Positions 1 through 64,000 of a stretch of DNA of 64,000 nucleotides are shown one piece after another. The notes beneath the pieces are model-generated. The model was not told where the DNA came from and made no database searches. It saw only the letters and a list, made by a program, of their open reading frames with translations. Made by a program: the position numbers and the translations under genes. The stretch is from Rhizobium sp. Q54. Lineage in GTDB: Bacteria; Pseudomonadota; Alphaproteobacteria; Micropepsales; Micropepsaceae. The stretch lies in assembly GCA_945860165.1 (NCBI GenBank), contig CAMAPL010000010.1, positions 1 through 64,000 on the forward strand. The letters run 5' to 3'. Numbering within the stretch: position 1 is the stretch's first letter; every line of letters begins with the position of its first letter.

Positions 1-665
1 ATGCGCGGCTGCAGACGCTCGAGTTCTTCCAAGAACGTCGCCGCGCGGAAGAGGAACATGCCGCTGTTCCAAAAATAATTCCCAGAGGCGACGTATCCCT
101 CCGCAGTCGCGCGGTCAGGTTTTTCCACAAAGCGCTCAACGGTGAGTGCACCAGGGGCCCCAACCAGAGCGGTGCCGGCCTTGATGTAGCCGTAGCCGGT
201 CTGCGCAGACGAGGGCTTAATGCCGAAGGTCACAAGCGCGCCGCCTAAGGCTGCCTGGCGTGCTGCTGTCACAGCAGCCAGGAAGGCGGGCTGGTCTAAA
301 ACAACATGATCGGAGGGCATCAGAAGAATTAACGCCTCAGGGTCTTCTAAAGAGGCCTGAAGGGCGGCGATGGCCGCGGCGGGCGCGGTGTTGCGGCCAA
401 TGGGCTCTAAGATGATGCGAGCGCCCTCAATGCCCTGCGCGCGCAACTGTTCGGCGACGACAAAGCGATGATCTTGATTGGAGATGATGAGGGGGGCAGA
501 AAAATAATCCCCCCGCGCTCTGGCCACGGTGTCTTGGATCATGGTGTTCTGTCCCACCAGTGCCAGGAGCTGCTTGGGCATGGCCTTACGGGAAAGTGGC
601 CACAGGCGTGTCCCGGAGCCACCAGACAAAATGACGGGAACGATCAGCCCAGTTTTTTGTGACAT
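1..665 (-). CDS. manC: Mannose-1-phosphate guanylyltransferase, N-terminal part (runs off window)
   Basis: Converts mannose-1-phosphate and GTP to GDP-mannose, a precursor of surface polysaccharides. The protein begins MSQKTGLIVPVILSGGSGTR; the nucleotidyltransferase signature GGSGTRLWPLSR lies at about residues 15-26, followed by MPKQ and later by LMPSDHV and FVEKPD, all typical of the ManC/XanB family. About 221 residues are visible and the C-terminal part, including any cupin isomerase domain, is beyond position 1. The ATG at 663-665 is chosen because it puts the family motif at the usual distance from the start. It lies upstream of, and is transcribed toward, the window edge, with pgi next to it on the same strand, so both serve hexose-phosphate interconversion. 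Confidence 0.9.
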   Translation of the reverse strand, partial: MSQKTGLIVPVILSGGSGTRLWPLSRKAMPKQLLALVGQNTMIQDTVARARGDYFSAPLIISNQDHRFVVAEQLRAQGIEGARIILEPIGRNTAPAAAIAALQASLEDPEALILLMPSDHVVLDQPAFLAAVTAARQAALGGALVTFGIKPSSAQTGYGYIKAGTALVGAPGALTVERFVEKPDRATAEGYVASGNYFWNSGMFLFRAATFLEELERLQPR

Positions 666-717
666 GCCATTTTTTTCTCTAAGTAAAACACACAAGGCGG
701 CGCAGATTATCTATGGG

Positions 718-1992
718 CTACTTCTTAGCCAGATATTGCCGCGCCAAAATCTTGCCCTCTTCAACGCCGGGCTGATCGAAGGGGTTAACCCCCATCAGGC
801 GGCCCATGATGATGGTCTCCAGCATGAAGTGCATCATCAGCGCGCCCATGTGGAATTCATCGAGTTTGGTGAGGTGGATCATCCGCACGGGCCGGCCATT
901 CTTGAATAGGGTTCGGGCGGTGGCGTGGTATTCTGCGTCCACCAAATCGCCCAGCCTCTTGCCGGCAAGGTAATCAAGACCCAGTGCCTTGGCGCGGGCG
1001 CGCGGCGCGGCAGCACCCTTGCCCTTGGTATCAACACTGAGAAGTGTGAAGAGCGCATTACCTGGCCCGTCACGGAAGAGCTGAAGCTGACTGTGCTGGT
1101 CTACCGGACCCAGAGCAGACACGGGCGTTGAGCCCTTGCCGTTCTTGCCCAAACTTTCAGCCCACAGCTGGCGCCACCAGCCGCCAAATACAGCCAGAGT
1201 ATCGGCATAGGGCCACAAGATAGTGGTGGCGAGCCTACCCTCACTTGCCAGCGCATGATGCAAGGCCGCGCCAACAGCGGCGGGTGCATCGGCTGGGGTT
1301 TCAGCCGCCAATACGTGATCTAGGATGGACTGTGCTCCCGCACGCAGGGCCTTCACGTTCAGGCCCATCAAGAGCGCGGGCAGAAGGCCCACCATCGTCA
1401 AAACTGAATAGCGCCCGCCCACGCCCATCGGATGATCGAGCTTCACTGCTCTGATGCTGTCGGCAAAATCAGAGAGCGCGCTTTTGTGCGGCTCGGTAAT
1501 AATCGTGAAGTGCCGGCTGAGTTTTTTGACGCCCAATTTTTCGAGTGCGTCCGTCGCCGTCAGCACCTGCATAAGCGTCTCAGCCGTACCTCCCGACTTA
1601 GAGATAGCCAAGAAGTGGGTCTTCTTCAGATCAAAGCGCTTGAGGGCTTTGGCCCAGCTGAAGGGATCGGGATTGTCATGAAACTCCACGTACGGCACGC
1701 CCGCCTTGCGCAGCGAGGTTAGCGCCTGCCCCCCTAGGCTAGAGCCGCCTATGCCCAGGACGGCCACAGTAGAAAATCTCCGCAGCGCGGCCGCCTGCGC
1801 AGTGGCCACACGCAAATCATCTTTGCGTGAGGGAATGCCTAAGAGCTCCAAGCTCCCCATTTGGTGTTGGCCACGCAGCCAATCCAGCGCTAATGATGAG
1901 GCCGCCAGAGAATTTTTATAGGCGCCCCTAGACGGGGCCCCCCTGCCCGAAAGGGCCAAGTCCAGCGATACGGTGAAGGCAGACTTGGCCAT
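718..1992 (-). CDS. pgi: Glucose-6-phosphate isomerase, short form
   Basis: Interconverts glucose-6-phosphate and fructose-6-phosphate in the cytoplasm. Visible family motifs are LGIGGSSLGGQ near residue 80, the sugar-phosphate loop SKSGGTAET near residue 130 and GVGGRYSV near residue 190. At 424 residues it is clearly shorter than the roughly 550-residue E. coli enzyme; the N-terminal and internal segments are reduced, as in several alphaproteobacterial forms. It ends in TAG. The cyclophilin gene lies 14 nt upstream on the same strand, and manC follows downstream, fitting a role in feeding fructose-6-phosphate toward mannose sugars. Confidence 0.92.
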   Translation of the reverse strand: MAKSAFTVSLDLALSGRGAPSRGAYKNSLAASSLALDWLRGQHQMGSLELLGIPSRKDDLRVATAQAAALRRFSTVAVLGIGGSSLGGQALTSLRKAGVPYVEFHDNPDPFSWAKALKRFDLKKTHFLAISKSGGTAETLMQVLTATDALEKLGVKKLSRHFTIITEPHKSALSDFADSIRAVKLDHPMGVGGRYSVLTMVGLLPALLMGLNVKALRAGAQSILDHVLAAETPADAPAAVGAALHHALASEGRLATTILWPYADTLAVFGGWWRQLWAESLGKNGKGSTPVSALGPVDQHSQLQLFRDGPGNALFTLLSVDTKGKGAAAPRARAKALGLDYLAGKRLGDLVDAEYHATARTLFKNGRPVRMIHLTKLDEFHMGALMMHFMLETIIMGRLMGVNPFDQPGVEEGKILARQYLAKK

Positions 1993-2006
1993 TACGCCTA
2001 AAATCC

Positions 2007-2480
2007 TCAGGCTTCTACTTCTATCCGCGCCTTGAGGATCTTGTCCGGATCGCCGCTAATGGCGCCGTTATTATGTTCGCCGCCCTTCTTGACCTTGTCG
2101 ACATTATCCATGCCCTCAACCACCTGGCCCCACACACTGTACTGGCGGTCCAGCCAGGGTGCGTCGGCAAAGCAGATATAGAACTGGCAGTTGGCACTGT
2201 TTGGATTGGCGGTGCGGGCAGCTGACACGGTGCCCTTGGTGTGCTTCTCGTCGGAAAATTCCGCCTTCAGGTCGGGAAGATGAGAGCCGCCCGAGCCTGT
2301 TCCGGTGGGGTCGCCCGTCTGCGCCATGAAGCCGGGAATGACGCGGTGAAACACCACGCCGTCATAGAAACCCTGGCCGGCCAGCTCCTTGACGCGCGCG
2401 ACGTGATTGGGCGCCAGGTCGGGGCGCAGCTTGATCTTCACCGGTCCGGTCTTGAGATCGAGAACGAGATAGTCGGCCAT
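2007..2480 (-). CDS. ppiB: Peptidyl-prolyl cis-trans isomerase, cyclophilin type
   Basis: A 157-residue cytoplasmic cyclophilin that accelerates proline isomerisation during folding. The single-domain sequence carries FHRVIPGFMAQTGD with the catalytic arginine, then GTGSGG and a downstream NSANCQFYI and WLDRQYSVWGQV, all landmarks of the family. There is no signal peptide, so the periplasmic PpiA role is unlikely. Its ATG at 2478-2480 overlaps the stop of coaD, which indicates translational coupling; coaD-ppi linkage near gyrA is common in alphaproteobacteria. Confidence 0.93.
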   Translation of the reverse strand: MADYLVLDLKTGPVKIKLRPDLAPNHVARVKELAGQGFYDGVVFHRVIPGFMAQTGDPTGTGSGGSHLPDLKAEFSDEKHTKGTVSAARTANPNSANCQFYICFADAPWLDRQYSVWGQVVEGMDNVDKVKKGGEHNNGAISGDPDKILKARIEVEA

Positions 2481-2980
2481 TAGTGTATTTCCTTGCAGCG
2501 TTGGACGAGAGCTTCGGCGACAGCAGATGTAGTGAACGGCGTGATGTCGCCGTCCAGCAGGGCAATTTCCTTTACCAACCTTGACGATATCGCCTGATGG
2601 CGCGGATCGGCCATCAGGAACACGGTTTCAATATCCGTGTTGAGGCGCTGATTCATCGCCACCATCTGGAATTCATACTCGAAGTCAGACACCGCGCGAA
2701 GCCCGCGGATGATCACCGAAGCCCCGACCTGGGCAGCGAATTTCACCAGCAGGGTGTCGAAGGCAAGCACTTCGATGCTGGCATGCCCGGCCGCCAGATT
2801 ATCGGCTTCCGAGCGCACCATCTCCACCCGCTCATCGAGGGTAAAAATTGGCAGCTTGGAGGCGTTGGTGGCGACGCCGATGACCAGATGGTCCACCAAC
2901 TTGACCGCACGCTTGATAATGTCGAGATGACCGAGCGTGATGGGGTCGAACGTGCCCGGATAGATTGCGATGCGTTTCAT
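2480..2980 (-). CDS. coaD: Phosphopantetheine adenylyltransferase
   Basis: Catalyses the fourth step of coenzyme A synthesis, transferring AMP to 4'-phosphopantetheine. The N-terminus MKRIAIYPGTFDPITLGHLD contains the TxGH nucleotidyltransferase motif (TLGH, residues 16-19). RGLRAVSDFEYEFQMV near residue 90 and ISSRLVKEIA near residue 130 are further family blocks. At 166 residues it has the normal length. The stop codon overlaps the start of the cyclophilin gene, suggesting a coaD-ppi transcription unit. Confidence 0.96.
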   Translation of the reverse strand: MKRIAIYPGTFDPITLGHLDIIKRAVKLVDHLVIGVATNASKLPIFTLDERVEMVRSEADNLAAGHASIEVLAFDTLLVKFAAQVGASVIIRGLRAVSDFEYEFQMVAMNQRLNTDIETVFLMADPRHQAISSRLVKEIALLDGDITPFTTSAVAEALVQRCKEIH

Positions 2981-3014
2981 GGCGCCCGGCGAGCCCCGTT
3001 ATTGAGTGTGAAGC

Positions 3015-3887
3015 CTAGCATGCGGATAATGTCTTGTCCCGGATCAGCTCGGCTATGTAATCAGGCAACCGCCGCCTCGTCTGCCAGCCAAGTGCCCGCA
3101 TCCGGGAGAGATCTAGCGCAGCATCCATGCGATTACCCTTGCGCGCCGGCAGCATGGCGATGTCGCCGCCAAACATCGCCGCGACCTCCAGAACCGAATA
3201 GGATTCCGGCGCACCCAGGCCCAGTTCATCGCCTTCCCCGCGCTCGGCAATGATCGTCAGCCCGTCAATAATGTCCGCGATATGCGTGAAATTGCGCTTC
3301 TGAGTGCCTGGCTCCACGATGGTCAATGCTTCACCACGCAGGCGTTGCTGGCGGAAAATCTCGACCACCGTACCATAGGCGCCTGCCCGCTCCCCGGGAC
3401 CGTAGACGTTATAGAAATAGCAGGCGGCGAATTTCACCCCATACCAGGCGCCATAATTGCGAACTAGCTCGGTGTTGGCCGCCTTAGTCCAGGCATAAGG
3501 ACTCTGGTCACGGCCAAGCCCTCCATCACCGAACTTGGTGCTGGAACCGGCATAGACAAGCTTGGTTTGAGGGTTGGACCGGCAATACTCCAGCACGCCA
3601 AACGTACCTACGCTGTTGAGGTCCCAGACCAATGCCGGTTCCTCGAAGCTTTTCTCAACCCGGGAATATTCGCCCAAATGGAACAGCACATCCGGGGCCT
3701 CGGGAAGATGACGCGCCACATCCTTGGCATGGCCTTCGCGGTAGACAACGCCGGATAGATGATTGTCGTGGCTGCCGGTGAAATAATTGTCCAGCGAAAC
3801 GACTCGCCAGCCTTCTTCCATCAGGCGCGCACAGAGATGGCTGCCAACAAAGCCGGCGCCGCCGATCACCGCAGCTGTTCTTGTCAC
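3015..3887 (-). CDS. NAD-dependent sugar epimerase/dehydratase (extended SDR)
   Basis: A 290-residue extended short-chain dehydrogenase related to UDP-glucose 4-epimerases and UDP-glucuronate decarboxylases. The Rossmann glycine motif GGAGFVG is at residues 9-15, the catalytic YxxxK is seen as YAWTK near residue 130, and NVYGPGERAG and RNFTHIADI are typical substrate-site blocks. The exact sugar cannot be read from the sequence. It sits between gyrA and coaD on the same strand; it probably makes a nucleotide sugar for surface glycan, like manC nearby. The protein is slightly shorter than canonical GalE (about 330 residues). Confidence 0.82.
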   Translation of the reverse strand: MTRTAAVIGGAGFVGSHLCARLMEEGWRVVSLDNYFTGSHDNHLSGVVYREGHAKDVARHLPEAPDVLFHLGEYSRVEKSFEEPALVWDLNSVGTFGVLEYCRSNPQTKLVYAGSSTKFGDGGLGRDQSPYAWTKAANTELVRNYGAWYGVKFAACYFYNVYGPGERAGAYGTVVEIFRQQRLRGEALTIVEPGTQKRNFTHIADIIDGLTIIAERGEGDELGLGAPESYSVLEVAAMFGGDIAMLPARKGNRMDAALDLSRMRALGWQTRRRLPDYIAELIRDKTLSAC

Positions 3888-3915
3888 AGGGGCCCCTTAA
3901 TAATCACGCTGGCGC

Positions 3916-6642
3916 CTAGGCGCTCTCGACTTCCGACACATCTTCAATGCGTTCGACCGAAACCACCCGCTCGCCGTCATCCACCCGGAAGACTGTAACG
4001 CCCTGTGCGGCGCGGCCCTGGATGGAAATGCCCGACACCGCCACCCGAATGGTCTGGCCGCCATCGGAGATCATCATCAGATCGTCGGATTCCTCGACCG
4101 GGAAGGAGGCTATCACGGCGCTATTCTTCTTGCCCAACCCGATGGCGACAATGCCAGAACCGCCACGCCCGGTGACACGATATTCATAAGACGAGCTGCG
4201 CTTGCCGAAGCCTGTCTGTGACAGGGTCAACACGAACTGCTCGCGCGCGCCCAGCGTCGCATAGCGTTCGGAAGTCAGCGCGGCCTCCTCGACGCCGTCG
4301 TCGGCGTCATCTTCAACTTCGACAGGAGCTTCCGCCTCGCCGCTTTCGGCGCGGCGCGCGGCGCTGGCCTGTTTCAGATAGGCGCGGGCCTCGGCCGAAG
4401 TGGCGTCGGAATGATAGAGCAGCGACAGGCTAACAACCTCATCGCCGTTGGCCAGCTTGATGCCGCGCACGCCGGTGGAGTCGCGGCCCTTGAAGACGCG
4501 CACATCGCCGACCGGGAAGCGAATAGCCTTGCCGCAGCGGCTGGTGAGCAGGAAATCATCCGCATCGGTACAGGTGGCAACGCCGATGATGCCATCGCCC
4601 TCCTCCAGCTTCATGGCGATCTTGCCGTTCTTGTTGACCTGGGCAAAGTCGGACAGCTGATTGCGCCGCACGTCGCCGGACTTGGTGGCGAACACCACGT
4701 TCAGCTTGTCCCACTCGGTATCGTTTTCCGGCAGCGCCAGGATGGTGGTGATGCGCTCGCCTTCCGCCAGCGGCAGCAGGTTGACCATTGCCTTGCCCTT
4801 GCCGGCGATGCGGGCTTCGGGAAGCCGCCAGACCTTCAGCTTGTAGGCCATGCCAGTGGACGAGAAGAACAGCAGCCAGGCATGGGTGGAGGCGACGAAC
4901 AGGCTGGTGACAAAATCCTCGTCGCGCGTCGCCATGCCGGAACGGCCCTTGCCGCCGCGTCCCTGCACCCGGTATTCGGCCAGCGGTGTGCGCTTGATAT
5001 AGCCGGCATGGGTCACAGTGACGGCGACTTCCTCGCGCTCAATCAGCGCTTCGTCTTCCATCTCGATTTCGGCATCGATCAGTTCGGTCTTGCGCGGGGT
5101 GGCGAACTCGTCCCGGATCGCGGCCAGCTCGTCACGGATGATGGTCAGCACCCGCTCGCGCGACGACAGAATGTCGAGATAGTCGGCAATGGCCAGGCCA
5201 AGCTTCTGGGCCTCGTCATTGATTTCATCGCGGCCCAGACCGGTCAGGCGCTGCAGGCGCAGATCCAGGATCGCCTTGGCCTGCTCTTCCGACAGGCGGA
5301 CGGTATTGCCCTCATCCACCTTGTGGCGCGGGTCGGCGATCAGCGCCACAAGCGGGCCGACATCGCGGGCGGGCCAGGCGCGGGCCATCAACTGCTCGCG
5401 CGCGGCCGCCGCGTCGGGGGCGCCGCGGATCAACTTGATGACATCGTCGATATTGGCGACCGCGACGGCCAAGCCTACCAATATGTGACCACGATCGCGC
5501 GCCTTGGAGAGATCAAATTTGGTGCGGCGGGTGACGACTTCCTCGCGGAAATTCACAAAGGCGGCCAGCAGCTCCTTCAGATTCATCTGAACTGGGCGGC
5601 CGTCATTCAGCGCCAGCATATTGACGCCGAAGCTCTGCTGCAGGTTCGAGAAACGATAGAGCTGGTTGAGCACCACTTCGCTGGACGCGTCGCGCTTGAG
5701 CTCGATCACCAGCCGCATGCCGGAACGATCGCTTTCGTCGCGAATGTCCGAAATACCCTCGACGCGCTTGTCGCGCACTAGTTCGGCGATGCGCTCGGTC
5801 AGCACCGCCTTGTTCACCTGATAGGGCAGCTCGGTGACGATGATGGCTTCGCGGTCCTTGCGGATTTCCTCGACGGCGCAGCGTGCGCGCATCAGGATCG
5901 AGCCGCGGCCTCGCGCCAGCGCGGCGCGGGCATTCTGCTTGCCGATCAAAAGCGCGCCGGTGGGAAAGTCCGGCCCCGGCACAATCTCGGTCAGGGCTTC
6001 CAGATTGATGGACGGGTCATTGATATAGGCCAGGCATGCGTCGATCACTTCGCCTAGATTGTGGGGCGGGATGTTGGTGGCCATGCCGACCGCGATGCCC
6101 GACGAGCCGTTGACCAGCAGATTGGGGAAACGCGACGGCAGAACCACTGGCTCGCGCTCGGTGCCGTCGTAATTGTCGCGGAACTCGACGGTTCCCTTGT
6201 CGATATCCTCGGTCAGTGCATGGGCGATTTTGGCCCGGCGCACTTCGGTGTAACGCATGGCGGCCGGCGGATCGCCGTCTACCGAACCGAAGTTGCCCTG
6301 CCCGTCGATAAGCGGGGCGCGCATGGAAAATTCCTGCGCCATGCGCACCAGCGCGTCGTAAATCGACTGGTCGCCATGTGGGTGATACTTGCCGATGACA
6401 TCGCCGACCACGCGGGCGGATTTACGATAGGCCTTGTTCCAGTCATAGCCATTTTCGTGCATCGAAAAGAGAATGCGGCGATGCACGGGCTTCAGCCCGT
6501 CGCGCGCATCGGGCAGCGCGCGCTGGACGATGACGCTCATCGCATAGTCGAGATAAGAGCGTTTCAGCTCGTCTTCGACGGCGATGGCGGCTATGGGATT
6601 GCCGCTTTCGGGAGGCAATTTGGTGTCGGAATCGTCGCTCAA
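3916..6642 (-). CDS. gyrA: DNA gyrase subunit A
   Basis: The breakage-reunion subunit that, with GyrB, introduces negative supercoils into DNA. The catalytic tyrosine is Tyr131 in [10 protein letters not shown], and the GyrA box appears as QGRGGKG from residue 560. The six-bladed C-terminal domain holds an acidic insertion (DDADDGVEE) around residue 800. In the quinolone region [10 protein letters not shown], the position matching E. coli Ser83 is glutamine (Gln92), while the Asp87 equivalent (Asp96) is kept. I chose the TTG at 6640-6642: GAGGA lies about 8 nt upstream and it gives the usual N-terminus. The stop is TAG. A small inverted repeat (GCAGGT/ACCTGC, 6658-6674) lies in the leader. 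Confidence 0.97.
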
Positions 6643-6754
6643 AATGCGTCCTCGGGCGCAGGTTCAGGACCTGCATAAAACAGGAGTGATTCCTAGCATT
6701 TCAGCGGGGGCGAAACCAGCAAATTAACCCCAAATAAACAGCTGATTGGATTGA

Positions 6755-7381
6755 CTAATTTGCCAGTTTTTGCAGGGCTGAAAGCTCGGCGCGGACCCGC
6801 TCCATGTCATAGGCGTAAATCAGCCTCTCCTTGCCCGCCTCCCTGTAGCCGAAGGTGATGCCGACCAGCCGTCCGGGGCTGTCCAGCACCGGACCGCCGG
6901 AAAAGCCCGGTCCCGCAACATCCGCGCGCCGCCGGTCATTAGAAAAGATGAAATAGCTCGCTGCGGTGCAATCCTAGCATCGCAAAATCTCGCGCACCAC
7001 GCCGTGCGCGACACGCAAGTCGCCGCCGCCACCCTGACCATAGGCGATCACCGCGCCGCCAACTTCCACGGGTGCGGGCTCCGGCGGCTGGCTGCGCGAT
7101 ATGCGAAAGAACATCAGGTCGTAATCGCGCCGCACGCCGATCACGCTCTTGGGATCGACCAGGTTGGCATTGTGCGCATTGGTAACGGCGATGCCGTTTG
7201 CTACCACCACCGCCGCCCCGATAGCGGAATCGATGCCCAGATGGGTGCGCGCCTGCAGTCGTAGATAGGCCTGCGCGATTCGCGGTTCCGCGATGCGAGC
7301 CACAGGAACCTCCGAAGAAGCGCAGGCAGCGGCAATCAGAAGAAGCGAAAGAAACGCAAAACTAGAAGGGGATCTCGTCAT
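6755..7381 (-). pseudogene. Trypsin-like serine protease interrupted by an in-frame TAG
   Basis: Read through, this frame encodes 208 residues: a lipoprotein-like N-terminus (hydrophobic stretch ending LLIAAAC), the catalytic histidine in TNAHN (about residue 70), the aspartate in RDYDLM (about 88) and the nucleophile in GFSGGPV (Ser161). A TAG at 6974-6976 (codon 136) stops translation before the serine, so the product would lack its active site. The frame stays open and protease-like after the stop, down to a TAG at 6755-6757. The ATG at 7379-7381 overlaps the end of ssb by 20 nt. A sequencing error is possible; otherwise this is a recent nonsense pseudogene. Confidence 0.75.
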
Positions 7382-7814
7382 CCATCTCGTCACGCTGGAA
7401 GCTGGCCGGGGCTTCATTGGTGCCGCGTCCGCCGCCGCCAAAGCCGCCCTCACCGCCGCCGCTGCGGCCATCCAGCATCACCATGGTGCCGTTGAAGCGG
7501 TTCAGCACGATCTCGGTGGAATATTTTTCGGCGCCGTCCTTGTCGGTCCATTTGCGGGTCTGCAGTGCGCCTTCCAGATAAACCTTGGCGCCCTTCTTCA
7601 GATACTGCTCGGCGACCTTGGCCAAATTTTCATTGAAGATCACCACGCGGTGCCACTCGGTCTTTTCCTTTTTCTCGCCGCTGGCCTTGTCTTTCCAGCT
7701 TTCCGACGTGGCGACCGAAAGATTGACCACCGGCTCGCCGGACGTCATGCGGCGCACCTCCGGGTCCTTGCCCAGATTGCCGACCAAAATCACCTTGTTG
7801 ACACTACCCGCCAT
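7362..7814 (-). CDS. ssb: Single-stranded DNA-binding protein
   Basis: Coats single-stranded DNA during replication and repair and recruits partners by its tail. The OB fold starts at [15 protein letters not shown] (residues 5-19). A glycine-rich linker ([17 protein letters not shown]) follows near residue 120, and the protein ends with the conserved acidic tip DDEIPF. At 150 residues it has a normal length. The final codons overlap the start of the downstream protease pseudogene; the stop is TAG. Confidence 0.97.
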
Positions 7815-7984
7815 GCTCGTCTCCGTTACGTTGCCGGGACGTTAGACGCCCGCGCCTGCCCGCGCCATCAATCCGGCTGTTGCCGCCTGTGGACAGGCTT
7901 AGCAATAGCATTGTTCTCTTTTTGTTCCAATGGCGTTTTGCCCCCCTTTCCGGCGATAAATACGCGGCGCTGGCGAGCGGGTTC

Positions 7985-9457
7985 ATGCCCTTCAATTCCT
8001 ATCCTTATTTCATCTTCCTGGCGGCGGCCGTGCTGGGCTATTGGCTGCTGGAAAACCGCACCTTGACGGGACGGCGGGTGTTCCTGCTGCTGGCCTCCTA
8101 TGCCTTCTATGCCTGGTGGCGGGCGGACTTCCTGCTCCTACTGATGGGCTCGACCCTGGTCAATTACATGATCGGCCGCGAGATCGAGCTGCGCCGGGCG
8201 CGGCAGGCGGATCGCCGGATATTCCTGATCGGCGGGCTGATATTCAATCTGGGCCTAATCGCCCTGTTCAAATACCAGACGCTTTTCGTCACCACGGCGA
8301 GTGACCTGCTGAACATCGGACTGCCGGTGTCGGAGTTCTTCCTGCCGCTGGCGATCTCCTTCTTCACCTTCGAGCAGATCAGCTATCTGGTGGATGCGGA
8401 CACCGGCAAGACGCGCAATTATTCGCTGCTGGATTACGCCCTCTTCGTCGCCTACTTCCCGCACCTGATCGCCGGACCGATCGTGCGGCACAATGACCTG
8501 ATCCCGCAATTTGTCGCCAAGCGCACCGCCCGCGCCAATGACCTGGCCGCCGGCATCACCCTGTTCACCATCGGCTTGGCCAAGAAAACCCTGATCGCCG
8601 ACAATCTCGCGCCCTTTGCCGACACGATTTTCAATGCCGCGGGGCGCGGCACGGCGCTCGGCCTGACCGACAGCTGGCTCGGCACGCTCTTCTTCAGCTT
8701 CCAGATCTATTTTGATTTCTCGGCCTATTCCGACATGGCGCTGGGTTCGGCGGTGATGCTGGGCATCCGCCTGCCGGTCAACTTCCACTCGCCCTATAAG
8801 GCGACCAGCATCATCGAATTCTGGCGGCGCTGGCATATCTCGCTGTCGGCCTTCCTGCGCGACTATCTCTATATTCCGCTGGGGGGAAATCGCGGCAGCA
8901 GGGCGCGGCGTTACCTCAACCTCTTCATCACCATGCTGCTGGGCGGCCTCTGGCATGGCGCCAGCTGGACCTTCATGCTGTGGGGCGGACTGCATGGCCT
9001 ATATCTGGCCATCAACCACGCCTTCCGCCATGTCACCAAAGGCGTGACGCCACCCGCCATCTGGCGCCTGCCGCTGCATGTTCTTTCGGTTTTGCTGACC
9101 TTCGCGGCCACCAGCCTAGCCTGGATCGTGTTCCGCGCGCAGGACCTGGCCAGCGCCCGCAATGTGGCAGGAGGGCTGCTGGGCCTGGGTGATTCCGCCA
9201 TCGTCAGCTTTTCACCCCTGGCGGCGGTGACACTGGCGCTGCTGTTTGCGATCGTGTGGTGGATGCCCAACAGCATGCAGATCATGTGGCGGCACAATCC
9301 CGCCCTGCCCTCGCCTTACGCCCGCGATCCGGTCACGCCCGCGTCGCGCCTGGCCTGGCAGCCGACGCGGCTGCAGGCCTGCGCCTATGGCCTGCTTTGC
9401 ATCGTCGCAATCCTGGCCTTGTCAAATCTCAAGCCCTTCATCTATTTCCAGTTCTGA
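7985..9457 (+). CDS. MBOAT family membrane O-acyltransferase (AlgI-like)
   Basis: A 490-residue polytopic inner-membrane protein predicted to move acyl (usually acetyl) groups across the membrane to an extracellular polysaccharide. Family landmarks are the N-terminus MPFNSYPYFIFL, GPIVRH, FSAYSDMALG, FWRRWHISLS followed by YIPLGGN, and the conserved histidine in LGGLWHGASW. A longer frame opens at 7880, but the ATG at 7985 gives the usual AlgI-type start. The SGNH-fold partner begins 4 nt downstream, so the pair forms a two-gene unit. The target glycan is not identifiable here; no alginate genes are present. Confidence 0.9.
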   Translation: MPFNSYPYFIFLAAAVLGYWLLENRTLTGRRVFLLLASYAFYAWWRADFLLLLMGSTLVNYMIGREIELRRARQADRRIFLIGGLIFNLGLIALFKYQTLFVTTASDLLNIGLPVSEFFLPLAISFFTFEQISYLVDADTGKTRNYSLLDYALFVAYFPHLIAGPIVRHNDLIPQFVAKRTARANDLAAGITLFTIGLAKKTLIADNLAPFADTIFNAAGRGTALGLTDSWLGTLFFSFQIYFDFSAYSDMALGSAVMLGIRLPVNFHSPYKATSIIEFWRRWHISLSAFLRDYLYIPLGGNRGSRARRYLNLFITMLLGGLWHGASWTFMLWGGLHGLYLAINHAFRHVTKGVTPPAIWRLPLHVLSVLLTFAATSLAWIVFRAQDLASARNVAGGLLGLGDSAIVSFSPLAAVTLALLFAIVWWMPNSMQIMWRHNPALPSPYARDPVTPASRLAWQPTRLQACAYGLLCIVAILALSNLKPFIYFQF

Positions 9458-9461
9458 ACCC

Positions 9462-10475
9462 ATGGAAAAAAACCGCTACGCTTTCTGGTTTCTGGGCACG
9501 GTGGCCTTGGGCATCGCTGCGCTGATGGGATTCAACTGGGCCGTGGGCGCCTACATCCTGAATCATCCCGCCGGCGCCAGCGTCCAGACCCTGGCCGGCT
9601 TCGAACGCGCCCTCAAACCCGTCTGGCTGGCACAGATTCGTCCTGAACTGGTCTTTGTCGGTTCCAGCCGGGTGCGCGACGGCTTCGATCCCGTCCTGAT
9701 TGATCCGGCGCTGAAAGTGAAAAGCTTCAATTATGGCGCGTCCAGCATGACGCCCTATGAGGCGCGTCGCTTTGCGCAGGATGCGCTGGCGCAACCGTCC
9801 GTCAAACAGGTCGTGGTGTCGCTGGATGCCTTCACCGGAAACGGCGGACCGGGCGAAGCGCTGCCCAGCTTCGATGAAACGCGTCTGGCAGTGACGCCGG
9901 ACGGTGCGCCGACGCAGCGCCGCGCGCTTTGGCTTTTCACTACCCGCTTCCTGAGCGGCGGCGCGCTGGGGATGAACGCGCTGAGCGTTTATGCCCTGGC
10001 CCGGCTGAAGACGCATGAGACGGCTGCCGACCGGCCCGACATTTTCAATGCATATAGCCACATGACCGGGGCCGTGATGCAGCGCGATCTCGCCTATCGC
10101 CGGACGCGGACCCTGACGATGGGCTCCGGACCGGCGCGGGAATTCTCAACCCTGCTGGCCAGCGCCTGTGACGCCAATGCGCGCCTGATTCTGTTCTTCC
10201 CGCCCGACCATATGGCGATTCAGGCGCGATATCGTGAGGGCGACGCCGCGGCGCTGGATGCTTTCAAACAGACGGTGCGCAACACGGTGGCACGCCACAA
10301 CGCCCGCTGCGCGTCAAAGGTGGTGATGTTCGATTTCCTCGGCCCCAACACGCTGACGACAGAGGCGCTGCGGGACGGCCGCAGCGCCAGCTATGTCGAT
10401 CTGGTGCATTTCCGCCCCCCAGCTGGCCTGTGGCTGCTGGAGAAAATGGGCGTGGGCTTGCCGCGACTGCGTTAG
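9462..10475 (+). CDS. SGNH/GDSL-like membrane-anchored acyltransferase partner
   Basis: A 337-residue protein with one N-terminal transmembrane segment (about residues 8-32) and a periplasmic domain. Two motifs resemble an SGNH active site: GSSRVRDG with Ser68 and the C-terminal DLVH with Asp313 and His316. This arrangement matches AlgJ/AlgX- or DltD-like proteins that take acetyl groups from an MBOAT partner and place them on a polymer. It directly follows the MBOAT gene (4 nt gap, same strand), which supports joint function. Overall similarity to a named family was judged only by motifs, so the specific role is inferred. Confidence 0.75.
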   Translation: MEKNRYAFWFLGTVALGIAALMGFNWAVGAYILNHPAGASVQTLAGFERALKPVWLAQIRPELVFVGSSRVRDGFDPVLIDPALKVKSFNYGASSMTPYEARRFAQDALAQPSVKQVVVSLDAFTGNGGPGEALPSFDETRLAVTPDGAPTQRRALWLFTTRFLSGGALGMNALSVYALARLKTHETAADRPDIFNAYSHMTGAVMQRDLAYRRTRTLTMGSGPAREFSTLLASACDANARLILFFPPDHMAIQARYREGDAAALDAFKQTVRNTVARHNARCASKVVMFDFLGPNTLTTEALRDGRSASYVDLVHFRPPAGLWLLEKMGVGLPRLR

Positions 10476-10732
10476 GGGGTCGTGCTGGGGGTAGGCACGG
10501 CACAGGACGAGCCGCAACCGCCCTTGCTGTCAACCATGGCCAAGGCGATGGCCATAGCGCCACCAACGACCACAGCGACGCCCAGGACGATCAGAAGATT
10601 GGGATTGCCACGCTGAGCCTCCTGGATTCCAGCCGGTTTTCCGGGAGACAGCGCCGAAACCTCCGCTGCCAAGGCTTGCTATCCCATCATGGCGGTAGCA
10701 ACGGCTGCGATTATCATTTTCCGGAAATTCAT
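10472..10732 (-). pseudogene. Small secreted/membrane protein with a TAG inside its signal peptide
   Basis: Reading from the ATG at 10730-10732, which has a good purine-rich ribosome site (GAAGGGG), the frame begins MNFRKMIIAAVATAMMG, then TAG at 10679-10681 (codon 18), then QALAAEVSALSPGKPAG. Together this is a textbook signal peptide with an ALAA cleavage site, followed by a hydrophobic segment (LLIVLGVAVVVGGAMAIALA) and a short tail with two cysteines. The amber codon would block synthesis unless an internal start is used. It converges on the SGNH gene, overlapping its stop by 4 nt. The function is unknown. Confidence 0.6.
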
Positions 10733-10919
10733 TATGGGTCCCCTTCTGCAAATACGCGCCTTTGGCAGCGATAATAGGTTGTTCCGGTTGAATAATTCAG
10801 AAAGCTAACCGCTTCCGGTTATTAGGCCGCATCCCTTATTATTTGCAAATGAACAATGATGACTTTGTTGCCGTTGTTCTCTTTTTGTTTTCAGGACCAG
10901 AAACGGTTATGAGTGACCC

Positions 10920-11771
10920 ATGGACTTCCTGACACAGATACTCTTGCCTGACCGCCTCACGGCCGTGGTGGATGTCGGCGCCAACCCGATCGACGGCGAT
11001 CCACCCTACAAGGCGATGCTGGCGGCGGGGCTGTGCGAGGTGCTCGGGTTCGAGCCGCAGGCCGAGGCGCTGGCGCGACTGCAGAAGATGGCCGGCCCGC
11101 GCGAACGTTACCTCCCCCATGCGCTGGGCGATGGAACTTCACGCACCCTGCATGTCTGCGACCTGGAAGGCATGACCAGCCTGCTGGTTCCCGACCCCGC
11201 CCGGCTGGCGCTTTTCAATTTGTTTCCTATATGGGGGGGGGTGAAAAACACCATCCCCGTTTCCTCCAGGCGCCTCGATGATATTTCCGAAATCACGCAG
11301 CTGGATTTCCTCAAAATGGATATCCAGGGTTCCGAGCGCGATGTGCTGACCCATGGCAAGGCCAAGCTGGCCGATGCCGTCGCGATCCAGACCGAGGTCT
11401 CCTTCATCACCCTGTATGAAGGTCAACCGACCTTGGGCGAGATGGATGTGATGATGCGGGAACTTGGCTTTTTGCCACATTGTTTCGCAGAACTGAAAGT
11501 GTGGCCCCTAGCGCCAACCATCGTGTCGAGCCAACCCAACAAGGGCCTGCGCCAGCTTTTGGAAGCCGACCTAGTCTATGTGCGCGACTTTACCCGGGCC
11601 GAAAATATGAGCCCCGAGCAGTGGAAGCATCTCGCCCTGATCGCCCATCATTGCTACGGCTCAGTCGACTTGGCCGCGCGGGCCATCAACATGCTCACCC
11701 AGTTAGGCGTAGTGCCGGCCAACGCCGCCGAACATTATCTCTCCAGCCTTGCCCCCAGAAAAGCCAATTGA
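10920..11771 (+). CDS. FkbM family methyltransferase
   Basis: A 283-residue S-adenosylmethionine-dependent methyltransferase. The N-terminal VVDVGANP is the cofactor-binding motif I, and [16 protein letters not shown] is the FkbM signature block; [10 protein letters not shown] sits between them. FkbM proteins methylate sugars or other small acceptors, often in surface glycans. The gene carries a nine-G tract at 11233-11241 that reads in frame here (Trp-Gly-Gly-Val). Its stop overlaps the uvrA start (TGATG), so the two may be co-transcribed. The acceptor substrate is unknown. Confidence 0.85.
11233..11241 (+). repeat. G9 homopolymer tract within the FkbM coding region
   Basis: Nine consecutive G bases lie in the middle third of the methyltransferase gene, coding in frame in this copy. 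Such tracts are prone to slipped-strand length change, which here would switch the reading frame off. Whether it varies cannot be told from one sequence. Confidence 0.95.
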
Positions 11772-14662
11772 TGCTTAAAAATATCTCCATCCGCGGCGCC
11801 CGCGAGCACAACCTCAAGAATATCGACGTCGAGATTCCGCGCGACACATTGACGGTGCTGACCGGCCTGTCGGGGTCTGGGAAATCCAGCCTCGCCTTCG
11901 ACACCATCTATGCGGAAGGCCAGCGCCGCTATGTCGAGAGCCTGTCGGCCTATGCAAGGCAATTCCTGGAATTGATGCAGAAGCCGGATGTGGACCATAT
12001 CGAAGGCCTGTCGCCGGCTATTGCCATCGAGCAGAAAACCACGTCGAAGAACCCGCGCTCCACGGTCGGCACTGTCACCGAGATCTACGACTATCTTCGC
12101 CTGCTGTTCGCCCGTGTCGGCGTGCCCTATTCGCCGGCCACAGGCCTGCCCATCGAAAGCCAGACCGTCAGCCAAATGGCCGACCGGATTCTGGCCCTGC
12201 CGGAAGGCACACGGCTCTTCCTGCTGGCGCCAATCGTGCGCGGCCGCAAGGGCGAGTACCGCAAGGAACTGGCCGAACTTCAGAAGCAAGGCTTCCTGCG
12301 CGCCAAGGTGGACGGGAAGTTTTACGATATCGGCGCCACGCCCGCGCTGGACAAGAAGCTCAAGCATGATATCGAGATCGTGGTGGACCGCATCGTGGTC
12401 AAGCCCGATATCGGCAATCGCCTGCCCGATTCCATCGAGACCGCGCTGAAACTGGCCGACGGACTTCTGGTGGTGGAATTCGCCGACGAAAAGGAAAAGG
12501 ACGGCTCCCGCAAGGATCAGCAGCGCCAGATGCTTTTGTCCTCCAAATTCGCCTGCCCGGTTTCCGGCTTCACCATTTCGGAAATCGAACCCCGGCTGTT
12601 CAGCTTCAACAATCCTCATGGCGCCTGCCCGGAATGCGACGGCTTGGGGGTGCAGAATTATTTCGACGAGGCGCTGGTGGTGCCGGACGAAAGCCTGAGC
12701 CTGAAGAAAGGCGCTATCGCGCCCTGGGCCAAGTCTTCCTCGCCCTATTACCTCCAGACCCTGGACGCCCTGGCGCGGCACTACAAATTCTTGATGAACG
12801 AACCGTGGAAAGAACTGCCAAAAAAGGCGCAGACGGTCATCCTGCATGGTTCGGGCGAAGAGGTGATCAAGTTTACCTATGACGACGGCATGCGCCGTTA
12901 CGACACCAAGAAGGAATTCGAAGGTGTCATTCCCAACATGGACCGGCGCTACGGCGAAACCGACAGCACCTGGGTGCAGGAAGACCTGGAACGCTTCCAG
13001 GCCGAAGCCCCTTGTGAAGTCTGCGGCGGCTATCGCCTGAAGCCGGAAGCCCTGTCGGTGAAGATCGGCGGGCTGCATATCGGCCAGGTCTGCGAGAAGT
13101 CCATTCGCGACGCCGACGGCTGGTTTCGCGACATCGACAAGAAAATGACGCCGCAGCACCGCGAGATCGCGATGCGCATCCTGAAGGAAATCCGCGCCCG
13201 GCTGAAATTCCTCAACAATGTCGGCCTTGATTACCTCACGATGGCGCGAAATTCCGGCACCCTGTCGGGCGGCGAAAGCCAGCGCATCCGGCTGGCCTCG
13301 CAGATCGGCTCGGGCCTGACGGGCGTATTGTATGTGCTGGACGAACCCAGCATCGGCCTGCACCAGCGCGACAATTCCAAGCTGCTGGAATCGCTGCGCG
13401 GCCTGCGCGACATGGGCAACACTGTGCTGGTGGTGGAACATGACGAAGAGGCCATCCGCACCGCCGACCATGTGATCGACATGGGACCCGGCGCCGGCGT
13501 GCATGGTGGCCATATCATCGCCGAGGGCACCCCGGCCGAGGTCATCGCCAACAAGAAAAGCCTGACCGGAAAATATCTCAGCGGCGCGGAAAGCATCGCC
13601 ATTCCGGCCAAGCGCCGCAAAGCGGTCCATGACCGCTGGCTGAAAGTGGTGGGCGCGCGCGGCAACAATCTGAAAAACGTCACGGCCCAGATTCCGCTGG
13701 GTACGCTGACCTGCATCACGGGCGTGTCGGGCGGCGGCAAGTCCACCCTGACCATCGAAACCCTGTTCCGGGCGGCGTCGCGCAAGCTGTCACAGTCGCG
13801 CGAGCATCCCGCCCCGCACGACCGCATCGAGGGGCTGGAATTCCTCGATAAGGTGATCGACATCGACCAGAGCCCGATTGGCCGCACGCCGCGCTCCAAT
13901 CCCGCCACCTATACCGGCGCCTTCACGCCCATCCGCGACTGGTTCACCGAACTTCCCGAGGCCAAGGCGCGCGGCTACGCCCCCGGGCGCTTCAGCTTCA
14001 ACGTCAAGGGCGGGCGCTGCGAAGCCTGTCAGGGCGACGGCGTCATCCAGATCGAGATGCACTTCCTGCCGGATGTCTACGTGCAGTGCGATGTCTGCCA
14101 GGGCAAACGCTACAACCGCGAAACCCTAGAAGTGAAATTCCGCGACCGTTCGATCAGCGACGTGCTGGACATGACCATCGAGGCGGGCGCCGAACTGTTC
14201 AGGGCGGTGCCGTCCATTGCGGAAAAGCTGGAAACGCTGAAGCGGGTCGGGCTGGGCTATATCGCCATCGGCCAGCAGGCCACCACTCTGTCCGGCGGCG
14301 AGGCCCAGAGGGTCAAGCTGTCCAAGGAATTGTCGCGCCGCGCGACGGGCCGGACGCTCTATATCCTGGACGAGCCGACAACCGGACTGCATTTCCACGA
14401 CGTCAAGAAGCTGCTGCAAGTGCTGCAGGAGCTGGTGGACCAGGGTAATACGGTGGTGGTGATCGAGCACAATCTGGAAGTCATCAAGACCGCCGACTGG
14501 ATCGTGGATCTGGGGCCGGAAGGCGGCGATGGCGGCGGCGAGGTCATCGCCACCGGCACACCAGAAAATGTAGCGAAGAATGCCGGCTCCTATACCGGCC
14601 AGTATCTCAAGGCGTTGCTGAAAAACGCGGCCCCGGCCAAGCGGCTCAGGGCTGCCGAATAG
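11771..14662 (+). CDS. uvrA: Excinuclease ABC subunit A
   Basis: The damage-recognition ATPase of nucleotide excision repair, 963 residues. The start [19 protein letters not shown] at 11771 is the family N-terminus; a longer open frame reaching back to 11480 only overlaps the FkbM gene. Walker A sites are GLSGSGKSS (about residue 31) and GVSGGGKST (about 655). Zinc-binding cysteines appear in [18 protein letters not shown] and the CEACQGDG...CDVCQGKR pair, and the ABC signatures are [11 protein letters not shown] and [11 protein letters not shown]. It ends in TAG. Confidence 0.98.
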
Positions 14663-14665
14663 GCG

Positions 14666-15520
14666 TCAGGCCTCGATATCGACCGAAGGTTTGTCCTTCA
14701 GCGCCCGCCAGGCCGAAACACTGGCGCTGGAAAACAGGCCGATCACGAGGGGCCAGACAAAGAACAGCAGGCCCCACAGAAATGGCAGCGCTTGGCGCAG
14801 CCAAACGAACATCGCCAGCTGCTGCGTCTGCAGGTTCGCGTTGGTGGCCGGTGGGGGCGGAATCTGGCTCGCCATCGGCACCATCAGCAAGATGAACAGC
14901 AAGAAAAGCGGAATCACGAAGCCCATCAGGACGGCGAACAGCGGCCAGAAATTGCCGGCGGACAGTTGCCAAGCGCGCCGCAACACCGGCTCAGTTTCCA
15001 TTGCCGAAATCGCCGGCAACAGAAGAAAAAACCTGGCAGCGAAAATCAGCATAACGACATGAACCAGCAGCGAAGCTAAGGGGGCGGCCTGCGGAGAGCG
15101 TATCGCGACTCCGTTCACCAGAATGCTGCCCAGAAAGAAGACCGGGATCACCAGTCCGACAAAGACAAGCAGGGCGCGGAGCATTCGCCACTCCGCCGCA
15201 CCAAAGGCGAAATGCGCCCAGCTGGGGGTGTTGCGCTGCCCAAGAGCCAGCTGCACCACCGCGACGTACATCATCGCCATCAGTAACAACGCCGACAGCA
15301 GATAGCCCAACCACAACAACAAGGCAGGTCCCAGGTTCGCGGCAGTGCCGCTCGCCATCGCCTCGATGCCCTGGTTGAAGAGGTTCTGGGAGATGAAGAA
15401 CCCCAGTATGGTGACCAGCACCATCGGAACCCAGATCAGCCCGATGATCCCGCCCAGATTGTTGGCGGTGAAAACATAGGCATCACGGATCGTCGCGACG
15501 GCCGGGACACGCGTCATCAC
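14666..15520 (-). CDS. Polytopic membrane protein of unknown function
   Basis: A 284-residue hydrophobic protein with about six predicted membrane segments, starting MMTRVPAVATIRDAYVFTAN. Strongly hydrophobic stretches are visible near residues 25-45, 65-90, 110-135, 145-165, 185-210 and 240-265. I recognise no catalytic motif; the layout resembles membrane domains of unknown function in alphaproteobacteria. It converges on uvrA (3 nt between stops) and follows a small membrane protein gene on the same strand with a 6-nt gap, so these two are probably one transcript. Confidence 0.7.
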   Translation of the reverse strand: MMTRVPAVATIRDAYVFTANNLGGIIGLIWVPMVLVTILGFFISQNLFNQGIEAMASGTAANLGPALLLWLGYLLSALLLMAMMYVAVVQLALGQRNTPSWAHFAFGAAEWRMLRALLVFVGLVIPVFFLGSILVNGVAIRSPQAAPLASLLVHVVMLIFAARFFLLLPAISAMETEPVLRRAWQLSAGNFWPLFAVLMGFVIPLFLLFILLMVPMASQIPPPPATNANLQTQQLAMFVWLRQALPFLWGLLFFVWPLVIGLFSSASVSAWRALKDKPSVDIEA

Positions 15521-15526
15521 GCGGCC

Positions 15527-15778
15527 TTAAAATTCATCAAACGGGCGCAGATCGTCGAACACCGGCGCCTGGGGCGCTGTCGCGTCATGCCACAGGCCCA
15601 TGGCCCAGGCGGTCAGGGCGGCGGCGGCGGGAAGCTTGGCGAGGCCTATCAGCGGCTCGGTCACCAGGGCCAGTTTTCGGCGCGGCACAAAGGCGGTGAC
15701 GCCGATGACGGCAGCCGCGAGCAGGCCCGCGCCCAGCGCCAGCTTAAAATAATTGGTTCCCTTGCCCTCGGCCATCAT
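15527..15778 (-). CDS. Small membrane protein of unknown function
   Basis: An 83-residue protein with an N-terminal hydrophobic helix (LALGAGLLAAAVIGVTAFV, residues 13-31) followed by basic residues and a second weakly hydrophobic stretch, then an acidic tail ending FDDLRPFDEF. No family is recognised. It lies 6 nt upstream of the polytopic membrane protein gene and is oriented the same way, so a shared function is plausible but unproven. Confidence 0.6.
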   Translation of the reverse strand: MMAEGKGTNYFKLALGAGLLAAAVIGVTAFVPRRKLALVTEPLIGLAKLPAAAALTAWAMGLWHDATAPQAPVFDDLRPFDEF

Positions 15779-16150
15779 CTTTCCGCCTGTTCTTTCCTAA
15801 CTATATATGAGGCCGCTGCGCCGCCGTCATCTAAGTCCGGCATATATCCAATATTTTAGACACGGCGTCTCTCAAAAGACGCACTTCGTGGCGCATCATG
15901 ACACCCTGATAAGCACAAAAGCGTTAAAACCCGTGCCAAATTAAGGCGACCACGGCCGGGAACCCGTCCGGACATTCATAATTCCTTTTTGCCTGTTGCC
16001 AAAAGACTTTACCGCATCGCTCCGAGGTAAAATAGACGTCGGTTTTGATACATTTCGGGGCCGTTGAACCATTAAAAAAATCCAAAATTGGGGGGTTTTT
16101 AGGACAGTAGTCCTTTGCCTGAGGCTTTCCCGACCTGCTAAAGCCTGCCC
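15779..16150. other. Intergenic region between divergent genes
   Basis: A 372-nt AT-richer stretch separating the leftward small membrane protein from rightward trmFO, so it should contain both promoters. I see short hairpins GCGTCT/AGACGC (15865-15882) and AGGAC/GTCCT near 16101, and a G6-T5 run near 16091. No open reading frame, tRNA or clear sigma-70 promoter was recognised. Confidence 0.6.
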
Positions 16151-17503
16151 ATGAGCACAAAACTACACATTGTCGGCGGCGGATTGGCCGGTTCAGAAGC
16201 CGCCTGGCAGGCTGCCGAAGCAGGCGCCGAGGTGGTCCTCCATGAAATGCGCCCCCTGCGCGGCACCGATGCCCACCAGACTGATTCCCTCGCCGAACTG
16301 GTCTGCTCCAATTCCTTCCGCTCCGACGATGCCCAGAACAATGCCGTGGGCCTACTGCATGAAGAGATGCGGCGCGCCGGTTCGCTGGTGATGCGCGCCG
16401 CCGACGCCCACAAACTGCCGGCGGGGGGGGCATTGGCCGTGGACCGGCATGGCTTTTCCGCCGCCGTCACCCGGGCCCTGGAAAACCATCCCAAGGTCAC
16501 CATCGCGCGCGGGGAAATAACCGCCCTGCCGCCCCCCGAATGGGGAAGCGCCATTGTCGCGACCGGGCCGCTGACCTCCGCCGCTCTGGGGGCGGCGATC
16601 GGCGAAGCGACGGGCCAGGACCAGCTCGCCTTCTTCGACGCCATCGCGCCCATCGTGCACCGCGAATCTATCAACTTCGACATTGCGTGGTTTCAGTCGC
16701 GCTATGACAAGGAAGGCCCCGGCGGCGGCGTGGCCGACTATATCAACTTGCCGATGGACGAGGCGCAATACAAAAACTTCGTCGCCGCGCTGCTGGACGG
16801 CGAAAAGACCGACTTCAAGGAATGGGAAAAATCCACACCCTATTTCGAGGCCTGCCTGCCCATCGAAGTAATGGCGTCACGCGGCGAACAGACCCTGTCT
16901 TTTGGGCCGATGAAGCCTGTGGGCCTGCAGGATCCGCGCAAGGCAGACCGTCACCATGCGGTAGTGCAACTGCGCCAGGACAACAAACTGGGTAGCTTGT
17001 GGAACATGGTGGGCTTCCAGACCAAGCTGAAGCACGCCGAGCAGGTCCGAATCTTCCGCACCATTCCGGGGCTGGAGAATGCGCAGTTCGCGCGGCTGGG
17101 CGGGCTGCATCGCAACACCTTCATCAATTCGCCGCGCCTGCTGGATGCGCAGCTGCGCCTCAAGTCGCGGCCGCATCTGCGCTTCGCCGGGCAAGTCACT
17201 GGTGTGGAAGGCTATGTCGAAAGCGCCGCCATCGGGCTTTTGGCCGGGCGCTTTGCCGCCGCGGAAATCCTGGGCCGGGCCGCGACCCCGCCACCCGCCA
17301 CCACCGCCTTCGGCGCACTTCTGGAACACATTACCGGCGGCGCCGATGCCCGCACCTTTCAGCCCATGAATGTCAATTTCGGGCTGTTTCCGCCATTCCC
17401 CAAAACCGCGAAAATCCGGGGCAAGGACCGCAAACAGGCCATGAGCGCCCGCGCGCTGGAAGGTTTGTCCGGCTGGCTGGGCGATAAACAGGCGGCTGAA
17501 TAA
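16151..17503 (+). CDS. trmFO: Methylenetetrahydrofolate-tRNA-(uracil-5)-methyltransferase
   Basis: A folate- and FAD-dependent enzyme that makes 5-methyluridine at position 54 of tRNA. The N-terminal FAD-binding motif is [18 protein letters not shown] (residues 8-25), and [20 protein letters not shown] and [11 protein letters not shown] are characteristic GidA/TrmFO blocks. At 450 residues it has the normal length. An eight-G tract (16423-16430) lies in frame in codons for LPAGGALAV. trmFO close to a squalene/phytoene-synthase-like gene is a common alphaproteobacterial arrangement. Confidence 0.96.
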
Positions 17504-17557
17504 TTCCGCGAAACCGGGTACTGCTCCGTTTGTTGTCAAAACAGCAACAAAACGGAT

Positions 17558-17946
17558 TTGATCAAGGACATTCCCCTCGAACTTTCCTTCCACAACATGG
17601 CGTCTTCCGACGCCCTGAAGGCGGCGGTGCGCGAACACGTCAACAAGCTGGAACAGTTCCACGACCACATCATCGGCTGTCGGGTCGTGCTGGAGCTGCC
17701 GCACAGAAGCCAGAAGGCCAGCGGCAATCCGCCGGATGTCCATATCGTGATCCGTGTGCCGGGCAAGGAAATCGTGGTCAGTCGCGAACTGTCGCATGAC
17801 GGACACAAGAAGGCAGCCACCGACGCCTATGCCGTTCTGGATAGCGCATCCTAGTCGCCCAGAAGCAGCTCAAGGACCATCGCCGCATCAGCCATGGCGA
17901 TGTGAAACACAAGTCGGCTGACCCCGGCGAACTGGATATCGTCTAG
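17558..17946 (+). pseudogene. hpf: Ribosome hibernation promoting factor, C-terminus frameshifted
   Basis: HPF/RaiA proteins bind the small ribosomal subunit and promote dimerised, inactive ribosomes. The first 98 codons from the TTG at 17558 give the family domain (PLELSFHNMASSDALK, VNKLEQFHDHIIGCRVVLE, IVIRVPGKEIVVSRE) but stop at TAG 17852-17854. In the next frame the sequence continues VAQKQLKDHRRISHGDVKH to a TAG at 17944-17946, which matches the final helix and HRRxxxGDVK tail of alphaproteobacterial HPF. One missing base near 17850 explains both halves. The truncated product may still fold; a sequencing indel is also possible. Confidence 0.72.
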
Positions 17947-18749
17947 AGCCGCCGTTTCATCGCTGCGCTCAGCAAGGCCATTTGCCGCCGATGAATTGGG
18001 ACATCGCGGCCCACCCGAAGCCTGCGCAGATAGACCGGCACCAACGCGGCGGGAAGGATTGCGGCCAGCGCCGCGCCGGGCTTGGGCATTGCGCGCGCGG
18101 CGAAGAAGTGATCGCGCGCCTTCAGGCCCACCTGCCGTATGGCGGCGGCGAAACGCGGATCGGTATTTTCCAGATGGAAGAATTCCTCAGGCGTGACTTG
18201 CAGCGCCGCCAGAAGGTCGAGCGGCAGATACAATTTGTGCCGGCCATTGTGAAACGCCAGCGAGCGCAGCAGCCCCGTCAGGCCATAGGCCCGCGCCGCC
18301 TCGCGCACCAGCGCGGGATTACCGCCCAGGATCTCCGCCGCCAGCCGCATCACCGCCCCGCTGGTCGCGTCGATATAGGTTTCCAGCGCGGCAAAATCTG
18401 CCAGGCGATCCGCGGATGAATCAAACGCGCGGGCGGCGATCAGGCTTTCCAGATCGGCCAGCGCCACGGGCTTTGCCGCGAAAAGCGCCGCCAGGCCCTT
18501 GGCCACGTCATGATTGCGGGGCTTTGCCCTGGACGCGCTTTCGGCGGTTTCACGCCACCATTCCAGCCTGATAGCCCCCAGCATCGGCTCGCGCACTGTC
18601 TCCGAGACCCGCGCCACTTCGGCATTGAAGGCATAGAGGGCGAACAGAAACGGCCGCTGCGGCGCCGGCGCGAACAGGGTTGAAAAATAGCGATCAGGAT
18701 CGGCGGCGCGCACCGAAGCGGAAAGGCGATTGACGAGAGCGACATCCAT
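17943..18749 (-). CDS. Squalene/phytoene synthase-fold protein, NDUFAF6-like
   Basis: A 268-residue isoprenoid-synthase-fold protein. The aspartate-rich metal-binding motifs of true squalene and phytoene synthases are absent: the first helix reads LYAFNAEVARVSE and the second LLRSLAFHNGRHKLYLP. That second block closely resembles mitochondrial NDUFAF6, a respiratory complex I assembly factor, so a non-catalytic assembly role is more likely than terpene synthesis. It overlaps the frameshifted hpf end. It sits downstream of secD and the PuuD-like gene, where alphaproteobacteria often keep it after secF. Confidence 0.78.
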   Translation of the reverse strand: MDVALVNRLSASVRAADPDRYFSTLFAPAPQRPFLFALYAFNAEVARVSETVREPMLGAIRLEWWRETAESASRAKPRNHDVAKGLAALFAAKPVALADLESLIAARAFDSSADRLADFAALETYIDATSGAVMRLAAEILGGNPALVREAARAYGLTGLLRSLAFHNGRHKLYLPLDLLAALQVTPEEFFHLENTDPRFAAAIRQVGLKARDHFFAARAMPKPGAALAAILPAALVPVYLRRLRVGRDVPIHRRQMALLSAAMKRRL

Positions 18750-18761
18750 CTAAATGAAACC

Positions 18762-18794
18762 GCCCTACCGCCCTCAAGGTGAGAGCGGTAGGGC
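18762..18794. repeat. Perfect 10-bp inverted repeat (hairpin)
   Basis: GCCCTACCGC at 18762-18771 pairs exactly with GCGGTAGGGC at 18785-18794 across a 13-nt loop, next to an A7 run on the plus strand. It lies between the PuuD-like gene and the NDUFAF6-like gene, both leftward. Read leftward, the T run precedes the stem rather than following it, so this is not a standard intrinsic terminator; it could be an mRNA processing or stabilising hairpin. Confidence 0.7.
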
Positions 18795-18838
18795 ATAAAA
18801 AAAGTGCTGGCGATTCCTCAATTTCTCGGCAGACTGAA

Positions 18839-19465
18839 TTAGTACAAATGCCCCGCCGCGGACATACTGAACAGCATCGGCACAGACAAAAGCGTGTTGA
18901 CGCGGCTGAAGATCATGGCGGTCTTGCCGGCGGCGGCCTTGTCGGCCGGGGCCAGGTCGGAATACTTGCCGCCGATATTGAGCGCCTTTTTCTGGTTGGG
19001 CCAGATCACGAACCAGACGTTGAACCACATGATCGTGCCCAGCCACATACCAATGCCGATGCCGAGATATTTCGGCACGACCGGCCAGCCTTCCAGACCA
19101 TCGATAAGATCCAGCGTATAGGCTTCCAGAAGATAACCGTTGCGCTGCGCCAGAATGATGCCCAGCACGAGCGTCACCATCGCGGACCAGCGGAACCAGA
19201 ACAAAGCCTCCGGCGCGATATAGCCGGTGACGCCCTTCTTCAGCTCGTCGGGCACTTTGGGCATGGTGGGGATCTGGACGAAATTGAAATACCACAACAG
19301 GCCGATCCACATCACGCTCGCCGCGACATGCAGCCAGCGCAGCGCGAACAGTTCGAAGAGCATCCCGTCAAAGCCCTGGGTGGCGCAATAAATGCCGACC
19401 AGACCGATGGCGAGCACAAAGCTCGCAATCACCACATTGCGAAGATTTCCGAAAAACGCGGCCAT
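18839..19465 (-). CDS. PuuD-like integral membrane protein (urate hydroxylase membrane domain)
   Basis: A 208-residue membrane protein with about four to five hydrophobic helices and conserved-looking histidine/tryptophan-rich segments (LRWLHVAASVMWIGLLWYFN, GTIMWFNVWFVIWPNQKKAL). This matches the N-terminal membrane domain of PuuD-type urate oxidases. The C-terminal cytochrome c domain with a CxxCH motif is absent, and no purine-catabolism genes are nearby, so activity on urate is doubtful. It occupies the position after secD where secF is expected, but it does not resemble SecF. Confidence 0.72.
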   Translation of the reverse strand: MAAFFGNLRNVVIASFVLAIGLVGIYCATQGFDGMLFELFALRWLHVAASVMWIGLLWYFNFVQIPTMPKVPDELKKGVTGYIAPEALFWFRWSAMVTLVLGIILAQRNGYLLEAYTLDLIDGLEGWPVVPKYLGIGIGMWLGTIMWFNVWFVIWPNQKKALNIGGKYSDLAPADKAAAGKTAMIFSRVNTLLSVPMLFSMSAAGHLY

Positions 19466-19513
19466 GGACCCCTCCCCTAAAGACTCGAAGTGTAAACCTT
19501 ACCGGAACCTGTC

Positions 19514-21127
19514 TTAGATCGCCAGCTTGCGGGGGCGCCGGATATTAAGCCAGGCAATGACGATCAGCCGCGTCACCATCACCGATGTGTAGAAAGAGGT
19601 GATGATGCCGACGCCCAGCGCCACCGCGAAACCCTTGATCATGCCGGTGCCGAGCTGGAAGAGGATCAGCGACGCGATCAGATGGGTCATGTTGGCGTCA
19701 ATGATGGTCGCCATGGCGCGGCGGAATCCGGTATCGATCGAGGCCAGCATCGAGCGGCCATTGCGCTGTTCTTCCCGAATTCGCTCATAGATCAGGACAT
19801 TGGCGTCCACCGCCATGCCCATGGTCAGCACAATACCGGCGATGCCGGGCAAGGTCAGGGTGGCCCCGAACATAGTCAGAACAGCCAGCAACAGGACAAT
19901 GTTCATGACCAAAGCGACGTTGGCGAACAGGCCAAAAATGCCATAGCGCAGGATCATGAACAGCGCCACCATGGCGAGGCCGGCAAACGCGGCATAGCGG
20001 CCGGCCTTCACCGAGTCCGCGCCCAGTTCGGCGCCGACGGTGCGCTCTTCGATGATGTTGAGCGGCGCCGGCAGCGCGCCGGCCCGCAGCAGGATGGCGA
20101 GATTGTTAGCGCTGGCGGTGGTGAAGCTGCCGGTGATCTGCCCCGACCCGCCCAGAATGGGGCTGATGATGTTCGGGGCGGTGATCACTTCCTGGTCCAG
20201 GACGATGGCGAAGCGGTGATTGACGTTTTCCTTGGTGACCTCGCCGAACTGGCGCGCACCGACGCTGTCGAAGCGGAAAGTCACCACCGGTTCGCCGGTC
20301 TGCTGGTCGAAACCGGTGCCAGCATCGGTAAGGCGGTCGCCAGATACCATCACCCGGCGATGCACCGCGATCTTCTGGACGGGAAGATTCTTGCTCTGCT
20401 CGTCTCTCATCATCGGAAGGATTTCGCTGCCGATCGGCGGGACCGTGGCGTTGGGATTGGCCTGCTCGTCCACCAGCTGGAAGGTCATCTTGGCGGTCTT
20501 GCCGAGAATTTCCTTCAACTGGCCGGGGTCCTGCAGACCCGGCACCTGCACCAGGATGCGGTCCTCGCCCGAACGTTCGATGCTCGGCTCGCGGGTACCC
20601 AGTTCGTCGATGCGGCGACGGACCACTTCAATGGACTGATCCAGAACCTGCTGGCGCGTTAGCGTCTTGAAGGCATCGGTCATGCGCAGCACGAAACCGC
20701 CATTGCCCGGCTCGGACAGGTCGTACTGCTTGCCGCCCACTGCGAGGACGGAACTGCCCATCACCGGATTGAGACTTTGCAGCAAGGTGCGCGCTTCCTC
20801 GATGCGTGTCGGATCGGTCACCCGCACCGAGACAATGTCGTTACGCGTATTCAGGTCGGTGAGCGGAATGCGCGCCTTGCGGAAGGCGGCGCGGATGTCA
20901 CCGACCATCGCCTCGGCGCGGTCGCGCGTTACCTGGTCGAAATCCACCTGCAGCAACAGATAGGAACCGCCCTGCAGATCCAGGCCGAGATTGACCGTGT
21001 GGCTGGGTAGCCATTTGGGGAACTTGGCGAGGACCTTGTCAGGCAGCGCATTGGGCAGCGCGATAAGAATCCCGCCCAGCAGAATGACGGCGGTGAGGAT
21101 GCGTACCCAAAGGGAAACCTGCAGCAC
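19514..21127 (-). CDS. secD: Protein translocase subunit SecD
   Basis: An inner-membrane partner of SecYEG that uses the proton gradient to help protein export. The 537-residue chain has an N-terminal membrane helix, a large periplasmic domain (LGLDLQGGSYLLLQVDFDQV near residue 46), and a C-terminal RND-like bundle of helices with AVDANVLIYERIREE and TIIDANMTHLIASLILF. It ends after the last helix with a short basic tail, so SecF is not fused to it. yajC lies 7 nt upstream. No secF follows downstream. Confidence 0.96.
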   Translation of the reverse strand: MLQVSLWVRILTAVILLGGILIALPNALPDKVLAKFPKWLPSHTVNLGLDLQGGSYLLLQVDFDQVTRDRAEAMVGDIRAAFRKARIPLTDLNTRNDIVSVRVTDPTRIEEARTLLQSLNPVMGSSVLAVGGKQYDLSEPGNGGFVLRMTDAFKTLTRQQVLDQSIEVVRRRIDELGTREPSIERSGEDRILVQVPGLQDPGQLKEILGKTAKMTFQLVDEQANPNATVPPIGSEILPMMRDEQSKNLPVQKIAVHRRVMVSGDRLTDAGTGFDQQTGEPVVTFRFDSVGARQFGEVTKENVNHRFAIVLDQEVITAPNIISPILGGSGQITGSFTTASANNLAILLRAGALPAPLNIIEERTVGAELGADSVKAGRYAAFAGLAMVALFMILRYGIFGLFANVALVMNIVLLLAVLTMFGATLTLPGIAGIVLTMGMAVDANVLIYERIREEQRNGRSMLASIDTGFRRAMATIIDANMTHLIASLILFQLGTGMIKGFAVALGVGIITSFYTSVMVTRLIVIAWLNIRRPRKLAI

Positions 21128-21134
21128 TGAACTA

Positions 21135-21437
21135 TCAGTCCTTGTCGGCGGGCTGGCTCTTGGTGCGAACGTCAGACAGCGTCGCCTTCAGAACCCGCAC
21201 CTGCACATTGTCGGCGATCTCGATCATAATTTCCGGATCGTCGGTATTAGATGCCTTGACAACCTTGCCCAAGATGCCGCCGGAGGTCACAACTGTGTCG
21301 CCGCGGCGCAGGCCATCGACCATGGCGCGCAGCTGTTTGGCGCGCTGGCTTTGCGGACGCCAGAGAAGAAAGTAGAAGATCGCGATCATCGGCAGCGCGA
21401 GTGTCAGCGTCTGGAACATCGGATCGTTCATATTCAT
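21135..21437 (-). CDS. yajC: Preprotein translocase accessory subunit YajC
   Basis: A 100-residue single-pass membrane protein that associates with SecDF. The N-terminal hydrophobic segment (LTLALPMIAIFYFLLWRPQ) is followed by the family motif RPQSQRAKQ and a conserved GDTVVTSGGILGKVV. It is transcribed with secD, whose start lies 7 nt past its stop, and is divergent from the DUF815 ATPase gene; the 83-nt gap between 21437 and 21521 should hold both promoters. Confidence 0.95.
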   Translation of the reverse strand: MNMNDPMFQTLTLALPMIAIFYFLLWRPQSQRAKQLRAMVDGLRRGDTVVTSGGILGKVVKASNTDDPEIMIEIADNVQVRVLKATLSDVRTKSQPADKD

Positions 21438-21520
21438 ATTGTGCAGATCTCGGTTGGGGATGCGGGCGGACTATAACGGCGCGGCCTTCCTTTGCAACCA
21501 TGGAAAAACAAAGGGTTAGC

Positions 21521-22393
21521 ATGGAAAACAGCGACAAAAATGGCGTATCGGGCGACACCGCCCTGCTGGCCCGGATCGCCGACGCGCTGGAGCGATTGGC
21601 CCCGATGGCCCTGGGCCGCACCCTGCCCGATGGCGACGCCTTTGTCTGGGAGCCGGCGCAAGGCGGGCTGGTGGGCGTGCCGCATGTTGCCCATGTCGAC
21701 CTGTCGCTGCTCAAGGGCGTGGAATCCCAGCGCGACACGCTGCTGGCCAACACCAAACGTTTCGCAGAAGGCCTGCCCGCCAACAATGCCCTTTTGTGGG
21801 GCGCGCGCGGTATGGGCAAGAGCTCGCTGGTCAAGGCGGTGCATGAGGAAATCAATCGCGGGCGCAAAGATCGTCTGGCCCTGATCGAGATTCACCGCGA
21901 GGACATCGACACGCTGCCGCTGCTGCTGCGGATTCTGCGCGGCCCCCATCGCCGCGCGGTGCTCTATTGCGACGATCTTTCCTTCGACAAGGACGATACT
22001 AGCTACAAGTCTCTGAAGGCAGCGCTGGAAGGCGGCATCGAAGGTCGCCCCTCGAACACGATTCTCTATGCAACCTCCAACCGGCGTCACCTGATGCCGC
22101 GCGACCTGGTAGACAATGAGCGGGGCACCGCCATCAATCCGGGCGAGGCGGTGGAAGAGAAAGTCTCGCTGTCAGACCGTTTCGGGCTGTGGCTGGGCTT
22201 TCACCATTGCGGCCAGGACGAATATCTCTCGATGGTCGCCGGCTATGCCGCCTTCCACCATCTCAATATTTCAGACGACGAATTGCGCAAGCGCGCCCTG
22301 ACCTGGGCCATGGGCCGCGGCGGACGCTCAGGCCGCGTGGCCTGGCAGTTCATTCAGGATTTGGCGGGCGAACTCGGGCAAAAACTCGATTAG
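21521..22393 (+). CDS. DUF815 family ATPase
   Basis: A 290-residue AAA-like ATPase of unknown process. The P-loop is GARGMGKSSLVKA near residue 95, and the conserved block LRGPHRRAVLYCDDLSFD with its Walker B aspartates follows. ATSNRRHLMPRD is a further family signature. The ATG at 21521 is chosen over one at 21500 because AAAGGG (21510-21516) sits at a proper ribosome-binding distance. Its 3' end overlaps the convergent M23 gene by 4 nt. The gene is a regular neighbour of yajC-secD in alphaproteobacteria. Confidence 0.88.
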   Translation: MENSDKNGVSGDTALLARIADALERLAPMALGRTLPDGDAFVWEPAQGGLVGVPHVAHVDLSLLKGVESQRDTLLANTKRFAEGLPANNALLWGARGMGKSSLVKAVHEEINRGRKDRLALIEIHREDIDTLPLLLRILRGPHRRAVLYCDDLSFDKDDTSYKSLKAALEGGIEGRPSNTILYATSNRRHLMPRDLVDNERGTAINPGEAVEEKVSLSDRFGLWLGFHHCGQDEYLSMVAGYAAFHHLNISDDELRKRALTWAMGRGGRSGRVAWQFIQDLAGELGQKLD

Positions 22394-23061
22394 TTCGAAG
22401 CCGAAGTGGTCGAGAGATGCGAGCGCGGATTGACCGGCGTCGCGTTCGAACGAATTTCGAAATGCAGCTGCGGGCTAGTGACGTCGCCGGTCTCGCCGGA
22501 ATAGCCGATCACCTGGCCGCGGGCGACAAAATCGCCCTTAGTCACCACCAGCCGTTCCGCATGGGCATAGGCCGTGGTGTAGCCACCGCTATGTTTCAGC
22601 AGCACCAGATTGCCATAGCCTTTGAGTTCGTCACCGGCATAGGTGACGGTGCCGGAGGCGGACGCGTGAATCGGCGCAGCCATGGCGGTGGAAATATTAA
22701 TGCCGTCATTCTTGCCGCCGCTGGAAGTGGCGCCGAAATCGGAAACCACCCGGCCGCTGACCGGCCAGGCGAAGGTCGGCGCGCCGCCGACGGGCGCCAG
22801 CGGCTGCGATGTCACGGGCGTGTAGGGCGTCACATTCCTGGTGACATAATTGGGCGCCGGCCGCGGCGTCGGCGCGGCATACTTGTCCTGATAGACATAA
22901 GTCTTGGCCTGTTTTTTCTTGGCGACGGCGCGCGACTTGCCCATGCGCGTATTGGCATCCCAGGTGAGGTGGGTTTCGGGCGTCTCGGGCATGCAGCCCG
23001 CCAGCAGCGGCGCCGTCAGCGCGGCAAGCGCGACAATAATAACTTTACGAAGCTGACCCAT
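22390..23061 (-). CDS. M23/LytM-domain lipoprotein (NlpD-like)
   Basis: A 223-residue outer-membrane-directed lipoprotein. The signal peptide ends in the lipobox LLAGC (Cys23). A proline-rich linker precedes the M23 domain from about residue 95 (FAWPVSGRVVSDFG...GGKNDGINI). The first metal-site histidine found in active M23 peptidases (GxHxGxD) appears as NDGIN, so one zinc ligand is missing, whereas AYAHAERL and LHFEIR remain. A non-catalytic activator of cell-wall amidases, as NlpD and EnvC are, is likely. No LysM domain is seen. Confidence 0.82.
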   Translation of the reverse strand: MGQLRKVIIVALAALTAPLLAGCMPETPETHLTWDANTRMGKSRAVAKKKQAKTYVYQDKYAAPTPRPAPNYVTRNVTPYTPVTSQPLAPVGGAPTFAWPVSGRVVSDFGATSSGGKNDGINISTAMAAPIHASASGTVTYAGDELKGYGNLVLLKHSGGYTTAYAHAERLVVTKGDFVARGQVIGYSGETGDVTSPQLHFEIRSNATPVNPRSHLSTTSASN

Positions 23062-23206
23062 CGGATTGTGCCTTCTGCACTGTCTCGAAATGGATCATGG
23101 CCACGAAAATTTGAAAAGGATTTAACTATGCGGCGCGACTTCTGTAGCGTCACCAGGGCCCCAGACCACACAGGCTCGTAGGTGCGGGCGGAAAGTTAAC
23201 GAGACC

Positions 23207-23971
23207 TTATTTTTCCAGGGCGCCCCGCAGGGTCTCCAGCACCGACATTTCGGTCAGGTTGAGATGCAGCGGCGTCACCGCGATCTTGCCGGCAGTGACC
23301 GCGCCCAGATCGCTGTTGCCGGGCGGCGTGGCGCGGCGCCGGCGCAGGCCGATCCAGTAATAGGCGCGCTGGCGCGAATCCATGCGTTCCTCGATCTCGG
23401 TGGACTGCAGGTCATACTTGCCCTGCGGCACAACCGCGACGCCTTTGACATCGGCAGCAGCGCAGGCCGGAAAGTTCACATTCATCAGCGTGCCCACCGG
23501 CCAGCCAGCCGCAACTAGGCGGCGCACCACATCGGCGCCATGTGTTTCGCCCGCCGACCAGTCGATCTCCAGCCGCGAAGATTCGTCATAGGACTGCGAC
23601 AGGGCAATGGACGGAATGCCCAGGGCACAGCCTTCCATAGCGCCCGCAATGGTGCCGGAATAGGTGACGTCATCGGCCAGGTTGGAGCCCCAGTTGACGC
23701 CGGACAGGATCAGCGTCGGCACCTTGTCTTTCAACAGGTGCAGGCAGGCCATCATCACGCAGTCGGTGGGCGTGCCGCTGACGGCATAGTGATGCTCGTC
23801 CATCTTGCGCATGCGCAGCGGCGCGCTCAGGGTCAGGGAATGCGAGGAGCCGGACTGTTCATTCTCAGGCGCCACCACCCAGACATCGTCGGACAGGGCG
23901 CGGGCGATGTTTTCCGCGACGACCAGTCCCGGCGAATAGCTGCCGTCGTCATTGGTGACCAGAATGCGCAT
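23207..23971 (-). CDS. surE: 5'/3'-nucleotidase SurE
   Basis: A metal-dependent nucleotidase that dephosphorylates nucleoside monophosphates and is linked to stationary-phase survival. The N-terminus [10 protein letters not shown] has the metal-binding double aspartate, NEQSGSSHSLTL supplies the phosphate site, and SGVNWGSNLADDVTYSGTIAGA is the second signature. At 254 residues it has normal length. The start overlaps the serS stop. pcm, which often follows surE in proteobacteria, is not present; only 145 nt separate it from the M23 gene. Confidence 0.97.
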   Translation of the reverse strand: MRILVTNDDGSYSPGLVVAENIARALSDDVWVVAPENEQSGSSHSLTLSAPLRMRKMDEHHYAVSGTPTDCVMMACLHLLKDKVPTLILSGVNWGSNLADDVTYSGTIAGAMEGCALGIPSIALSQSYDESSRLEIDWSAGETHGADVVRRLVAAGWPVGTLMNVNFPACAAADVKGVAVVPQGKYDLQSTEIEERMDSRQRAYYWIGLRRRRATPPGNSDLGAVTAGKIAVTPLHLNLTEMSVLETLRGALEK

Positions 23972-25269
23972 CAGGTTTTCACAATAACTTTCTTGCCGCC
24001 CATGTAAGGCTGCAGCACATCCGGGATGGCAACACTGCCATCAGGCTGCTGGTAGTTTTCCAGGATGGCAACCAGGGTGCGGCCAACCGCCAGGCCGGAG
24101 CCGTTCAAGGTATGCACCGGGCCTTGCACCTTGCCCTCAGCATTGCGGAAACGGCTATTCATGCGCCGCGCCTGGAAGTCGCCGCAGTTGGAGCAGGAGG
24201 AAATTTCGCGATACGCATTCTGGCCCGGCAGCCAGACTTCGATGTCATAGGTCTTTATCGCCGAAAAACCCATATCGCCGGTGCAAAGCGTCACCACGCG
24301 ATGGGCGAGGTCCAGCTTCTTCAGGATTTCCTGCGCCGCATCGGTCATACGCTCATGCTCGGCAGCTGACTGGTCGGGCGTGGTGATAGAAACCAGTTCC
24401 ACCTTGGAGAATTGGTGCATACGAATCATGCCGCGCGTGTCGCGCCCCGCCGCACCGGCTTCGGCGCGGAAGCAGGGCGTGAAGGCGGTGAAGCGCAGCG
24501 GCAGTTCGGCTTCGCCCAGAATTTCGTCGGCGACGTAATTGGTCAGCGACACTTCGGCCGTGGGGACGAGCCAGAAGGGGTCTTCGTTGGTGGTGAGAAA
24601 CAGATCGCCCTGGAATTTCGGCAGCTGCCCCGTGCCGAACAGCGCCGCGCTTTTCACCAGCACCGGCGGCGAGATTTCGGTGTAACCGAACTGCGCCGTG
24701 TGGGTATCGAGCATGAAAGCGCCCAGCGCCCGCTCAAGCCGCGCCAGATCATTCTTCAGATAAACAAACCGCGAGCCCGACACCTTGGCGGCGCGTTCGA
24801 AATCCATCTGGCCAAAGGCTTCGCCGATCTCGAAATGCTGTTTGGGATTGCTGATCCCCGGCGGCTTTCCGAAAGCGCGGGCATCAACCGGCGCATTGGC
24901 GCTTTCGTCCGCGCCGTTCGGCACATCGGCGGCGGGGATATTGGGAATCACCGCCAGCAGGTCGCGCAGCTCTTTTTCCAAGTCGCGCTGTTCTTGTTCG
25001 CCCTGCTGAATGGTGTCTTTCAGTCCCGCAACCTCGGCCATCAGGCCAGTCGCCTGAGCTTCGTCTTTCTTCGCCTTGGCGTGACCGATCAGCTTGGAGG
25101 CTTCGTTGCGCCGCGCCTGGCTGTTTTGCAGCCGCACCAGCAGGTCGCGCAGCACCTTGTCCTTCTCCAGCACCGCGCCGATGACGGCCTGCGCATCAGC
25201 CATGCCCCGGCGGGTCAGACCTTGCACAAAGGCACTGGAATCGTCGCGGATAGCCTTGATGTCGAGCAT
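23971..25269 (-). CDS. serS: Seryl-tRNA synthetase
   Basis: Charges tRNA(Ser) with serine. The 432-residue class II synthetase has an N-terminal antiparallel coiled coil (about residues 30-105, rich in Lys/Glu/Gln), then motif 2 ([24 protein letters not shown]) split around the ATP site and motif 3 ([17 protein letters not shown]). It lies between tatC and surE in the usual alphaproteobacterial order, though a decayed histidine kinase gene now separates it from tatC. Its stop overlaps the surE start. Confidence 0.97.
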
Positions 25270-25453
25270 GGGAATTTCTCCGGCACAGGCTCATGCCACG
25301 GCCTCCCGCACCCGTCAAAGGCAGGGGAAATCCGGGCTGTGCGGACGCCGGCTGCTTAACAGGACCCTAATTCCAGCGGAACAATTGCAGCAAGCTGCGA
25401 AACCACGCCGCGACCTGGGCCGGCGTAACATTTCCTCAGACGTGGGGGTGGGT

Positions 25454-25463
25454 GGGGGGGGGG
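25454..25463 (+). repeat. G10 tract directly before the histidine kinase start
   Basis: Ten consecutive G bases end one base before the ATG at 25465, within a longer G-rich stretch from 25443. It occupies the ribosome-binding region, so changes in its length would alter spacing. The gene itself is already broken. Confidence 0.9.
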
Positions 25464-25464
25464 T

Positions 25465-26531
25465 ATGAAACGGGTTTCAGGACATCATATTTCCGTGCGG
25501 GTCCGATCCGCGCTGGACGCGCTGGACGCCCAATTGTCGCGGCTCGGCCGCGTCGGCTCCACAGCCGCCCTCACCGCCATGGCGGTGAGTTTTGCTGTGC
25601 CACTGCATTTCCTGGTGCGCACGCTGGAGGGCCTACCGGTTCAGCCCCTCTCCATCCTCAATCTCTCGCTGGAAATCGTGATCGTCGCGGCGCCGATGAT
25701 ATTCTATGCCCGCGATGTCATCGCCCAGCTCAAAAAGAGCCGTGCCCGGCTGGACGAGATGTCCCGCCGCCTCGCCATCTCGGCCGAGCAGGCCCAGCAT
25801 GCCAAAAAGGCCAAGTCCGCCTTCCTCGCCAATATGAGCCATGAACTACGCACGCCGCTGAACGCCATCATGGGCTTTTCCGAGGTGATGAAGGAGCAGC
25901 ATCTGGGGCCGGTGCACAATCCGCGCTATCTCGGTTATGCCGCCGACATTCATTCCAGCGGGTGCCATCTGCTGAGCATCATCAACGACATTCTCGACCT
26001 GTCGAAGATCGAAGCGGGGAAAATGTCCCTGGAAAGCGCCGAGGAATTCCCCCTGCGCCACTCGCTGGGAGGTTCGCTCGCCATGGTCGCCGAACTGGGC
26101 CAGAAATATGGTGTGCGCGTCGTCGGCGAACTGCCGCCCGAACATGTACGTGTGCTGGCGGTGGACCGCATGATCCGCCAGATCATGATCAATCTGTTTG
26201 GCAATGCCATAAATTCACCCCCGCCGGCGGCAGCGTGACGGTCAGCTGCGCCGCCAAGGCCTATGGCGGCTATGCCGTGACGGTGCGGGATTCCGGCATC
26301 GGCATGACGGAATAGGAAATTTCCCAGGCCCTGACGCCGTTTGGGCAGATCGTAAACAAGCTAACCGCCACCCATAACGGCACTGGGCTGGGTCTGCCGC
26401 TGGCCAAAGCGATGCTGGAACTGCACGACGGCACGCTGGAAATCTCCAGCTAGCCGGGCCACGGCACCCACATTGTGCTGAACTTCCCGGCCAGCCGCAT
26501 CCGCAACGGTCGTGCCGCGGCTGCTGCGTAG
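25465..26531 (+). pseudogene. Sensor histidine kinase, PdhS/DivJ-like, with a frameshift and two in-frame TAGs
   Basis: The intact first part (257 codons) has two N-terminal membrane segments (about residues 33-52 and 66-82), and the H-box SHELRTPLNAIMGF with His126, then GPVHNPRYLGYAADIHSSG typical of the alphaproteobacterial PdhS/DivJ group. A missing base at about 26211 shifts the frame in the N-box (NLFGNAI-KFTPAGG). The ATP-binding domain continues in the next frame (DSGIGM, GTGLGLPLAKA) but holds TAG at 26313-26315 and 26451-26453, in GMTE-stop-EIS and ISS-stop-PGHGT. Without the kinase domain the product cannot autophosphorylate. Confidence 0.85.
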
Positions 26532-26570
26532 CAACACCTAGCGAGGATTTTTAGCCGCCAGCCAGAAGCG

Positions 26571-26610
26571 AGGAGCGATGTGGGCGTATAGCCCATGAGC
26601 GATGAGCGAC
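26571..26610. repeat. Small intergenic repeat with a short hairpin
   Basis: TGGGC (26581-26585) pairs with GCCCA (26591-26595) over a GTATA loop, and the octamer GAGCGATG occurs on both sides (26573-26580 and 26597-26604). It lies between the convergent kinase pseudogene and tatC. It might belong to a dispersed intergenic repeat family, but no other copy was noticed in this window. Confidence 0.45.
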
Positions 26611-26633
26611 GCCGGCAGCGGACAAAAAGACCG

Positions 26634-27455
26634 CTAGGAGGGCATTAAGTCTCTGGCGGCGCGGGCAGCATCTTCCTTGGAGCGGCTGCGCTCGATCATC
26701 ATCACGCAGAAAATCGAAACCTCGTAGAGCAGCACCAGCGGCACCGCCAGCGCCAGCATGGAGATCGCGTCGGGCGGGGTGAACACCGCCGCCACGGCGA
26801 ATAGCCCGACAATGGCGTAGCGGCGCATCTCGCGCAGGCCCTTGCTGCCCACGATCCCGACCTTGCCCAGCAGCGATAACAGCACCGGCAGCTGGAAGGT
26901 CAGGCCGAAGGCAAAAATGAGCGTCATCACCAGGCTGAGATAATCGCTGACCTTGGCCTGCAGCTCGATCCCCATGGCGCCGTCAGTGGTCGGGGCCTGG
27001 TAGCCGGCGAAAAATTCGATCGAGAAAGGCAGCATGATGTAATAGACGAAGGATGCGCCCAGCGTGAACATGAACGGCGTGGCGATCAAGAAAGGCCAGA
27101 AGGCGTTTTTCTCGTGCTTGTAAAGGCCGGGCGCCACAAAAATCCAGAGCTGCGCGGCAATGGCGGGAAAGCCCAGGCAGATACCGCCGAACATGCCTAT
27201 CTTGATCTTGGTGAAGAAGACTTCGGTCAACGCCGTATAGATCATGTGATCGTTGGGCTTGCCCTTCAGTGCCTGGTGCAGCGGCTCGGCCAGGAAGTTG
27301 AAAATCTGCGTCGAGAAAGCGAAGCAGACGACAAAACAGATACCGAAGGACACCACGGCCCAGATCAGCCGCCGGCGCAGTTCCAGCAGATGCTCCATCA
27401 GCGGCGCCTTGGTGGCGTCGAGCGCCGCTTCGTCTTCTTGGGAGGGCGTGATCAC
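26634..27455 (-). CDS. tatC: Twin-arginine translocase subunit TatC
   Basis: The six-helix membrane receptor that binds twin-arginine signal peptides of folded exported proteins. Visible landmarks are MEHLLELRRRL near residue 18, the first helix IWAVVSFGICFVVCFAF, and FWPFLIATPFMFTLGASFVYY. I chose the GTG at 27453-27455, giving 273 residues, because it starts 10 nt after the tatB stop and just before the conserved block; a longer frame to 27557 would overlap tatB. The stop is TAG. Confidence 0.94.
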   Translation of the reverse strand: MITPSQEDEAALDATKAPLMEHLLELRRRLIWAVVSFGICFVVCFAFSTQIFNFLAEPLHQALKGKPNDHMIYTALTEVFFTKIKIGMFGGICLGFPAIAAQLWIFVAPGLYKHEKNAFWPFLIATPFMFTLGASFVYYIMLPFSIEFFAGYQAPTTDGAMGIELQAKVSDYLSLVMTLIFAFGLTFQLPVLLSLLGKVGIVGSKGLREMRRYAIVGLFAVAAVFTPPDAISMLALAVPLVLLYEVSIFCVMMIERSRSKEDAARAARDLMPS

Positions 27456-27465
27456 AGCGCGTCCG

Positions 27466-27927
27466 TCATGGCGTGGCTGGACGCTCGGCCGGCGGAGTCT
27501 CGCCGGCAATGTCCGCCACGTCGAATTCGCCGGCTCGCGGCGCTTGGGTGATTTCAAACTCGCCGCTGCGCGGCTCGGGCCCGCCTTCCGGGGCGGCGGA
27601 GGCTTCCGGCGCCGACTGTCCGGCGCCGTCCGTCATGTCGCCCAGCGGATTGCTGAAGCTGTTCTGCACATCGTTCATCGTGTTGTTGAAATCGGAAACC
27701 GGATTGTTCTTTTTCAGATCTTCGATTTCCTTGCGCAGTTCATCCAGTTCGGTCTGGCGCGCCATCTCATCGAAGCTTTTGCGGAATTCGTTCGCCATGC
27801 CGCGCGCCTTGCCCGCCCATTTGCCCGCCATGTTCATCAGGCGCGGCAAATCCTTCGGCCCCACCACGACCAAAGCCACGATGAGCAGGATGAGAATATG
27901 ACTCCAGCTGAACAGGTCGAACATCAA
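27466..27927 (-). CDS. tatB: Twin-arginine translocase subunit TatB
   Basis: A 153-residue single-span protein that forms the Tat receptor with TatC. The N-terminal helix (LFSWSHILILLIVALVVVGP) ends at the family Gly-Pro, followed by an amphipathic helix (PRLMNMAGKWAGKARGMANE) and an acidic, proline-rich tail. The order tatA-tatB-tatC is preserved with short gaps. Confidence 0.93.
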   Translation of the reverse strand: MMFDLFSWSHILILLIVALVVVGPKDLPRLMNMAGKWAGKARGMANEFRKSFDEMARQTELDELRKEIEDLKKNNPVSDFNNTMNDVQNSFSNPLGDMTDGAGQSAPEASAAPEGGPEPRSGEFEITQAPRAGEFDVADIAGETPPAERPATP

Positions 27928-28009
27928 AGACGCCCCCCGCGATCCGAAAAAACGCGGGCCTAAAAAACGCGCGATGAACCGGATCGCGCAATGAAATGAA
28001 AGTCGCGGA

Positions 28010-28207
28010 TCAGACCGTGGTCTTGTCCGTTTCCTTGGTCTCGGCGTTGATCACCTTGGGATCGTCTTTTTCCGCCAAGCCCTTCTTGAAGGAGGTGATG
28101 CCCTTGCCGAAATCGCCCATCAAGTCGGACACCTTGCCACGACCGCCGAACAGGACCAGCGCGATGGCGGCCAGAATGGCGATATGAACCCAGCTGAACG
28201 CACCCAT
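28010..28207 (-). CDS. tatA: Twin-arginine translocase subunit TatA
   Basis: A 65-residue protein that oligomerises to form the Tat pore. It has a short N-terminal helix (SWVHIAILAAIALVLFGG), the hinge FGGRGKVSDLMGDFGKG and an amphipathic helix ending in a charged tail. It is the first gene of tatABC; the 82-nt gap to tatB is larger than usual but holds no other gene. Confidence 0.94.
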   Translation of the reverse strand: MGAFSWVHIAILAAIALVLFGGRGKVSDLMGDFGKGITSFKKGLAEKDDPKVINAETKETDKTTV

Positions 28208-28355
28208 GACGTCACTCCTTAAGTCTTTGAAAGACTGAACCTTTGGCCGCGCTTCCCGCCCGTGGGGCCGCCTTAGCCCCCTTTAAAGCCTTCCCCGCGC
28301 CGGGGCGCAAGGGTGGGGTCCCAACGCGGTTATTTTTCGCAACCGCAACAAACTC

Positions 28356-29867
28356 TTAACCGACGAGTATTTCGCCCTTGCGCTCGAGCGCACCGGCCAG
28401 GACGCCCAGACGCTTCTGCACCGGCTCGCCGGCAATGGCTTCGCGCCGGGGCGGCACCTCCAGGATGATTTTCGAGGGCGTCATCCGCAATTTGTACTGC
28501 GCCAGCTCGCCCGAGGCTGACGCCGACAGTGAAAAAGCAAAGCGCCAGGCCAGGCCCAGCACCAGGGCGCGCTTTTCATCGTCCTTGTCCAGCAGGCCCG
28601 CCAGCGCTAACCTTTGTGGAAAATCCTCGTCGCCGGAATAGCGGTGGAATACCGATGCCGCAATCAGGGCGCGCGCCCAGTGGCTGGACCCGGCGAAGGG
28701 CGCAGTCAGAACCTGCGAAAAGGCGCCCAGGGCGCGATCGTCGGGATGAAGCCGCCAGCCGACATCGGAGAAATAGGCGCTGGCCTCGCGCACACGCGCT
28801 AGCTCCCCCATTTCACCTTCGAACAGCGGCGCGGTCCATCGGATCATCTCTTCGGCATGGACGGGCACGCGCGCCGTGCGGCTGTTGGTGGCGCGTGCGA
28901 ACTCCACCAGCGGATCGCGCACGCGCTCTTCGGGGGACAGGCCGCGGAACAGAAGGCCTTCGCGCAGGCCATAGGCCGAGATCACCACATCCTTGATGTC
29001 GAAGGCTTCCAGCAGCCGCTCCAGCACTACCGCCCCATAGGGCAGGCTTTCGGCGCGGCGCTTGGACACGACCTTGATCTTGCGCACGGTGTCTTTTGAC
29101 AGTCCCGCCAGCAGCCCGCACAACCGCAAGGCCCGACCGCGCGGGATGATGTAATGCTGCAGGACATGAAGCGGGTAATTCCGCTCCTCCATGTCCAACC
29201 GCGCGAAGCTGCGCCAGACGCCGCCCACCGCATACAGCGCGGCGGCCGACAGGCCGGGAATATTCTTCAGCCCCTTGTCTACGATGTCGCGCGCCTTGTC
29301 GGGATCGCCCTTCGACTGATCCATCAGGCGCAACGGGCCGAACGGCAAAGTGATGGCGCTGCCGGTCTTGCCGCCCTTGACCGACACCATGTCCAGGCTG
29401 CCACCGCCCAGATCGGCCGCCAGCCCGTCGGCATCCGGAATGCCCGCCAGAACGCCTTCGGCGGCGATGCGCGCCTCGTCCTCGCCGGCCAGAATGCGGA
29501 TCGGCCCGCCCCAGGCCTTTTCGGCGCGGGCGATGAACTCGGTGCCGTTGGCGGCGTCGCGCGCCGCCGCTGTCGCCACCGCCTCACGGGTTTCGACATT
29601 CAGGCCATCGGCAATGATGCGAAACCGCGCCAAGGCCTCCAGCGCCGCGGCGCAGCCTTCGGCATGAAGGCGCCCGGTCGTGACCATGTCGCGGCCGATG
29701 GCGCAGATGGATTTTTCGTTCTGGAGCGTGGCGGCAACGCGGGCGGCGGTTTCATACACCACTAGTCGCACCGAATTGGAGCCGATATCGACAATGGCGA
29801 TGGGCCCGCGCGCCTTGCCGGCACCGCGGACCTGCAACGCACCCCGGAGATCAGACAGGACCGACAC
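28356..29867 (-). CDS. ppx: Exopolyphosphatase / pppGpp phosphohydrolase
   Basis: A 503-residue member of the ASKHA fold that removes terminal phosphate from polyphosphate and may act on pppGpp. The phosphate-binding start IAIVDIGSNSVRLVVYE is at residues 23-39, and a second glycine loop DLGGGSLDMV lies near residue 145. An HD-like C-terminal region follows. It begins 6 nt after the ppk stop, so the enzymes that build and break polyphosphate form one unit. Confidence 0.94.
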   Translation of the reverse strand: MSVLSDLRGALQVRGAGKARGPIAIVDIGSNSVRLVVYETAARVAATLQNEKSICAIGRDMVTTGRLHAEGCAAALEALARFRIIADGLNVETREAVATAAARDAANGTEFIARAEKAWGGPIRILAGEDEARIAAEGVLAGIPDADGLAADLGGGSLDMVSVKGGKTGSAITLPFGPLRLMDQSKGDPDKARDIVDKGLKNIPGLSAAALYAVGGVWRSFARLDMEERNYPLHVLQHYIIPRGRALRLCGLLAGLSKDTVRKIKVVSKRRAESLPYGAVVLERLLEAFDIKDVVISAYGLREGLLFRGLSPEERVRDPLVEFARATNSRTARVPVHAEEMIRWTAPLFEGEMGELARVREASAYFSDVGWRLHPDDRALGAFSQVLTAPFAGSSHWARALIAASVFHRYSGDEDFPQRLALAGLLDKDDEKRALVLGLAWRFAFSLSASASGELAQYKLRMTPSKIILEVPPRREAIAGEPVQKRLGVLAGALERKGEILVG

Positions 29868-29873
29868 CGATGC

Positions 29874-32117
29874 TCAACTCCGGCGCTTGCGCGAATCCGG
29901 ATTCTGCATCTTGAGCGCGCGGCCGCGGCCCGAAAGCGACGGATTGGTCATGAAATACGTGTGCGCGGAGAAAGCATCGCCGTCCTCGGAATGAGAATCA
30001 CGGACATAGCGTCCGTCCGGCTCCATATACCAGCTTTGCGCCTGGTCTTTCAGCTGCGCCACCATGATCTGGTCAAGGACTTGTTGATGGACAGTGGGGT
30101 TTTCTATCGGAACCAGCGTTTCCACCCGGCGGTCGAGATTGCGCGGCATCCAGTCCGCCGAGGAAATAAAGACCTTGGCGTCCTTGTGCGGCAGGCCATG
30201 GCCGTTGCCGAAACAGATGATGCGGCCATGCTCCAGGAAGCGGCCGACAATGGATTTGACGCGGATATTTTCCGACAGGCCGGGCACACCCGGCCGCAGG
30301 CAGCAGATACCGCGCACCACCAGCTCGATTTTCACCCCCGCCTGGCTGGCGCGGTACAGTCCGTCGATCATGCCGGGGTCCACCAGGGCATTGAGCTTGA
30401 TCCAGATCGCCGCGGGCTTGCCGGCGCGGGCATGCATGATTTCCTGCTGGATGGAATTGACCAGCCTTCCGCGCAGGCTGAAGGGCGACACGGCCAGTTT
30501 TTCGAGGCCCGTCGGTTCGGCATAGCCGGTGATGAAATTGAACAGCTGCGCGGCATCGCGCCCCAGCGCGGGTTCGGCACTGAACAGCGAAAGATCAGTG
30601 TAGATGCGCGCTGTGTTGGGGTGATAGTTGCCGGTGCCGAAATGGCAGTAGGTGCGCAGCTGTCCACCCTCGCGGCGCACCACCAGGCTGATCTTGGCGT
30701 GGGTCTTGAGGGCGATGAAGCCATAGACCACCTGCACGCCGGCCCGTTCCAGGTCGCGTGCCCATTTGATGTTGGCGGCCTCGTCAAACCGGGCCTTCAG
30801 CTCGACCAGGGCGGTGACCGATTTGCCGGCTTCCGCCGCTTCGATCAGCGCCGAGACAATCGGGCTGTCATGGCTGGTGCGGTACAGGGTCTGCTTGAGC
30901 GCCACCACATCCGGATCGGCGGCGGCCTGGCGCAGGAACTGCACCACCGTGTCGAAGCTTTCGAACGGATGATGGACGATCAGGTCCTTTTCGCGGATAG
31001 CGGCGAAACAGTCACCGTTATGGTCGCGGATGCGTTCCGGGAAACGGGCGATATAGGGCTTGAACTGCAGGTCGGGACGTTCCGGCAGGATCAGCTTGGA
31101 AAGATCTGACAGGCCCATCAAATTCTCGACCGTGACGATTTCGGAATCATCCAGGTCCAGATGCTCGGCGATGAAATGGCGCAGGGGGCCCGGCATGGAG
31201 GCGCCGCACTTCATGTGGATCACGCTGCCACGGCGGCGGCGCTTGAGAAGGGTCTCGAACAGCAGGACCAGGTCTTCGGCTTCTTCCTCCACTTCCACAT
31301 CGCTGTCGCGTAGCAGCCGGAACATGCCCCAGCCGAACACGTCATAACCATGAAAAATCCGATCGAAGAACAGCGCGATGACATGCTCCAGCGGGATGAA
31401 ACGCACGTCCTTCGGCGAGGCGGAATTTTCGCTGTCCGGCAGACGGATGAAACGCTTGAGCTGGGGCGGCACTGGAATCAGGGCAGAAAAATCCTTGCCA
31501 TCGCGCCGGTTGGTCAACCGGGCGGCGATGGTGAAGCCCAGATTGGGAATGAAGGGGAACGGGTGCGCCGGATCGATCGCCAGCGGCGTCAGAACCGGGA
31601 GTATCTGTTCGGCGAACTGGGTCTTGAGATAGTCGCGGTCGCGCGCGCCGATTTCCTCACCCGTCACCACGGCGATGCCTTCACGCCGCAGCTCGGTGTG
31701 AAGGTCGGCCCAGATGCGCTGCTGGTCGGCGATCAGGCCACGCGCGGCCTGGTCCACTTTCGCCAGCTGCTCGGCGGGACTGAGGCCATCGGCGCTGGCC
31801 GTGGTGACACCGGCCCGCACCATGCCCATCAGGCCGGCGACCCGCACCATGTAGAATTCGTCCAGGTTGGAGGCGGAGATTGACAGAAAGCGCAGCCGCT
31901 CGAACAAGGGATGGCGGCGGTTCTGGGCTTCGTCGATGACGCGGCGATTGAAGGCCAGCCAGCTGAGTTCCCGGTTGACGAAACGCTGCGGCGAGGCCGG
32001 GTCGAACGAAACCGTGCCATGGTGCTTAAGCGCCACCACACCCACGGTCGAAACCTCGGACGCGTCAGCGGAATCCTCGTTGGCCATAGCGAGGCTCGGG
32101 GTGGGGCTGGTGGACAT
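29874..32117 (-). CDS. ppk: Polyphosphate kinase 1
   Basis: Makes polyphosphate reversibly from ATP at the inner membrane. The four-domain PPK1 layout is clear: N-terminal [16 protein letters not shown], then the catalytic part with the phosphorylated histidine in [18 protein letters not shown] and a second one in [21 protein letters not shown] chose the ATG at 32115-32117 (747 residues) because it follows the hdaA stop by 46 nt; an earlier frame to 32207 would overlap hdaA and add residues unlike the family. Confidence 0.96.
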
Positions 32118-32163
32118 GCCCCAACCTACCCGCCAATCGGTGAAGATGTCATGACAAAAGAGG

Positions 32164-32814
32164 TTAACGGCGCTGCAAATCCGCCAGCAAGCCCTTGATA
32201 AGGCCAAGACTTATCGGCTTTTTTACGACCAGAGCGGCGGCATCGGCCCGGGCGACAAAATCGCGGATGGCGCCTGGCGAGCGTTCCAGGCTGACGATCA
32301 TGTGGCTGACCACGCTTTCGGGAACCTGAAGCTGGCGGTCCGCGAAAAGCTTGACCGCCAGGCCCATCAACAACGCGTCATCAGCCGCCCAAAGATCGAA
32401 GGCCAGAAGGGCGCGGCTGCGCGACATCAGGTCGGGCAAGGTCAGGGCGAATTTGCGCGGCCAGTCGGCCGGTGGAACCTGCGATGTCAGCAGCAAGGGC
32501 GTGCCGCGTTCCAGCAAGGCGAACAGCGGCGCTTCGGGTACGCCGGCCGCGACATTCTCCACCAACAGCGCGCCGGCGGGAATATCAGCGGCGAGCGACG
32601 AGGCTTCCACCACCTGCGCCCCGACGCGCCCGGCCCAGACGGCCGCAAGATGCGACTTGCCGCTGGCCGGCGGTCCGATCAGGGCTGCGGACGGCACAGT
32701 CCATTGCGCAAAGGAATCGATAAAGGCAACGGCGCGTTCATTACCCGGCGCGACAATGAAATCGGCGCGGCCAAAAGCGCTCCGCGTCTCCAGCGGCAGG
32801 ACGAGCTGGGTCAC
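32164..32814 (-). CDS. hdaA: DnaA-related regulatory inactivation protein HdaA
   Basis: A 216-residue AAA+ protein related to domain III of DnaA; in alphaproteobacteria it works with the DNA polymerase clamp to switch off DnaA after initiation. The clamp-binding motif QLVLPLE is at residues 3-9, and the P-loop [14 protein letters not shown] at 47-60. The expected Walker B (aspartates after a hydrophobic strand) reads LLVENVAAG, lacking the usual acidic pair. I chose GTG at 32812-32814, which overlaps the stop of the upstream gene; the long upstream frame is a shadow. Confidence 0.88.
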
Positions 32815-33377
32815 GGAGGATTTTTCTCCGCCGAATTCTTTTGCGTCAGGGCGCCGCGCAGGAAGGCGCCGGCATAGGCCGCCGCCGACATGATAGTGAA
32901 AAGCCCGGCGATCCAGGCCGCCGCGCCCGCCAGGCTGGGGGACGCGATTTCCAGCGCCAGCAGCAGCAGCATCGACAGGATGTAAAGCACCTGTACCACG
33001 GTGGAGATCTTGCCGATCAGCAACGGCTCGCTCCGCTGCGGCAGGGCAAGATAGTTTATCAGCAACCAGCCCGCTGCGATGGCAGCATCGCGCGCCACCA
33101 CCAGCGCCAGAAGCCATACCGGCGTGGCACCCACCGCATACAGCGCGGTGATACAGAACAGCATCAGCAGCTTGTCGGCCACTGGGTCCAGCCATGCGCC
33201 GAACCGAGAGGTGAAACCCCAGCGCCGCGCGACATGGCCGTCCAGCCCATCACTGGCGCCGGCAACAGCGAAGACAATCAACGCCGCGGTGTCGTGGTCG
33301 TTCAGGATCAGCCAGGCGGCCAACGGCGCCGCCAGCAATCGCAGCCCCGACAGCATGTTGGGAATGTGCCGGATCAT
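32811..33377 (-). CDS. CDP-alcohol phosphatidyltransferase (PgsA-like)
   Basis: An integral membrane enzyme joining a CDP-activated lipid and an alcohol, most likely glycerol-3-phosphate in phosphatidylglycerol synthesis. The catalytic DGxxARx8GxxxDxxxD signature is present as DGHVARRWGFTSRFGAWLD followed by PVAD, near residues 48-71. Several hydrophobic helices surround it. The ATG at 33375-33377 gives 188 residues and follows the DUF2066 stop by 8 nt. Choice of alcohol cannot be read from the motif. It is tightly coupled to hdaA. Confidence 0.86.
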   Translation of the reverse strand: MIRHIPNMLSGLRLLAAPLAAWLILNDHDTAALIVFAVAGASDGLDGHVARRWGFTSRFGAWLDPVADKLLMLFCITALYAVGATPVWLLALVVARDAAIAAGWLLINYLALPQRSEPLLIGKISTVVQVLYILSMLLLLALEIASPSLAGAAAWIAGLFTIMSAAAYAGAFLRGALTQKNSAEKNPP

Positions 33378-33385
33378 CCCTTTCC

Positions 33386-34459
33386 CTATTGGCCAGCGCG
33401 GGCCAGAGTCCACTGCCCGCCACGGTTGTTGAGAGAAAGCCCTGCGCCGGCGAATGCCTCACGCAGTTGTTCGGTGCCGCCCATATAGGTCAGGTTGATG
33501 CGGGCATAGCCGACGGTCATCGCCGCCACCGTCACGCCGGTCACGCTGCTGATCGCCGCCAGCTGGCTCTGCAGATCGCCCCATTGCGCCAGGGACGCGA
33601 TGCGCACGTCGGCGGTCAGGCGGCCGCGCTGGCTGAAATCGACCGCACTGCGCGTTTTCCACAGATCCTCGATCACACGAACCGCCGCCTGCGCCGCGGC
33701 GGGATAGGTGGTGCTGACGGTCTGCACCATCGGCACATCGACGCTGACCTTGGCCGGTGTTTCGCCCACGCCCAGGCGGCGGATATTCACCGTCATCTTG
33801 CCGTTGGCATAGATCGCCTGCACAAGCGCCACTTCGGTGACGCGATGGCGGGAGGCGACGTCGGACACATCACCCCAGCCGGCGCTGTCGAAATTCAGCC
33901 CCGCCAGTTCGGCATCGCTCTCCGCGCCCGACACAGTGAAGGGCACGAGGCTTTTGCGGAAGGCGGGCGCCATAAGGGCCTGCGCCCAGGGGGCGCGGCT
34001 GACACCGGGCGACATGGGGATCACCAGAATGGGCCGGGACGGCGCGCGGGCGAACGCGATGTTAGCGGCGCGCAGGGTGCGTCCCACCGCATCCGGGTTG
34101 AACATGAAGGTGACGTCCGCAACATAGCGGGTGGTGGAGCGGCGCTCATTGGCGATGGTGTAGCCGCGGCTGATGCGCAGCAGCGCTGCCCCGTCCAGCG
34201 CCGGCTGGCGGCTCCAGTCAACCTGGCGGGTGAGACGGCGGAACAGGACCTGAAACGCCTGGCCCCGGCCCTGGGTGATGGCGGCATTCAGCGCCTCGGT
34301 CGAGGACGCGCCGCCCGCATCCACATGGACGCCCGGAACGGTGTAGAGCGCGTCCTGCGCCTGCGCCGGAACGGCGCCCAACAAACAAAGCGCGGGGGCA
34401 GCAAAGAACGCCGCTGCAAGCAGGACGGCGGACAGAAGGATGCGAAAACGCGGATGCAT
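33386..34459 (-). CDS. DUF2066 family exported protein
   Basis: A 357-residue protein with a long N-terminal signal sequence ending near QAQDALYTV (residues 33-41). The body matches the DUF2066 family: ALNAAITQGRGQAFQVLFRRL, ISRGYTIANERRSTTRYVADV and the PILVIPM block. The molecular role is unknown. It is the first gene of the DUF2066-pgsA-hdaA-ppk-ppx unit, divergent from purMN; a -10-like TATAGT is visible in the 162-nt divergent gap but without a good -35. Confidence 0.85.
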   Translation of the reverse strand: MHPRFRILLSAVLLAAAFFAAPALCLLGAVPAQAQDALYTVPGVHVDAGGASSTEALNAAITQGRGQAFQVLFRRLTRQVDWSRQPALDGAALLRISRGYTIANERRSTTRYVADVTFMFNPDAVGRTLRAANIAFARAPSRPILVIPMSPGVSRAPWAQALMAPAFRKSLVPFTVSGAESDAELAGLNFDSAGWGDVSDVASRHRVTEVALVQAIYANGKMTVNIRRLGVGETPAKVSVDVPMVQTVSTTYPAAAQAAVRVIEDLWKTRSAVDFSQRGRLTADVRIASLAQWGDLQSQLAAISSVTGVTVAAMTVGYARINLTYMGGTEQLREAFAGAGLSLNNRGGQWTLARAGQ

Positions 34460-34621
34460 GGGACGCCTGTTTGAAGTGGCGCGACTATAGTGGCCGGACC
34501 GGGCGGACGAAAGGCGTCTAACTCCGTGCCAAAACAGGCAAAATTACGACCGGGTGCACCGCCTGTGCGCGGCTGCGCGTCCCGCCTTGCGCGCCAAAGC
34601 CCGGATCAGTAAACCGGGCCC

Positions 34622-35677
34622 ATGTCGGACAAGCAGCCTAGCCTGACTTATAAAGACGCGGGCGTGGATATCGACGCCGGCGAAGCGCTGGTGCAGCGCA
34701 TCGGCCCGGCCGCTAAGGCGACGCGGCGGCGCGGCGCCGATGCCGATCTGGGCGGCTTTGGCGGGCTTTTCGACCTCAAGGCCGCCGGCTTCAAGGACCC
34801 CATCTTGGTGTCGGGTACGGACGGCGTCGGCACCAAGCTGAAGCTGGCCATCGATACGCGGCGTTTTGCAGATATCGGCCAAGACCTGGTCGCCATGTGC
34901 GTCAACGACATTGTCGTGCAGGGCGCCGAGCCGCTTTTCTTCCTGGATTATTACGCCACCGGCAAGCTGGAAGTGGAATCCGCCGCCACCGTGGTGGAAG
35001 GCATCGCGCGCGCCTGCAAGGAATCGGGCTGCGCCCTGATCGGCGGCGAGACGGCGGAAATGCCCGGCCTCTACGCCAAGGGCGATTTCGACCTGGCCGG
35101 TTTCGCGGTGGGCGCGGTGGAACGCGACGCCATCCTGCCCAAGCTGGAAACAATGAAGGCCGGTGACGTACTGATCGGCATCGCCAGCAGCGGCGTGCAT
35201 TCCAACGGCTATTCGCTGGTGCGCAAGGTGGTCGAGAAGAGCGGCTTGCCGCTGGACGCCGCCGCACCCTTTGCGCCGGGCAAGACATTGGGTGAAGCCC
35301 TGCTCACTCCCACGCGCCTGTATGTGAAGGATGCGCTGGCGGCGACGAAGACCGGCGGCCTCAAGGGCCTGGCCCATATCACCGGCGGCGGCATAACCGA
35401 CAATCTGCCACGCTGCCTGCCCGACGGGCTGGACGGCGAAGTCGATCTGTCCGCCATCGCGGTGCTGCCGGTGTTCCAGTGGCTGGCCAAAGAGGCCAGC
35501 ATTGCCGAAGCTGAAATGCTGCGCACCTTCAATTGCGGCATCGGCATGGTGGCGGTGACCGATGAAGCTCATGCCGATGCGGTGATCGCGGCCTTCGGCG
35601 GCGGCATGCGGATCGGCAAGCTGGTGGCCGGTTCCGGGGAAGCCAAAGTGATCTATCGCGGGGCCTTGAACCTTTGA
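34622..35677 (+). CDS. purM: Phosphoribosylformylglycinamidine cyclo-ligase
   Basis: Catalyses the ATP-dependent ring closure making aminoimidazole ribotide in purine synthesis. The start [20 protein letters not shown] is typical, and [18 protein letters not shown] (residues about 58-75), [20 protein letters not shown] and GGETAEMPG are family motifs. At 351 residues it has normal length. purN overlaps its stop by 4 nt, coupling the two purine steps. Confidence 0.97.
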
Positions 35678-36264
35678 AGCGCGTCGCCGTTCTGATCTCC
35701 GGACGCGGCAGCAATCTCGGCTCGCTGATCGAGGCGGCAGGCGACAGCTACAAGATCATTCGGGTCATTTCCAATATCGAAGGCGCCGCCGGCCTGGACC
35801 GCGCACAGGCAGCCGGCATTTCCACCCAGCTCATTTCCCACAAGGACAAGAGCCGCGAAGCTTTCGACGCCGAGATCGATGCGGCCTTGCGCGCGGCGGA
35901 TGCGCAGATCGTGGTCCTGGCCGGCTTCATGCGCATCCTGTCCGATGGTTTCGTTCGCGGCTGGGAAGGAAAGCTGATCAACATCCATCCATCCCTGCTG
36001 CCCGCGTATAAAGGCACGCGGGTGCATGAGCGGGTGATCGAGGCCGGGGAAGCCCTGTCCGGTGCCACGGTGCATTTCGTGGTGCCGGAACTGGATGCCG
36101 GGCCGGTGATCGCGCAGGCCAGCGTGCCGGTGCAGCCCGATGAGTCGCCCCAGACCCTGGCGGACCGCGTGCTGGCGGTCGAGCACGCGCTCTATCCTGA
36201 AGTGCTCAGGCTGCTGGCCGATGGCAAGGTGAAATTGCACAACGGGCTGGCCGTCTTCTCTTAG
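35674..36264 (+). CDS. purN: Phosphoribosylglycinamide formyltransferase
   Basis: Transfers a formyl group from 10-formyltetrahydrofolate in the third step of purine synthesis. The start is a TTG overlapping the purM stop (CTTTGAAG), giving [18 protein letters not shown] near the N-terminus. The catalytic block [20 protein letters not shown] includes the active histidine, and [16 protein letters not shown] contains the catalytic aspartate. The length of 196 residues is normal. Its TAG end overlaps the convergent SDR pseudogene. Confidence 0.96.
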
Positions 36265-37091
36265 CCGCCCCCCCAATTTTCGCCGAGATCTCCCACAGCT
36301 TCAGGGCATCGATATCGCTGCGCGCCTCGGCGGTCGGCATGGTGATAGCGCAGTCATAGAAATATTCGCCGGTCACGCACTCCACCACCTTTGACGAGGC
36401 CAGATAGGTAATGGTCTTGGCACCCTCTTCCGGGGAAATGGCGCCGAGCGGCTTGGTCACCTTGAACACCGCGCGCAAAAGTCCCCCCGCTATGATCGCC
36501 GAAGCGAGTGGCGACAAAGCCGGAATGCAGGGCGTTGGCAGTGACGCCCGCAGGCGCGCGCCGCGCCAGTTCGCGGTTGAACAGGATGTTGGCCAGCTTG
36601 GACCGCGAATAGACCGGAAAGCCCGAATAACCCTTCTTGGACTGAAGGTCGCTGAAATCCAGTTTCGCGCCACGATGGGCATTTGACGCCGTGGTGACGA
36701 TGCGCGCGCCGGGCTTGAGGTGCGGCAGCAGAATATTGGTGATGACGAAATAGGCCATGTGGTTGAGCGCGAAGGTCAACTCCAGCCCGTCACCGGTGTC
36801 GTGCCGTGTGTTGAACAGCGCCCCGGCATTGTTGACCAGGACATCGATCCGCGGTTCGCGCGCCAGTTCGGCGCCGACCCGCTTCATTTCCGCCAGGGTC
36901 GAAAGCTCGGCCATGTGCACGCCATGGCCCACGCCCGGACTGGCCTGACGCAGCTTGGCCAGCGTATCGTCCGCGCGCTTCCTGTCGCGGGCGGTGAAGA
37001 CGATCCGCGCGCCCTTTTCCGCCAGCCTTATCGCGGCGACTTCACCGATGCCAGACGTGGCCCCGGTGATGATGACGGTCTTGCCTTCCAT
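36261..37091 (-). pseudogene. Short-chain dehydrogenase (retinol-dehydrogenase-like), frameshifted
   Basis: From the ATG at 37089-37091 the frame reads MEGKTVIITGATSGIGEVAA with the NAD(P) glycine motif, NNAGALFN, and the catalytic YSRSK (VYSRSKLANI). At LHSGFVATRFGDHSGG the frame changes: one extra base beside a six-C tract at 36483-36488 moves the continuation (LLRAVFKVTKPLGAISPEEG and YLASSKVVECVTGEYF) into another frame. The end shows a second problem: ISAKIGG meets a seven-C tract (36268-36274), and one more base would give a TAA at 36261. The catalytic half is intact but the C-terminal half is lost unless these are sequencing indels. Confidence 0.78.
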
Positions 37092-37110
37092 GCGCTTGAC
37101 TTTCCAATGG

Positions 37111-38059
37111 CTACGGGATTTTTCGTTCTGGATCGATGCGGAACCAGTAAGTGTAGTCATGGCTGACGCCGTTCACCATAACGCAAGAGATGGACACATC
37201 ATATACCGCGCCAGGCTCCAGGCGCCCTGCCCGGAACTGGATATTGTTGGGCAAGCCATAGCCGGAATTGTCGAACGCCACATCGCTGACGGCCACGACT
37301 TTGCCGCCCCGTTTGCGCATCTCGATTGCCACAGTCGCGTAATCCACATTCCTGTTGGCCAGGAAACTGCCTTGGCTTGCGACAGCGGAAAAGACAGCAT
37401 CGCGCCGTCGCCATAATAGTCCTGCGGATAATCGTGAAAGGGATAAGCCACGAAACCGCCGATGAAATCGGCGCTGTAGGCATCGTCCGGATCACTGATG
37501 CGAATCGCGGCGCCATCTACGGATTCGCCATCCAGAATCCCGGCGACGCGGCCATAGGCGATTTTCTTCAGGAACGGGTCCAGCAGCCAGCGCCAGTGAC
37601 CGATGCCGTCGGGCAGCACGTTGCGCGCGTCGGGCAGCCAGCCCATGACATAATTCATGGGTATCCACGAAGGACAGATAAAGCGAGGCGCCGCCACCAA
37701 AATTTCTGGACTGCGCCGCCTGATGCCCGGCCGGCGTATAGCAATTCCATAACGCGGATGGTGCATGGCTGACCTGCCGGTTGGCGGCGATCATCGGCGC
37801 GATCTGCATCACGCCGGCACCGGCGCTTTCGTCATAGGTGACCGGCGCAAGACTTTGCAGCGCGCGAATGGCATTCATCGTTTCCAGCACCCGGCGCTTT
37901 TGCGGCACCGACAACGCGCCTGCCGTGCAAGCCTTGATGTCGGGCGCAAGGCTGTAAAGCGCGGCGGCCGCGGGCGAAGACCACATCCTGGGCGCCGGAA
38001 GGGCTGGCGCAAACAAGCGTCAGCAGACCGCAAGCCAGCTTGGGACGCATCCTGCGCAT
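37111..38059 (-). pseudogene. CAP/SCP-domain secreted protein with three frameshifts
   Basis: Four consecutive pieces in different frames make one protein. A signal peptide (MRRMRPKLACGLLTLVCA) is followed, after a shift at about 37980, by ACTAGALSVPQKRRVLETMN and NYRL-like CAP sequence (VMQIAPMIAANRQVSHAPSA, ALWNCYTPAGHQAAQSRNF). A shift near 37660 leads to MNYVMGWLPDARN and the CAP hallmark IGHWRWLLDPFLKKIAYG. A third near 37360 leads to VAIEMRKRGGKVVAVSDVAF and a C-terminal beta domain. CAP proteins are secreted and often extracellular; this copy is dead as sequenced. Confidence 0.72.
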
Positions 38060-38096
38060 AAAAGAAAAAGCCGCCCGCTATGCAGGGGGCCTTTAT
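38060..38096 (-). terminator. ndk: Probable intrinsic terminator downstream of ndk
   Basis: Read leftward from ndk, GGCCCCCTGCATAGCGGGCGGC forms a G+C-rich, slightly imperfect stem and is followed by TTTTTCTTTT. It lies 25-60 nt past the ndk stop, in the right orientation, and just before the start of the CAP pseudogene. Confidence 0.5.
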
Positions 38097-38120
38097 ACTT
38101 TATTACACTGTGGAACGCGA

Positions 38121-38543
38121 TTACGAGACGATGTCGAGGTCGCGGAAAAAGAACTTTATCTCGTTGGCAGCTGTTTCCGGGGCGTCCGAGCCGTGCACCG
38201 AATTGGCCTCGATGCTTTCGGCGAATTCTTTGCGGATGGTGCCCGCCGCAGCATTGGCCGGGTTGGTCGCGCCCATCACTTCGCGGTTCTTGGCGATGGC
38301 GCCTTCGCCTTCCAGAACCTGGACCACTACCGCGCCGCTGATCATGAACTTGACCAGGTCGTTGAAGAAGGGACGCTCGCGATGCACCCCGTAAAAGGCC
38401 TCCGCGTCGGCCTGCGACAGGCGGATGCGGCGTGACGCCACAACCTTCAAGCCGGCATCTTCGAACTTGGCGATGATCTTACCGGTGAGGTTCCGGCGCG
38501 TGGCGTCCGGCTTGATGATCGAAAGGGTGCGCTCGACGGCCAT
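38121..38543 (-). CDS. ndk: Nucleoside diphosphate kinase
   Basis: Balances nucleoside triphosphate pools through a phosphohistidine intermediate. The 140-residue sequence starts [18 protein letters not shown], contains [11 protein letters not shown], and holds the catalytic histidine in the signature NSVHGSDA near residue 117. The ATG at 38541-38543 gives the universal length; an earlier frame reaching 38600 has an unrelated N-terminus. Divergent from the ABC-F gene. Confidence 0.97.
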
Positions 38544-38622
38544 GGGGACTCCGAAATTAAAAAAGCGCCGCCTTATGCAACGGGCTTGAGGAAAGGGCAA
38601 GGACCGTTATAAGGCCCCACAA

Positions 38623-40500
38623 ATGCTGGCGATCGACAACATCGTGGTGCGGCTTGCGGGGCGGGAAATTCTTTCCGGCGCCACCGCCAACCTGCCAGCG
38701 GGGCGTCGCATCGGCCTGGTGGGCCGCAATGGCGCCGGCAAATCCACCCTGTTCAATGTGATACTGAGGCGGCTGCATGCCGATGACGGCCAGATCAGCT
38801 GGCCCAATAGCTGGCGGGTGGGCGCGGTGGCGCAGGAAGCGCCCGGCACCGATGTCAGCCTGCTCGACACCGTGCTGGAAGCCGATCCCGAGCGGCTGCA
38901 ATTGCTGGCCGATGCCGAGCATGAGACAGACGGCCACAAGCTAGGCGACATCTATCACCGGCTGGAGGCGATCGACGCCTATACCGCCCCTAGCCGCGCC
39001 GCCGAAATCCTGGCCGGACTGGGTTTTTCGGCGGAAGACCAATTGCGCCCCTGCAAGGAATTTTCCGGCGGCTGGCGGATGCGCGTAGCCCTGGCGGCCA
39101 TCCTGTTTTCCGCGCCCGACCTGCTCTTGCTGGACGAGCCCACCAACTATCTGGATCTCGAAGGCGTGCTGTGGCTGGAGAACTTCATCCAAAAATATCG
39201 CGGCACCATCCTGATCGTCAGCCATGACCGCGACCTGCTGAACACGGGATGCGAATTCATCCTGCATCTGGAGCGCGGCAAGCTGAAGCTCTACACCGGC
39301 GGCTACGACACCTTCATGGCCACCCGCGCCGCGGCGCGCGCCAACGACATGGCGTTTGCGAAAAAGCAGGAAGCGGCCCGCGCCCACATGCAGAAATTCG
39401 TGGACCGCTTCAAGGCGTCCGCTGCCAAGGCGGCGCAGGCGCAAAGCCGCATGAAGATGCTGGCCAAGATGGCGATGGTGGAAGTTCCGCCCGACGAATA
39501 TGTCGCGCCGATCCGCATTCCCCAGGCCACGGCCGCCTCGCCGCCCCTGATCACCATGGACCGCGCCAGCGTGGGTTATGAGGCGGGCAAGCCGATCCTC
39601 ACAGGCATGTCCTTCCGTTTCGATCCCGAAGACCGCGTCGCGCTGCTGGGCAAGAACGGCAACGGCAAATCCACCATGGCTAAATTGCTGGCGGGCAAGC
39701 TGGAAGTCATGGGCGGCGAATTCACCCCCGCGCGCAAGCTGGTGGTGGGCTATTTCGCCCAGCACCAGGCCGAGGAGCTTGATACCAGCCTCACCGCGAT
39801 CCAGACCTTGCAGCATCTGCGCCCCAAGCTGATCCTGGAACAGGTCCGCACCCAGCTGGGCGGCTTCGGCTTTGCCCAGGACAAGCAGCAGACCCAGGTC
39901 GGCAAGCTGTCGGGCGGCGAACGGGCGCGGCTGATGCTGGCGCTGGCCACGCTCGACAAGCCCAATCTTCTTATTCTCGACGAACCCACCAACCATCTGG
40001 ACATCGACGCGCGCAACGAATTGCTGACAGCGCTGAACGATTTCGACGGCGCGGTGATTTTGGTCAGCCATGACCGCCGCCTGGTCGAAGCCACCGCCGA
40101 CCGGCTGCTGCTGGTCGCGGACGGCAAGGTGACGCCGTTCGAAGGCGACCTCGACGATTACCGCAAATTCCTGCTCACCGGCACCAACGCGCCGACCCGG
40201 CGCACCGAAGAGCCGGAGGCCAAACCGACCAAGGAAGTCGCCCGCCGCAGCAACGCGGAAAAACGCCAGACCCTGAAGCCGCTGAAGGACAAGGTGAACG
40301 CCGCCGAACACCAGATCGCCGATCTGAACGCCGAAATCGCCAAGCTCGACAAGGCCTTGTCCGATCCGCTGCTGTTCACCCGCGATCCCGCCAAGGCGGC
40401 GTCGGTGTCCAAGAAGCGCGCCGACGCGGTGCGCAAGCTGGCGGTGGCGGAAAAGGCCTGGCTGGCCGCCACCGAAGCCTACGAAGCCGAGAACGCCTGA
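38623..40500 (+). CDS. ABC-F family ATPase
   Basis: A 625-residue soluble protein with two ABC domains and no membrane span; ABC-F proteins act on the ribosome in translation or antibiotic protection. The Walker A sites are GRNGAGKST (about residue 34) and GKNGNGKST (about 345); signatures are EFSGGWRMRVALA and LSGGERARLML, and both Walker B/D-loops read LLLDEPTNYLD and LILDEPTNHLD. A charged linker lies between the domains and a coiled-coil-like tail with KDKVNAAEHQIADLNAEIAK near residue 560 resembles the Uup/YheS type. The exact subfamily is not certain. Confidence 0.92.
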   Translation: MLAIDNIVVRLAGREILSGATANLPAGRRIGLVGRNGAGKSTLFNVILRRLHADDGQISWPNSWRVGAVAQEAPGTDVSLLDTVLEADPERLQLLADAEHETDGHKLGDIYHRLEAIDAYTAPSRAAEILAGLGFSAEDQLRPCKEFSGGWRMRVALAAILFSAPDLLLLDEPTNYLDLEGVLWLENFIQKYRGTILIVSHDRDLLNTGCEFILHLERGKLKLYTGGYDTFMATRAAARANDMAFAKKQEAARAHMQKFVDRFKASAAKAAQAQSRMKMLAKMAMVEVPPDEYVAPIRIPQATAASPPLITMDRASVGYEAGKPILTGMSFRFDPEDRVALLGKNGNGKSTMAKLLAGKLEVMGGEFTPARKLVVGYFAQHQAEELDTSLTAIQTLQHLRPKLILEQVRTQLGGFGFAQDKQQTQVGKLSGGERARLMLALATLDKPNLLILDEPTNHLDIDARNELLTALNDFDGAVILVSHDRRLVEATADRLLLVADGKVTPFEGDLDDYRKFLLTGTNAPTRRTEEPEAKPTKEVARRSNAEKRQTLKPLKDKVNAAEHQIADLNAEIAKLDKALSDPLLFTRDPAKAASVSKKRADAVRKLAVAEKAWLAATEAYEAENA

Positions 40501-40580
40501 CCCGCGCGAAACTGCTGTTGACCTGGACCGCGCGGCCCAGAAAGATTGACGCCGCCCCATAACAAGAACAGGCAGGTCGC

Positions 40581-41843
40581 ATGGCCCAGGCGCAGCTCTC
40601 CAGCATCATATCCAAGCTGCATCTGCGGCTGATGCCGACCTTGCTGATGATGTATGTGCTGGCCTTTCTGGACCGTGCCAATGTCGGCTTCGCCAAGCAG
40701 GGTCTGGAAGCCGATGCGGGCATTGGCGTTGCCGCCTTCGCCTTCGGCGCCTCCATTTTCTTTATCGGCTATGCGCTTCTCGAAGTGCCGTCCAACCTGA
40801 TCCTGCACCGCGTCGGGGCGCGGGTGTGGCTGGCGCGCATCATGGTGACCTGGGGACTGATCTCGGCGGCAACCGCCTTCGTGGAAGGCCCCACATCCTA
40901 TTACATCGTGCGATTTCTGCTGGGCATGGCCGAGGCCGGATTCTTTCCTGGCGTGATCTATTATCTCACTTATTGGTATCCGGCATCGGCGCGCGCCCGC
41001 TCTGTCGGGATATTCTTTTATGGCGCGCCGCTGGCACTGACCTTCGGCGGACCGTTGTCGGGACAGCTGGTCGCACATGACGCGTTCGGCCTACATGGCT
41101 GGCAAATCATGTTCATCATCGAAGGGCTTGCGGCGTCGCTGGGCGGCATCGCCGTGCTGTTCCTGCTGAAGGACGGGCCGCAAAAGGCGCCCTGGCTGAG
41201 TGACGACGAGAAACAGTTGCTGCAAGCGGAGCTGCAAAAAGACGATGCGGGGCGCGAACATGCCGGCGTGCTGCACACCCTGCGCAATCCCCGGATACTG
41301 TTTCTGGCGCTGGTCTATTTCCTGATACAGGCGGGCTTTTACGGCCTGACTTTTTTCCTGCCCACCCAAATTGCAAGGCTGCTGGGGAAGAATGTGGGGC
41401 TGGAAGTCGGTCTTGTCTCCGCCATTCCCTGGGCCGCGGCGCTGGTGGCGGTCACCGTGATCCCGCGCTGGTGTGATGCGCGCGGCAATGCACGCGGCGT
41501 TGGCGCCTTAGCCCTGGGGGTAGCCGGTTGCGCGCTGGCCGCTTCGGCGCTGACCACCTCGCCAGTGCTGGCGATGATCGCGCTGACCATCGCCGCTAGC
41601 GGCTTGATCGTGGCGCCAGCCATGTTCTGGACCATGCCGACCGCTATTCTCACAGGAGCGGCGGCAGCAGGCGGCATCGGACTGATCAATGCCATCGGAA
41701 ATCTGGGCGGCTTTGCCGCGCCAAACCTGCGCGCGTGGCTGGATGCAGTGTTTGCCAACCACACGGCGGGCCTTTTGGGACTGTGCGTGGTCTGCCTGAT
41801 CGGGGCGTGCTGCTACGCCGTAGCGCCGCGCGCGCCGCGCTGA
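40581..41843 (+). CDS. MFS transporter, anion:cation symporter type
   Basis: A 420-residue polytopic transporter with the usual twelve-helix layout. The N-terminal MYVLAFLDRANVGFAK and FEVPSNL-like LLEVPSNLILHRVGAR blocks match the ACS family, whose members import acidic sugars, phthalates or similar anions. No regulator or catabolic gene adjoins it, so the substrate is unknown. It stands alone between the ABC-F gene and the convergent TPR gene (2-nt gap between stops). Confidence 0.85.
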   Translation: MAQAQLSSIISKLHLRLMPTLLMMYVLAFLDRANVGFAKQGLEADAGIGVAAFAFGASIFFIGYALLEVPSNLILHRVGARVWLARIMVTWGLISAATAFVEGPTSYYIVRFLLGMAEAGFFPGVIYYLTYWYPASARARSVGIFFYGAPLALTFGGPLSGQLVAHDAFGLHGWQIMFIIEGLAASLGGIAVLFLLKDGPQKAPWLSDDEKQLLQAELQKDDAGREHAGVLHTLRNPRILFLALVYFLIQAGFYGLTFFLPTQIARLLGKNVGLEVGLVSAIPWAAALVAVTVIPRWCDARGNARGVGALALGVAGCALAASALTTSPVLAMIALTIAASGLIVAPAMFWTMPTAILTGAAAAGGIGLINAIGNLGGFAAPNLRAWLDAVFANHTAGLLGLCVVCLIGACCYAVAPRAPR

Positions 41844-41845
41844 AT

Positions 41846-42619
41846 TTACCGGACGTGCTGCTTGGCCAGCGATTCCCATTCGCGCTGGCGGCTGCGATAA
41901 TGGGACGGCGCACCTTTGACCGAGGCCAGGATTTCCGCGAACAGAGCCTGGGCGCGTGCGGTCTGGCCAAGATTTTCCAGCAACAAGCCGAAGCGGGCGC
42001 GGGCTTCCTCGCCGGGATAGCGCGCCACCACTTTTTCATATTGCGCCACCGCCTGGTCGTTCTTGCTCTGCAAGGCCAGCGCCCGGGCATAGTCGAGTTC
42101 GGCATCGGCATCGAATGCTTTGGGATCGACCTCTTTCAGCTTCACGAACAAGGCTTCCGCCGCCGCGCCGTCGTCCATCAGCATGCGGGCGCGGCCCAGC
42201 CCTTTGAGCAACGCGGGATCATTCGCGCCCAGCGGCCCTTCCATGGCGCTTTCATACAGCCCGGCGGCATCGGAGAAACGGCCGGTGCGGGTGCATTCCT
42301 CGGCCAGCGCACGCTTGGAATCCACCGAGCCCACCAGTTCCACATTTCGCTTCTTCTCGCGATAGGAGCGGCCGGGATCAGCGACATTGACGACATTGTC
42401 GGCGAAGCGTCGCGCCAAATTGGAACGCCACAGGTCGGGAATGACGGCGACGACGAGATAGGCGATCCACACCGCGATGGTGGCGAAGAAGCTGATGAAG
42501 GATGCCGCCGCTAGCCCGAGCAGCCACAGCGGAGTCTTGCCATTGCGGATGATGTGCCACGCCATCGCCAGGCTGACGAGAAAACTGCCGATCATCCAGG
42601 GACTGAAATAACCACCCAC
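41846..42619 (-). CDS. Membrane-anchored TPR-repeat protein
   Basis: A 257-residue protein with two N-terminal hydrophobic segments (about residues 8-24 and 30-62) and a C-terminal helical repeat region. TPR-like units are visible as FSDAAGLYESAM...NDPALLKGLGRA, DPKAFDADAELDYARALALQ and NDQAVAQYEKVVARYPGEEARA. Such proteins organise complexes, but no partner is evident. It lies downstream of holC on the same strand with an 10-nt gap, so co-transcription is possible. Confidence 0.7.
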   Translation of the reverse strand: MGGYFSPWMIGSFLVSLAMAWHIIRNGKTPLWLLGLAAASFISFFATIAVWIAYLVVAVIPDLWRSNLARRFADNVVNVADPGRSYREKKRNVELVGSVDSKRALAEECTRTGRFSDAAGLYESAMEGPLGANDPALLKGLGRARMLMDDGAAAEALFVKLKEVDPKAFDADAELDYARALALQSKNDQAVAQYEKVVARYPGEEARARFGLLLENLGQTARAQALFAEILASVKGAPSHYRSRQREWESLAKQHVR

Positions 42620-42629
42620 GCCGCTAACC

Positions 42630-43088
42630 TCAGGTCTGTTTCTCGAACTTTCCGTTCGGTGTTTCTTTCCAGTAGGTCACGTCGTGCCCCGCGCCCTTGG
42701 CGTCTTTCCAGGCGCTGCGCGCACTGGCGAGGGCCGCTTCGTCGCGGCCGTCGAACAGCAACACCACCCGCGCCAGATCGCTTAACTGTTCCCAGTCGGG
42801 CGGCATGGTGCCGCCGACATAAAAGACAATCTGGGCCGAATTGGGATTGCCCTCTTCCACCGTGATCAGCACCGACTGCTCGGCGGCCTCGCCATCGCCC
42901 AGCTGGGCATGGGCCAGGAAACTCTGGTCGTCATAGGTCCACAGCAAACTGTCGAGCGCGTCGGACCGTTCGCTGGAATCGGTCTTGATCGCCGCCCGCC
43001 AGCCGCGCGACAACGACTTCTCGACCAGGCCCGGCAGGATGTCTTCGAGCGAGCGCCGCTCCAGATGATAGAATAAAGTTTCAGTCAT
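42630..43088 (-). CDS. holC: DNA polymerase III subunit chi
   Basis: A 152-residue clamp-loader accessory subunit that links the polymerase to SSB. The family features are the start TETLFYHLERRSLEDILPGL, WTYDDQSFLAHAQLGD near residue 50 and VLLFDGRDEAALASARSAWK near residue 110. holC next to pepA is the standard arrangement in proteobacteria; here 96 nt separate them and contain an inverted repeat. Confidence 0.92.
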   Translation of the reverse strand: MTETLFYHLERRSLEDILPGLVEKSLSRGWRAAIKTDSSERSDALDSLLWTYDDQSFLAHAQLGDGEAAEQSVLITVEEGNPNSAQIVFYVGGTMPPDWEQLSDLARVVLLFDGRDEAALASARSAWKDAKGAGHDVTYWKETPNGKFEKQT

Positions 43089-43100
43089 TTATAAAACTCA

Positions 43101-43180
43101 CCATGGGCAGAATCGACCCGGCCATCCATCTTTTTAATTACGCTTCGCGCGCTGGATGAGCGGCTCAAGGCCGCCCATGG
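43101..43180. repeat. Inverted repeat between pepA and holC
   Basis: CCATGGGC (43101-43108) and GCCCATGG (43173-43180) are perfect complements 64 nt apart, with an inner CATCC/GGATG pair that could extend the structure. It lies directly after the pepA stop on the transcript, so it may be an RNA hairpin that separates pepA from holC expression. Confidence 0.5.
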
Positions 43181-43184
43181 AGGG

Positions 43185-44681
43185 CTAATTTTCATAATGA
43201 TCTTTGACCAGCCGGTTGAGCAGGCGCACGCCCCAGCCGGTGCCCCAGCTCGGGATGGTCGGCTTCTGTTCGCCGTCCTGCCAAGCGACACCCGCGATAT
43301 CCAGATGCGCCCAGGGGGTCTTTTCGATGAAGCGCAGCAGGAACTGCGCCGCGGTGATGGCGCCGGAATTGCCGCCGCCGATATTCTTCATGTCGGCGAT
43401 CTTGGACTTGATCATCTTGTCGTAGAAAGGATCGAGCGGCAGCTGCCACACCCGCTCGCCGGTAGTGCGGCCCGCCACCTGGATACGCTGCACCAGCTGG
43501 TCGTCATTGGAAAAGACGCCGGCATGTTCATAGCCCAGCGCCTGGACGATGGCGCCAGTCAGGGTGGCGAGATCGATGACAAATTTCGGCTTGAAACGGC
43601 GCTGGGTGTAGGTCAGCGCATCGGCCAGCACCAAGCGCCCTTCGGCATCGGTATTCAGCACTTCGATGGTCTGGCCCGACAGCGATCTGAGCACATCGTC
43701 AGGACGGGTTGCGTCGCCGCTGGGCATGTTTTCCACCAACCCGATCACGCCCACCGCATTGACCTTGGCCTTGCGCGCGGCCAGCGCCAGCATGGTGCCG
43801 GTGACACAGGCCGCGCCCGCCATGTCGCCCTTCATGCCCATCATGCCGCCGCCCGGCTTGAGCGACAGGCCGCCGGAATCAAAACACACGCCCTTGCCGA
43901 CAAAGGCGATGGGCTTGGCCGATTTCTTGCCGCCATTCCATTGCATCACCACAAGCTGGCTTTCCCGGTCGCTACCCTGACCGACCCCGACCAGCGCGCC
44001 GAAACCGCGCTTCTTCATCTCGGCTTCGCCCAGAATCTCGATCTTCACGCCCAGCTTCGACAACAGCGTCTTGGCGCGGCGGGCAAACTCCGCCGGATAG
44101 AGGACATTAGGCGGCTCGTTCACCAGGTCGCGGGCCAGGAAAATGCCGTCGGCCACCGCCGCAAGGCCGCCATAGGCTTTCTTCGCCGCCGCCGTGTCGG
44201 GCGTGACGATGCGCAGGGTTGTCAGCTTCTTTTCAAACTCGTCCAGGTTGCGAGTACGGTATTTGTCGAAGGCATAGCTTCTCAGCCGGGCACCGAACAC
44301 CAGATGCGCGGCCGCTTCGGCCTTCTTTACATTCGCGCCTTTGGGGACATCGATCTCCAGGCTGGCGGCGCGTTCGCCGCCGGCATACAACCGCGCCACG
44401 ATCTGTGCCCCCAGGATTTCCAGGCCCTTCTCGTCCACGCTTTCGGGCTTGCCCAACCCCACCAGCAGCAGCCGCGACACCGCCATGCCGGCGGGCGCCA
44501 GAACTTCCAGCATCTGGCCCGCCTTGCCGGTGAAGCGGGAGATTTTCAGGGCGCGGGTCAGGGCGCCGCCGGAGGCCTTGTCGGCGCGCACCGCCGCCGG
44601 AAGAAGGGCCGACCCGTCAGCCGCCCCCACCACCCAGGCGCCTGCGGCGATATTCGATGGCGCAACAAAGGAAATCTGCAT
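43185..44681 (-). CDS. pepA: Leucyl aminopeptidase (M17)
   Basis: A 498-residue cytosolic aminopeptidase using two metal ions; family members can also bind DNA. The M17 signature is NTDAEGRLVLADAL, and the metal and substrate loop GVCFDSGGLSLKPGGGM lies near residue 250. The ATG at 44679-44681 gives MQISFVAPSNIAAGAWV; a longer frame to 44822 overlaps the divergent lptF leader and lacks family sequence. Divergent from lptF, a standard alphaproteobacterial layout. Confidence 0.96.
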   Translation of the reverse strand: MQISFVAPSNIAAGAWVVGAADGSALLPAAVRADKASGGALTRALKISRFTGKAGQMLEVLAPAGMAVSRLLLVGLGKPESVDEKGLEILGAQIVARLYAGGERAASLEIDVPKGANVKKAEAAAHLVFGARLRSYAFDKYRTRNLDEFEKKLTTLRIVTPDTAAAKKAYGGLAAVADGIFLARDLVNEPPNVLYPAEFARRAKTLLSKLGVKIEILGEAEMKKRGFGALVGVGQGSDRESQLVVMQWNGGKKSAKPIAFVGKGVCFDSGGLSLKPGGGMMGMKGDMAGAACVTGTMLALAARKAKVNAVGVIGLVENMPSGDATRPDDVLRSLSGQTIEVLNTDAEGRLVLADALTYTQRRFKPKFVIDLATLTGAIVQALGYEHAGVFSNDDQLVQRIQVAGRTTGERVWQLPLDPFYDKMIKSKIADMKNIGGGNSGAITAAQFLLRFIEKTPWAHLDIAGVAWQDGEQKPTIPSWGTGWGVRLLNRLVKDHYEN

Positions 44682-44783
44682 GCTATATCTCCGGGCGGGC
44701 GGTGGAATTGGCGAAAAGCTGAACTCTGATGCTAGTTTAGGTCGAATCCACGCCGACCTCCAAGATAGGGTGCGCCAACAAGG

Positions 44784-45971
44784 GTGCGAATGACTATGGG
44801 AAGCGTGCGCCCCGAAGCGCAAGGACGGCTGGCTGGCGCTCTGCGCCCGCCACGCCTGTCCTTCTATGTGCTGGGCCAGCTGCTGGGCCCGGTGGCGATG
44901 CTGACCTTCCTGCTAACCAGCGTGATCTGGCTGGTCAATATCCTGCCGCTGCTCGACCTGGTGATCAACCGCGGCCAGTCGGCACCCACCTTCCTCTATC
45001 TGATCTTGCTGCTGCTGCCGACGCTGCTGATGATCATCATGCCCATCGCCTTTTTCTTCGCCACCTTGTTCACCCTGCATCGCCTGTCGGGCGAAAGCGA
45101 ACTGGTGGCGATGGCGGCGGCCGGATATTCGCTGCGGCAACTGGCGATGCCGGTGCTGGCGGCAGCCGCCATCATGATGGCGTTCACTTATCTGTGCGCA
45201 CTGTGGCTGATGCCGGCGGGCCAGCGGGCGCTGCGCGACAAGGTGCTGGATATCCGCGCCGACATGGCGGGCGCGCTGCTCAATGAAGGCGATTTCAACA
45301 CCCCGGCACTGGGCCTGACCGTCTTCATCCGCCAGCTGGGAAGCGGCGGCGAGATCAAGGGCATCCTGGTGCACGACAATCGCGACAGGAATCGTCCCGT
45401 CACCTATCTGGCGGAGAAAGGCATCCTGGCCCAGACGCCGATGGGAACCCGGCTGATCATGCTGGACGGCACCGTCGAGGCGAGCGCCCAGGGCGGCAAG
45501 CAGCTTTCGGTGCTGAATTTCAAAAGCTACACCGTCAATCTCGACCAGTTCGCCGGTCCCACCCGCAACACCCTGCGCAAAATTCAGGAGCGCTATCTGG
45601 GCGAACTCTTCTGGCCGTCCGAGACCCAGGGCGTGACGGAGCGCATCCGCAACCAATTTTTCGCGGAAGCCCATAACCGCCTGTCGCAGCCGCTCTACGC
45701 CATCGCCTTTGGCCTGATCGCCCTAGCGGCGGTGGTGCGCGGACGGCGGCAACGCGGCAGCATCGCCCTGCGCCTGACCATGGCGAGCTTTGCGGCGGCG
45801 GGCCTGCGCATCGCCGGCTACGGCATCATGGGCCTGGCGCAGCGCCATCCCGCCGTGACGGCGGTGTTCTATCTGCTGCCGCTGCTGGGCGCGGCGGGCG
45901 CCATCGCGGTGATGGCGGGCTACAGCCCCTCATCCATCCTGGCACGGCGCCAGATGCAGGCCGCCACATGA
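44784..45971 (+). CDS. lptF: LPS export permease LptF
   Basis: One of the two membrane subunits of the LptBFG transporter that moves lipopolysaccharide out of the inner membrane. The 395-residue protein has the YjgP/YjgQ layout: N-terminal helices (LSFYVLGQLLGPVAMLTFLL), a periplasmic jellyroll domain (about residues 140-270) and C-terminal helices (PLYAIAFGLIALAAVVRGRR). Possible starts are GTG 44784 and ATG 44790 or 44796; I list the longest. lptG begins 4 nt before its stop. Confidence 0.94.
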   Translation: MRMTMGSVRPEAQGRLAGALRPPRLSFYVLGQLLGPVAMLTFLLTSVIWLVNILPLLDLVINRGQSAPTFLYLILLLLPTLLMIIMPIAFFFATLFTLHRLSGESELVAMAAAGYSLRQLAMPVLAAAAIMMAFTYLCALWLMPAGQRALRDKVLDIRADMAGALLNEGDFNTPALGLTVFIRQLGSGGEIKGILVHDNRDRNRPVTYLAEKGILAQTPMGTRLIMLDGTVEASAQGGKQLSVLNFKSYTVNLDQFAGPTRNTLRKIQERYLGELFWPSETQGVTERIRNQFFAEAHNRLSQPLYAIAFGLIALAAVVRGRRQRGSIALRLTMASFAAAGLRIAGYGIMGLAQRHPAVTAVFYLLPLLGAAGAIAVMAGYSPSSILARRQMQAAT

Positions 45972-47059
45972 GCTGGTCCTGGACTCTTTACCGCTATCTG
46001 GCGATGCAATTCCTGATCGGGGTGGCGACGGTCTATGCCATTTTCCTGGTGCTGGCGCTTTCCATCGACATCGTGGATTTGCTCAACCGTACCGCCGGAC
46101 ACAATGTCTCGACCTCGGTCGCCATCGGCATGGCGGTGCTGCAACTGCCCAATCTGGGCCAGAAGATGCTGCCTTTCGCCATCCTGCTGGGCGGGGTTTT
46201 CACCTTCGTGCGTCTGTCGCGCTCGCGCGAACTGGTCGCGACACGGGCGGCGGGCGTGTCGGCCTGGGATTTTCTGATGCCGCCACTGACCGTTGCGGTG
46301 CTGATCGGTGTGTTCGTGGTGACGCTGTTCACGCCGGTATCGGCCCGCATGTTCTCCGAATTCGCCGGTCTGGAAGCGCGTTACGTCAAGGGCCAGGAGT
46401 CCCAGCTGTCCGTCTCGATGAACGGGCTGTGGCTGCGCCAGGGCGACGAGAAACACCAGTCGGTGATCCATGCCCTGCGCGTTGCCCGCCAGGGCGAGCA
46501 TCTGGAAGACGTGGTGGTGTTTCTCTATGGCCCCAGCGACCGGTTCACCGGCCGCATCGATGCCAAGACGGCGCAGCTGCATGACGGTTATTGGGTAATG
46601 AACGATGCCTTTGTGTCGGGCGCGGGCGGCTCACCGGTGAAGCATGCCAGCTACCGGTTGCCCACCACCCTGACGGCGGAACAGATCGTGGAAAGCTCGG
46701 CCTCGCCTGACACGCTGTCCTTCTGGGACCTGCCCGGCTATATCCGCGCCGCGCAGGCGGCGGGCTTCTCGGCGACCAAATACCAGCTTTACCTCTACAC
46801 GCTGTATGCCCTGCCCGCCCTGTTTGCGGCGATGGTCTTCATGGCGGCCAGCTTCTCGCTGCGGTTCGGGCGCGATATCGGCCTTATCAAGGTCATCCTA
46901 CTCAGCGCGGCGACCGGCTTCGGCGTGCTTTTCTTCCAGGACCTCACCAATGTGCTGGGCCGCTCCGGCGCGGTGCCGATCCTGCTGGCGGCAACGGCGC
47001 CGGCGCTGGTGTCTATCCTGATCAGTATGGCCCTCGTCTTCTCGCAGGAGGATGGCTGA
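45968..47059 (+). CDS. lptG: LPS export permease LptG
   Basis: The partner of LptF in the LptB2FG transporter. The 363-residue chain begins MSWSWTLYRYLAMQFLIGV, has the conserved SRSRELVATRAAGVSAWDFL near residue 88 and a periplasmic domain between the first and last helix groups. The final helices end with IGLIKVILLSAATGFG. Overlaps of 4 nt with lptF and 1 nt with lptD show tight coupling. Confidence 0.94.
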   Translation: MSWSWTLYRYLAMQFLIGVATVYAIFLVLALSIDIVDLLNRTAGHNVSTSVAIGMAVLQLPNLGQKMLPFAILLGGVFTFVRLSRSRELVATRAAGVSAWDFLMPPLTVAVLIGVFVVTLFTPVSARMFSEFAGLEARYVKGQESQLSVSMNGLWLRQGDEKHQSVIHALRVARQGEHLEDVVVFLYGPSDRFTGRIDAKTAQLHDGYWVMNDAFVSGAGGSPVKHASYRLPTTLTAEQIVESSASPDTLSFWDLPGYIRAAQAAGFSATKYQLYLYTLYALPALFAAMVFMAASFSLRFGRDIGLIKVILLSAATGFGVLFFQDLTNVLGRSGAVPILLAATAPALVSILISMALVFSQEDG

Positions 47060-49272
47060 TGTCCTTCTCCCTGCGCTCGACGATGCTGGGCGCCTGCGCG
47101 CTGCTGGCGCTGATGCTGCCGTCAGAGGCTCAGATCAAAGCGCCCGCGCCCAAGCCACTTGCAACGCCGGATAAAATTCTGCTGCAGGCCGACGAGATCG
47201 TCTATGACGATGAGCGCAAGATCGTGTCCGCGGTCGGCCATGTCGAGATTTCCGACTCGGGCCGCACCCTGATGGCGGAGCGGGTGGAATATGACCAGGC
47301 CACCGATACGGTGACGGCGCGCGGCAAGGTCAGCATGGCCGATGCCAGGGGCAACGTCGCCTTCGCCGATCATGTCGTTCTGACCGACCATATGCGCGAC
47401 GGCGCGCTGCGGGGCTTTGGCGCGCTGATCGGCAAGACCGGCCGTCTGGCGGCGCGCGGTGCCGAGCGCATCAATGGCAATGTGGTGATCGCCCACCGCG
47501 CTGTCTATTCACCCTGCACCATCTGCGAGAAGACGGGCAGCCGCACGCCGCTATGGCAGGTGAAGGCCGAGCGCGTGGTCTATGACCAGCTCAAGCACAA
47601 GGTGCGCTTCAACAATGCCGTCATGGAAGTGGCGGGCGTGCCGGTGGCATGGCTGCCCGTCTTTTCGGTGCCCGACCCCACCGTGCGCCATGCCAGCGGG
47701 TTGCTGACGCCCGAAGCGGGCAATTCCACCAAGATCGGCTATTTCCTGCGCGCGCCGGTCTATCTGTCACTGGGCCAGACCCAGGACATGACCCTGTCGC
47801 CCATGGTGTCCACCAACGGCGGCCAGTTGATCGAGACGGAATATCGGGCTCGCTGGAACAATGGCGGATTGTGGTTCCAGAGCAGCGGCGCCTACAACCG
47901 CGAAGGCGGATTGTCGGGCACGTCGCGCGACCAGACCTATGGCCATCTGTTCGGTTCGGGGCGTCTCAATTTCAGCGACAACTGGCGCACCGGCTTCGAC
48001 CTGCAGACTACCAGCAACAACGCCTATATGCGCTTCTACGACATCTCGTTTCTCGACCGGCTGGTGAGCGACATTTTCGTGGAAGGCACGCCGGGCCGTT
48101 CGCGCTTCGCGCTCACCAGCTATTATTTCGAGGGCCTGCGCTCGACCGATGTCCAGTCGCAAATTCCCTACATCCTGCCCCGGCTGGAAGCGTCCTTCAT
48201 TCCCAGCCGCAAGGTGGCGGGCGGCTCGTTCCGCTTCGACCTCAACGGCGTCGCCATTGGCCGCCGCACCGGACACAAAAGCCAGCGCCTCACCGCCGAA
48301 AGCGAATGGAAAAGGCCATTCGTGTTCGGCAACGGGCAGCTCTGGACAGTCGTACTCAACGCCCGCGGTGACGGCTATCGCTTCGAGACAGACGCGCTCG
48401 GAACAACACCCGCCAGCGACTACACCATCAAGCGCGGCACCGCCTATGCGGCGCTGGACTGGCGCTGGCCCTTTGCCGCCCAGGGCGGAAGTGGCCGCTC
48501 CTATATCGTCTCCCCCATCGCCCAGGTCATCGCCCAGCCCTATGGCGGCAATCCGGCGGGCCTGCGCATTGAGGATTCCAACGACTTCGAGTTCGACGAC
48601 CACAATGTCTTCAGCTTCAACCAGGTGCCCGGCTATGACCTGATCGAAAGCGGTCCGCGCGCCAATGTCGGCGTGATGGCAGAGGCGCTATTCCCCGGCG
48701 GCAAGTTGCAGACACAGCTGGGACAGACCTATCGCCTGAAACCCGATCCCTTATTCGCGGCACTCTCGGGAAACAGCGGAACCGCATCAGACCTGGTGAG
48801 CAGCTTCTCGGTCAAGTTCCCCAATCTCGACATCACCGACCGCATCTCCATGGACCGGGGCAACGGCACCGTGCTGCGGCATGAAATCTATGTCACCGGC
48901 ACCTATGCCCGTTCCTCGCTCCAGATCAGCTATGTCCAGCTGCCGACCTCGGCCCTCACCCTGGGATTGCCCAGCCGCGAGGAGATCAACGCCCAGTACG
49001 ACCTCAATGTCTGGCGCAACTGGCAGGTTTTTGTGGCCGTGCAGCGCGACCTGCAGTCGGAAAAGTTTCTCAACACCGAATTCGGGCTGGGCTATGAGGA
49101 CGAATGCTTGGCCATCTCGCTGGCCTACCGGCGCAAATACACCCAGGACGTGATTTTGGGCCTGCCGCCCTCAACCTCGGTGATTCTGCGGTTTAACCTC
49201 AAAACCGGAGACACCCCAATCCAGCCTTTCAGCCTGTTTCCCCGGGATGCCTTCGCCCTGACCCATCCTTAA
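47059..49272 (+). CDS. lptD: LPS-assembly protein LptD
   Basis: The outer-membrane beta-barrel that inserts lipopolysaccharide. The 737-residue protein has a signal peptide (about residues 1-25), an LptA-like N-terminal domain (LLQADEIVYDDERKIVSAVG, then HVEISDSGRTLMAERVEYDQ) and the barrel. The cysteines in YSPCTICEKTG near residue 155 fall in the region where LptD forms disulfides. At 737 residues it is close to other alphaproteobacterial LptD proteins. It follows lptG directly. Confidence 0.95.
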   Translation: MSFSLRSTMLGACALLALMLPSEAQIKAPAPKPLATPDKILLQADEIVYDDERKIVSAVGHVEISDSGRTLMAERVEYDQATDTVTARGKVSMADARGNVAFADHVVLTDHMRDGALRGFGALIGKTGRLAARGAERINGNVVIAHRAVYSPCTICEKTGSRTPLWQVKAERVVYDQLKHKVRFNNAVMEVAGVPVAWLPVFSVPDPTVRHASGLLTPEAGNSTKIGYFLRAPVYLSLGQTQDMTLSPMVSTNGGQLIETEYRARWNNGGLWFQSSGAYNREGGLSGTSRDQTYGHLFGSGRLNFSDNWRTGFDLQTTSNNAYMRFYDISFLDRLVSDIFVEGTPGRSRFALTSYYFEGLRSTDVQSQIPYILPRLEASFIPSRKVAGGSFRFDLNGVAIGRRTGHKSQRLTAESEWKRPFVFGNGQLWTVVLNARGDGYRFETDALGTTPASDYTIKRGTAYAALDWRWPFAAQGGSGRSYIVSPIAQVIAQPYGGNPAGLRIEDSNDFEFDDHNVFSFNQVPGYDLIESGPRANVGVMAEALFPGGKLQTQLGQTYRLKPDPLFAALSGNSGTASDLVSSFSVKFPNLDITDRISMDRGNGTVLRHEIYVTGTYARSSLQISYVQLPTSALTLGLPSREEINAQYDLNVWRNWQVFVAVQRDLQSEKFLNTEFGLGYEDECLAISLAYRRKYTQDVILGLPPSTSVILRFNLKTGDTPIQPFSLFPRDAFALTHP

Positions 49273-49384
49273 CGCCGCGCCTTGATTGCAGCGCAAAATT
49301 CTTTATTTTGGCAGCGGGTTAGGGGCGAACGCCGGTTGTCGGCGAGGAATGGTTGTCCCTGCTTTGCGGTCGAAAAAATTGACG

Positions 49385-51082
49385 ATGCGAATTACCAACA
49401 GTCTTTTGCTGGGCGCGACAGCGCTCATCTGGGCCAGCGCGCCGCTGCTGGCCCAGAATACGCGCGCCCCGGCTGTGCCGCCCCTGCCGGCCAAACAGGC
49501 CCAAGCTGCGCCAGCCGCCAAACCGGCACCCCTTCCGGTCCGGGCAGAAAAGCAGGACAGTGCGCCCCCCACGACGGCCGAGATCGCGGCACCAACGACG
49601 GACAATCTGGCCGCGCCCACCGCTGACGATCGTGCACCAGTGGCCGAACTTGCTCCGCCCGCTTTGGCGCCCGTCGCGGCAGCAACGGCGTCCGCCGCCG
49701 CGCCCGTGGCGGCACGGGCGGCTTCCGCCGGGCCGGCAAACGCACCGGTGGCTTCCTCCGCGTCCGTGATACAGGAAGCCAACGCCACCCCGGCGGCGGC
49801 CGAACCGGAAGGCAATCTCGACGATTCCAATTCCATCGTCGCCACGGTGAACGATGAATCGATTTCCGACTATGAGGTGCGCCAGCGCGTGGCGTTGTAT
49901 GTGGCCACCTCCGGCATCAACCAGCAGCTGCCGCCCGAACAGCGCAAGCGCATCCGTGCCCAGATTCTAGAAAGTCTGGAAGCGGAAAAGATTCAGTTGC
50001 AGGAAGCGGTGAAGAAAAAAATCACCGTCAGCCCCACCGAGGTGGACAAGCGCATCAACGCGATGATGGCAGACAACAAATTCACCATCCAGGCGCTGCG
50101 CCAGACCCTGACCGCCGCCGGCGCGAGCGAGGACGCGTTGCGCGCCCAGATCACCGCCTCCATCGCCTGGATGAAAGCGGTGCAGGACCAGTATGGCGAC
50201 CGCGTGAACGTCACGCCCGAAATGTTGGATGCCGAAATGGCGCGTCATGCCGAAGGCGCCAACAAGCCGCATTACCGCGTGATGGAAATCTTCCTGCCGG
50301 TGGACAATCCCGAGCTGGACGGCAAGGTCAAAAAAGACGCCGAGGATGTTCTGGCCCAGCTGCGCCAGGGCGCACCCTTTGGCATGGTGGCTCGCCAGTT
50401 CAGCCAGCATCCCACGGCTGCGACCAATGGCGACATGGGCTGGATCAATGACGGCCAGCTGGCGCCCGAACTGAACAGCACCCTGGCCAAGATGGCAGTG
50501 GGCGCCATGAGCGAGCCTGTCCGCTCCACCGGCGGCTATTACATTCTAGGCTTGCGCGAACGCCAGGAACCGCTGGGCACCAAGATCAACACCAGCCCGA
50601 CCGGCCCCACTGGCCTGGCCGGAACGCTGCCGCTAGCCCGCCTGCTGTTCCCGGTCAATCCACGCGCGCCCAAAGCCGAACTCGACAATGTCATGGCGGT
50701 GGTCGTCCAGCTGCAGCAGCGTTTCAACGGCTGCGCCCCGCTGGAAGAGGTGCACAAGCAGATGAAGGGCACCGTTTACATGAATCTGGGCGATGCCAAG
50801 CTGGCGGAACTCAGCCCGCAGATTCAGAAGGCGATGGAAAATAGCGGGGCGGGCGATGCGGCAGCGCCTTACATGTCGGAGGCGGGCATTGAGCTGATCG
50901 TGCGCTGCGACAAGCGGCCAGAGATCAAGACCGCCTATGTCATGCCGACCCGCCAGGAGGTCGAAGACCAGCTGTTCCAGGGCCAGATTTCCGCCCTGGC
51001 ACGGCGCTATCTGCGTGACCTGAAGCGCGCGTCCAATATCCAGGTGCGCGACGACAGCAAGCCTGATGCCCTCATCCGCTGA
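49385..51082 (+). CDS. surA: SurA-like periplasmic chaperone / peptidyl-prolyl isomerase
   Basis: Escorts outer-membrane proteins such as LptD through the periplasm. I chose the ATG at 49385, which gives a signal peptide (MRITNSLLLGATALIWASAP). Residues about 25-145 are an alanine- and proline-rich linker with little other composition, which is unusual for SurA. The chaperone N-domain follows (NSIVATVNDESISDYEVRQR from about 149), and a parvulin domain near 295-400 (HYRVMEIFLPV, GDMGWINDGQLAPEL). It is the expected gene after lptD; the last 17 nt overlap pdxA. Confidence 0.9.
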   Translation: MRITNSLLLGATALIWASAPLLAQNTRAPAVPPLPAKQAQAAPAAKPAPLPVRAEKQDSAPPTTAEIAAPTTDNLAAPTADDRAPVAELAPPALAPVAAATASAAAPVAARAASAGPANAPVASSASVIQEANATPAAAEPEGNLDDSNSIVATVNDESISDYEVRQRVALYVATSGINQQLPPEQRKRIRAQILESLEAEKIQLQEAVKKKITVSPTEVDKRINAMMADNKFTIQALRQTLTAAGASEDALRAQITASIAWMKAVQDQYGDRVNVTPEMLDAEMARHAEGANKPHYRVMEIFLPVDNPELDGKVKKDAEDVLAQLRQGAPFGMVARQFSQHPTAATNGDMGWINDGQLAPELNSTLAKMAVGAMSEPVRSTGGYYILGLRERQEPLGTKINTSPTGPTGLAGTLPLARLLFPVNPRAPKAELDNVMAVVVQLQQRFNGCAPLEEVHKQMKGTVYMNLGDAKLAELSPQIQKAMENSGAGDAAAPYMSEAGIELIVRCDKRPEIKTAYVMPTRQEVEDQLFQGQISALARRYLRDLKRASNIQVRDDSKPDALIR

Positions 51083-52073
51083 AAGCGGATCAGTGAAAGA
51101 CCGCGCTGAAAGCGAAGTGTTGAAAAAGTCCGCTAAGGGTGAGGCCCCAATCCTCATTACCATGGGCGAACCGGCCGGCATTGGCCCGGAAGTAGCCATG
51201 GCCGCCTTCGATCATTTCGGCGGAAAGATCGGCGCCCACCCCCTGAAGCTGGTGGGCGATACGGCGGTTTTCGCCAGACATAAAGACGCGGTCATTGCCA
51301 CCACAGCGCGCGCGGCGCGTAGCCCGGGCAAGCCGGATGGCGCCAATGCCGCCGCGGTTACACAAGCCATCGAGATCGCCGTCAAAGCCTGCCTGAACGG
51401 CGAAGCGGCGGCTATTGTTACAGCCCCCATCAACAAGGCGGTGCTGAACGGTACCGGCTTTGCCTTTCCCGGCCATACCGAATTTCTCGCCTATCTCACC
51501 GGCGCACGCCGGGCGGTGATGATGCTTGCCAGCAACACGCTGCGAGTGGTGCCCCTGACCATCCACCTGCCGATCGCCGACGTGCCCAAGGCCGTGGACA
51601 AGCTTGCGGTGTTCGAGACCGCCGAGATCATCCTGACGGCGCTGCGCCGCGATTTCGGGATTCTCAACCCGCGCCTGGCGGTGGCCGGGCTCAATCCCCA
51701 TGCCGGCGAAGACGGCGTCCTGGGTGATGAAGACGCGGCGGTGATTGCCCCGGCCATCGCGGCGCTGAAGGCGCGCGGCTTTGCGGTGAGAGGCCCCTTG
51801 TCGGCCGACACGCTGTTCCACGAGGAGGCGCGCAAGACCTATGACGCCGCGCTGTGCATGTATCACGACCAGGCGCTGATCCCGATCAAGACGTTAAGCT
51901 TTTGGGACGGGGTGAATGTCACTCTGGGCCTTCCCATTGTGCGAACATCGCCCGACCATGGCACCGCGTTCGACATCGCGGGCACCGGCAAGGCCGATGC
52001 CCGCAGCATGATCGCGGCGGTGCAGATGGCGGCGGACATTTCTGATTCTCGGGCCGATGTCCGCAATCGATAA
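51066..52073 (+). CDS. pdxA: 4-hydroxythreonine-4-phosphate dehydrogenase
   Basis: Acts in pyridoxal phosphate synthesis, oxidising 4-phosphohydroxy-threonine. The 335-residue protein has a 30-residue polar N-terminal extension before [19 protein letters not shown]. Further family blocks are [18 protein letters not shown] with a metal histidine, [13 protein letters not shown] and [14 protein letters not shown]. It overlaps both surA (17 nt) and rsmA (17 nt). Confidence 0.96.
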
Positions 52074-52896
52074 ATTGCCACCACTGCGAGAAGTAATCGC
52101 GGCCCATAATTTAGCGGCGAAAAAATCGCTGGGCCAGAACTTCCTGCTCGACCTGAACCTGACGGCGAAGATCGCGCGGGCGGCAGGCGCACAGGAAGGT
52201 GGCGTGTTTTACGAAGTGGGTCCGGGACCGGGCGGCCTGACGCGGGCGCTGCTTGCGGAAGGCGCCGACAAGGTGATCGCCGTCGAGCGCGACGCGCGCT
52301 GCCTGCCCGCGCTGGAAGAGGTGGCGCAGGCATGGCCCGGCAAGCTCGACGTGATTTCCGCTGATGCGCTGTCCTTGGACGAAATGGCGATCCTGCCGCC
52401 CGGGGCGCGCATCGCCGCCAACCTGCCCTACAATATCGGCACCGCGCTGTTGATCAAATGGCTGACGGTGGAAAGCTGGCCGCCGCTCTGGGCCAGCCTG
52501 ACCCTGATGTTCCAGAAGGAAGTCGCGCAGCGGATTGTGGCGCAGCCCAGCACCGAACATTACGGGCGGCTGTCGGTTCTGGCGCAGTGGCGTTGCACGG
52601 CGAAAATATTGTTCGACGTCAATCCGCAGGCCTTTGTGCCGCCACCCTCGGTGACGTCCTCAATCGTGCGGCTGGAGCCGCGCAGCGAACCGCTGGCGCC
52701 GGCCAGTCTGACAGACTTGGAAAAGGTAACGGCAGCGGCCTTCGGCCAGCGCCGCAAGATGCTGCGCCAAAGTCTCAAACCGCTGGGCGGCGCAGCCCTT
52801 GCGGAAAAAGCCGGCATCGACCCCACGACGCGGCCGGAAGATCTGGCCGTCGCGCAGTTCGCGGCCCTTGCCCGCGCCTTGGCGCGGCAAGCCTAA
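52057..52896 (+). CDS. rsmA: 16S rRNA (adenine-1518/1519-N6) dimethyltransferase
   Basis: Dimethylates two adjacent adenines near the 3' end of 16S rRNA during subunit assembly. The 279-residue methyltransferase has [11 protein letters not shown] (residues about 24-34), the cofactor motif [14 protein letters not shown] near 55 and the catalytic [11 protein letters not shown] near 125. It ends with a helical RNA-binding domain ([13 protein letters not shown]). Last gene of the lptF-rsmA unit. Confidence 0.97.
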
Positions 52897-52917
52897 CAGC
52901 CCCGCGCCCTGAACTGA

Positions 52918-53697
52918 TCAGCCAAAAATGCTGCGTAGGAGATTGGTGGAACGCGCCACGGGATCGGCGCGGATCGCCCGCTCTTCCACCGCCAGATAAT
53001 AGAACAGTCCGTCCAGGGCCTTGCCGACGGTGAAGTTGATCAGATCAAAACCGCCAGCGGCCTGGCCCAGGAATGGTATCCGGTTGGCCCGATCCTGCAC
53101 CGACTGCAGCGCCCGCATGGCGCCGGCGCCGTTCAGTGTTGAACGCACAATGGGGTGGAAGGAGTCGGTCAGCGAACCGGCGCAGGTACGTCGAAAATAC
53201 TGGGTGACCGAATCCTGCGGCCCGGTGAGAATGCCCCGCGCATCGTCAAAGCTCATGCTGGAAGCCGCGTCCACGAAGATATTCAGCGCCTTGGGCGCGG
53301 CCTGTTCCGCGCCGCGGTTCATCCTGAGCACCAGATCATCGAGCATGCCACTGGCCCCCACCGTGCGCAGCGGCTGGGCAATTTCTTCCAGCGGTCCGGG
53401 CAACGGGATGCGAATTTCCGGATCGCGAAAAAAACCATCCGGCTTGCCGACCTGGCCGATCACGTGGCGCGATGCGACTTTCATCGCATCCTTCAGGCCG
53501 ATGCCGATCTGGTTCTAGCTCAGCGCCGCACCTGCGGGAACGCTGCCTGCGACACCATTCACGGCGCTGCTGCCTGCTCCCCGATTCAGGAAATCATTCG
53601 CTTCCTTCGGCAACCGGAATTGCGCCGATGCTTGCAAAGGCGCCAAGGACAGGATTGCGCCCAAAATCATGCGGCGCGAGCTAGAATTTTCGGACAT
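52918..53697 (-). pseudogene. DUF4197 family exported protein with an in-frame TAG
   Basis: The frame from the ATG at 53695-53697 starts MSENSSSRRMILGAILSLAP with a signal peptide and reads 60 codons to TAG at 53515-53517. It stays in frame afterwards (NQIGIGLKDAMKVASRHVIG, then IRIPLPGPLEEIAQPLR and the LDGLFYYLAVEERAIRADP tail), which is the DUF4197 family. The stop replaces the position where the family motif LS-E/D-xxIxxGLKxAL has an acidic residue. A GGGGGG ribosome-like site precedes the start. The function of the family is unknown; an internal ATG at 53482-53484 could give a signal-less product. Confidence 0.8.
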
Positions 53698-53748
53698 GAG
53701 CCCCCCTGAATTCCCCTGTCTACGCAATAGCACAAAAAGGGGCGCGCT

Positions 53749-54378
53749 TTAAACCAGCCTGCCGACAAATTCGGAAATTCCGGTCTGGCGGCTGCGGCGC
53801 AGGCGCTCGGCATTGAGGATCGCCTGGATATCGGCCAGCGCCTTTTCGACATCGGTATTGACGACCACATAGTCGTATTCGGGCCAGTGGCTGATCTCGT
53901 CCGCCGCCTTGGCCATGCGTCCGGCCACGATCTCGTCGCCGTCCTGGGCGCGGTTGCGCAGCCGGCGCTCCAGCTCGCCATGCGAAGGCGGCAGGATGAA
54001 GATGCTGACCAGGTCGTCGCGCTTTTTTTCCTTGAGCTGCTGGGTGCCCTGCCAGTCGATGTCGAACAGCACATCGCGGCCACGGATCAATTCGTCGTTC
54101 ACCAGATGTGATGGGGTGCCGTAGCGGTTTCCGAACACCGTGGCATGTTCGAGAAACTTGCCGTCGGCCAACCAGGCGCCGAATTCGTCCGCGCCGAGAA
54201 AATGATAATCCTTGCCGTGCACTTCGCCGGGCCGCATCGGGCGGGTGGTGGCGGAGACGGACAGCGAGATGCTCTTGTCGTTTTCCAGCAGTCGGCGCGA
54301 CAGGGTGGTCTTGCCCGCCCCCGAAGGCGAGGACAGGACCAGCATCAGGCCGCAGCGGCTGATATTCTCATTCGACAT
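53749..54378 (-). CDS. gmk: Guanylate kinase
   Basis: Phosphorylates GMP to GDP. The P-loop LSSPSGAGKTTLSRRLL lies at residues 15-31, and the GMP-binding features SVSATTRPMRPGE and GKDYHFLGADEF follow. At 209 residues it is normal. It overlaps yicC by 11 nt at its start, extending the fab-mltG-yicC-gmk cluster. Confidence 0.97.
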   Translation of the reverse strand: MSNENISRCGLMLVLSSPSGAGKTTLSRRLLENDKSISLSVSATTRPMRPGEVHGKDYHFLGADEFGAWLADGKFLEHATVFGNRYGTPSHLVNDELIRGRDVLFDIDWQGTQQLKEKKRDDLVSIFILPPSHGELERRLRNRAQDGDEIVAGRMAKAADEISHWPEYDYVVVNTDVEKALADIQAILNAERLRRSRQTGISEFVGRLV

Positions 54379-55255
54379 TTTGGGATTGCTCGCGGAACTG
54401 GTCGATCACCGCCTTAAGGGCGAGGCCGGTGCGGGTCAATGTGATGTCCGAGGATTTTGAGCAAAGGGTGTTGGCCTCGCGGTTGAATTCCTGGGCGAGG
54501 AAATCCAGCTTTCGGCCGACGCCCTTGCCGTCGGCCATCAGGGCACGCGCATCCTGGACATGGGCGGTGAGCCGGTCCAGTTCCTCGCGTACATCGGCCC
54601 GGGTCGCCAGCAGCGCCACTTCCTGCGCCAGCCGTTCGGGCGCCACCGGAGCGCCCTCCAGCAATTCCTGCAGCTGGGCCGACAGCCGCTCCTGCAAGGT
54701 CTCGGGCTGCGCCGCGGCAAGGGTGGCTGCTTCGCGCGTCAGCCGCTCGATTTCGCCGATCTGCGCCCCCAGCAGCGCCGACAGCTTGGCGCCTTCGCTG
54801 CTGCGCGCCTTGACCAGCATGTCAAGCGCGACGGCCAGGCTTTCCAGGATCGCCGCATCACGCAGCCCCCGGTCTTTTTCGTCCAGCACCACGCCCGCGT
54901 CCTGCACGATCACGCCCTTGAGCGCCAGGATGCCGTCTACCCGCGCCGGCGCCATGCCGGTCTCGGCGGCAATCTCGCGCGCGATCTTGACCGCGCTGGC
55001 CAAAGCTACGGCATCGATGGAAAGGCCGCGCATATTCACCTCGGGCTCGACCGTCAGGGATATCTGGAACGAGCCGCGCGCGAAGCGTTCGCACGCCAGC
55101 CGCCGCGCCGGCGGCTCCAGCCCGTCATAGCCGGGCGGCGTGCGCAGCCGCATGTCCAGGCTGCGGCCATTGACGCTCTTGGCTTCCCAGCGCCAGCGAA
55201 GGCCGCCATGGCCGCCCGCGCTTTCGGCAAATCCCGTCATGCTGGCGACTGTCAT
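54368..55255 (-). CDS. YicC family endoribonuclease-like protein
   Basis: A 295-residue protein of the YicC family; a member has been reported as an RNA endonuclease, but its role is not settled. The start MTVASMTGFAES is the family N-terminus (an upstream frame adds 13 unrelated residues), WEAKSVNGRSLDMRLRTP follows, and the C-terminus ends with LDFLAQEFNREANTL and KAVIDQFREQSQNVE. It lies between mltG and gmk, as in many alphaproteobacteria. Confidence 0.9.
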   Translation of the reverse strand: MTVASMTGFAESAGGHGGLRWRWEAKSVNGRSLDMRLRTPPGYDGLEPPARRLACERFARGSFQISLTVEPEVNMRGLSIDAVALASAVKIAREIAAETGMAPARVDGILALKGVIVQDAGVVLDEKDRGLRDAAILESLAVALDMLVKARSSEGAKLSALLGAQIGEIERLTREAATLAAAQPETLQERLSAQLQELLEGAPVAPERLAQEVALLATRADVREELDRLTAHVQDARALMADGKGVGRKLDFLAQEFNREANTLCSKSSDITLTRTGLALKAVIDQFREQSQNVE

Positions 55256-55324
55256 GGACGACTCCTGCGTAAGGGGCGAACTTACCGCGGGCACCGCTTT
55301 GCTGTCACGCGACCAGAGGCACGA

Positions 55325-56404
55325 TCAAGGACGGGCGCGACGCCGGGGCGCGGGTTTGGGCTTGGGCAAGGCGGGCAGCGCGGCGTCCGGCAACGGGACA
55401 TTGCCGGTCGCGTTCAGCGCCTCGCTGGCCTGCACCTCACGCCGCGCCGCGCGCTCGATGTTGCGGAAGGCGACGACATTGCGGGCATGATCGTTCATGC
55501 TGGCGGCAAAGACATGGCCGCCCTTGCCGTTGGCGACAAAGAACAGATCCTCGCTCACCTGCGGATTGAGCACGGCGGCGATGGCGTCCTTGCCGGGATT
55601 GGCGATGGGGCCGGGCGGCAGGCTGGCAATCACATAGGTATTGTAGGGCGTGGCGCCTTCGATCTCGCTCTGGCGGATGCCGCGGCCGAGCGGATAGCCC
55701 TTGGTCAGGCCATAGATGATGGTGGGATCGGATTGCAGCCGCATGTGCACCTTCAGCCGATTGACGAAGACGCTGGCGATGTGGGGACGCTCCTGCGGCA
55801 GCGCGGTTTCCTTTTCCACGATCGAGGCCAGGATCACCGCTGCGCGCATGGTGCTGAACGGCAGGCCCTCGGCGCGGCCGGACCAGCGGGCGGCGAGGAA
55901 GCGTTCCTGGGCGCGGCGCATCTGGTCCAGCAGGCCGGCGCGGCTTTGGCCGCGGGTGAACAGATAGGTTTCCGGCAGCAGGGCGCCTTCCTCCGGCACC
56001 GGCCCGGCATCGCCTTCCAGCGCACTGTGATGCTGGACCATCTTCCAGATCATGTCGCTGGTCAGGCCTTCGGCCGCCGTCAGCTTGTGCTGGATGGAGC
56101 GGCCTTCGACCAGGATCAAAGCGATGGCGCCCATCGAGGCCCTAGCGGGAAGCGCATACTCGCCCGCCTTGATCTTGTCGGCAAGCTTGCGGCTGCGAAG
56201 ACCGAACTCGAACAGCCAGACATTGGAGACCGCGCCCTTGTCTTCCAGCATCTGGGCGACGTCATGGGCGCGGGTGCCCGGCGGGATCAGGACAATGGTT
56301 TCGCTGCCCGAAGGGCCCGGCTGATCCCAAGAAGTCTGTGTCCAGGTGAAAATACACGCCCCGATCACGCCCAGCACGACCAGGAGAACGTAGAAGCGCG
56401 CCAT
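55325..56404 (-). CDS. mltG: Endolytic peptidoglycan transglycosylase MltG
   Basis: Cleaves nascent glycan strands at the inner membrane and ends their growth. The 359-residue protein has one N-terminal membrane helix (FYVLLVVLGVIGACIF), a LysM-like region and the YceG catalytic domain, with the catalytic glutamate in ILASIVEKETALPQERP near residue 215 and IYGLTKGYPLGR nearby. The C-terminus is basic and proline-rich. Its ATG directly follows the TAG of fabF without a gap. Confidence 0.95.
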   Translation of the reverse strand: MARFYVLLVVLGVIGACIFTWTQTSWDQPGPSGSETIVLIPPGTRAHDVAQMLEDKGAVSNVWLFEFGLRSRKLADKIKAGEYALPARASMGAIALILVEGRSIQHKLTAAEGLTSDMIWKMVQHHSALEGDAGPVPEEGALLPETYLFTRGQSRAGLLDQMRRAQERFLAARWSGRAEGLPFSTMRAAVILASIVEKETALPQERPHIASVFVNRLKVHMRLQSDPTIIYGLTKGYPLGRGIRQSEIEGATPYNTYVIASLPPGPIANPGKDAIAAVLNPQVSEDLFFVANGKGGHVFAASMNDHARNVVAFRNIERAARREVQASEALNATGNVPLPDAALPALPKPKPAPRRRARP

Positions 56405-57661
56405 CTAGATTTTGGAAACGATCAGCGCGGCATTGGTGCCGCCGAATCCGAAACTGTTGGACATGGCGACATTGACCTCTCGCTTCTGAGCCTTGAGCGG
56501 CACCAGGTCGATCTGGGTGGTGACGTTGGGATTGTCCAGATTGATGGTGGGCGGCACGATTCCGTCGCGCATCGCCAGCAGGCAGAAAATCGCTTCCACC
56601 GAACCGGCGGCGCCCAGCAGATGACCGATGGAAGATTTGGTCGAAGACATCACGGCCTTCGAGGCCGCATCGCCCAGCAACCGTTCGACCGCGCCCAGCT
56701 CGATGCCGTCGGCCATGGTCGAGGTACCATGGGCATTGATGTAATCGACCTCCGACGCCGCCATCCCGGCGCGTTTCAGCGCCATCGTCATGGCGCGAAA
56801 GCCGCCATCGCCATCTTCCGACGGGGCGGTGATGTGGTAGGCGTCGCCTGACAGGCCATAGCCCTTCACTTCACCATAGATTTTCGCGCCGCGCGCCTTG
56901 GCGTGCTCATATTCTTCCAGCACCACGATGCCGGCGCCCTCGCCCATCACAAATCCATCGCGGTCCTTGTCATAGGGCCGCGAGGCCTTGGTGGGGTTGT
57001 CGTTGAAGGCGGTGGACAATGCCCGGCAGGCATTGAAGCCGGCGATGCCCAGGCGGCACACCGCGCTTTCCGTCCCGCCCGCGACCATCACATCGGCATC
57101 GTCGAACGCGATCAGCCGCGCCGCATCGCCGATGGCATGGGCGCCGGTGGCACAGGCCGTGACCACGGCATGGTTGGGGCCTTTGTAGCCATGCTCGATG
57201 GAGATATAGCCGGACACGAGATTGATCAGGCGGCCAGGAATGAAGAAGGGCGACAGGCGGCGCGGGCCTTTTTCATGCACCAGGATGGCGGCCTGCTCGA
57301 TCCCGTCCAGTCCGCCGATGCCCGAACCGATCAACACGCCAGTGCGGCAGCGGTCTTCCTCGGTCTGGGGCGTCCAGCCGGAATCGGTGACCGCCTGCTT
57401 GGCGGCGGCCAGGCCATAGATGATGAAATCATCCATGCGCCTCTGTTCCTTGGCGTCCACCCAGTGATCGGGATTGAACGTGCCGTCCGAGCCGTCGCCT
57501 CGCGGTACCTGGCAGGCGATCTTGGTCGCCAGGTCGTCGACCTTGAACTTGGTGATGAGGCTGGCGCCAGACTGGCCGGCCAGAAGGCGTGACCAAGTCT
57601 CTTCCACGCCGCAGGCCAGCGGCGTGACAAGACCCAGGCCCGTGACGACGACCCTGCGCAT
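56405..57661 (-). CDS. fabF: 3-oxoacyl-ACP synthase II
   Basis: Condenses malonyl-ACP with acyl-ACP in fatty-acid elongation and adjusts membrane fluidity. The 418-residue ketosynthase has the catalytic cysteine in VVTACATGAHAI (near residue 168), the first histidine in NAHGTSTMADG (near 310) and the second in KSSIGHLLGAAG (near 345). It lies 24 nt downstream of acpP and ends in TAG abutting mltG. Confidence 0.98.
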   Translation of the reverse strand: MRRVVVTGLGLVTPLACGVEETWSRLLAGQSGASLITKFKVDDLATKIACQVPRGDGSDGTFNPDHWVDAKEQRRMDDFIIYGLAAAKQAVTDSGWTPQTEEDRCRTGVLIGSGIGGLDGIEQAAILVHEKGPRRLSPFFIPGRLINLVSGYISIEHGYKGPNHAVVTACATGAHAIGDAARLIAFDDADVMVAGGTESAVCRLGIAGFNACRALSTAFNDNPTKASRPYDKDRDGFVMGEGAGIVVLEEYEHAKARGAKIYGEVKGYGLSGDAYHITAPSEDGDGGFRAMTMALKRAGMAASEVDYINAHGTSTMADGIELGAVERLLGDAASKAVMSSTKSSIGHLLGAAGSVEAIFCLLAMRDGIVPPTINLDNPNVTTQIDLVPLKAQKREVNVAMSNSFGFGGTNAALIVSKI

Positions 57662-57685
57662 CAGGCTTAACCCCTTATCGCCGGA

Positions 57686-57925
57686 TCAGGAGGCGTTGGC
57701 TTTGTCGATATACTTGACGGCATCGCCGACGGTCACGATAGATTCAGCGGCGTCATCGGGAATTTCGATGCCGAATTCCTCTTCGAACGCCATAACCAGC
57801 TCGACCGTGTCGAGGCTGTCGGCGCCCAGATCTTCGATGAAGGACGCAGTGTCGGTGACCTTCTCAGCATCGACATTCAAATGTTCGACTACGATCTTCT
57901 TAACGCGCTCGGCAGTATCGCTCAT
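57686..57925 (-). CDS. acpP: Acyl carrier protein
   Basis: Carries growing acyl chains on a phosphopantetheine arm attached to the serine in GADSLDTVE (about residue 37 of 79). The ATG at 57923-57925 gives the standard start [12 protein letters not shown]. An upstream frame adds nine residues outside the family. It sits in the order fabD-fabG-acpP-fabF. Confidence 0.98.
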
Positions 57926-57951
57926 GGACTTGTAAGCCTCTCTAGATTTCA

Positions 57952-58043
57952 AACCGGCAACTGGGGAAACGCCGGCACCCGCACTTTGGGTGCTTCGCGG
58001 TATGGCCGGTTAGGTATCATAAACCTTTCTCGACCGCCAACAA
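57952..58043 (-). promoter_or_regulatory. acpP: Candidate acpP promoter and structured leader
   Basis: In the 143-nt gap between fabG and acpP, read leftward, TTGTTG (58038-58043) and TATGAT (58016-58021) are spaced 16 nt apart, close to a sigma-70 pattern with a weak -35. Downstream, AACCGGC (57952-57958) pairs with GCCGGTT (58005-58011), enclosing a second hairpin GCACCC/GGGTGC (57975-57993). acpP is often expressed more strongly than its neighbours, so a separate promoter is plausible but unproven. Confidence 0.4.
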
Positions 58044-58068
58044 AGCTACTAACCAATTGATTTTAATG

Positions 58069-58809
58069 TTATATCATGGCCATCCCGCCATTGATGTGGA
58101 TGGTTTCGCCGGTGACATAGGCGGCTTCCTGGGAGGCCAGATAAGCCACGGCAGCCGCGATTTCCTGCGGCAGGCCCATGCGCCCGGCCGGGATGCGGCC
58201 CGATATCATCTCTTTTTGCTGGTCGGTCAGAACGTCGGTCATGGCGGTCTGGATGAAACCAGGCGCCACGGCATTGACCGTGATGTTCCGGCTGGCGACT
58301 TCGGCGGCCAGGCTTTTCGTCATGCCGACCAGGCCGGCCTTGGCGGCGGCATAGTTGCCCTGCCCCGGATTGCCGGTCGCGCCCACCACGGAGGTGACCT
58401 GGATGATGCGGCCCCAGCGCTTTTTCATCATGCCGCGCAACACGGCGCGTGACAGGCGGAAGGCGGCAGTGAGATTGACGGCGATCACCTGATCCCATTC
58501 CTCATCCTTCATGCGCATGAAGAGATTGTCTTTGGTGATACCGGCATTGTTGACCAGGATATCGATGCCGCCGCCGGCCGCTTCTTCCGCCGCCTTGGGC
58601 AGCGCTTCCACCGAAGCGATGTCGGACAGGTTGGCCAGCGCGATAAAGGCATTGGCGCCTAGTTCGGCGCGCACCGCTTCCAGCGCTTCGGCGCGGGTGC
58701 CGGAGAGAACCACCTTGGCGCCCTGGCTGTGCAGCGACTTGGCGATGGCACCACCGATGCCGCCGGAAGCACCCGTAACGAGCGCCGTCTTTCCAGTCAG
58801 GTCAAACAT
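58069..58809 (-). CDS. fabG: 3-oxoacyl-ACP reductase
   Basis: The NADPH-dependent ketoreductase of fatty-acid elongation. The 246-residue SDR has the cofactor motif TGASGGIGGAIAK, NNAGITKDNLFMRM and the catalytic YAAAKAGL. The start overlaps the fabD stop by 1 nt. Normal length and fully conserved family ends (VTGETIHINGGMAM). Confidence 0.97.
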   Translation of the reverse strand: MFDLTGKTALVTGASGGIGGAIAKSLHSQGAKVVLSGTRAEALEAVRAELGANAFIALANLSDIASVEALPKAAEEAAGGGIDILVNNAGITKDNLFMRMKDEEWDQVIAVNLTAAFRLSRAVLRGMMKKRWGRIIQVTSVVGATGNPGQGNYAAAKAGLVGMTKSLAAEVASRNITVNAVAPGFIQTAMTDVLTDQQKEMISGRIPAGRMGLPQEIAAAVAYLASQEAAYVTGETIHINGGMAMI

Positions 58810-59750
58810 CAGAGCGCCTTTCCAAAAACTTCGAGGTCGGCAGTTGTTTCCAGCGCGATGGTGGCTAAGTCATTGTCGATGCGCTTGACCATGCCGGTGA
58901 GAACCTTGTTGCCGAACTCCACCGTCGTGTCCACACCCAGCCCCTTCAGCGACGCGATGCTTTCGCGCCAGCGCACGCGGCCCGTCACCTGTTCGACTAG
59001 CAGGCGGCGGACCGTTTCCGGATCATTCGCTTGCGACGCCGTGACATTGGCCAGCACCGACACGGTCAGCGGGCGGATGGTGACGGCGGCCAGCGCCTCG
59101 GCCATGCGATCCGCAGCCGGCTGCATCAGCGGGCAATGAAAGGGTGCGGAGACCGGCAGCGAAAAAGCGCGCTTGATGCCCCTGGCCTTGGCGATCTCGC
59201 CGGCGCGGGCCAGCGCATCCAGCGTGCCGGAAATCACCACCTGGCCCGGGGCATTGTCATTGGCGACGACGCAGGTGCCGCCGCCAGCGGCGGCTTCCTT
59301 CGCCACCTCTTCGGCGGCTTCGATCTCGACGCCGATCAGCACAGTCATGCCTCCCTCGCCCAGCGGCACCGCCGACTGCATCGCCTGGCCGCGCGTCTTG
59401 AGAAGACGCGCGGTGTCGGCAAGACTGAAAGCGCTGGCGGCGCAGAGTGCGGAATACTCCCCAAGGCTATGGCCGGCCACCAGCTGCGCATGTTTGGCGA
59501 TGTTCAGGCCCATCTCCTTTTCCAGCACACGCACCACCGCGATGGACGCAGCCATGATGGCGGGCTGGGCATTTTCGGTCAGGAGCAGATCGGATTCCGG
59601 CCCTTCCCACATGACCTTGGAAAGTTTCTGGGACAGTGCATCGTCCACTTCCTGGAAGACTTCGCGCGCGCTGATGAAGGCGTCGGCCAGGGCTTTTCCC
59701 ATGCCGATGATCTGGCTGCCTTGGCCGGGAAAAAGAAAAGCGCGAGTCAT
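58809..59750 (-). CDS. fabD: Malonyl-CoA:ACP transacylase
   Basis: Loads malonate onto ACP to start elongation. The 313-residue protein begins MTRAFLFPGQGSQIIGMGKA with the family motif, and the catalytic serine is in AGHSLGEYSA near residue 92. A second conserved histidine follows in APFHCPLMQP near residue 200. The ATG at 59748-59750 is chosen over an upstream one that adds an atypical N-terminus. Confidence 0.97.
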   Translation of the reverse strand: MTRAFLFPGQGSQIIGMGKALADAFISAREVFQEVDDALSQKLSKVMWEGPESDLLLTENAQPAIMAASIAVVRVLEKEMGLNIAKHAQLVAGHSLGEYSALCAASAFSLADTARLLKTRGQAMQSAVPLGEGGMTVLIGVEIEAAEEVAKEAAAGGGTCVVANDNAPGQVVISGTLDALARAGEIAKARGIKRAFSLPVSAPFHCPLMQPAADRMAEALAAVTIRPLTVSVLANVTASQANDPETVRRLLVEQVTGRVRWRESIASLKGLGVDTTVEFGNKVLTGMVKRIDNDLATIALETTADLEVFGKAL

Positions 59751-59808
59751 GGCTGCATGACAAATCAAGAGCATCACCTCAAGTCAAGCGAGGGAAGGGA
59801 ACGCGCAA

Positions 59809-60138
59809 TCACTTCGCCGCGACCAGCGCCTCGGCGGCGCGGCGCGACGCCGATTGGAGGCTCGAACCCCAGATGTAACGGCAGAAGAATGCGAACACCG
59901 TAATGCCCACGTTCCATCCCAGGATTTCGCCCCCCGTAGCGCCGATGGCCCAATGCGCCAGAAGCCAGGCCGCGCCCAGACCGAACGCCGCCGGGGCGCA
60001 GAGGATCGCCAGCGCCAGGAGAATGATCAGCAGGCTGGCGATTTCCGCACCAATGCCGGCCATGCCGCGGTCCAGCCTCAGCCAGTGGTTGCCCAGCTTG
60101 CGCGCCCGTATCTGCTCCTCGATGGATGCCAGCTTCAT
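59809..60138 (-). CDS. Hypothetical small membrane protein
   Basis: A 109-residue protein with a charged N-terminus (about residues 1-25) and two hydrophobic stretches (about 33-60 and 70-88). No family is recognised. It sits upstream of fabD on the same strand, where the conserved neighbourhood would normally pass to rpsF, so it may have come in with the MFS pair or be a lineage-specific gene. Confidence 0.55.
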   Translation of the reverse strand: MKLASIEEQIRARKLGNHWLRLDRGMAGIGAEIASLLIILLALAILCAPAAFGLGAAWLLAHWAIGATGGEILGWNVGITVFAFFCRYIWGSSLQSASRRAAEALVAAK

Positions 60139-60209
60139 CGCCGCTCCTGCCTGAACGTCTCTATATTACAACTGATCGGCACACCTATGAAGTAAAACCC
60201 GGGTGCCGC

Positions 60210-61490
60210 TCATGTACGGACATCGCGGAAGAAGGCGCGCCCGATCACGATCACCGAGACGCCCGCCACCACCAGCATGGCGGACAGCAGCGTCATGCCC
60301 AGCACGAAATCGCCGGTGGTCTGGCGGGCCCAGCCCATCAGGTAAGGCCCGTAGAAACCACCGAGATTGGAAAAGGAATTCAGCAGCGCCAACCCGCCCG
60401 CCGCGGCCGCACCGCGCAACAGCGCCGAAGGTAAGGTCCAGAAAACCGCCAGCGCCGCATAGATGCCGCAACAGGCGACACACAGCGATGCGATCACCAG
60501 CCCATGGTGGGTGAACAGGACCGCGCCCAACATGCCCGCGGCCCCGGTAAAAGCGCCGACGGCGACATGACCGGGACGTTCGCCGCTGCGGTCGCTGGAC
60601 CATCCCAGCGCCACCATCGCGCCCATCGCCAACAGATAGGGCAGCGCCACGATGAATCCGGTTTCAATATTGGAGTACCCCATCGCCTTAATCATCTGCG
60701 GCTGCCACAGATTGAGTCCGTAAAGCCCAATCACGATGGAGAAATCGGGGATCATCAGAATCCAGATGCGCTTGTCCTTCAGCATCTCGATAAAACCGTG
60801 CAGCGCACCAGGCGGCTCGGCGGCCAAGCGCGCCGCAATGATGCGCTTTTCATCCTCAGACAGGAATTTCGCGTGGCTCGGCCCATCGGGCAGCACCCAC
60901 AGGGTGGCCAGGCCGCAGAGCAGCGAGGGAATGCCTTCCAGCAGCAGCATCCATTGCCAGCCCCTGAAGCCCCAGCCCTCGATCCCCAGCAGCCAGCCCG
61001 AAATCGGCGCGCCGATCACGTTCGACAACGGGACTGCCGCCAGGAACAGCGCGATGAAGCGCGCCCGCGTGGCCGAAGGGAACCAGTAGGTCATATAGAG
61101 GATCATGCCGGGATAAAGCCCGGCCTCGGCGGCGCCCAGCAGGAAACGCAGGACATAAAAGCCGATGGGTTCCGTGACGAACGCCGTCAGCATTGAAAGG
61201 ATGCCCCAGGTGACGCAGATGCGGCACATCCAGATGCGGGCGCCGACTTTCTGCAGCATCAGGTTGGACGGCACCTCGAACAGGAAATAGCCGAAGAAGA
61301 ACACGCCCGCGCCAAAGCCATATATCTGCGCGGAAAAACCCAGGTCATGGTTCATCGCCAGCGCGGCAAATGAAATATTCACCCGGTCCAGGAAGCTGGC
61401 GACATACATCAGCATCATGAACGGGATCAGCCGCCAGGCGGCGCGCGCCAGGATGCGGTCGGACGCCATATGGTCAGCTTGCGAGATCAT
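60210..61490 (-). CDS. MFS transporter, ACS type (tandem copy 1)
   Basis: A 426-residue twelve-helix transporter with MLMYVASFLDRVNISFAALA, the GYFLFEVPSNLMLQKVGARI block and GAAEAGLYPGMILYMTYWFP. These match the anion:cation symporter group. Its ATG at 61488-61490 begins directly after the TAG of the next gene upstream, with no gap; an ATG seven codons later is also possible. The two neighbours are closely related in sequence, suggesting an old duplication. Substrate unknown. Confidence 0.86.
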   Translation of the reverse strand: MISQADHMASDRILARAAWRLIPFMMLMYVASFLDRVNISFAALAMNHDLGFSAQIYGFGAGVFFFGYFLFEVPSNLMLQKVGARIWMCRICVTWGILSMLTAFVTEPIGFYVLRFLLGAAEAGLYPGMILYMTYWFPSATRARFIALFLAAVPLSNVIGAPISGWLLGIEGWGFRGWQWMLLLEGIPSLLCGLATLWVLPDGPSHAKFLSEDEKRIIAARLAAEPPGALHGFIEMLKDKRIWILMIPDFSIVIGLYGLNLWQPQMIKAMGYSNIETGFIVALPYLLAMGAMVALGWSSDRSGERPGHVAVGAFTGAAGMLGAVLFTHHGLVIASLCVACCGIYAALAVFWTLPSALLRGAAAAGGLALLNSFSNLGGFYGPYLMGWARQTTGDFVLGMTLLSAMLVVAGVSVIVIGRAFFRDVRT

Positions 61491-62759
61491 CTAGCTTTTG
61501 CGTACAAAACTTTTGGATAGAAGCTGCATCGACCCCGCCGCCAGGATCAGGACACCGACGCACATCCACAGGCCCGCGCGGTGATCCCCGGTCGCCTGAC
61601 GCAGCCAGCCCATCAGGTACGGGCCTAGAAAGCCGCTGAGATTGCCGAAGCTGTTGATCAGCGCGAAGGCGCCCGCTGCGGCGGTGCCGCCCAGGAACAT
61701 CGGCGGCACCGTCCAGAAGGTCGAGAGGCCCGCATAGACGCCGCCCGACACAAGGCAGAATCCGGCGATGACAATGACGTCGCTGCTGCCCACTGCCGCG
61801 ATGGCATAACCGGCGGCGGCGATCAGCGCAGACAGCGAGAAATGCAATGCCCGCTTGCCGGTGCGGTCACTGGAGACCCCCATCCCCCACAGGATGACCA
61901 GCGAGAAGAGATAGGGGATCATCACGATCGCGCCCGTCTCGTTGTTGGAATAGCCCATGCCCTTGATCATCTGCGGCATCCAGAAGCCCAGCGCATAGAT
62001 ACCGAACACGATGCAGAAATCGGGAACCATCAGCGCCCAGACCCGCCAGTCCTTGAACATGCCGGAGAGGCCATGGACTTCGGCGTGCGGCTCCTTGGCC
62101 AGCTGCGCCAGCGCCACCTCTTTCTCGCGCGCACTGAGGAAGTTCGCCTTGGTCGGATTGTCGGGCAGGAAGCGCAGCGCCAACAGACCCAGACCGAAGG
62201 TGGGAATGGCTTCCAGGATGTACATCCACTGCCAGCCATGCAGGCCATACGCCTCAAGCCCCAGCAGCCAGGTCGATAGCGGCGCGCCGATAATATTCGA
62301 AATGGGAATGCCGGCGCAAAAGATCGCGAGAATTCGCGCCCGTGTCGTCGAGGGAAACCAGTAGGTGAAATAGAGCAGGATGCCGGGATAGAAGCCGGCT
62401 TCGGCCACGCCCAGCAGAAAGCGGATGATATAGAAACTGATCGGCCCCTGGACAAAGGCGGTGGCCATCGAGATCGCCGCCCAGGTCAGCATAATGCGCG
62501 ACAGCCAGAGCCGCGCCCCGACCTTTTCCATGATCAGGTTCGACGGCACCTCGAACAGGAAATAACCAATGAAGAAGATACCGGCGGCAAAACCATAAAT
62601 CTCGGGCGTGAAGCCCAGATCCTGATTCATCGTCAGGGCGGCGAAGCCGACATTCACCCGGTTGAGGAAGGCGGCGATGTACATCACCACGATCAGGGGC
62701 ACGAGGCGCAGCGCCGCCTTGCGGAAAACCACCTCCGCTTCGCTTTTCATAATATCCAT
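61491..62759 (-). CDS. MFS transporter, ACS type (tandem copy 2)
   Basis: A 422-residue paralogue of the adjacent transporter, with the same landmarks (IAAFLNRVNVGFAALTMNQD, FFIGYFLFEVPSNLIMEKVG and GVAEAGFYPGILLYFTYWFP). The ATG at 62757-62759 gives MDIMKSEAEVVFRKA; an upstream frame to 62810 adds a low-complexity tail. The pair lies between fabD and rpsF, a position that is usually tight in alphaproteobacteria, and has no adjacent catabolic genes or regulator. Substrate unknown. Confidence 0.86.
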   Translation of the reverse strand: MDIMKSEAEVVFRKAALRLVPLIVVMYIAAFLNRVNVGFAALTMNQDLGFTPEIYGFAAGIFFIGYFLFEVPSNLIMEKVGARLWLSRIMLTWAAISMATAFVQGPISFYIIRFLLGVAEAGFYPGILLYFTYWFPSTTRARILAIFCAGIPISNIIGAPLSTWLLGLEAYGLHGWQWMYILEAIPTFGLGLLALRFLPDNPTKANFLSAREKEVALAQLAKEPHAEVHGLSGMFKDWRVWALMVPDFCIVFGIYALGFWMPQMIKGMGYSNNETGAIVMIPYLFSLVILWGMGVSSDRTGKRALHFSLSALIAAAGYAIAAVGSSDVIVIAGFCLVSGGVYAGLSTFWTVPPMFLGGTAAAGAFALINSFGNLSGFLGPYLMGWLRQATGDHRAGLWMCVGVLILAAGSMQLLSKSFVRKS

Positions 62760-63080
62760 GTCGCCCCCGGTGCCCGGCGGCAAGATCCGCGAAGGCTGTC
62801 CCGATTGCAAGACAGCGGAGACCAGTGTTTTGGCTGGACAGGATGTCGTATAACGTACTGTATTATATGATTATTTACGATTCTCTCGGGAAGACGACTG
62901 GCTATTATGGCCGAAAACCTTGCTCCTCCCTTTCCCTTCCTCTATAGCCCCGCCCTCAACGGCTGCGGTCGGCCGGGAACACTCAAGAGAGTGTGTGCGC
63001 ATGGTGCGCGCCCCGGGCGAGCCAAGGCGAAGGTCAGATCCCCTGATCCTTCGTTCCGCGGCCAAACGAAAGGGACCAAG
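62760..63080. other. Divergent intergenic region, MFS pair / rpsF
   Basis: A 321-nt region between the leftward MFS pair and rightward rpsF. It should hold the promoters of both and the leader of the ribosomal protein operon. It contains an A+T-rich centre (62845-62880) described separately and a GATC-flanked short repeat near 63036-63052. I could not recognise the S6-S18 autoregulatory structure by eye. Confidence 0.55.
62846..62867 (-). promoter_or_regulatory. Candidate -10 box and operator of the MFS pair
   Basis: Leftward, TATAAT is exact at 62862-62867, without a clear -35. Just downstream, TCGTATAACGT (62846-62856) fits the GntR/FadR-type operator pattern TNGTNNNACNA at five of six defined positions. 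Such a site between promoter and gene could be repressed by a GntR regulator encoded elsewhere. This is pattern matching only. Confidence 0.3.
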
Positions 63081-63452
63081 ATGGCTCTGTACGAGCATCT
63101 TCTGATCGCGCGCCAGGATATCAGCGCGCAACAGGTGGACGCACTGGCCACCCACCTCAAGACCATCGTCGAAGGCGAAGGCGGCAAGATCGAGAAGCAG
63201 GAATATTGGGGCCTGCGCGGACTTGCCTATCGCATCAAGAAAAACCGCAAGGGCCATTACGTCCTGCTGAACATCAACGCGCCGGCCGTTGCGGTGATCG
63301 AGCTGGAACGCCAGCTCAAGATCAACGAAGACGTGCTGCGCTACATCACCGTCAAGGTGGACCAGTTCGACGTGTCGTCGAGCAAGGCCCGCCGCGACGA
63401 CAAGCCCGAAGGCGCGAAGCCTGAAGGGGAAGCCGAGGAGATCCTGGTATGA
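63081..63452 (+). CDS. rpsF: 30S ribosomal protein S6
   Basis: A 123-residue small-subunit protein binding the central domain of 16S rRNA together with S18. The ATG at 63081 gives [20 protein letters not shown], preceded by AAAGGGACC; an earlier frame to 62907 adds unrelated residues. [20 protein letters not shown] and [13 protein letters not shown] are family blocks. The C-terminus is a charged tail. Its stop overlaps the rpsR start by 4 nt. Confidence 0.96.
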
Positions 63453-63763
63453 GCTATGGTGGCAACCGTGACGGCGGCGCCCGCGAAGGCGGACGTGGTG
63501 GAGATCGTGAAGGCGGCCGTGGCGGCGATCGCGACGGCGCACGCCGTCCCTTCTTCCGCCGCAAGAAAACCTGCCCCTTCTCCGGTGATAACGCGCCGAA
63601 GATCGACTATAAGGACGTGAAACTGCTGCAGCGCTTCATTTCCGAACGCGGCAAGATTGTCCCTTCCCGCATCACCGCGGTCAGCAACAAGAAGCAGCGC
63701 ATTTTGGCGAATGCCATCAAGCGCGCCCGCTTCATGGCGCTGCTGCCCTACGTCGTGAAGTAG
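63449..63763 (+). CDS. rpsR: 30S ribosomal protein S18 with RGG-type extension
   Basis: The S6 partner on 16S rRNA. Residues about 32-104 form the normal S18 ([34 protein letters not shown]). The N-terminal 31 residues are glycine-, arginine- and aspartate-rich, with EGGRGGDR repeated twice in tandem (residues 13-20 and 21-28; DNA 63485-63532), making the protein longer than the usual 75-85 residues. The extension resembles RNA-binding RGG segments. Confidence 0.95.
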
Positions 63764-63773
63764 GAGAGCGACC

Positions 63774-64000
63774 ATGCAAGTGATCCTGCTCGAACGCGTC
63801 GAGAAGCTTGGCCAGATGGGCGATGAAGTCCGCGTCAAGGACGGCTTTGCCCGCAATTTCCTGCTGCCCAAGAAGAAGGCCCTGCGCGCCACCAAGGCGA
63901 ACCGGGACTTTTTCCAGACCCAGAAGGTCCAGCTGGAAGCCAACAACCTGAAGCTCAGGGGCGAAGCCGAAAAGATCGGCCAGAAGCTCGACGGCAAGGT
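63774..64000 (+). CDS. rplI: 50S ribosomal protein L9, N-terminal part (runs off window)
   Basis: Begins [19 protein letters not shown] with the L9 signature [20 protein letters not shown], which contacts 23S rRNA. About 75 residues are visible, ending in the long connecting helix ([19 protein letters not shown]). It follows rpsR by 10 nt with GGAGAG as its ribosome site, in the standard rpsF-rpsR-rplI order. Confidence 0.95.

Follow-up and report, generated by a model that had tools for sequence, protein, structure and literature searches.

Interrupted dispensable genes among intact housekeeping genes in a Micropepsaceae genome: probable young pseudogenes

Do genes interrupted by in-frame stops and single-nucleotide shifts, lying among dozens of open frames, reflect gene loss in the cells, or do they stem from the assembly, from a minority of strains or from the way the codons are read? 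The question is raised by a window of 64,000 nucleotides, the whole stretch analysed here (contig 10, bases 1-64000), which belongs to a genome of 2.48 Mb in 42 contigs that is rated as 100% complete and 0.3% contaminated. The original prediction held that seven accessory genes in this window are disrupted and that the core genes are intact, and both statements stand: interruptions are present in 7 of the 7 genes, amounting to 11 lesions (Table 1), and the 36 window genes classed as housekeeping are all open. Judging from the sequence comparisons described below, these are probably real, young pseudogenes in dispensable genes that arose under weakened selection, with the housekeeping genes still strongly selected.

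Interrupted genes and their counterparts in relatives

By gyrA, the nearest relatives with a name come from metagenomes, including an 'ErkenSummer' bin (L003, in G041), and their isolate names suggest a lake origin. In a tree built from concatenated codons, the genome of the window groups with G039, and G035 groups with G041, with G044, G046 and G024 outside. The three nearest relatives are 82-86% identical to the window in nucleotide sequence over most of its length. Their genomes measure 2.4-2.8 Mb (G039 is 86% complete), those of G044 and G046 measure 3.5-3.8 Mb, and sizes across the genus range from 1.8 to 5.0 Mb. Two further sequences used in the alignments are L004, in G042, with a match list identical to that of G039, and L069, in G043, with a list identical to that of G035. 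As a separate find, a near-identical 6-kb tract is common to this genome and another species.

Table 1. Broken genes of the window and verified broken genes from the scanned part of the genome outside it (names of the latter are ours)
Gene	Positions	Strand	Lesions
Trypsin-like protease (PF13365)	6758..7381	-	One in-frame TAG at 6974-6976; frame open on either side
Small signal-peptide/TM protein (our reading)	10478..10738	-	Single TAG, close to where the signal peptide ends
hpf (PF02482)	17558..17946	+	1-nt deletion ~30 codons from the end; ATG of the relatives missing
Histidine kinase (HisKA)	25465..26531	+	Behind HisKA, a 1-nt deletion plus two TAGs
Short-chain dehydrogenase, SDR (PF00106)	36261..37091	-	1-nt insertion adjoining a G run
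CAP-like protein	37111..38059	-	Three frame changes
DUF4197 protein (PF13852)	52921..53697	-	One TAG
Hybrid histidine kinase	outside window		Frameshift in linker and C-terminal deletion
Conserved 188-aa protein, NYN-type	outside window		Broken, verified
DprA	outside window		Broken, verified

We compared 59 loci of the window with those of relatives, leaving out one locus that is cut by the window end. Eight loci were flagged, namely, the seven genes and an MFS gene at 40581; the latter is rejected as a broken gene because its flagged stop, at 40560, lies upstream of the open frame. Open copies in close relatives were found for six of the seven broken genes, the CAP-like gene being the exception (its row in this comparison is void, the reference being an unrelated overlapping frame). 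In this comparison, the six scored as intact in all relatives whose stretch covers them, apart from two cases in G041: the DUF4197 gene and the small protein, for which direct alignment shows no stop.

The protease is open in all four relatives that cover the gene, as well as in L004; the SDR in all five that cover it, and also in G039; and the histidine kinase in 6 of 6 relatives. The lesions of the kinase fall in what we take to be its ATPase part, with a G10 run just upstream. The small signal-peptide protein, for which a Pfam search gave no match, is open in L003 and L069 by alignment and in G035, G044 and G046 in the comparison of the 59 loci. In hpf, a TTG is located two codons upstream of the position of the lost ATG, a loss that the original prediction had not listed; a shortened protein with residual activity might conceivably be made from this TTG. 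The broken copy covers positions 2-72 of the 88 in the profile and is the sole PF02482 match in the whole genome. The family is found in 57 of the 69 genus genomes and in 44 of the 48 good ones; the match in one other genus genome (G071) contains a TAG.

The CAP-like protein is identified by a weak match below the Pfam cut-off, and its frame changes are inferred from the reading frames alone, since no relative has the gene to align. Between SDR and ndk, where this gene resides, the relatives have just 6-191 bp. The middle part of the protein matched only its own genome among the 69 genus genomes, and no source for the gene was found in the other 68.

G035 and G024 have an open DUF4197 gene. 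Among the four nearest genomes, this one included, three have it broken, each time by a different lesion: the copy in G039 carries a frameshift and that in G041 an in-frame stop near the N end. The family was found in just 10 of 41 genus genomes. Because one and the same gene is unlikely to be wrong in three separately made assemblies, the loss of selection on DUF4197, at least, is likely to be real.

Age and distribution of the lesions

Three-taxon counts give an N/S ratio of 0.65 on this branch vs 0.30 in the relatives for the five broken genes that could be measured; the ratio of intact genes is raised as well, at 0.46 vs 0.34, the branch including the stem shared with G039. Amino-acid change is faster in three of the five broken genes (the protease, the kinase on C2 and the 188-aa protein), and the same counts detect no acceleration in DUF4197 and SDR. 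Against the sister G039 alone, six broken genes yield 0.74 vs 0.61, a difference that is not significant (P = 0.28) and that takes in the DUF4197 gene of G039, itself broken; for intact genes, the values are 0.51 vs 0.46 (P = 0.03). A dN/dS value for the small protein is not trusted, given that the gene is short and has few synonymous changes. Under an assumed neutral N/S of 2.2-3.0, the genes would have been inactive for ~5-14% of the terminal branch. The broken genes are still near the substitution pattern of working genes and therefore, by this measure, died recently.

A near-functional pattern is also expected of very young or low-frequency null alleles, and the lesions could be strain polymorphisms, that is, real but rare nulls that entered the consensus while the population retains the functions. 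We consider this unlikely, given that a single gene carries up to three lesions and that three of the five measurable broken genes show accelerated amino-acid change.

Where the lesions fall bears on another source of apparent disruption, errors in the consensus. We sorted the window genes, the split between core and non-core being our own judgement from family names: 36 (38.7 kb) were classed as core and seven (4.9 kb) are broken, which leaves 18 others (16.0 kb) that, like the core genes, are open frames. All 11 lesions fall in 4.9 kb and none in the 54.7 kb of other genes, but these classes were split by lesion, so the appropriate test is a length-weighted draw. Seven such draws would all be non-core with P = 0.0004 (six draws, without the CAP-like gene, P = 0.001), and the longest hit gene would be no longer than 1067 bp with P = 0.002. 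If 11 lesions were placed at random, two genes with three or more each would be obtained with P = 0.001. The genes struck are shorter, and fewer of them are housekeeping, than would be expected under random error, which upholds the argument in the original prediction that such error would strike long essential genes at least as often. Real inactivation is the better reading because the hits are short and non-core beyond chance and because two genes bear three lesions each.

A 42-contig, perhaps metagenomic, assembly might nevertheless owe stops and shifts to low coverage, strain mixture or miscalled homopolymers, and raised numbers of internal stops often signal a poor assembly, as stated by Cooley and Wright (2024, PMC11017572). 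Runs of seven or more G or C are in excess here, 13 in 186 kb vs 5 in 546 kb of the three relatives, that is, ~8 times commoner, and at least two of the frameshifts are at or near such runs. Six long G/C runs, however, fall inside longer called open frames, so such runs are not regularly miscalled, and the nonsense lesions are substitutions rather than changes of run length. Together with the length-weighted distribution and the two genes with triple lesions, this makes consensus error an improbable source of the whole set, although any single site may be an assembly error. Loss of mismatch repair through MutS was considered as a cause of the frameshifts and rejected, the frame of that gene being open. 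We infer that the lesions are present in the cells and not in the consensus alone.

Finally, decoding of TAG as an amino acid, or programming of the shifts, which would leave the genes unbroken, can be dismissed as highly improbable: the nonsense lesions of the six genes that have relatives, five in number, are TAG without exception, but with this codon usage a one-step stop should be TAG in ~60% of cases, so that five of five is unremarkable (P ~0.07-0.11), and TAG terminates 46 of the 177 called genes here; RF1 and RF2 are both present, as told by the PxT and SPF motifs that we take to be their marks; the aligned residues of relatives at the TAG sites differ, with glutamine in two or more relatives for both the protease and DUF4197, serine in two relatives for the small protein and mixed residues for the kinase; and the frameshifts would be unaccounted for. 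As for a suppressor tRNA, the 64-kb window contains no tRNA gene.

Broken genes beyond the window and the AT-ward shift

A scan for broken genes covered ~186 kb of the 2.48-Mb genome (169 loci), ~122 kb of it outside the window. Of the 11 loci flagged, verification upheld eight, of which five lie in the window and three are accessory genes elsewhere (the hybrid histidine kinase, the 188-aa protein and DprA), and three (tyrS, squalene-hopene cyclase and the frame at window position 32180; gene names are ours) are start-extension or antisense artefacts. The small signal-peptide protein was missed by the scan and was added by hand, and the pseudogene load in the part compared is thus nine broken loci and the CAP-like gene. 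There is possible enrichment in the window, with 6 of 55 loci broken vs 3 of 114 elsewhere (P = 0.06; denominators approximate).

In the relatives, the scan flagged 6 of 190 loci in G035, 6 of 183 in G041 and 3 of 115 in G039, and one of these flags, a GGDEF gene in G041, was verified. Three of the 15 flags were checked as alignments and 12 were judged by overlap with called genes alone; those in SufC, an SseB-like gene and a DEAD helicase (again, our names) are start-extension or antisense artefacts, and five stand as flags only (G035 C4 21931 and C8 978; G041 C16 499, C28 74338 and C5 5259). Loci both flagged and verified number 8 of 169 here vs 1 of 488 in the three relatives (Fisher P = 0.0001). 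Adding the lesions found outside the scan, in the small protein here and in DUF4197 of G039 and G041, changes the counts to 9 of 169 vs 3 of 488 (P = 0.0004), and all flags, unverified, give 11 of 169 vs 15 of 488 (P = 0.06). The scan under-calls, because it missed these three lesions; the DUF4197 genes of G039 and G041 escaped it as their leftover open frames had been called genes. Some broken genes are thus present in the relatives as well.

At fourfold sites of 104 genes, the ratio of GC-to-AT changes to G/C exchanges is 1.26 on this branch (bootstrap 1.12-1.41) vs 0.76 in G039, 0.81 in G035 and 0.70 in G041. The GC content at these sites is 0.880 here, compared to 0.907, 0.903 and 0.899, respectively. 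The lesions and this AT-ward shift, along with the many long G/C runs, fit weakened selection in one branch of the clade.

Proposed weakening of selection and comparison with known systems

In the reading that we favour, young pseudogenes arising under weakened selection, selection on dispensable functions in this lineage would be too weak to purge single-base nonsense and frameshift mutations, for instance, because of a smaller effective population. The functions let go would include the protease, ribosome hibernation, one sensor kinase, one SDR, the DUF4197 protein, the small membrane protein and the extra CAP-like gene, and housekeeping genes would meanwhile be kept under strong selection. 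The relaxed selection on accessory functions proposed originally agrees with the non-core location of the lesions, their excess over the relatives and the AT-ward shift, and sits less well with the non-significant N/S difference from the sister and the lack of acceleration in DUF4197 and SDR. That the lineage is early in genome reduction is a reasonable hypothesis, best supported by the AT-ward shift, but it stays at the level of the possible, the nearest relatives being already at 2.4-2.8 Mb and two of them having broken genes. More specifically, and quite tentatively, this might be a free-living freshwater lineage at the onset of reductive decay, in which the spectrum has turned AT-ward and accessory nulls have started to fix ahead of any large rise in protein-wide N/S or shrinkage relative to the sister. 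The suggestion of a long-cultured or host-restricted strain is unsupported: the isolate names of the relatives suggest lakes, and there is little neutral evolution in the broken genes.

Should the losses be real, the present genome and the three relatives nearest to it would form a series for ordering the first steps of gene loss, which could show what changes first, the mutation spectrum, protein selection or gene content. DUF4197, with different lesions in three of the four genomes, would then be a gene dropped in parallel. The case of hpf is of interest since the family is so widely kept among the good genomes of the genus, yet the sole copy here is broken.

Young pseudogenes as such are already well known, and the decay described here is of an ordinary kind. 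A streamlined genome tends to be compact and to hold few pseudogenes. The present lineage resembles streamlined freshwater plankton, such as the Methylophilaceae (PMC6794327), in its small genome (2.48 Mb; relatives 2.4-2.8 Mb, in a genus reaching 5.0 Mb), but here pseudogenes are visible, and selection is seemingly weaker, not stronger. With the spurious pseudogenes of assemblies (PMC11017572), it shares more internal stops and shifts than near relatives have; such artefacts, by our own expectation, should follow gene length, whereas the lesions here avoid long and housekeeping genes. There is also a likeness to the young bacterial pseudogenes of Kuo and Ochman (2010, PMC2916853), who compared Salmonella genomes as a set and report rapid removal of the youngest ones: in both cases, recent disruptions affect dispensable genes with little neutral divergence so far, the difference being that the present comparison concerns a single genome, from a lineage of uncultured type, over ~186 kb of its 2.48 Mb.

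A near-identical tract shared with a congeneric relative

Over window positions 1–6250, identity to G041, one of the three nearest relative genomes, is mostly 96–99%, with minima near the left end and at 1751–2000, in contrast to approximately 82% across positions 9000–64000. This tract, including most of gyrA, is probably the product of a recent exchange between species, combining this high identity with a break in the identity within gyrA, at about 6.2 kb, and an epimerase gene that is absent from both G035, another near relative, and the sister genome G039.

Gene content and homopolymer runs

Long G/C runs are about 8 times more common in the genome containing the window than in the three relatives, and several of them fall within open frames. 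The secD copy has no counterpart within the compared stretch of G035; a counterpart is present in other relatives.

Features of the window
Feature	Position
Epimerase gene (within the G041-like tract)	3018–3887
G9 run	11233
G8 run	16423
secD copy	19514–21127
G10 run	25454
C7 run	36268
CAP-like gene	37111–38059

The interval between the SDR gene and ndk holds the CAP-like gene (named for a weak match) as an extra piece, already frameshifted; no source for it was found among 69 genomes of the genus, where its middle part matched its own genome alone.

hpf in a related genome

In the related genome CH-Jul18-205 (L057), hpf contains an in-frame TAG and differs in length. This gene seems to be broken as well, pointing to repeated loss of hpf.
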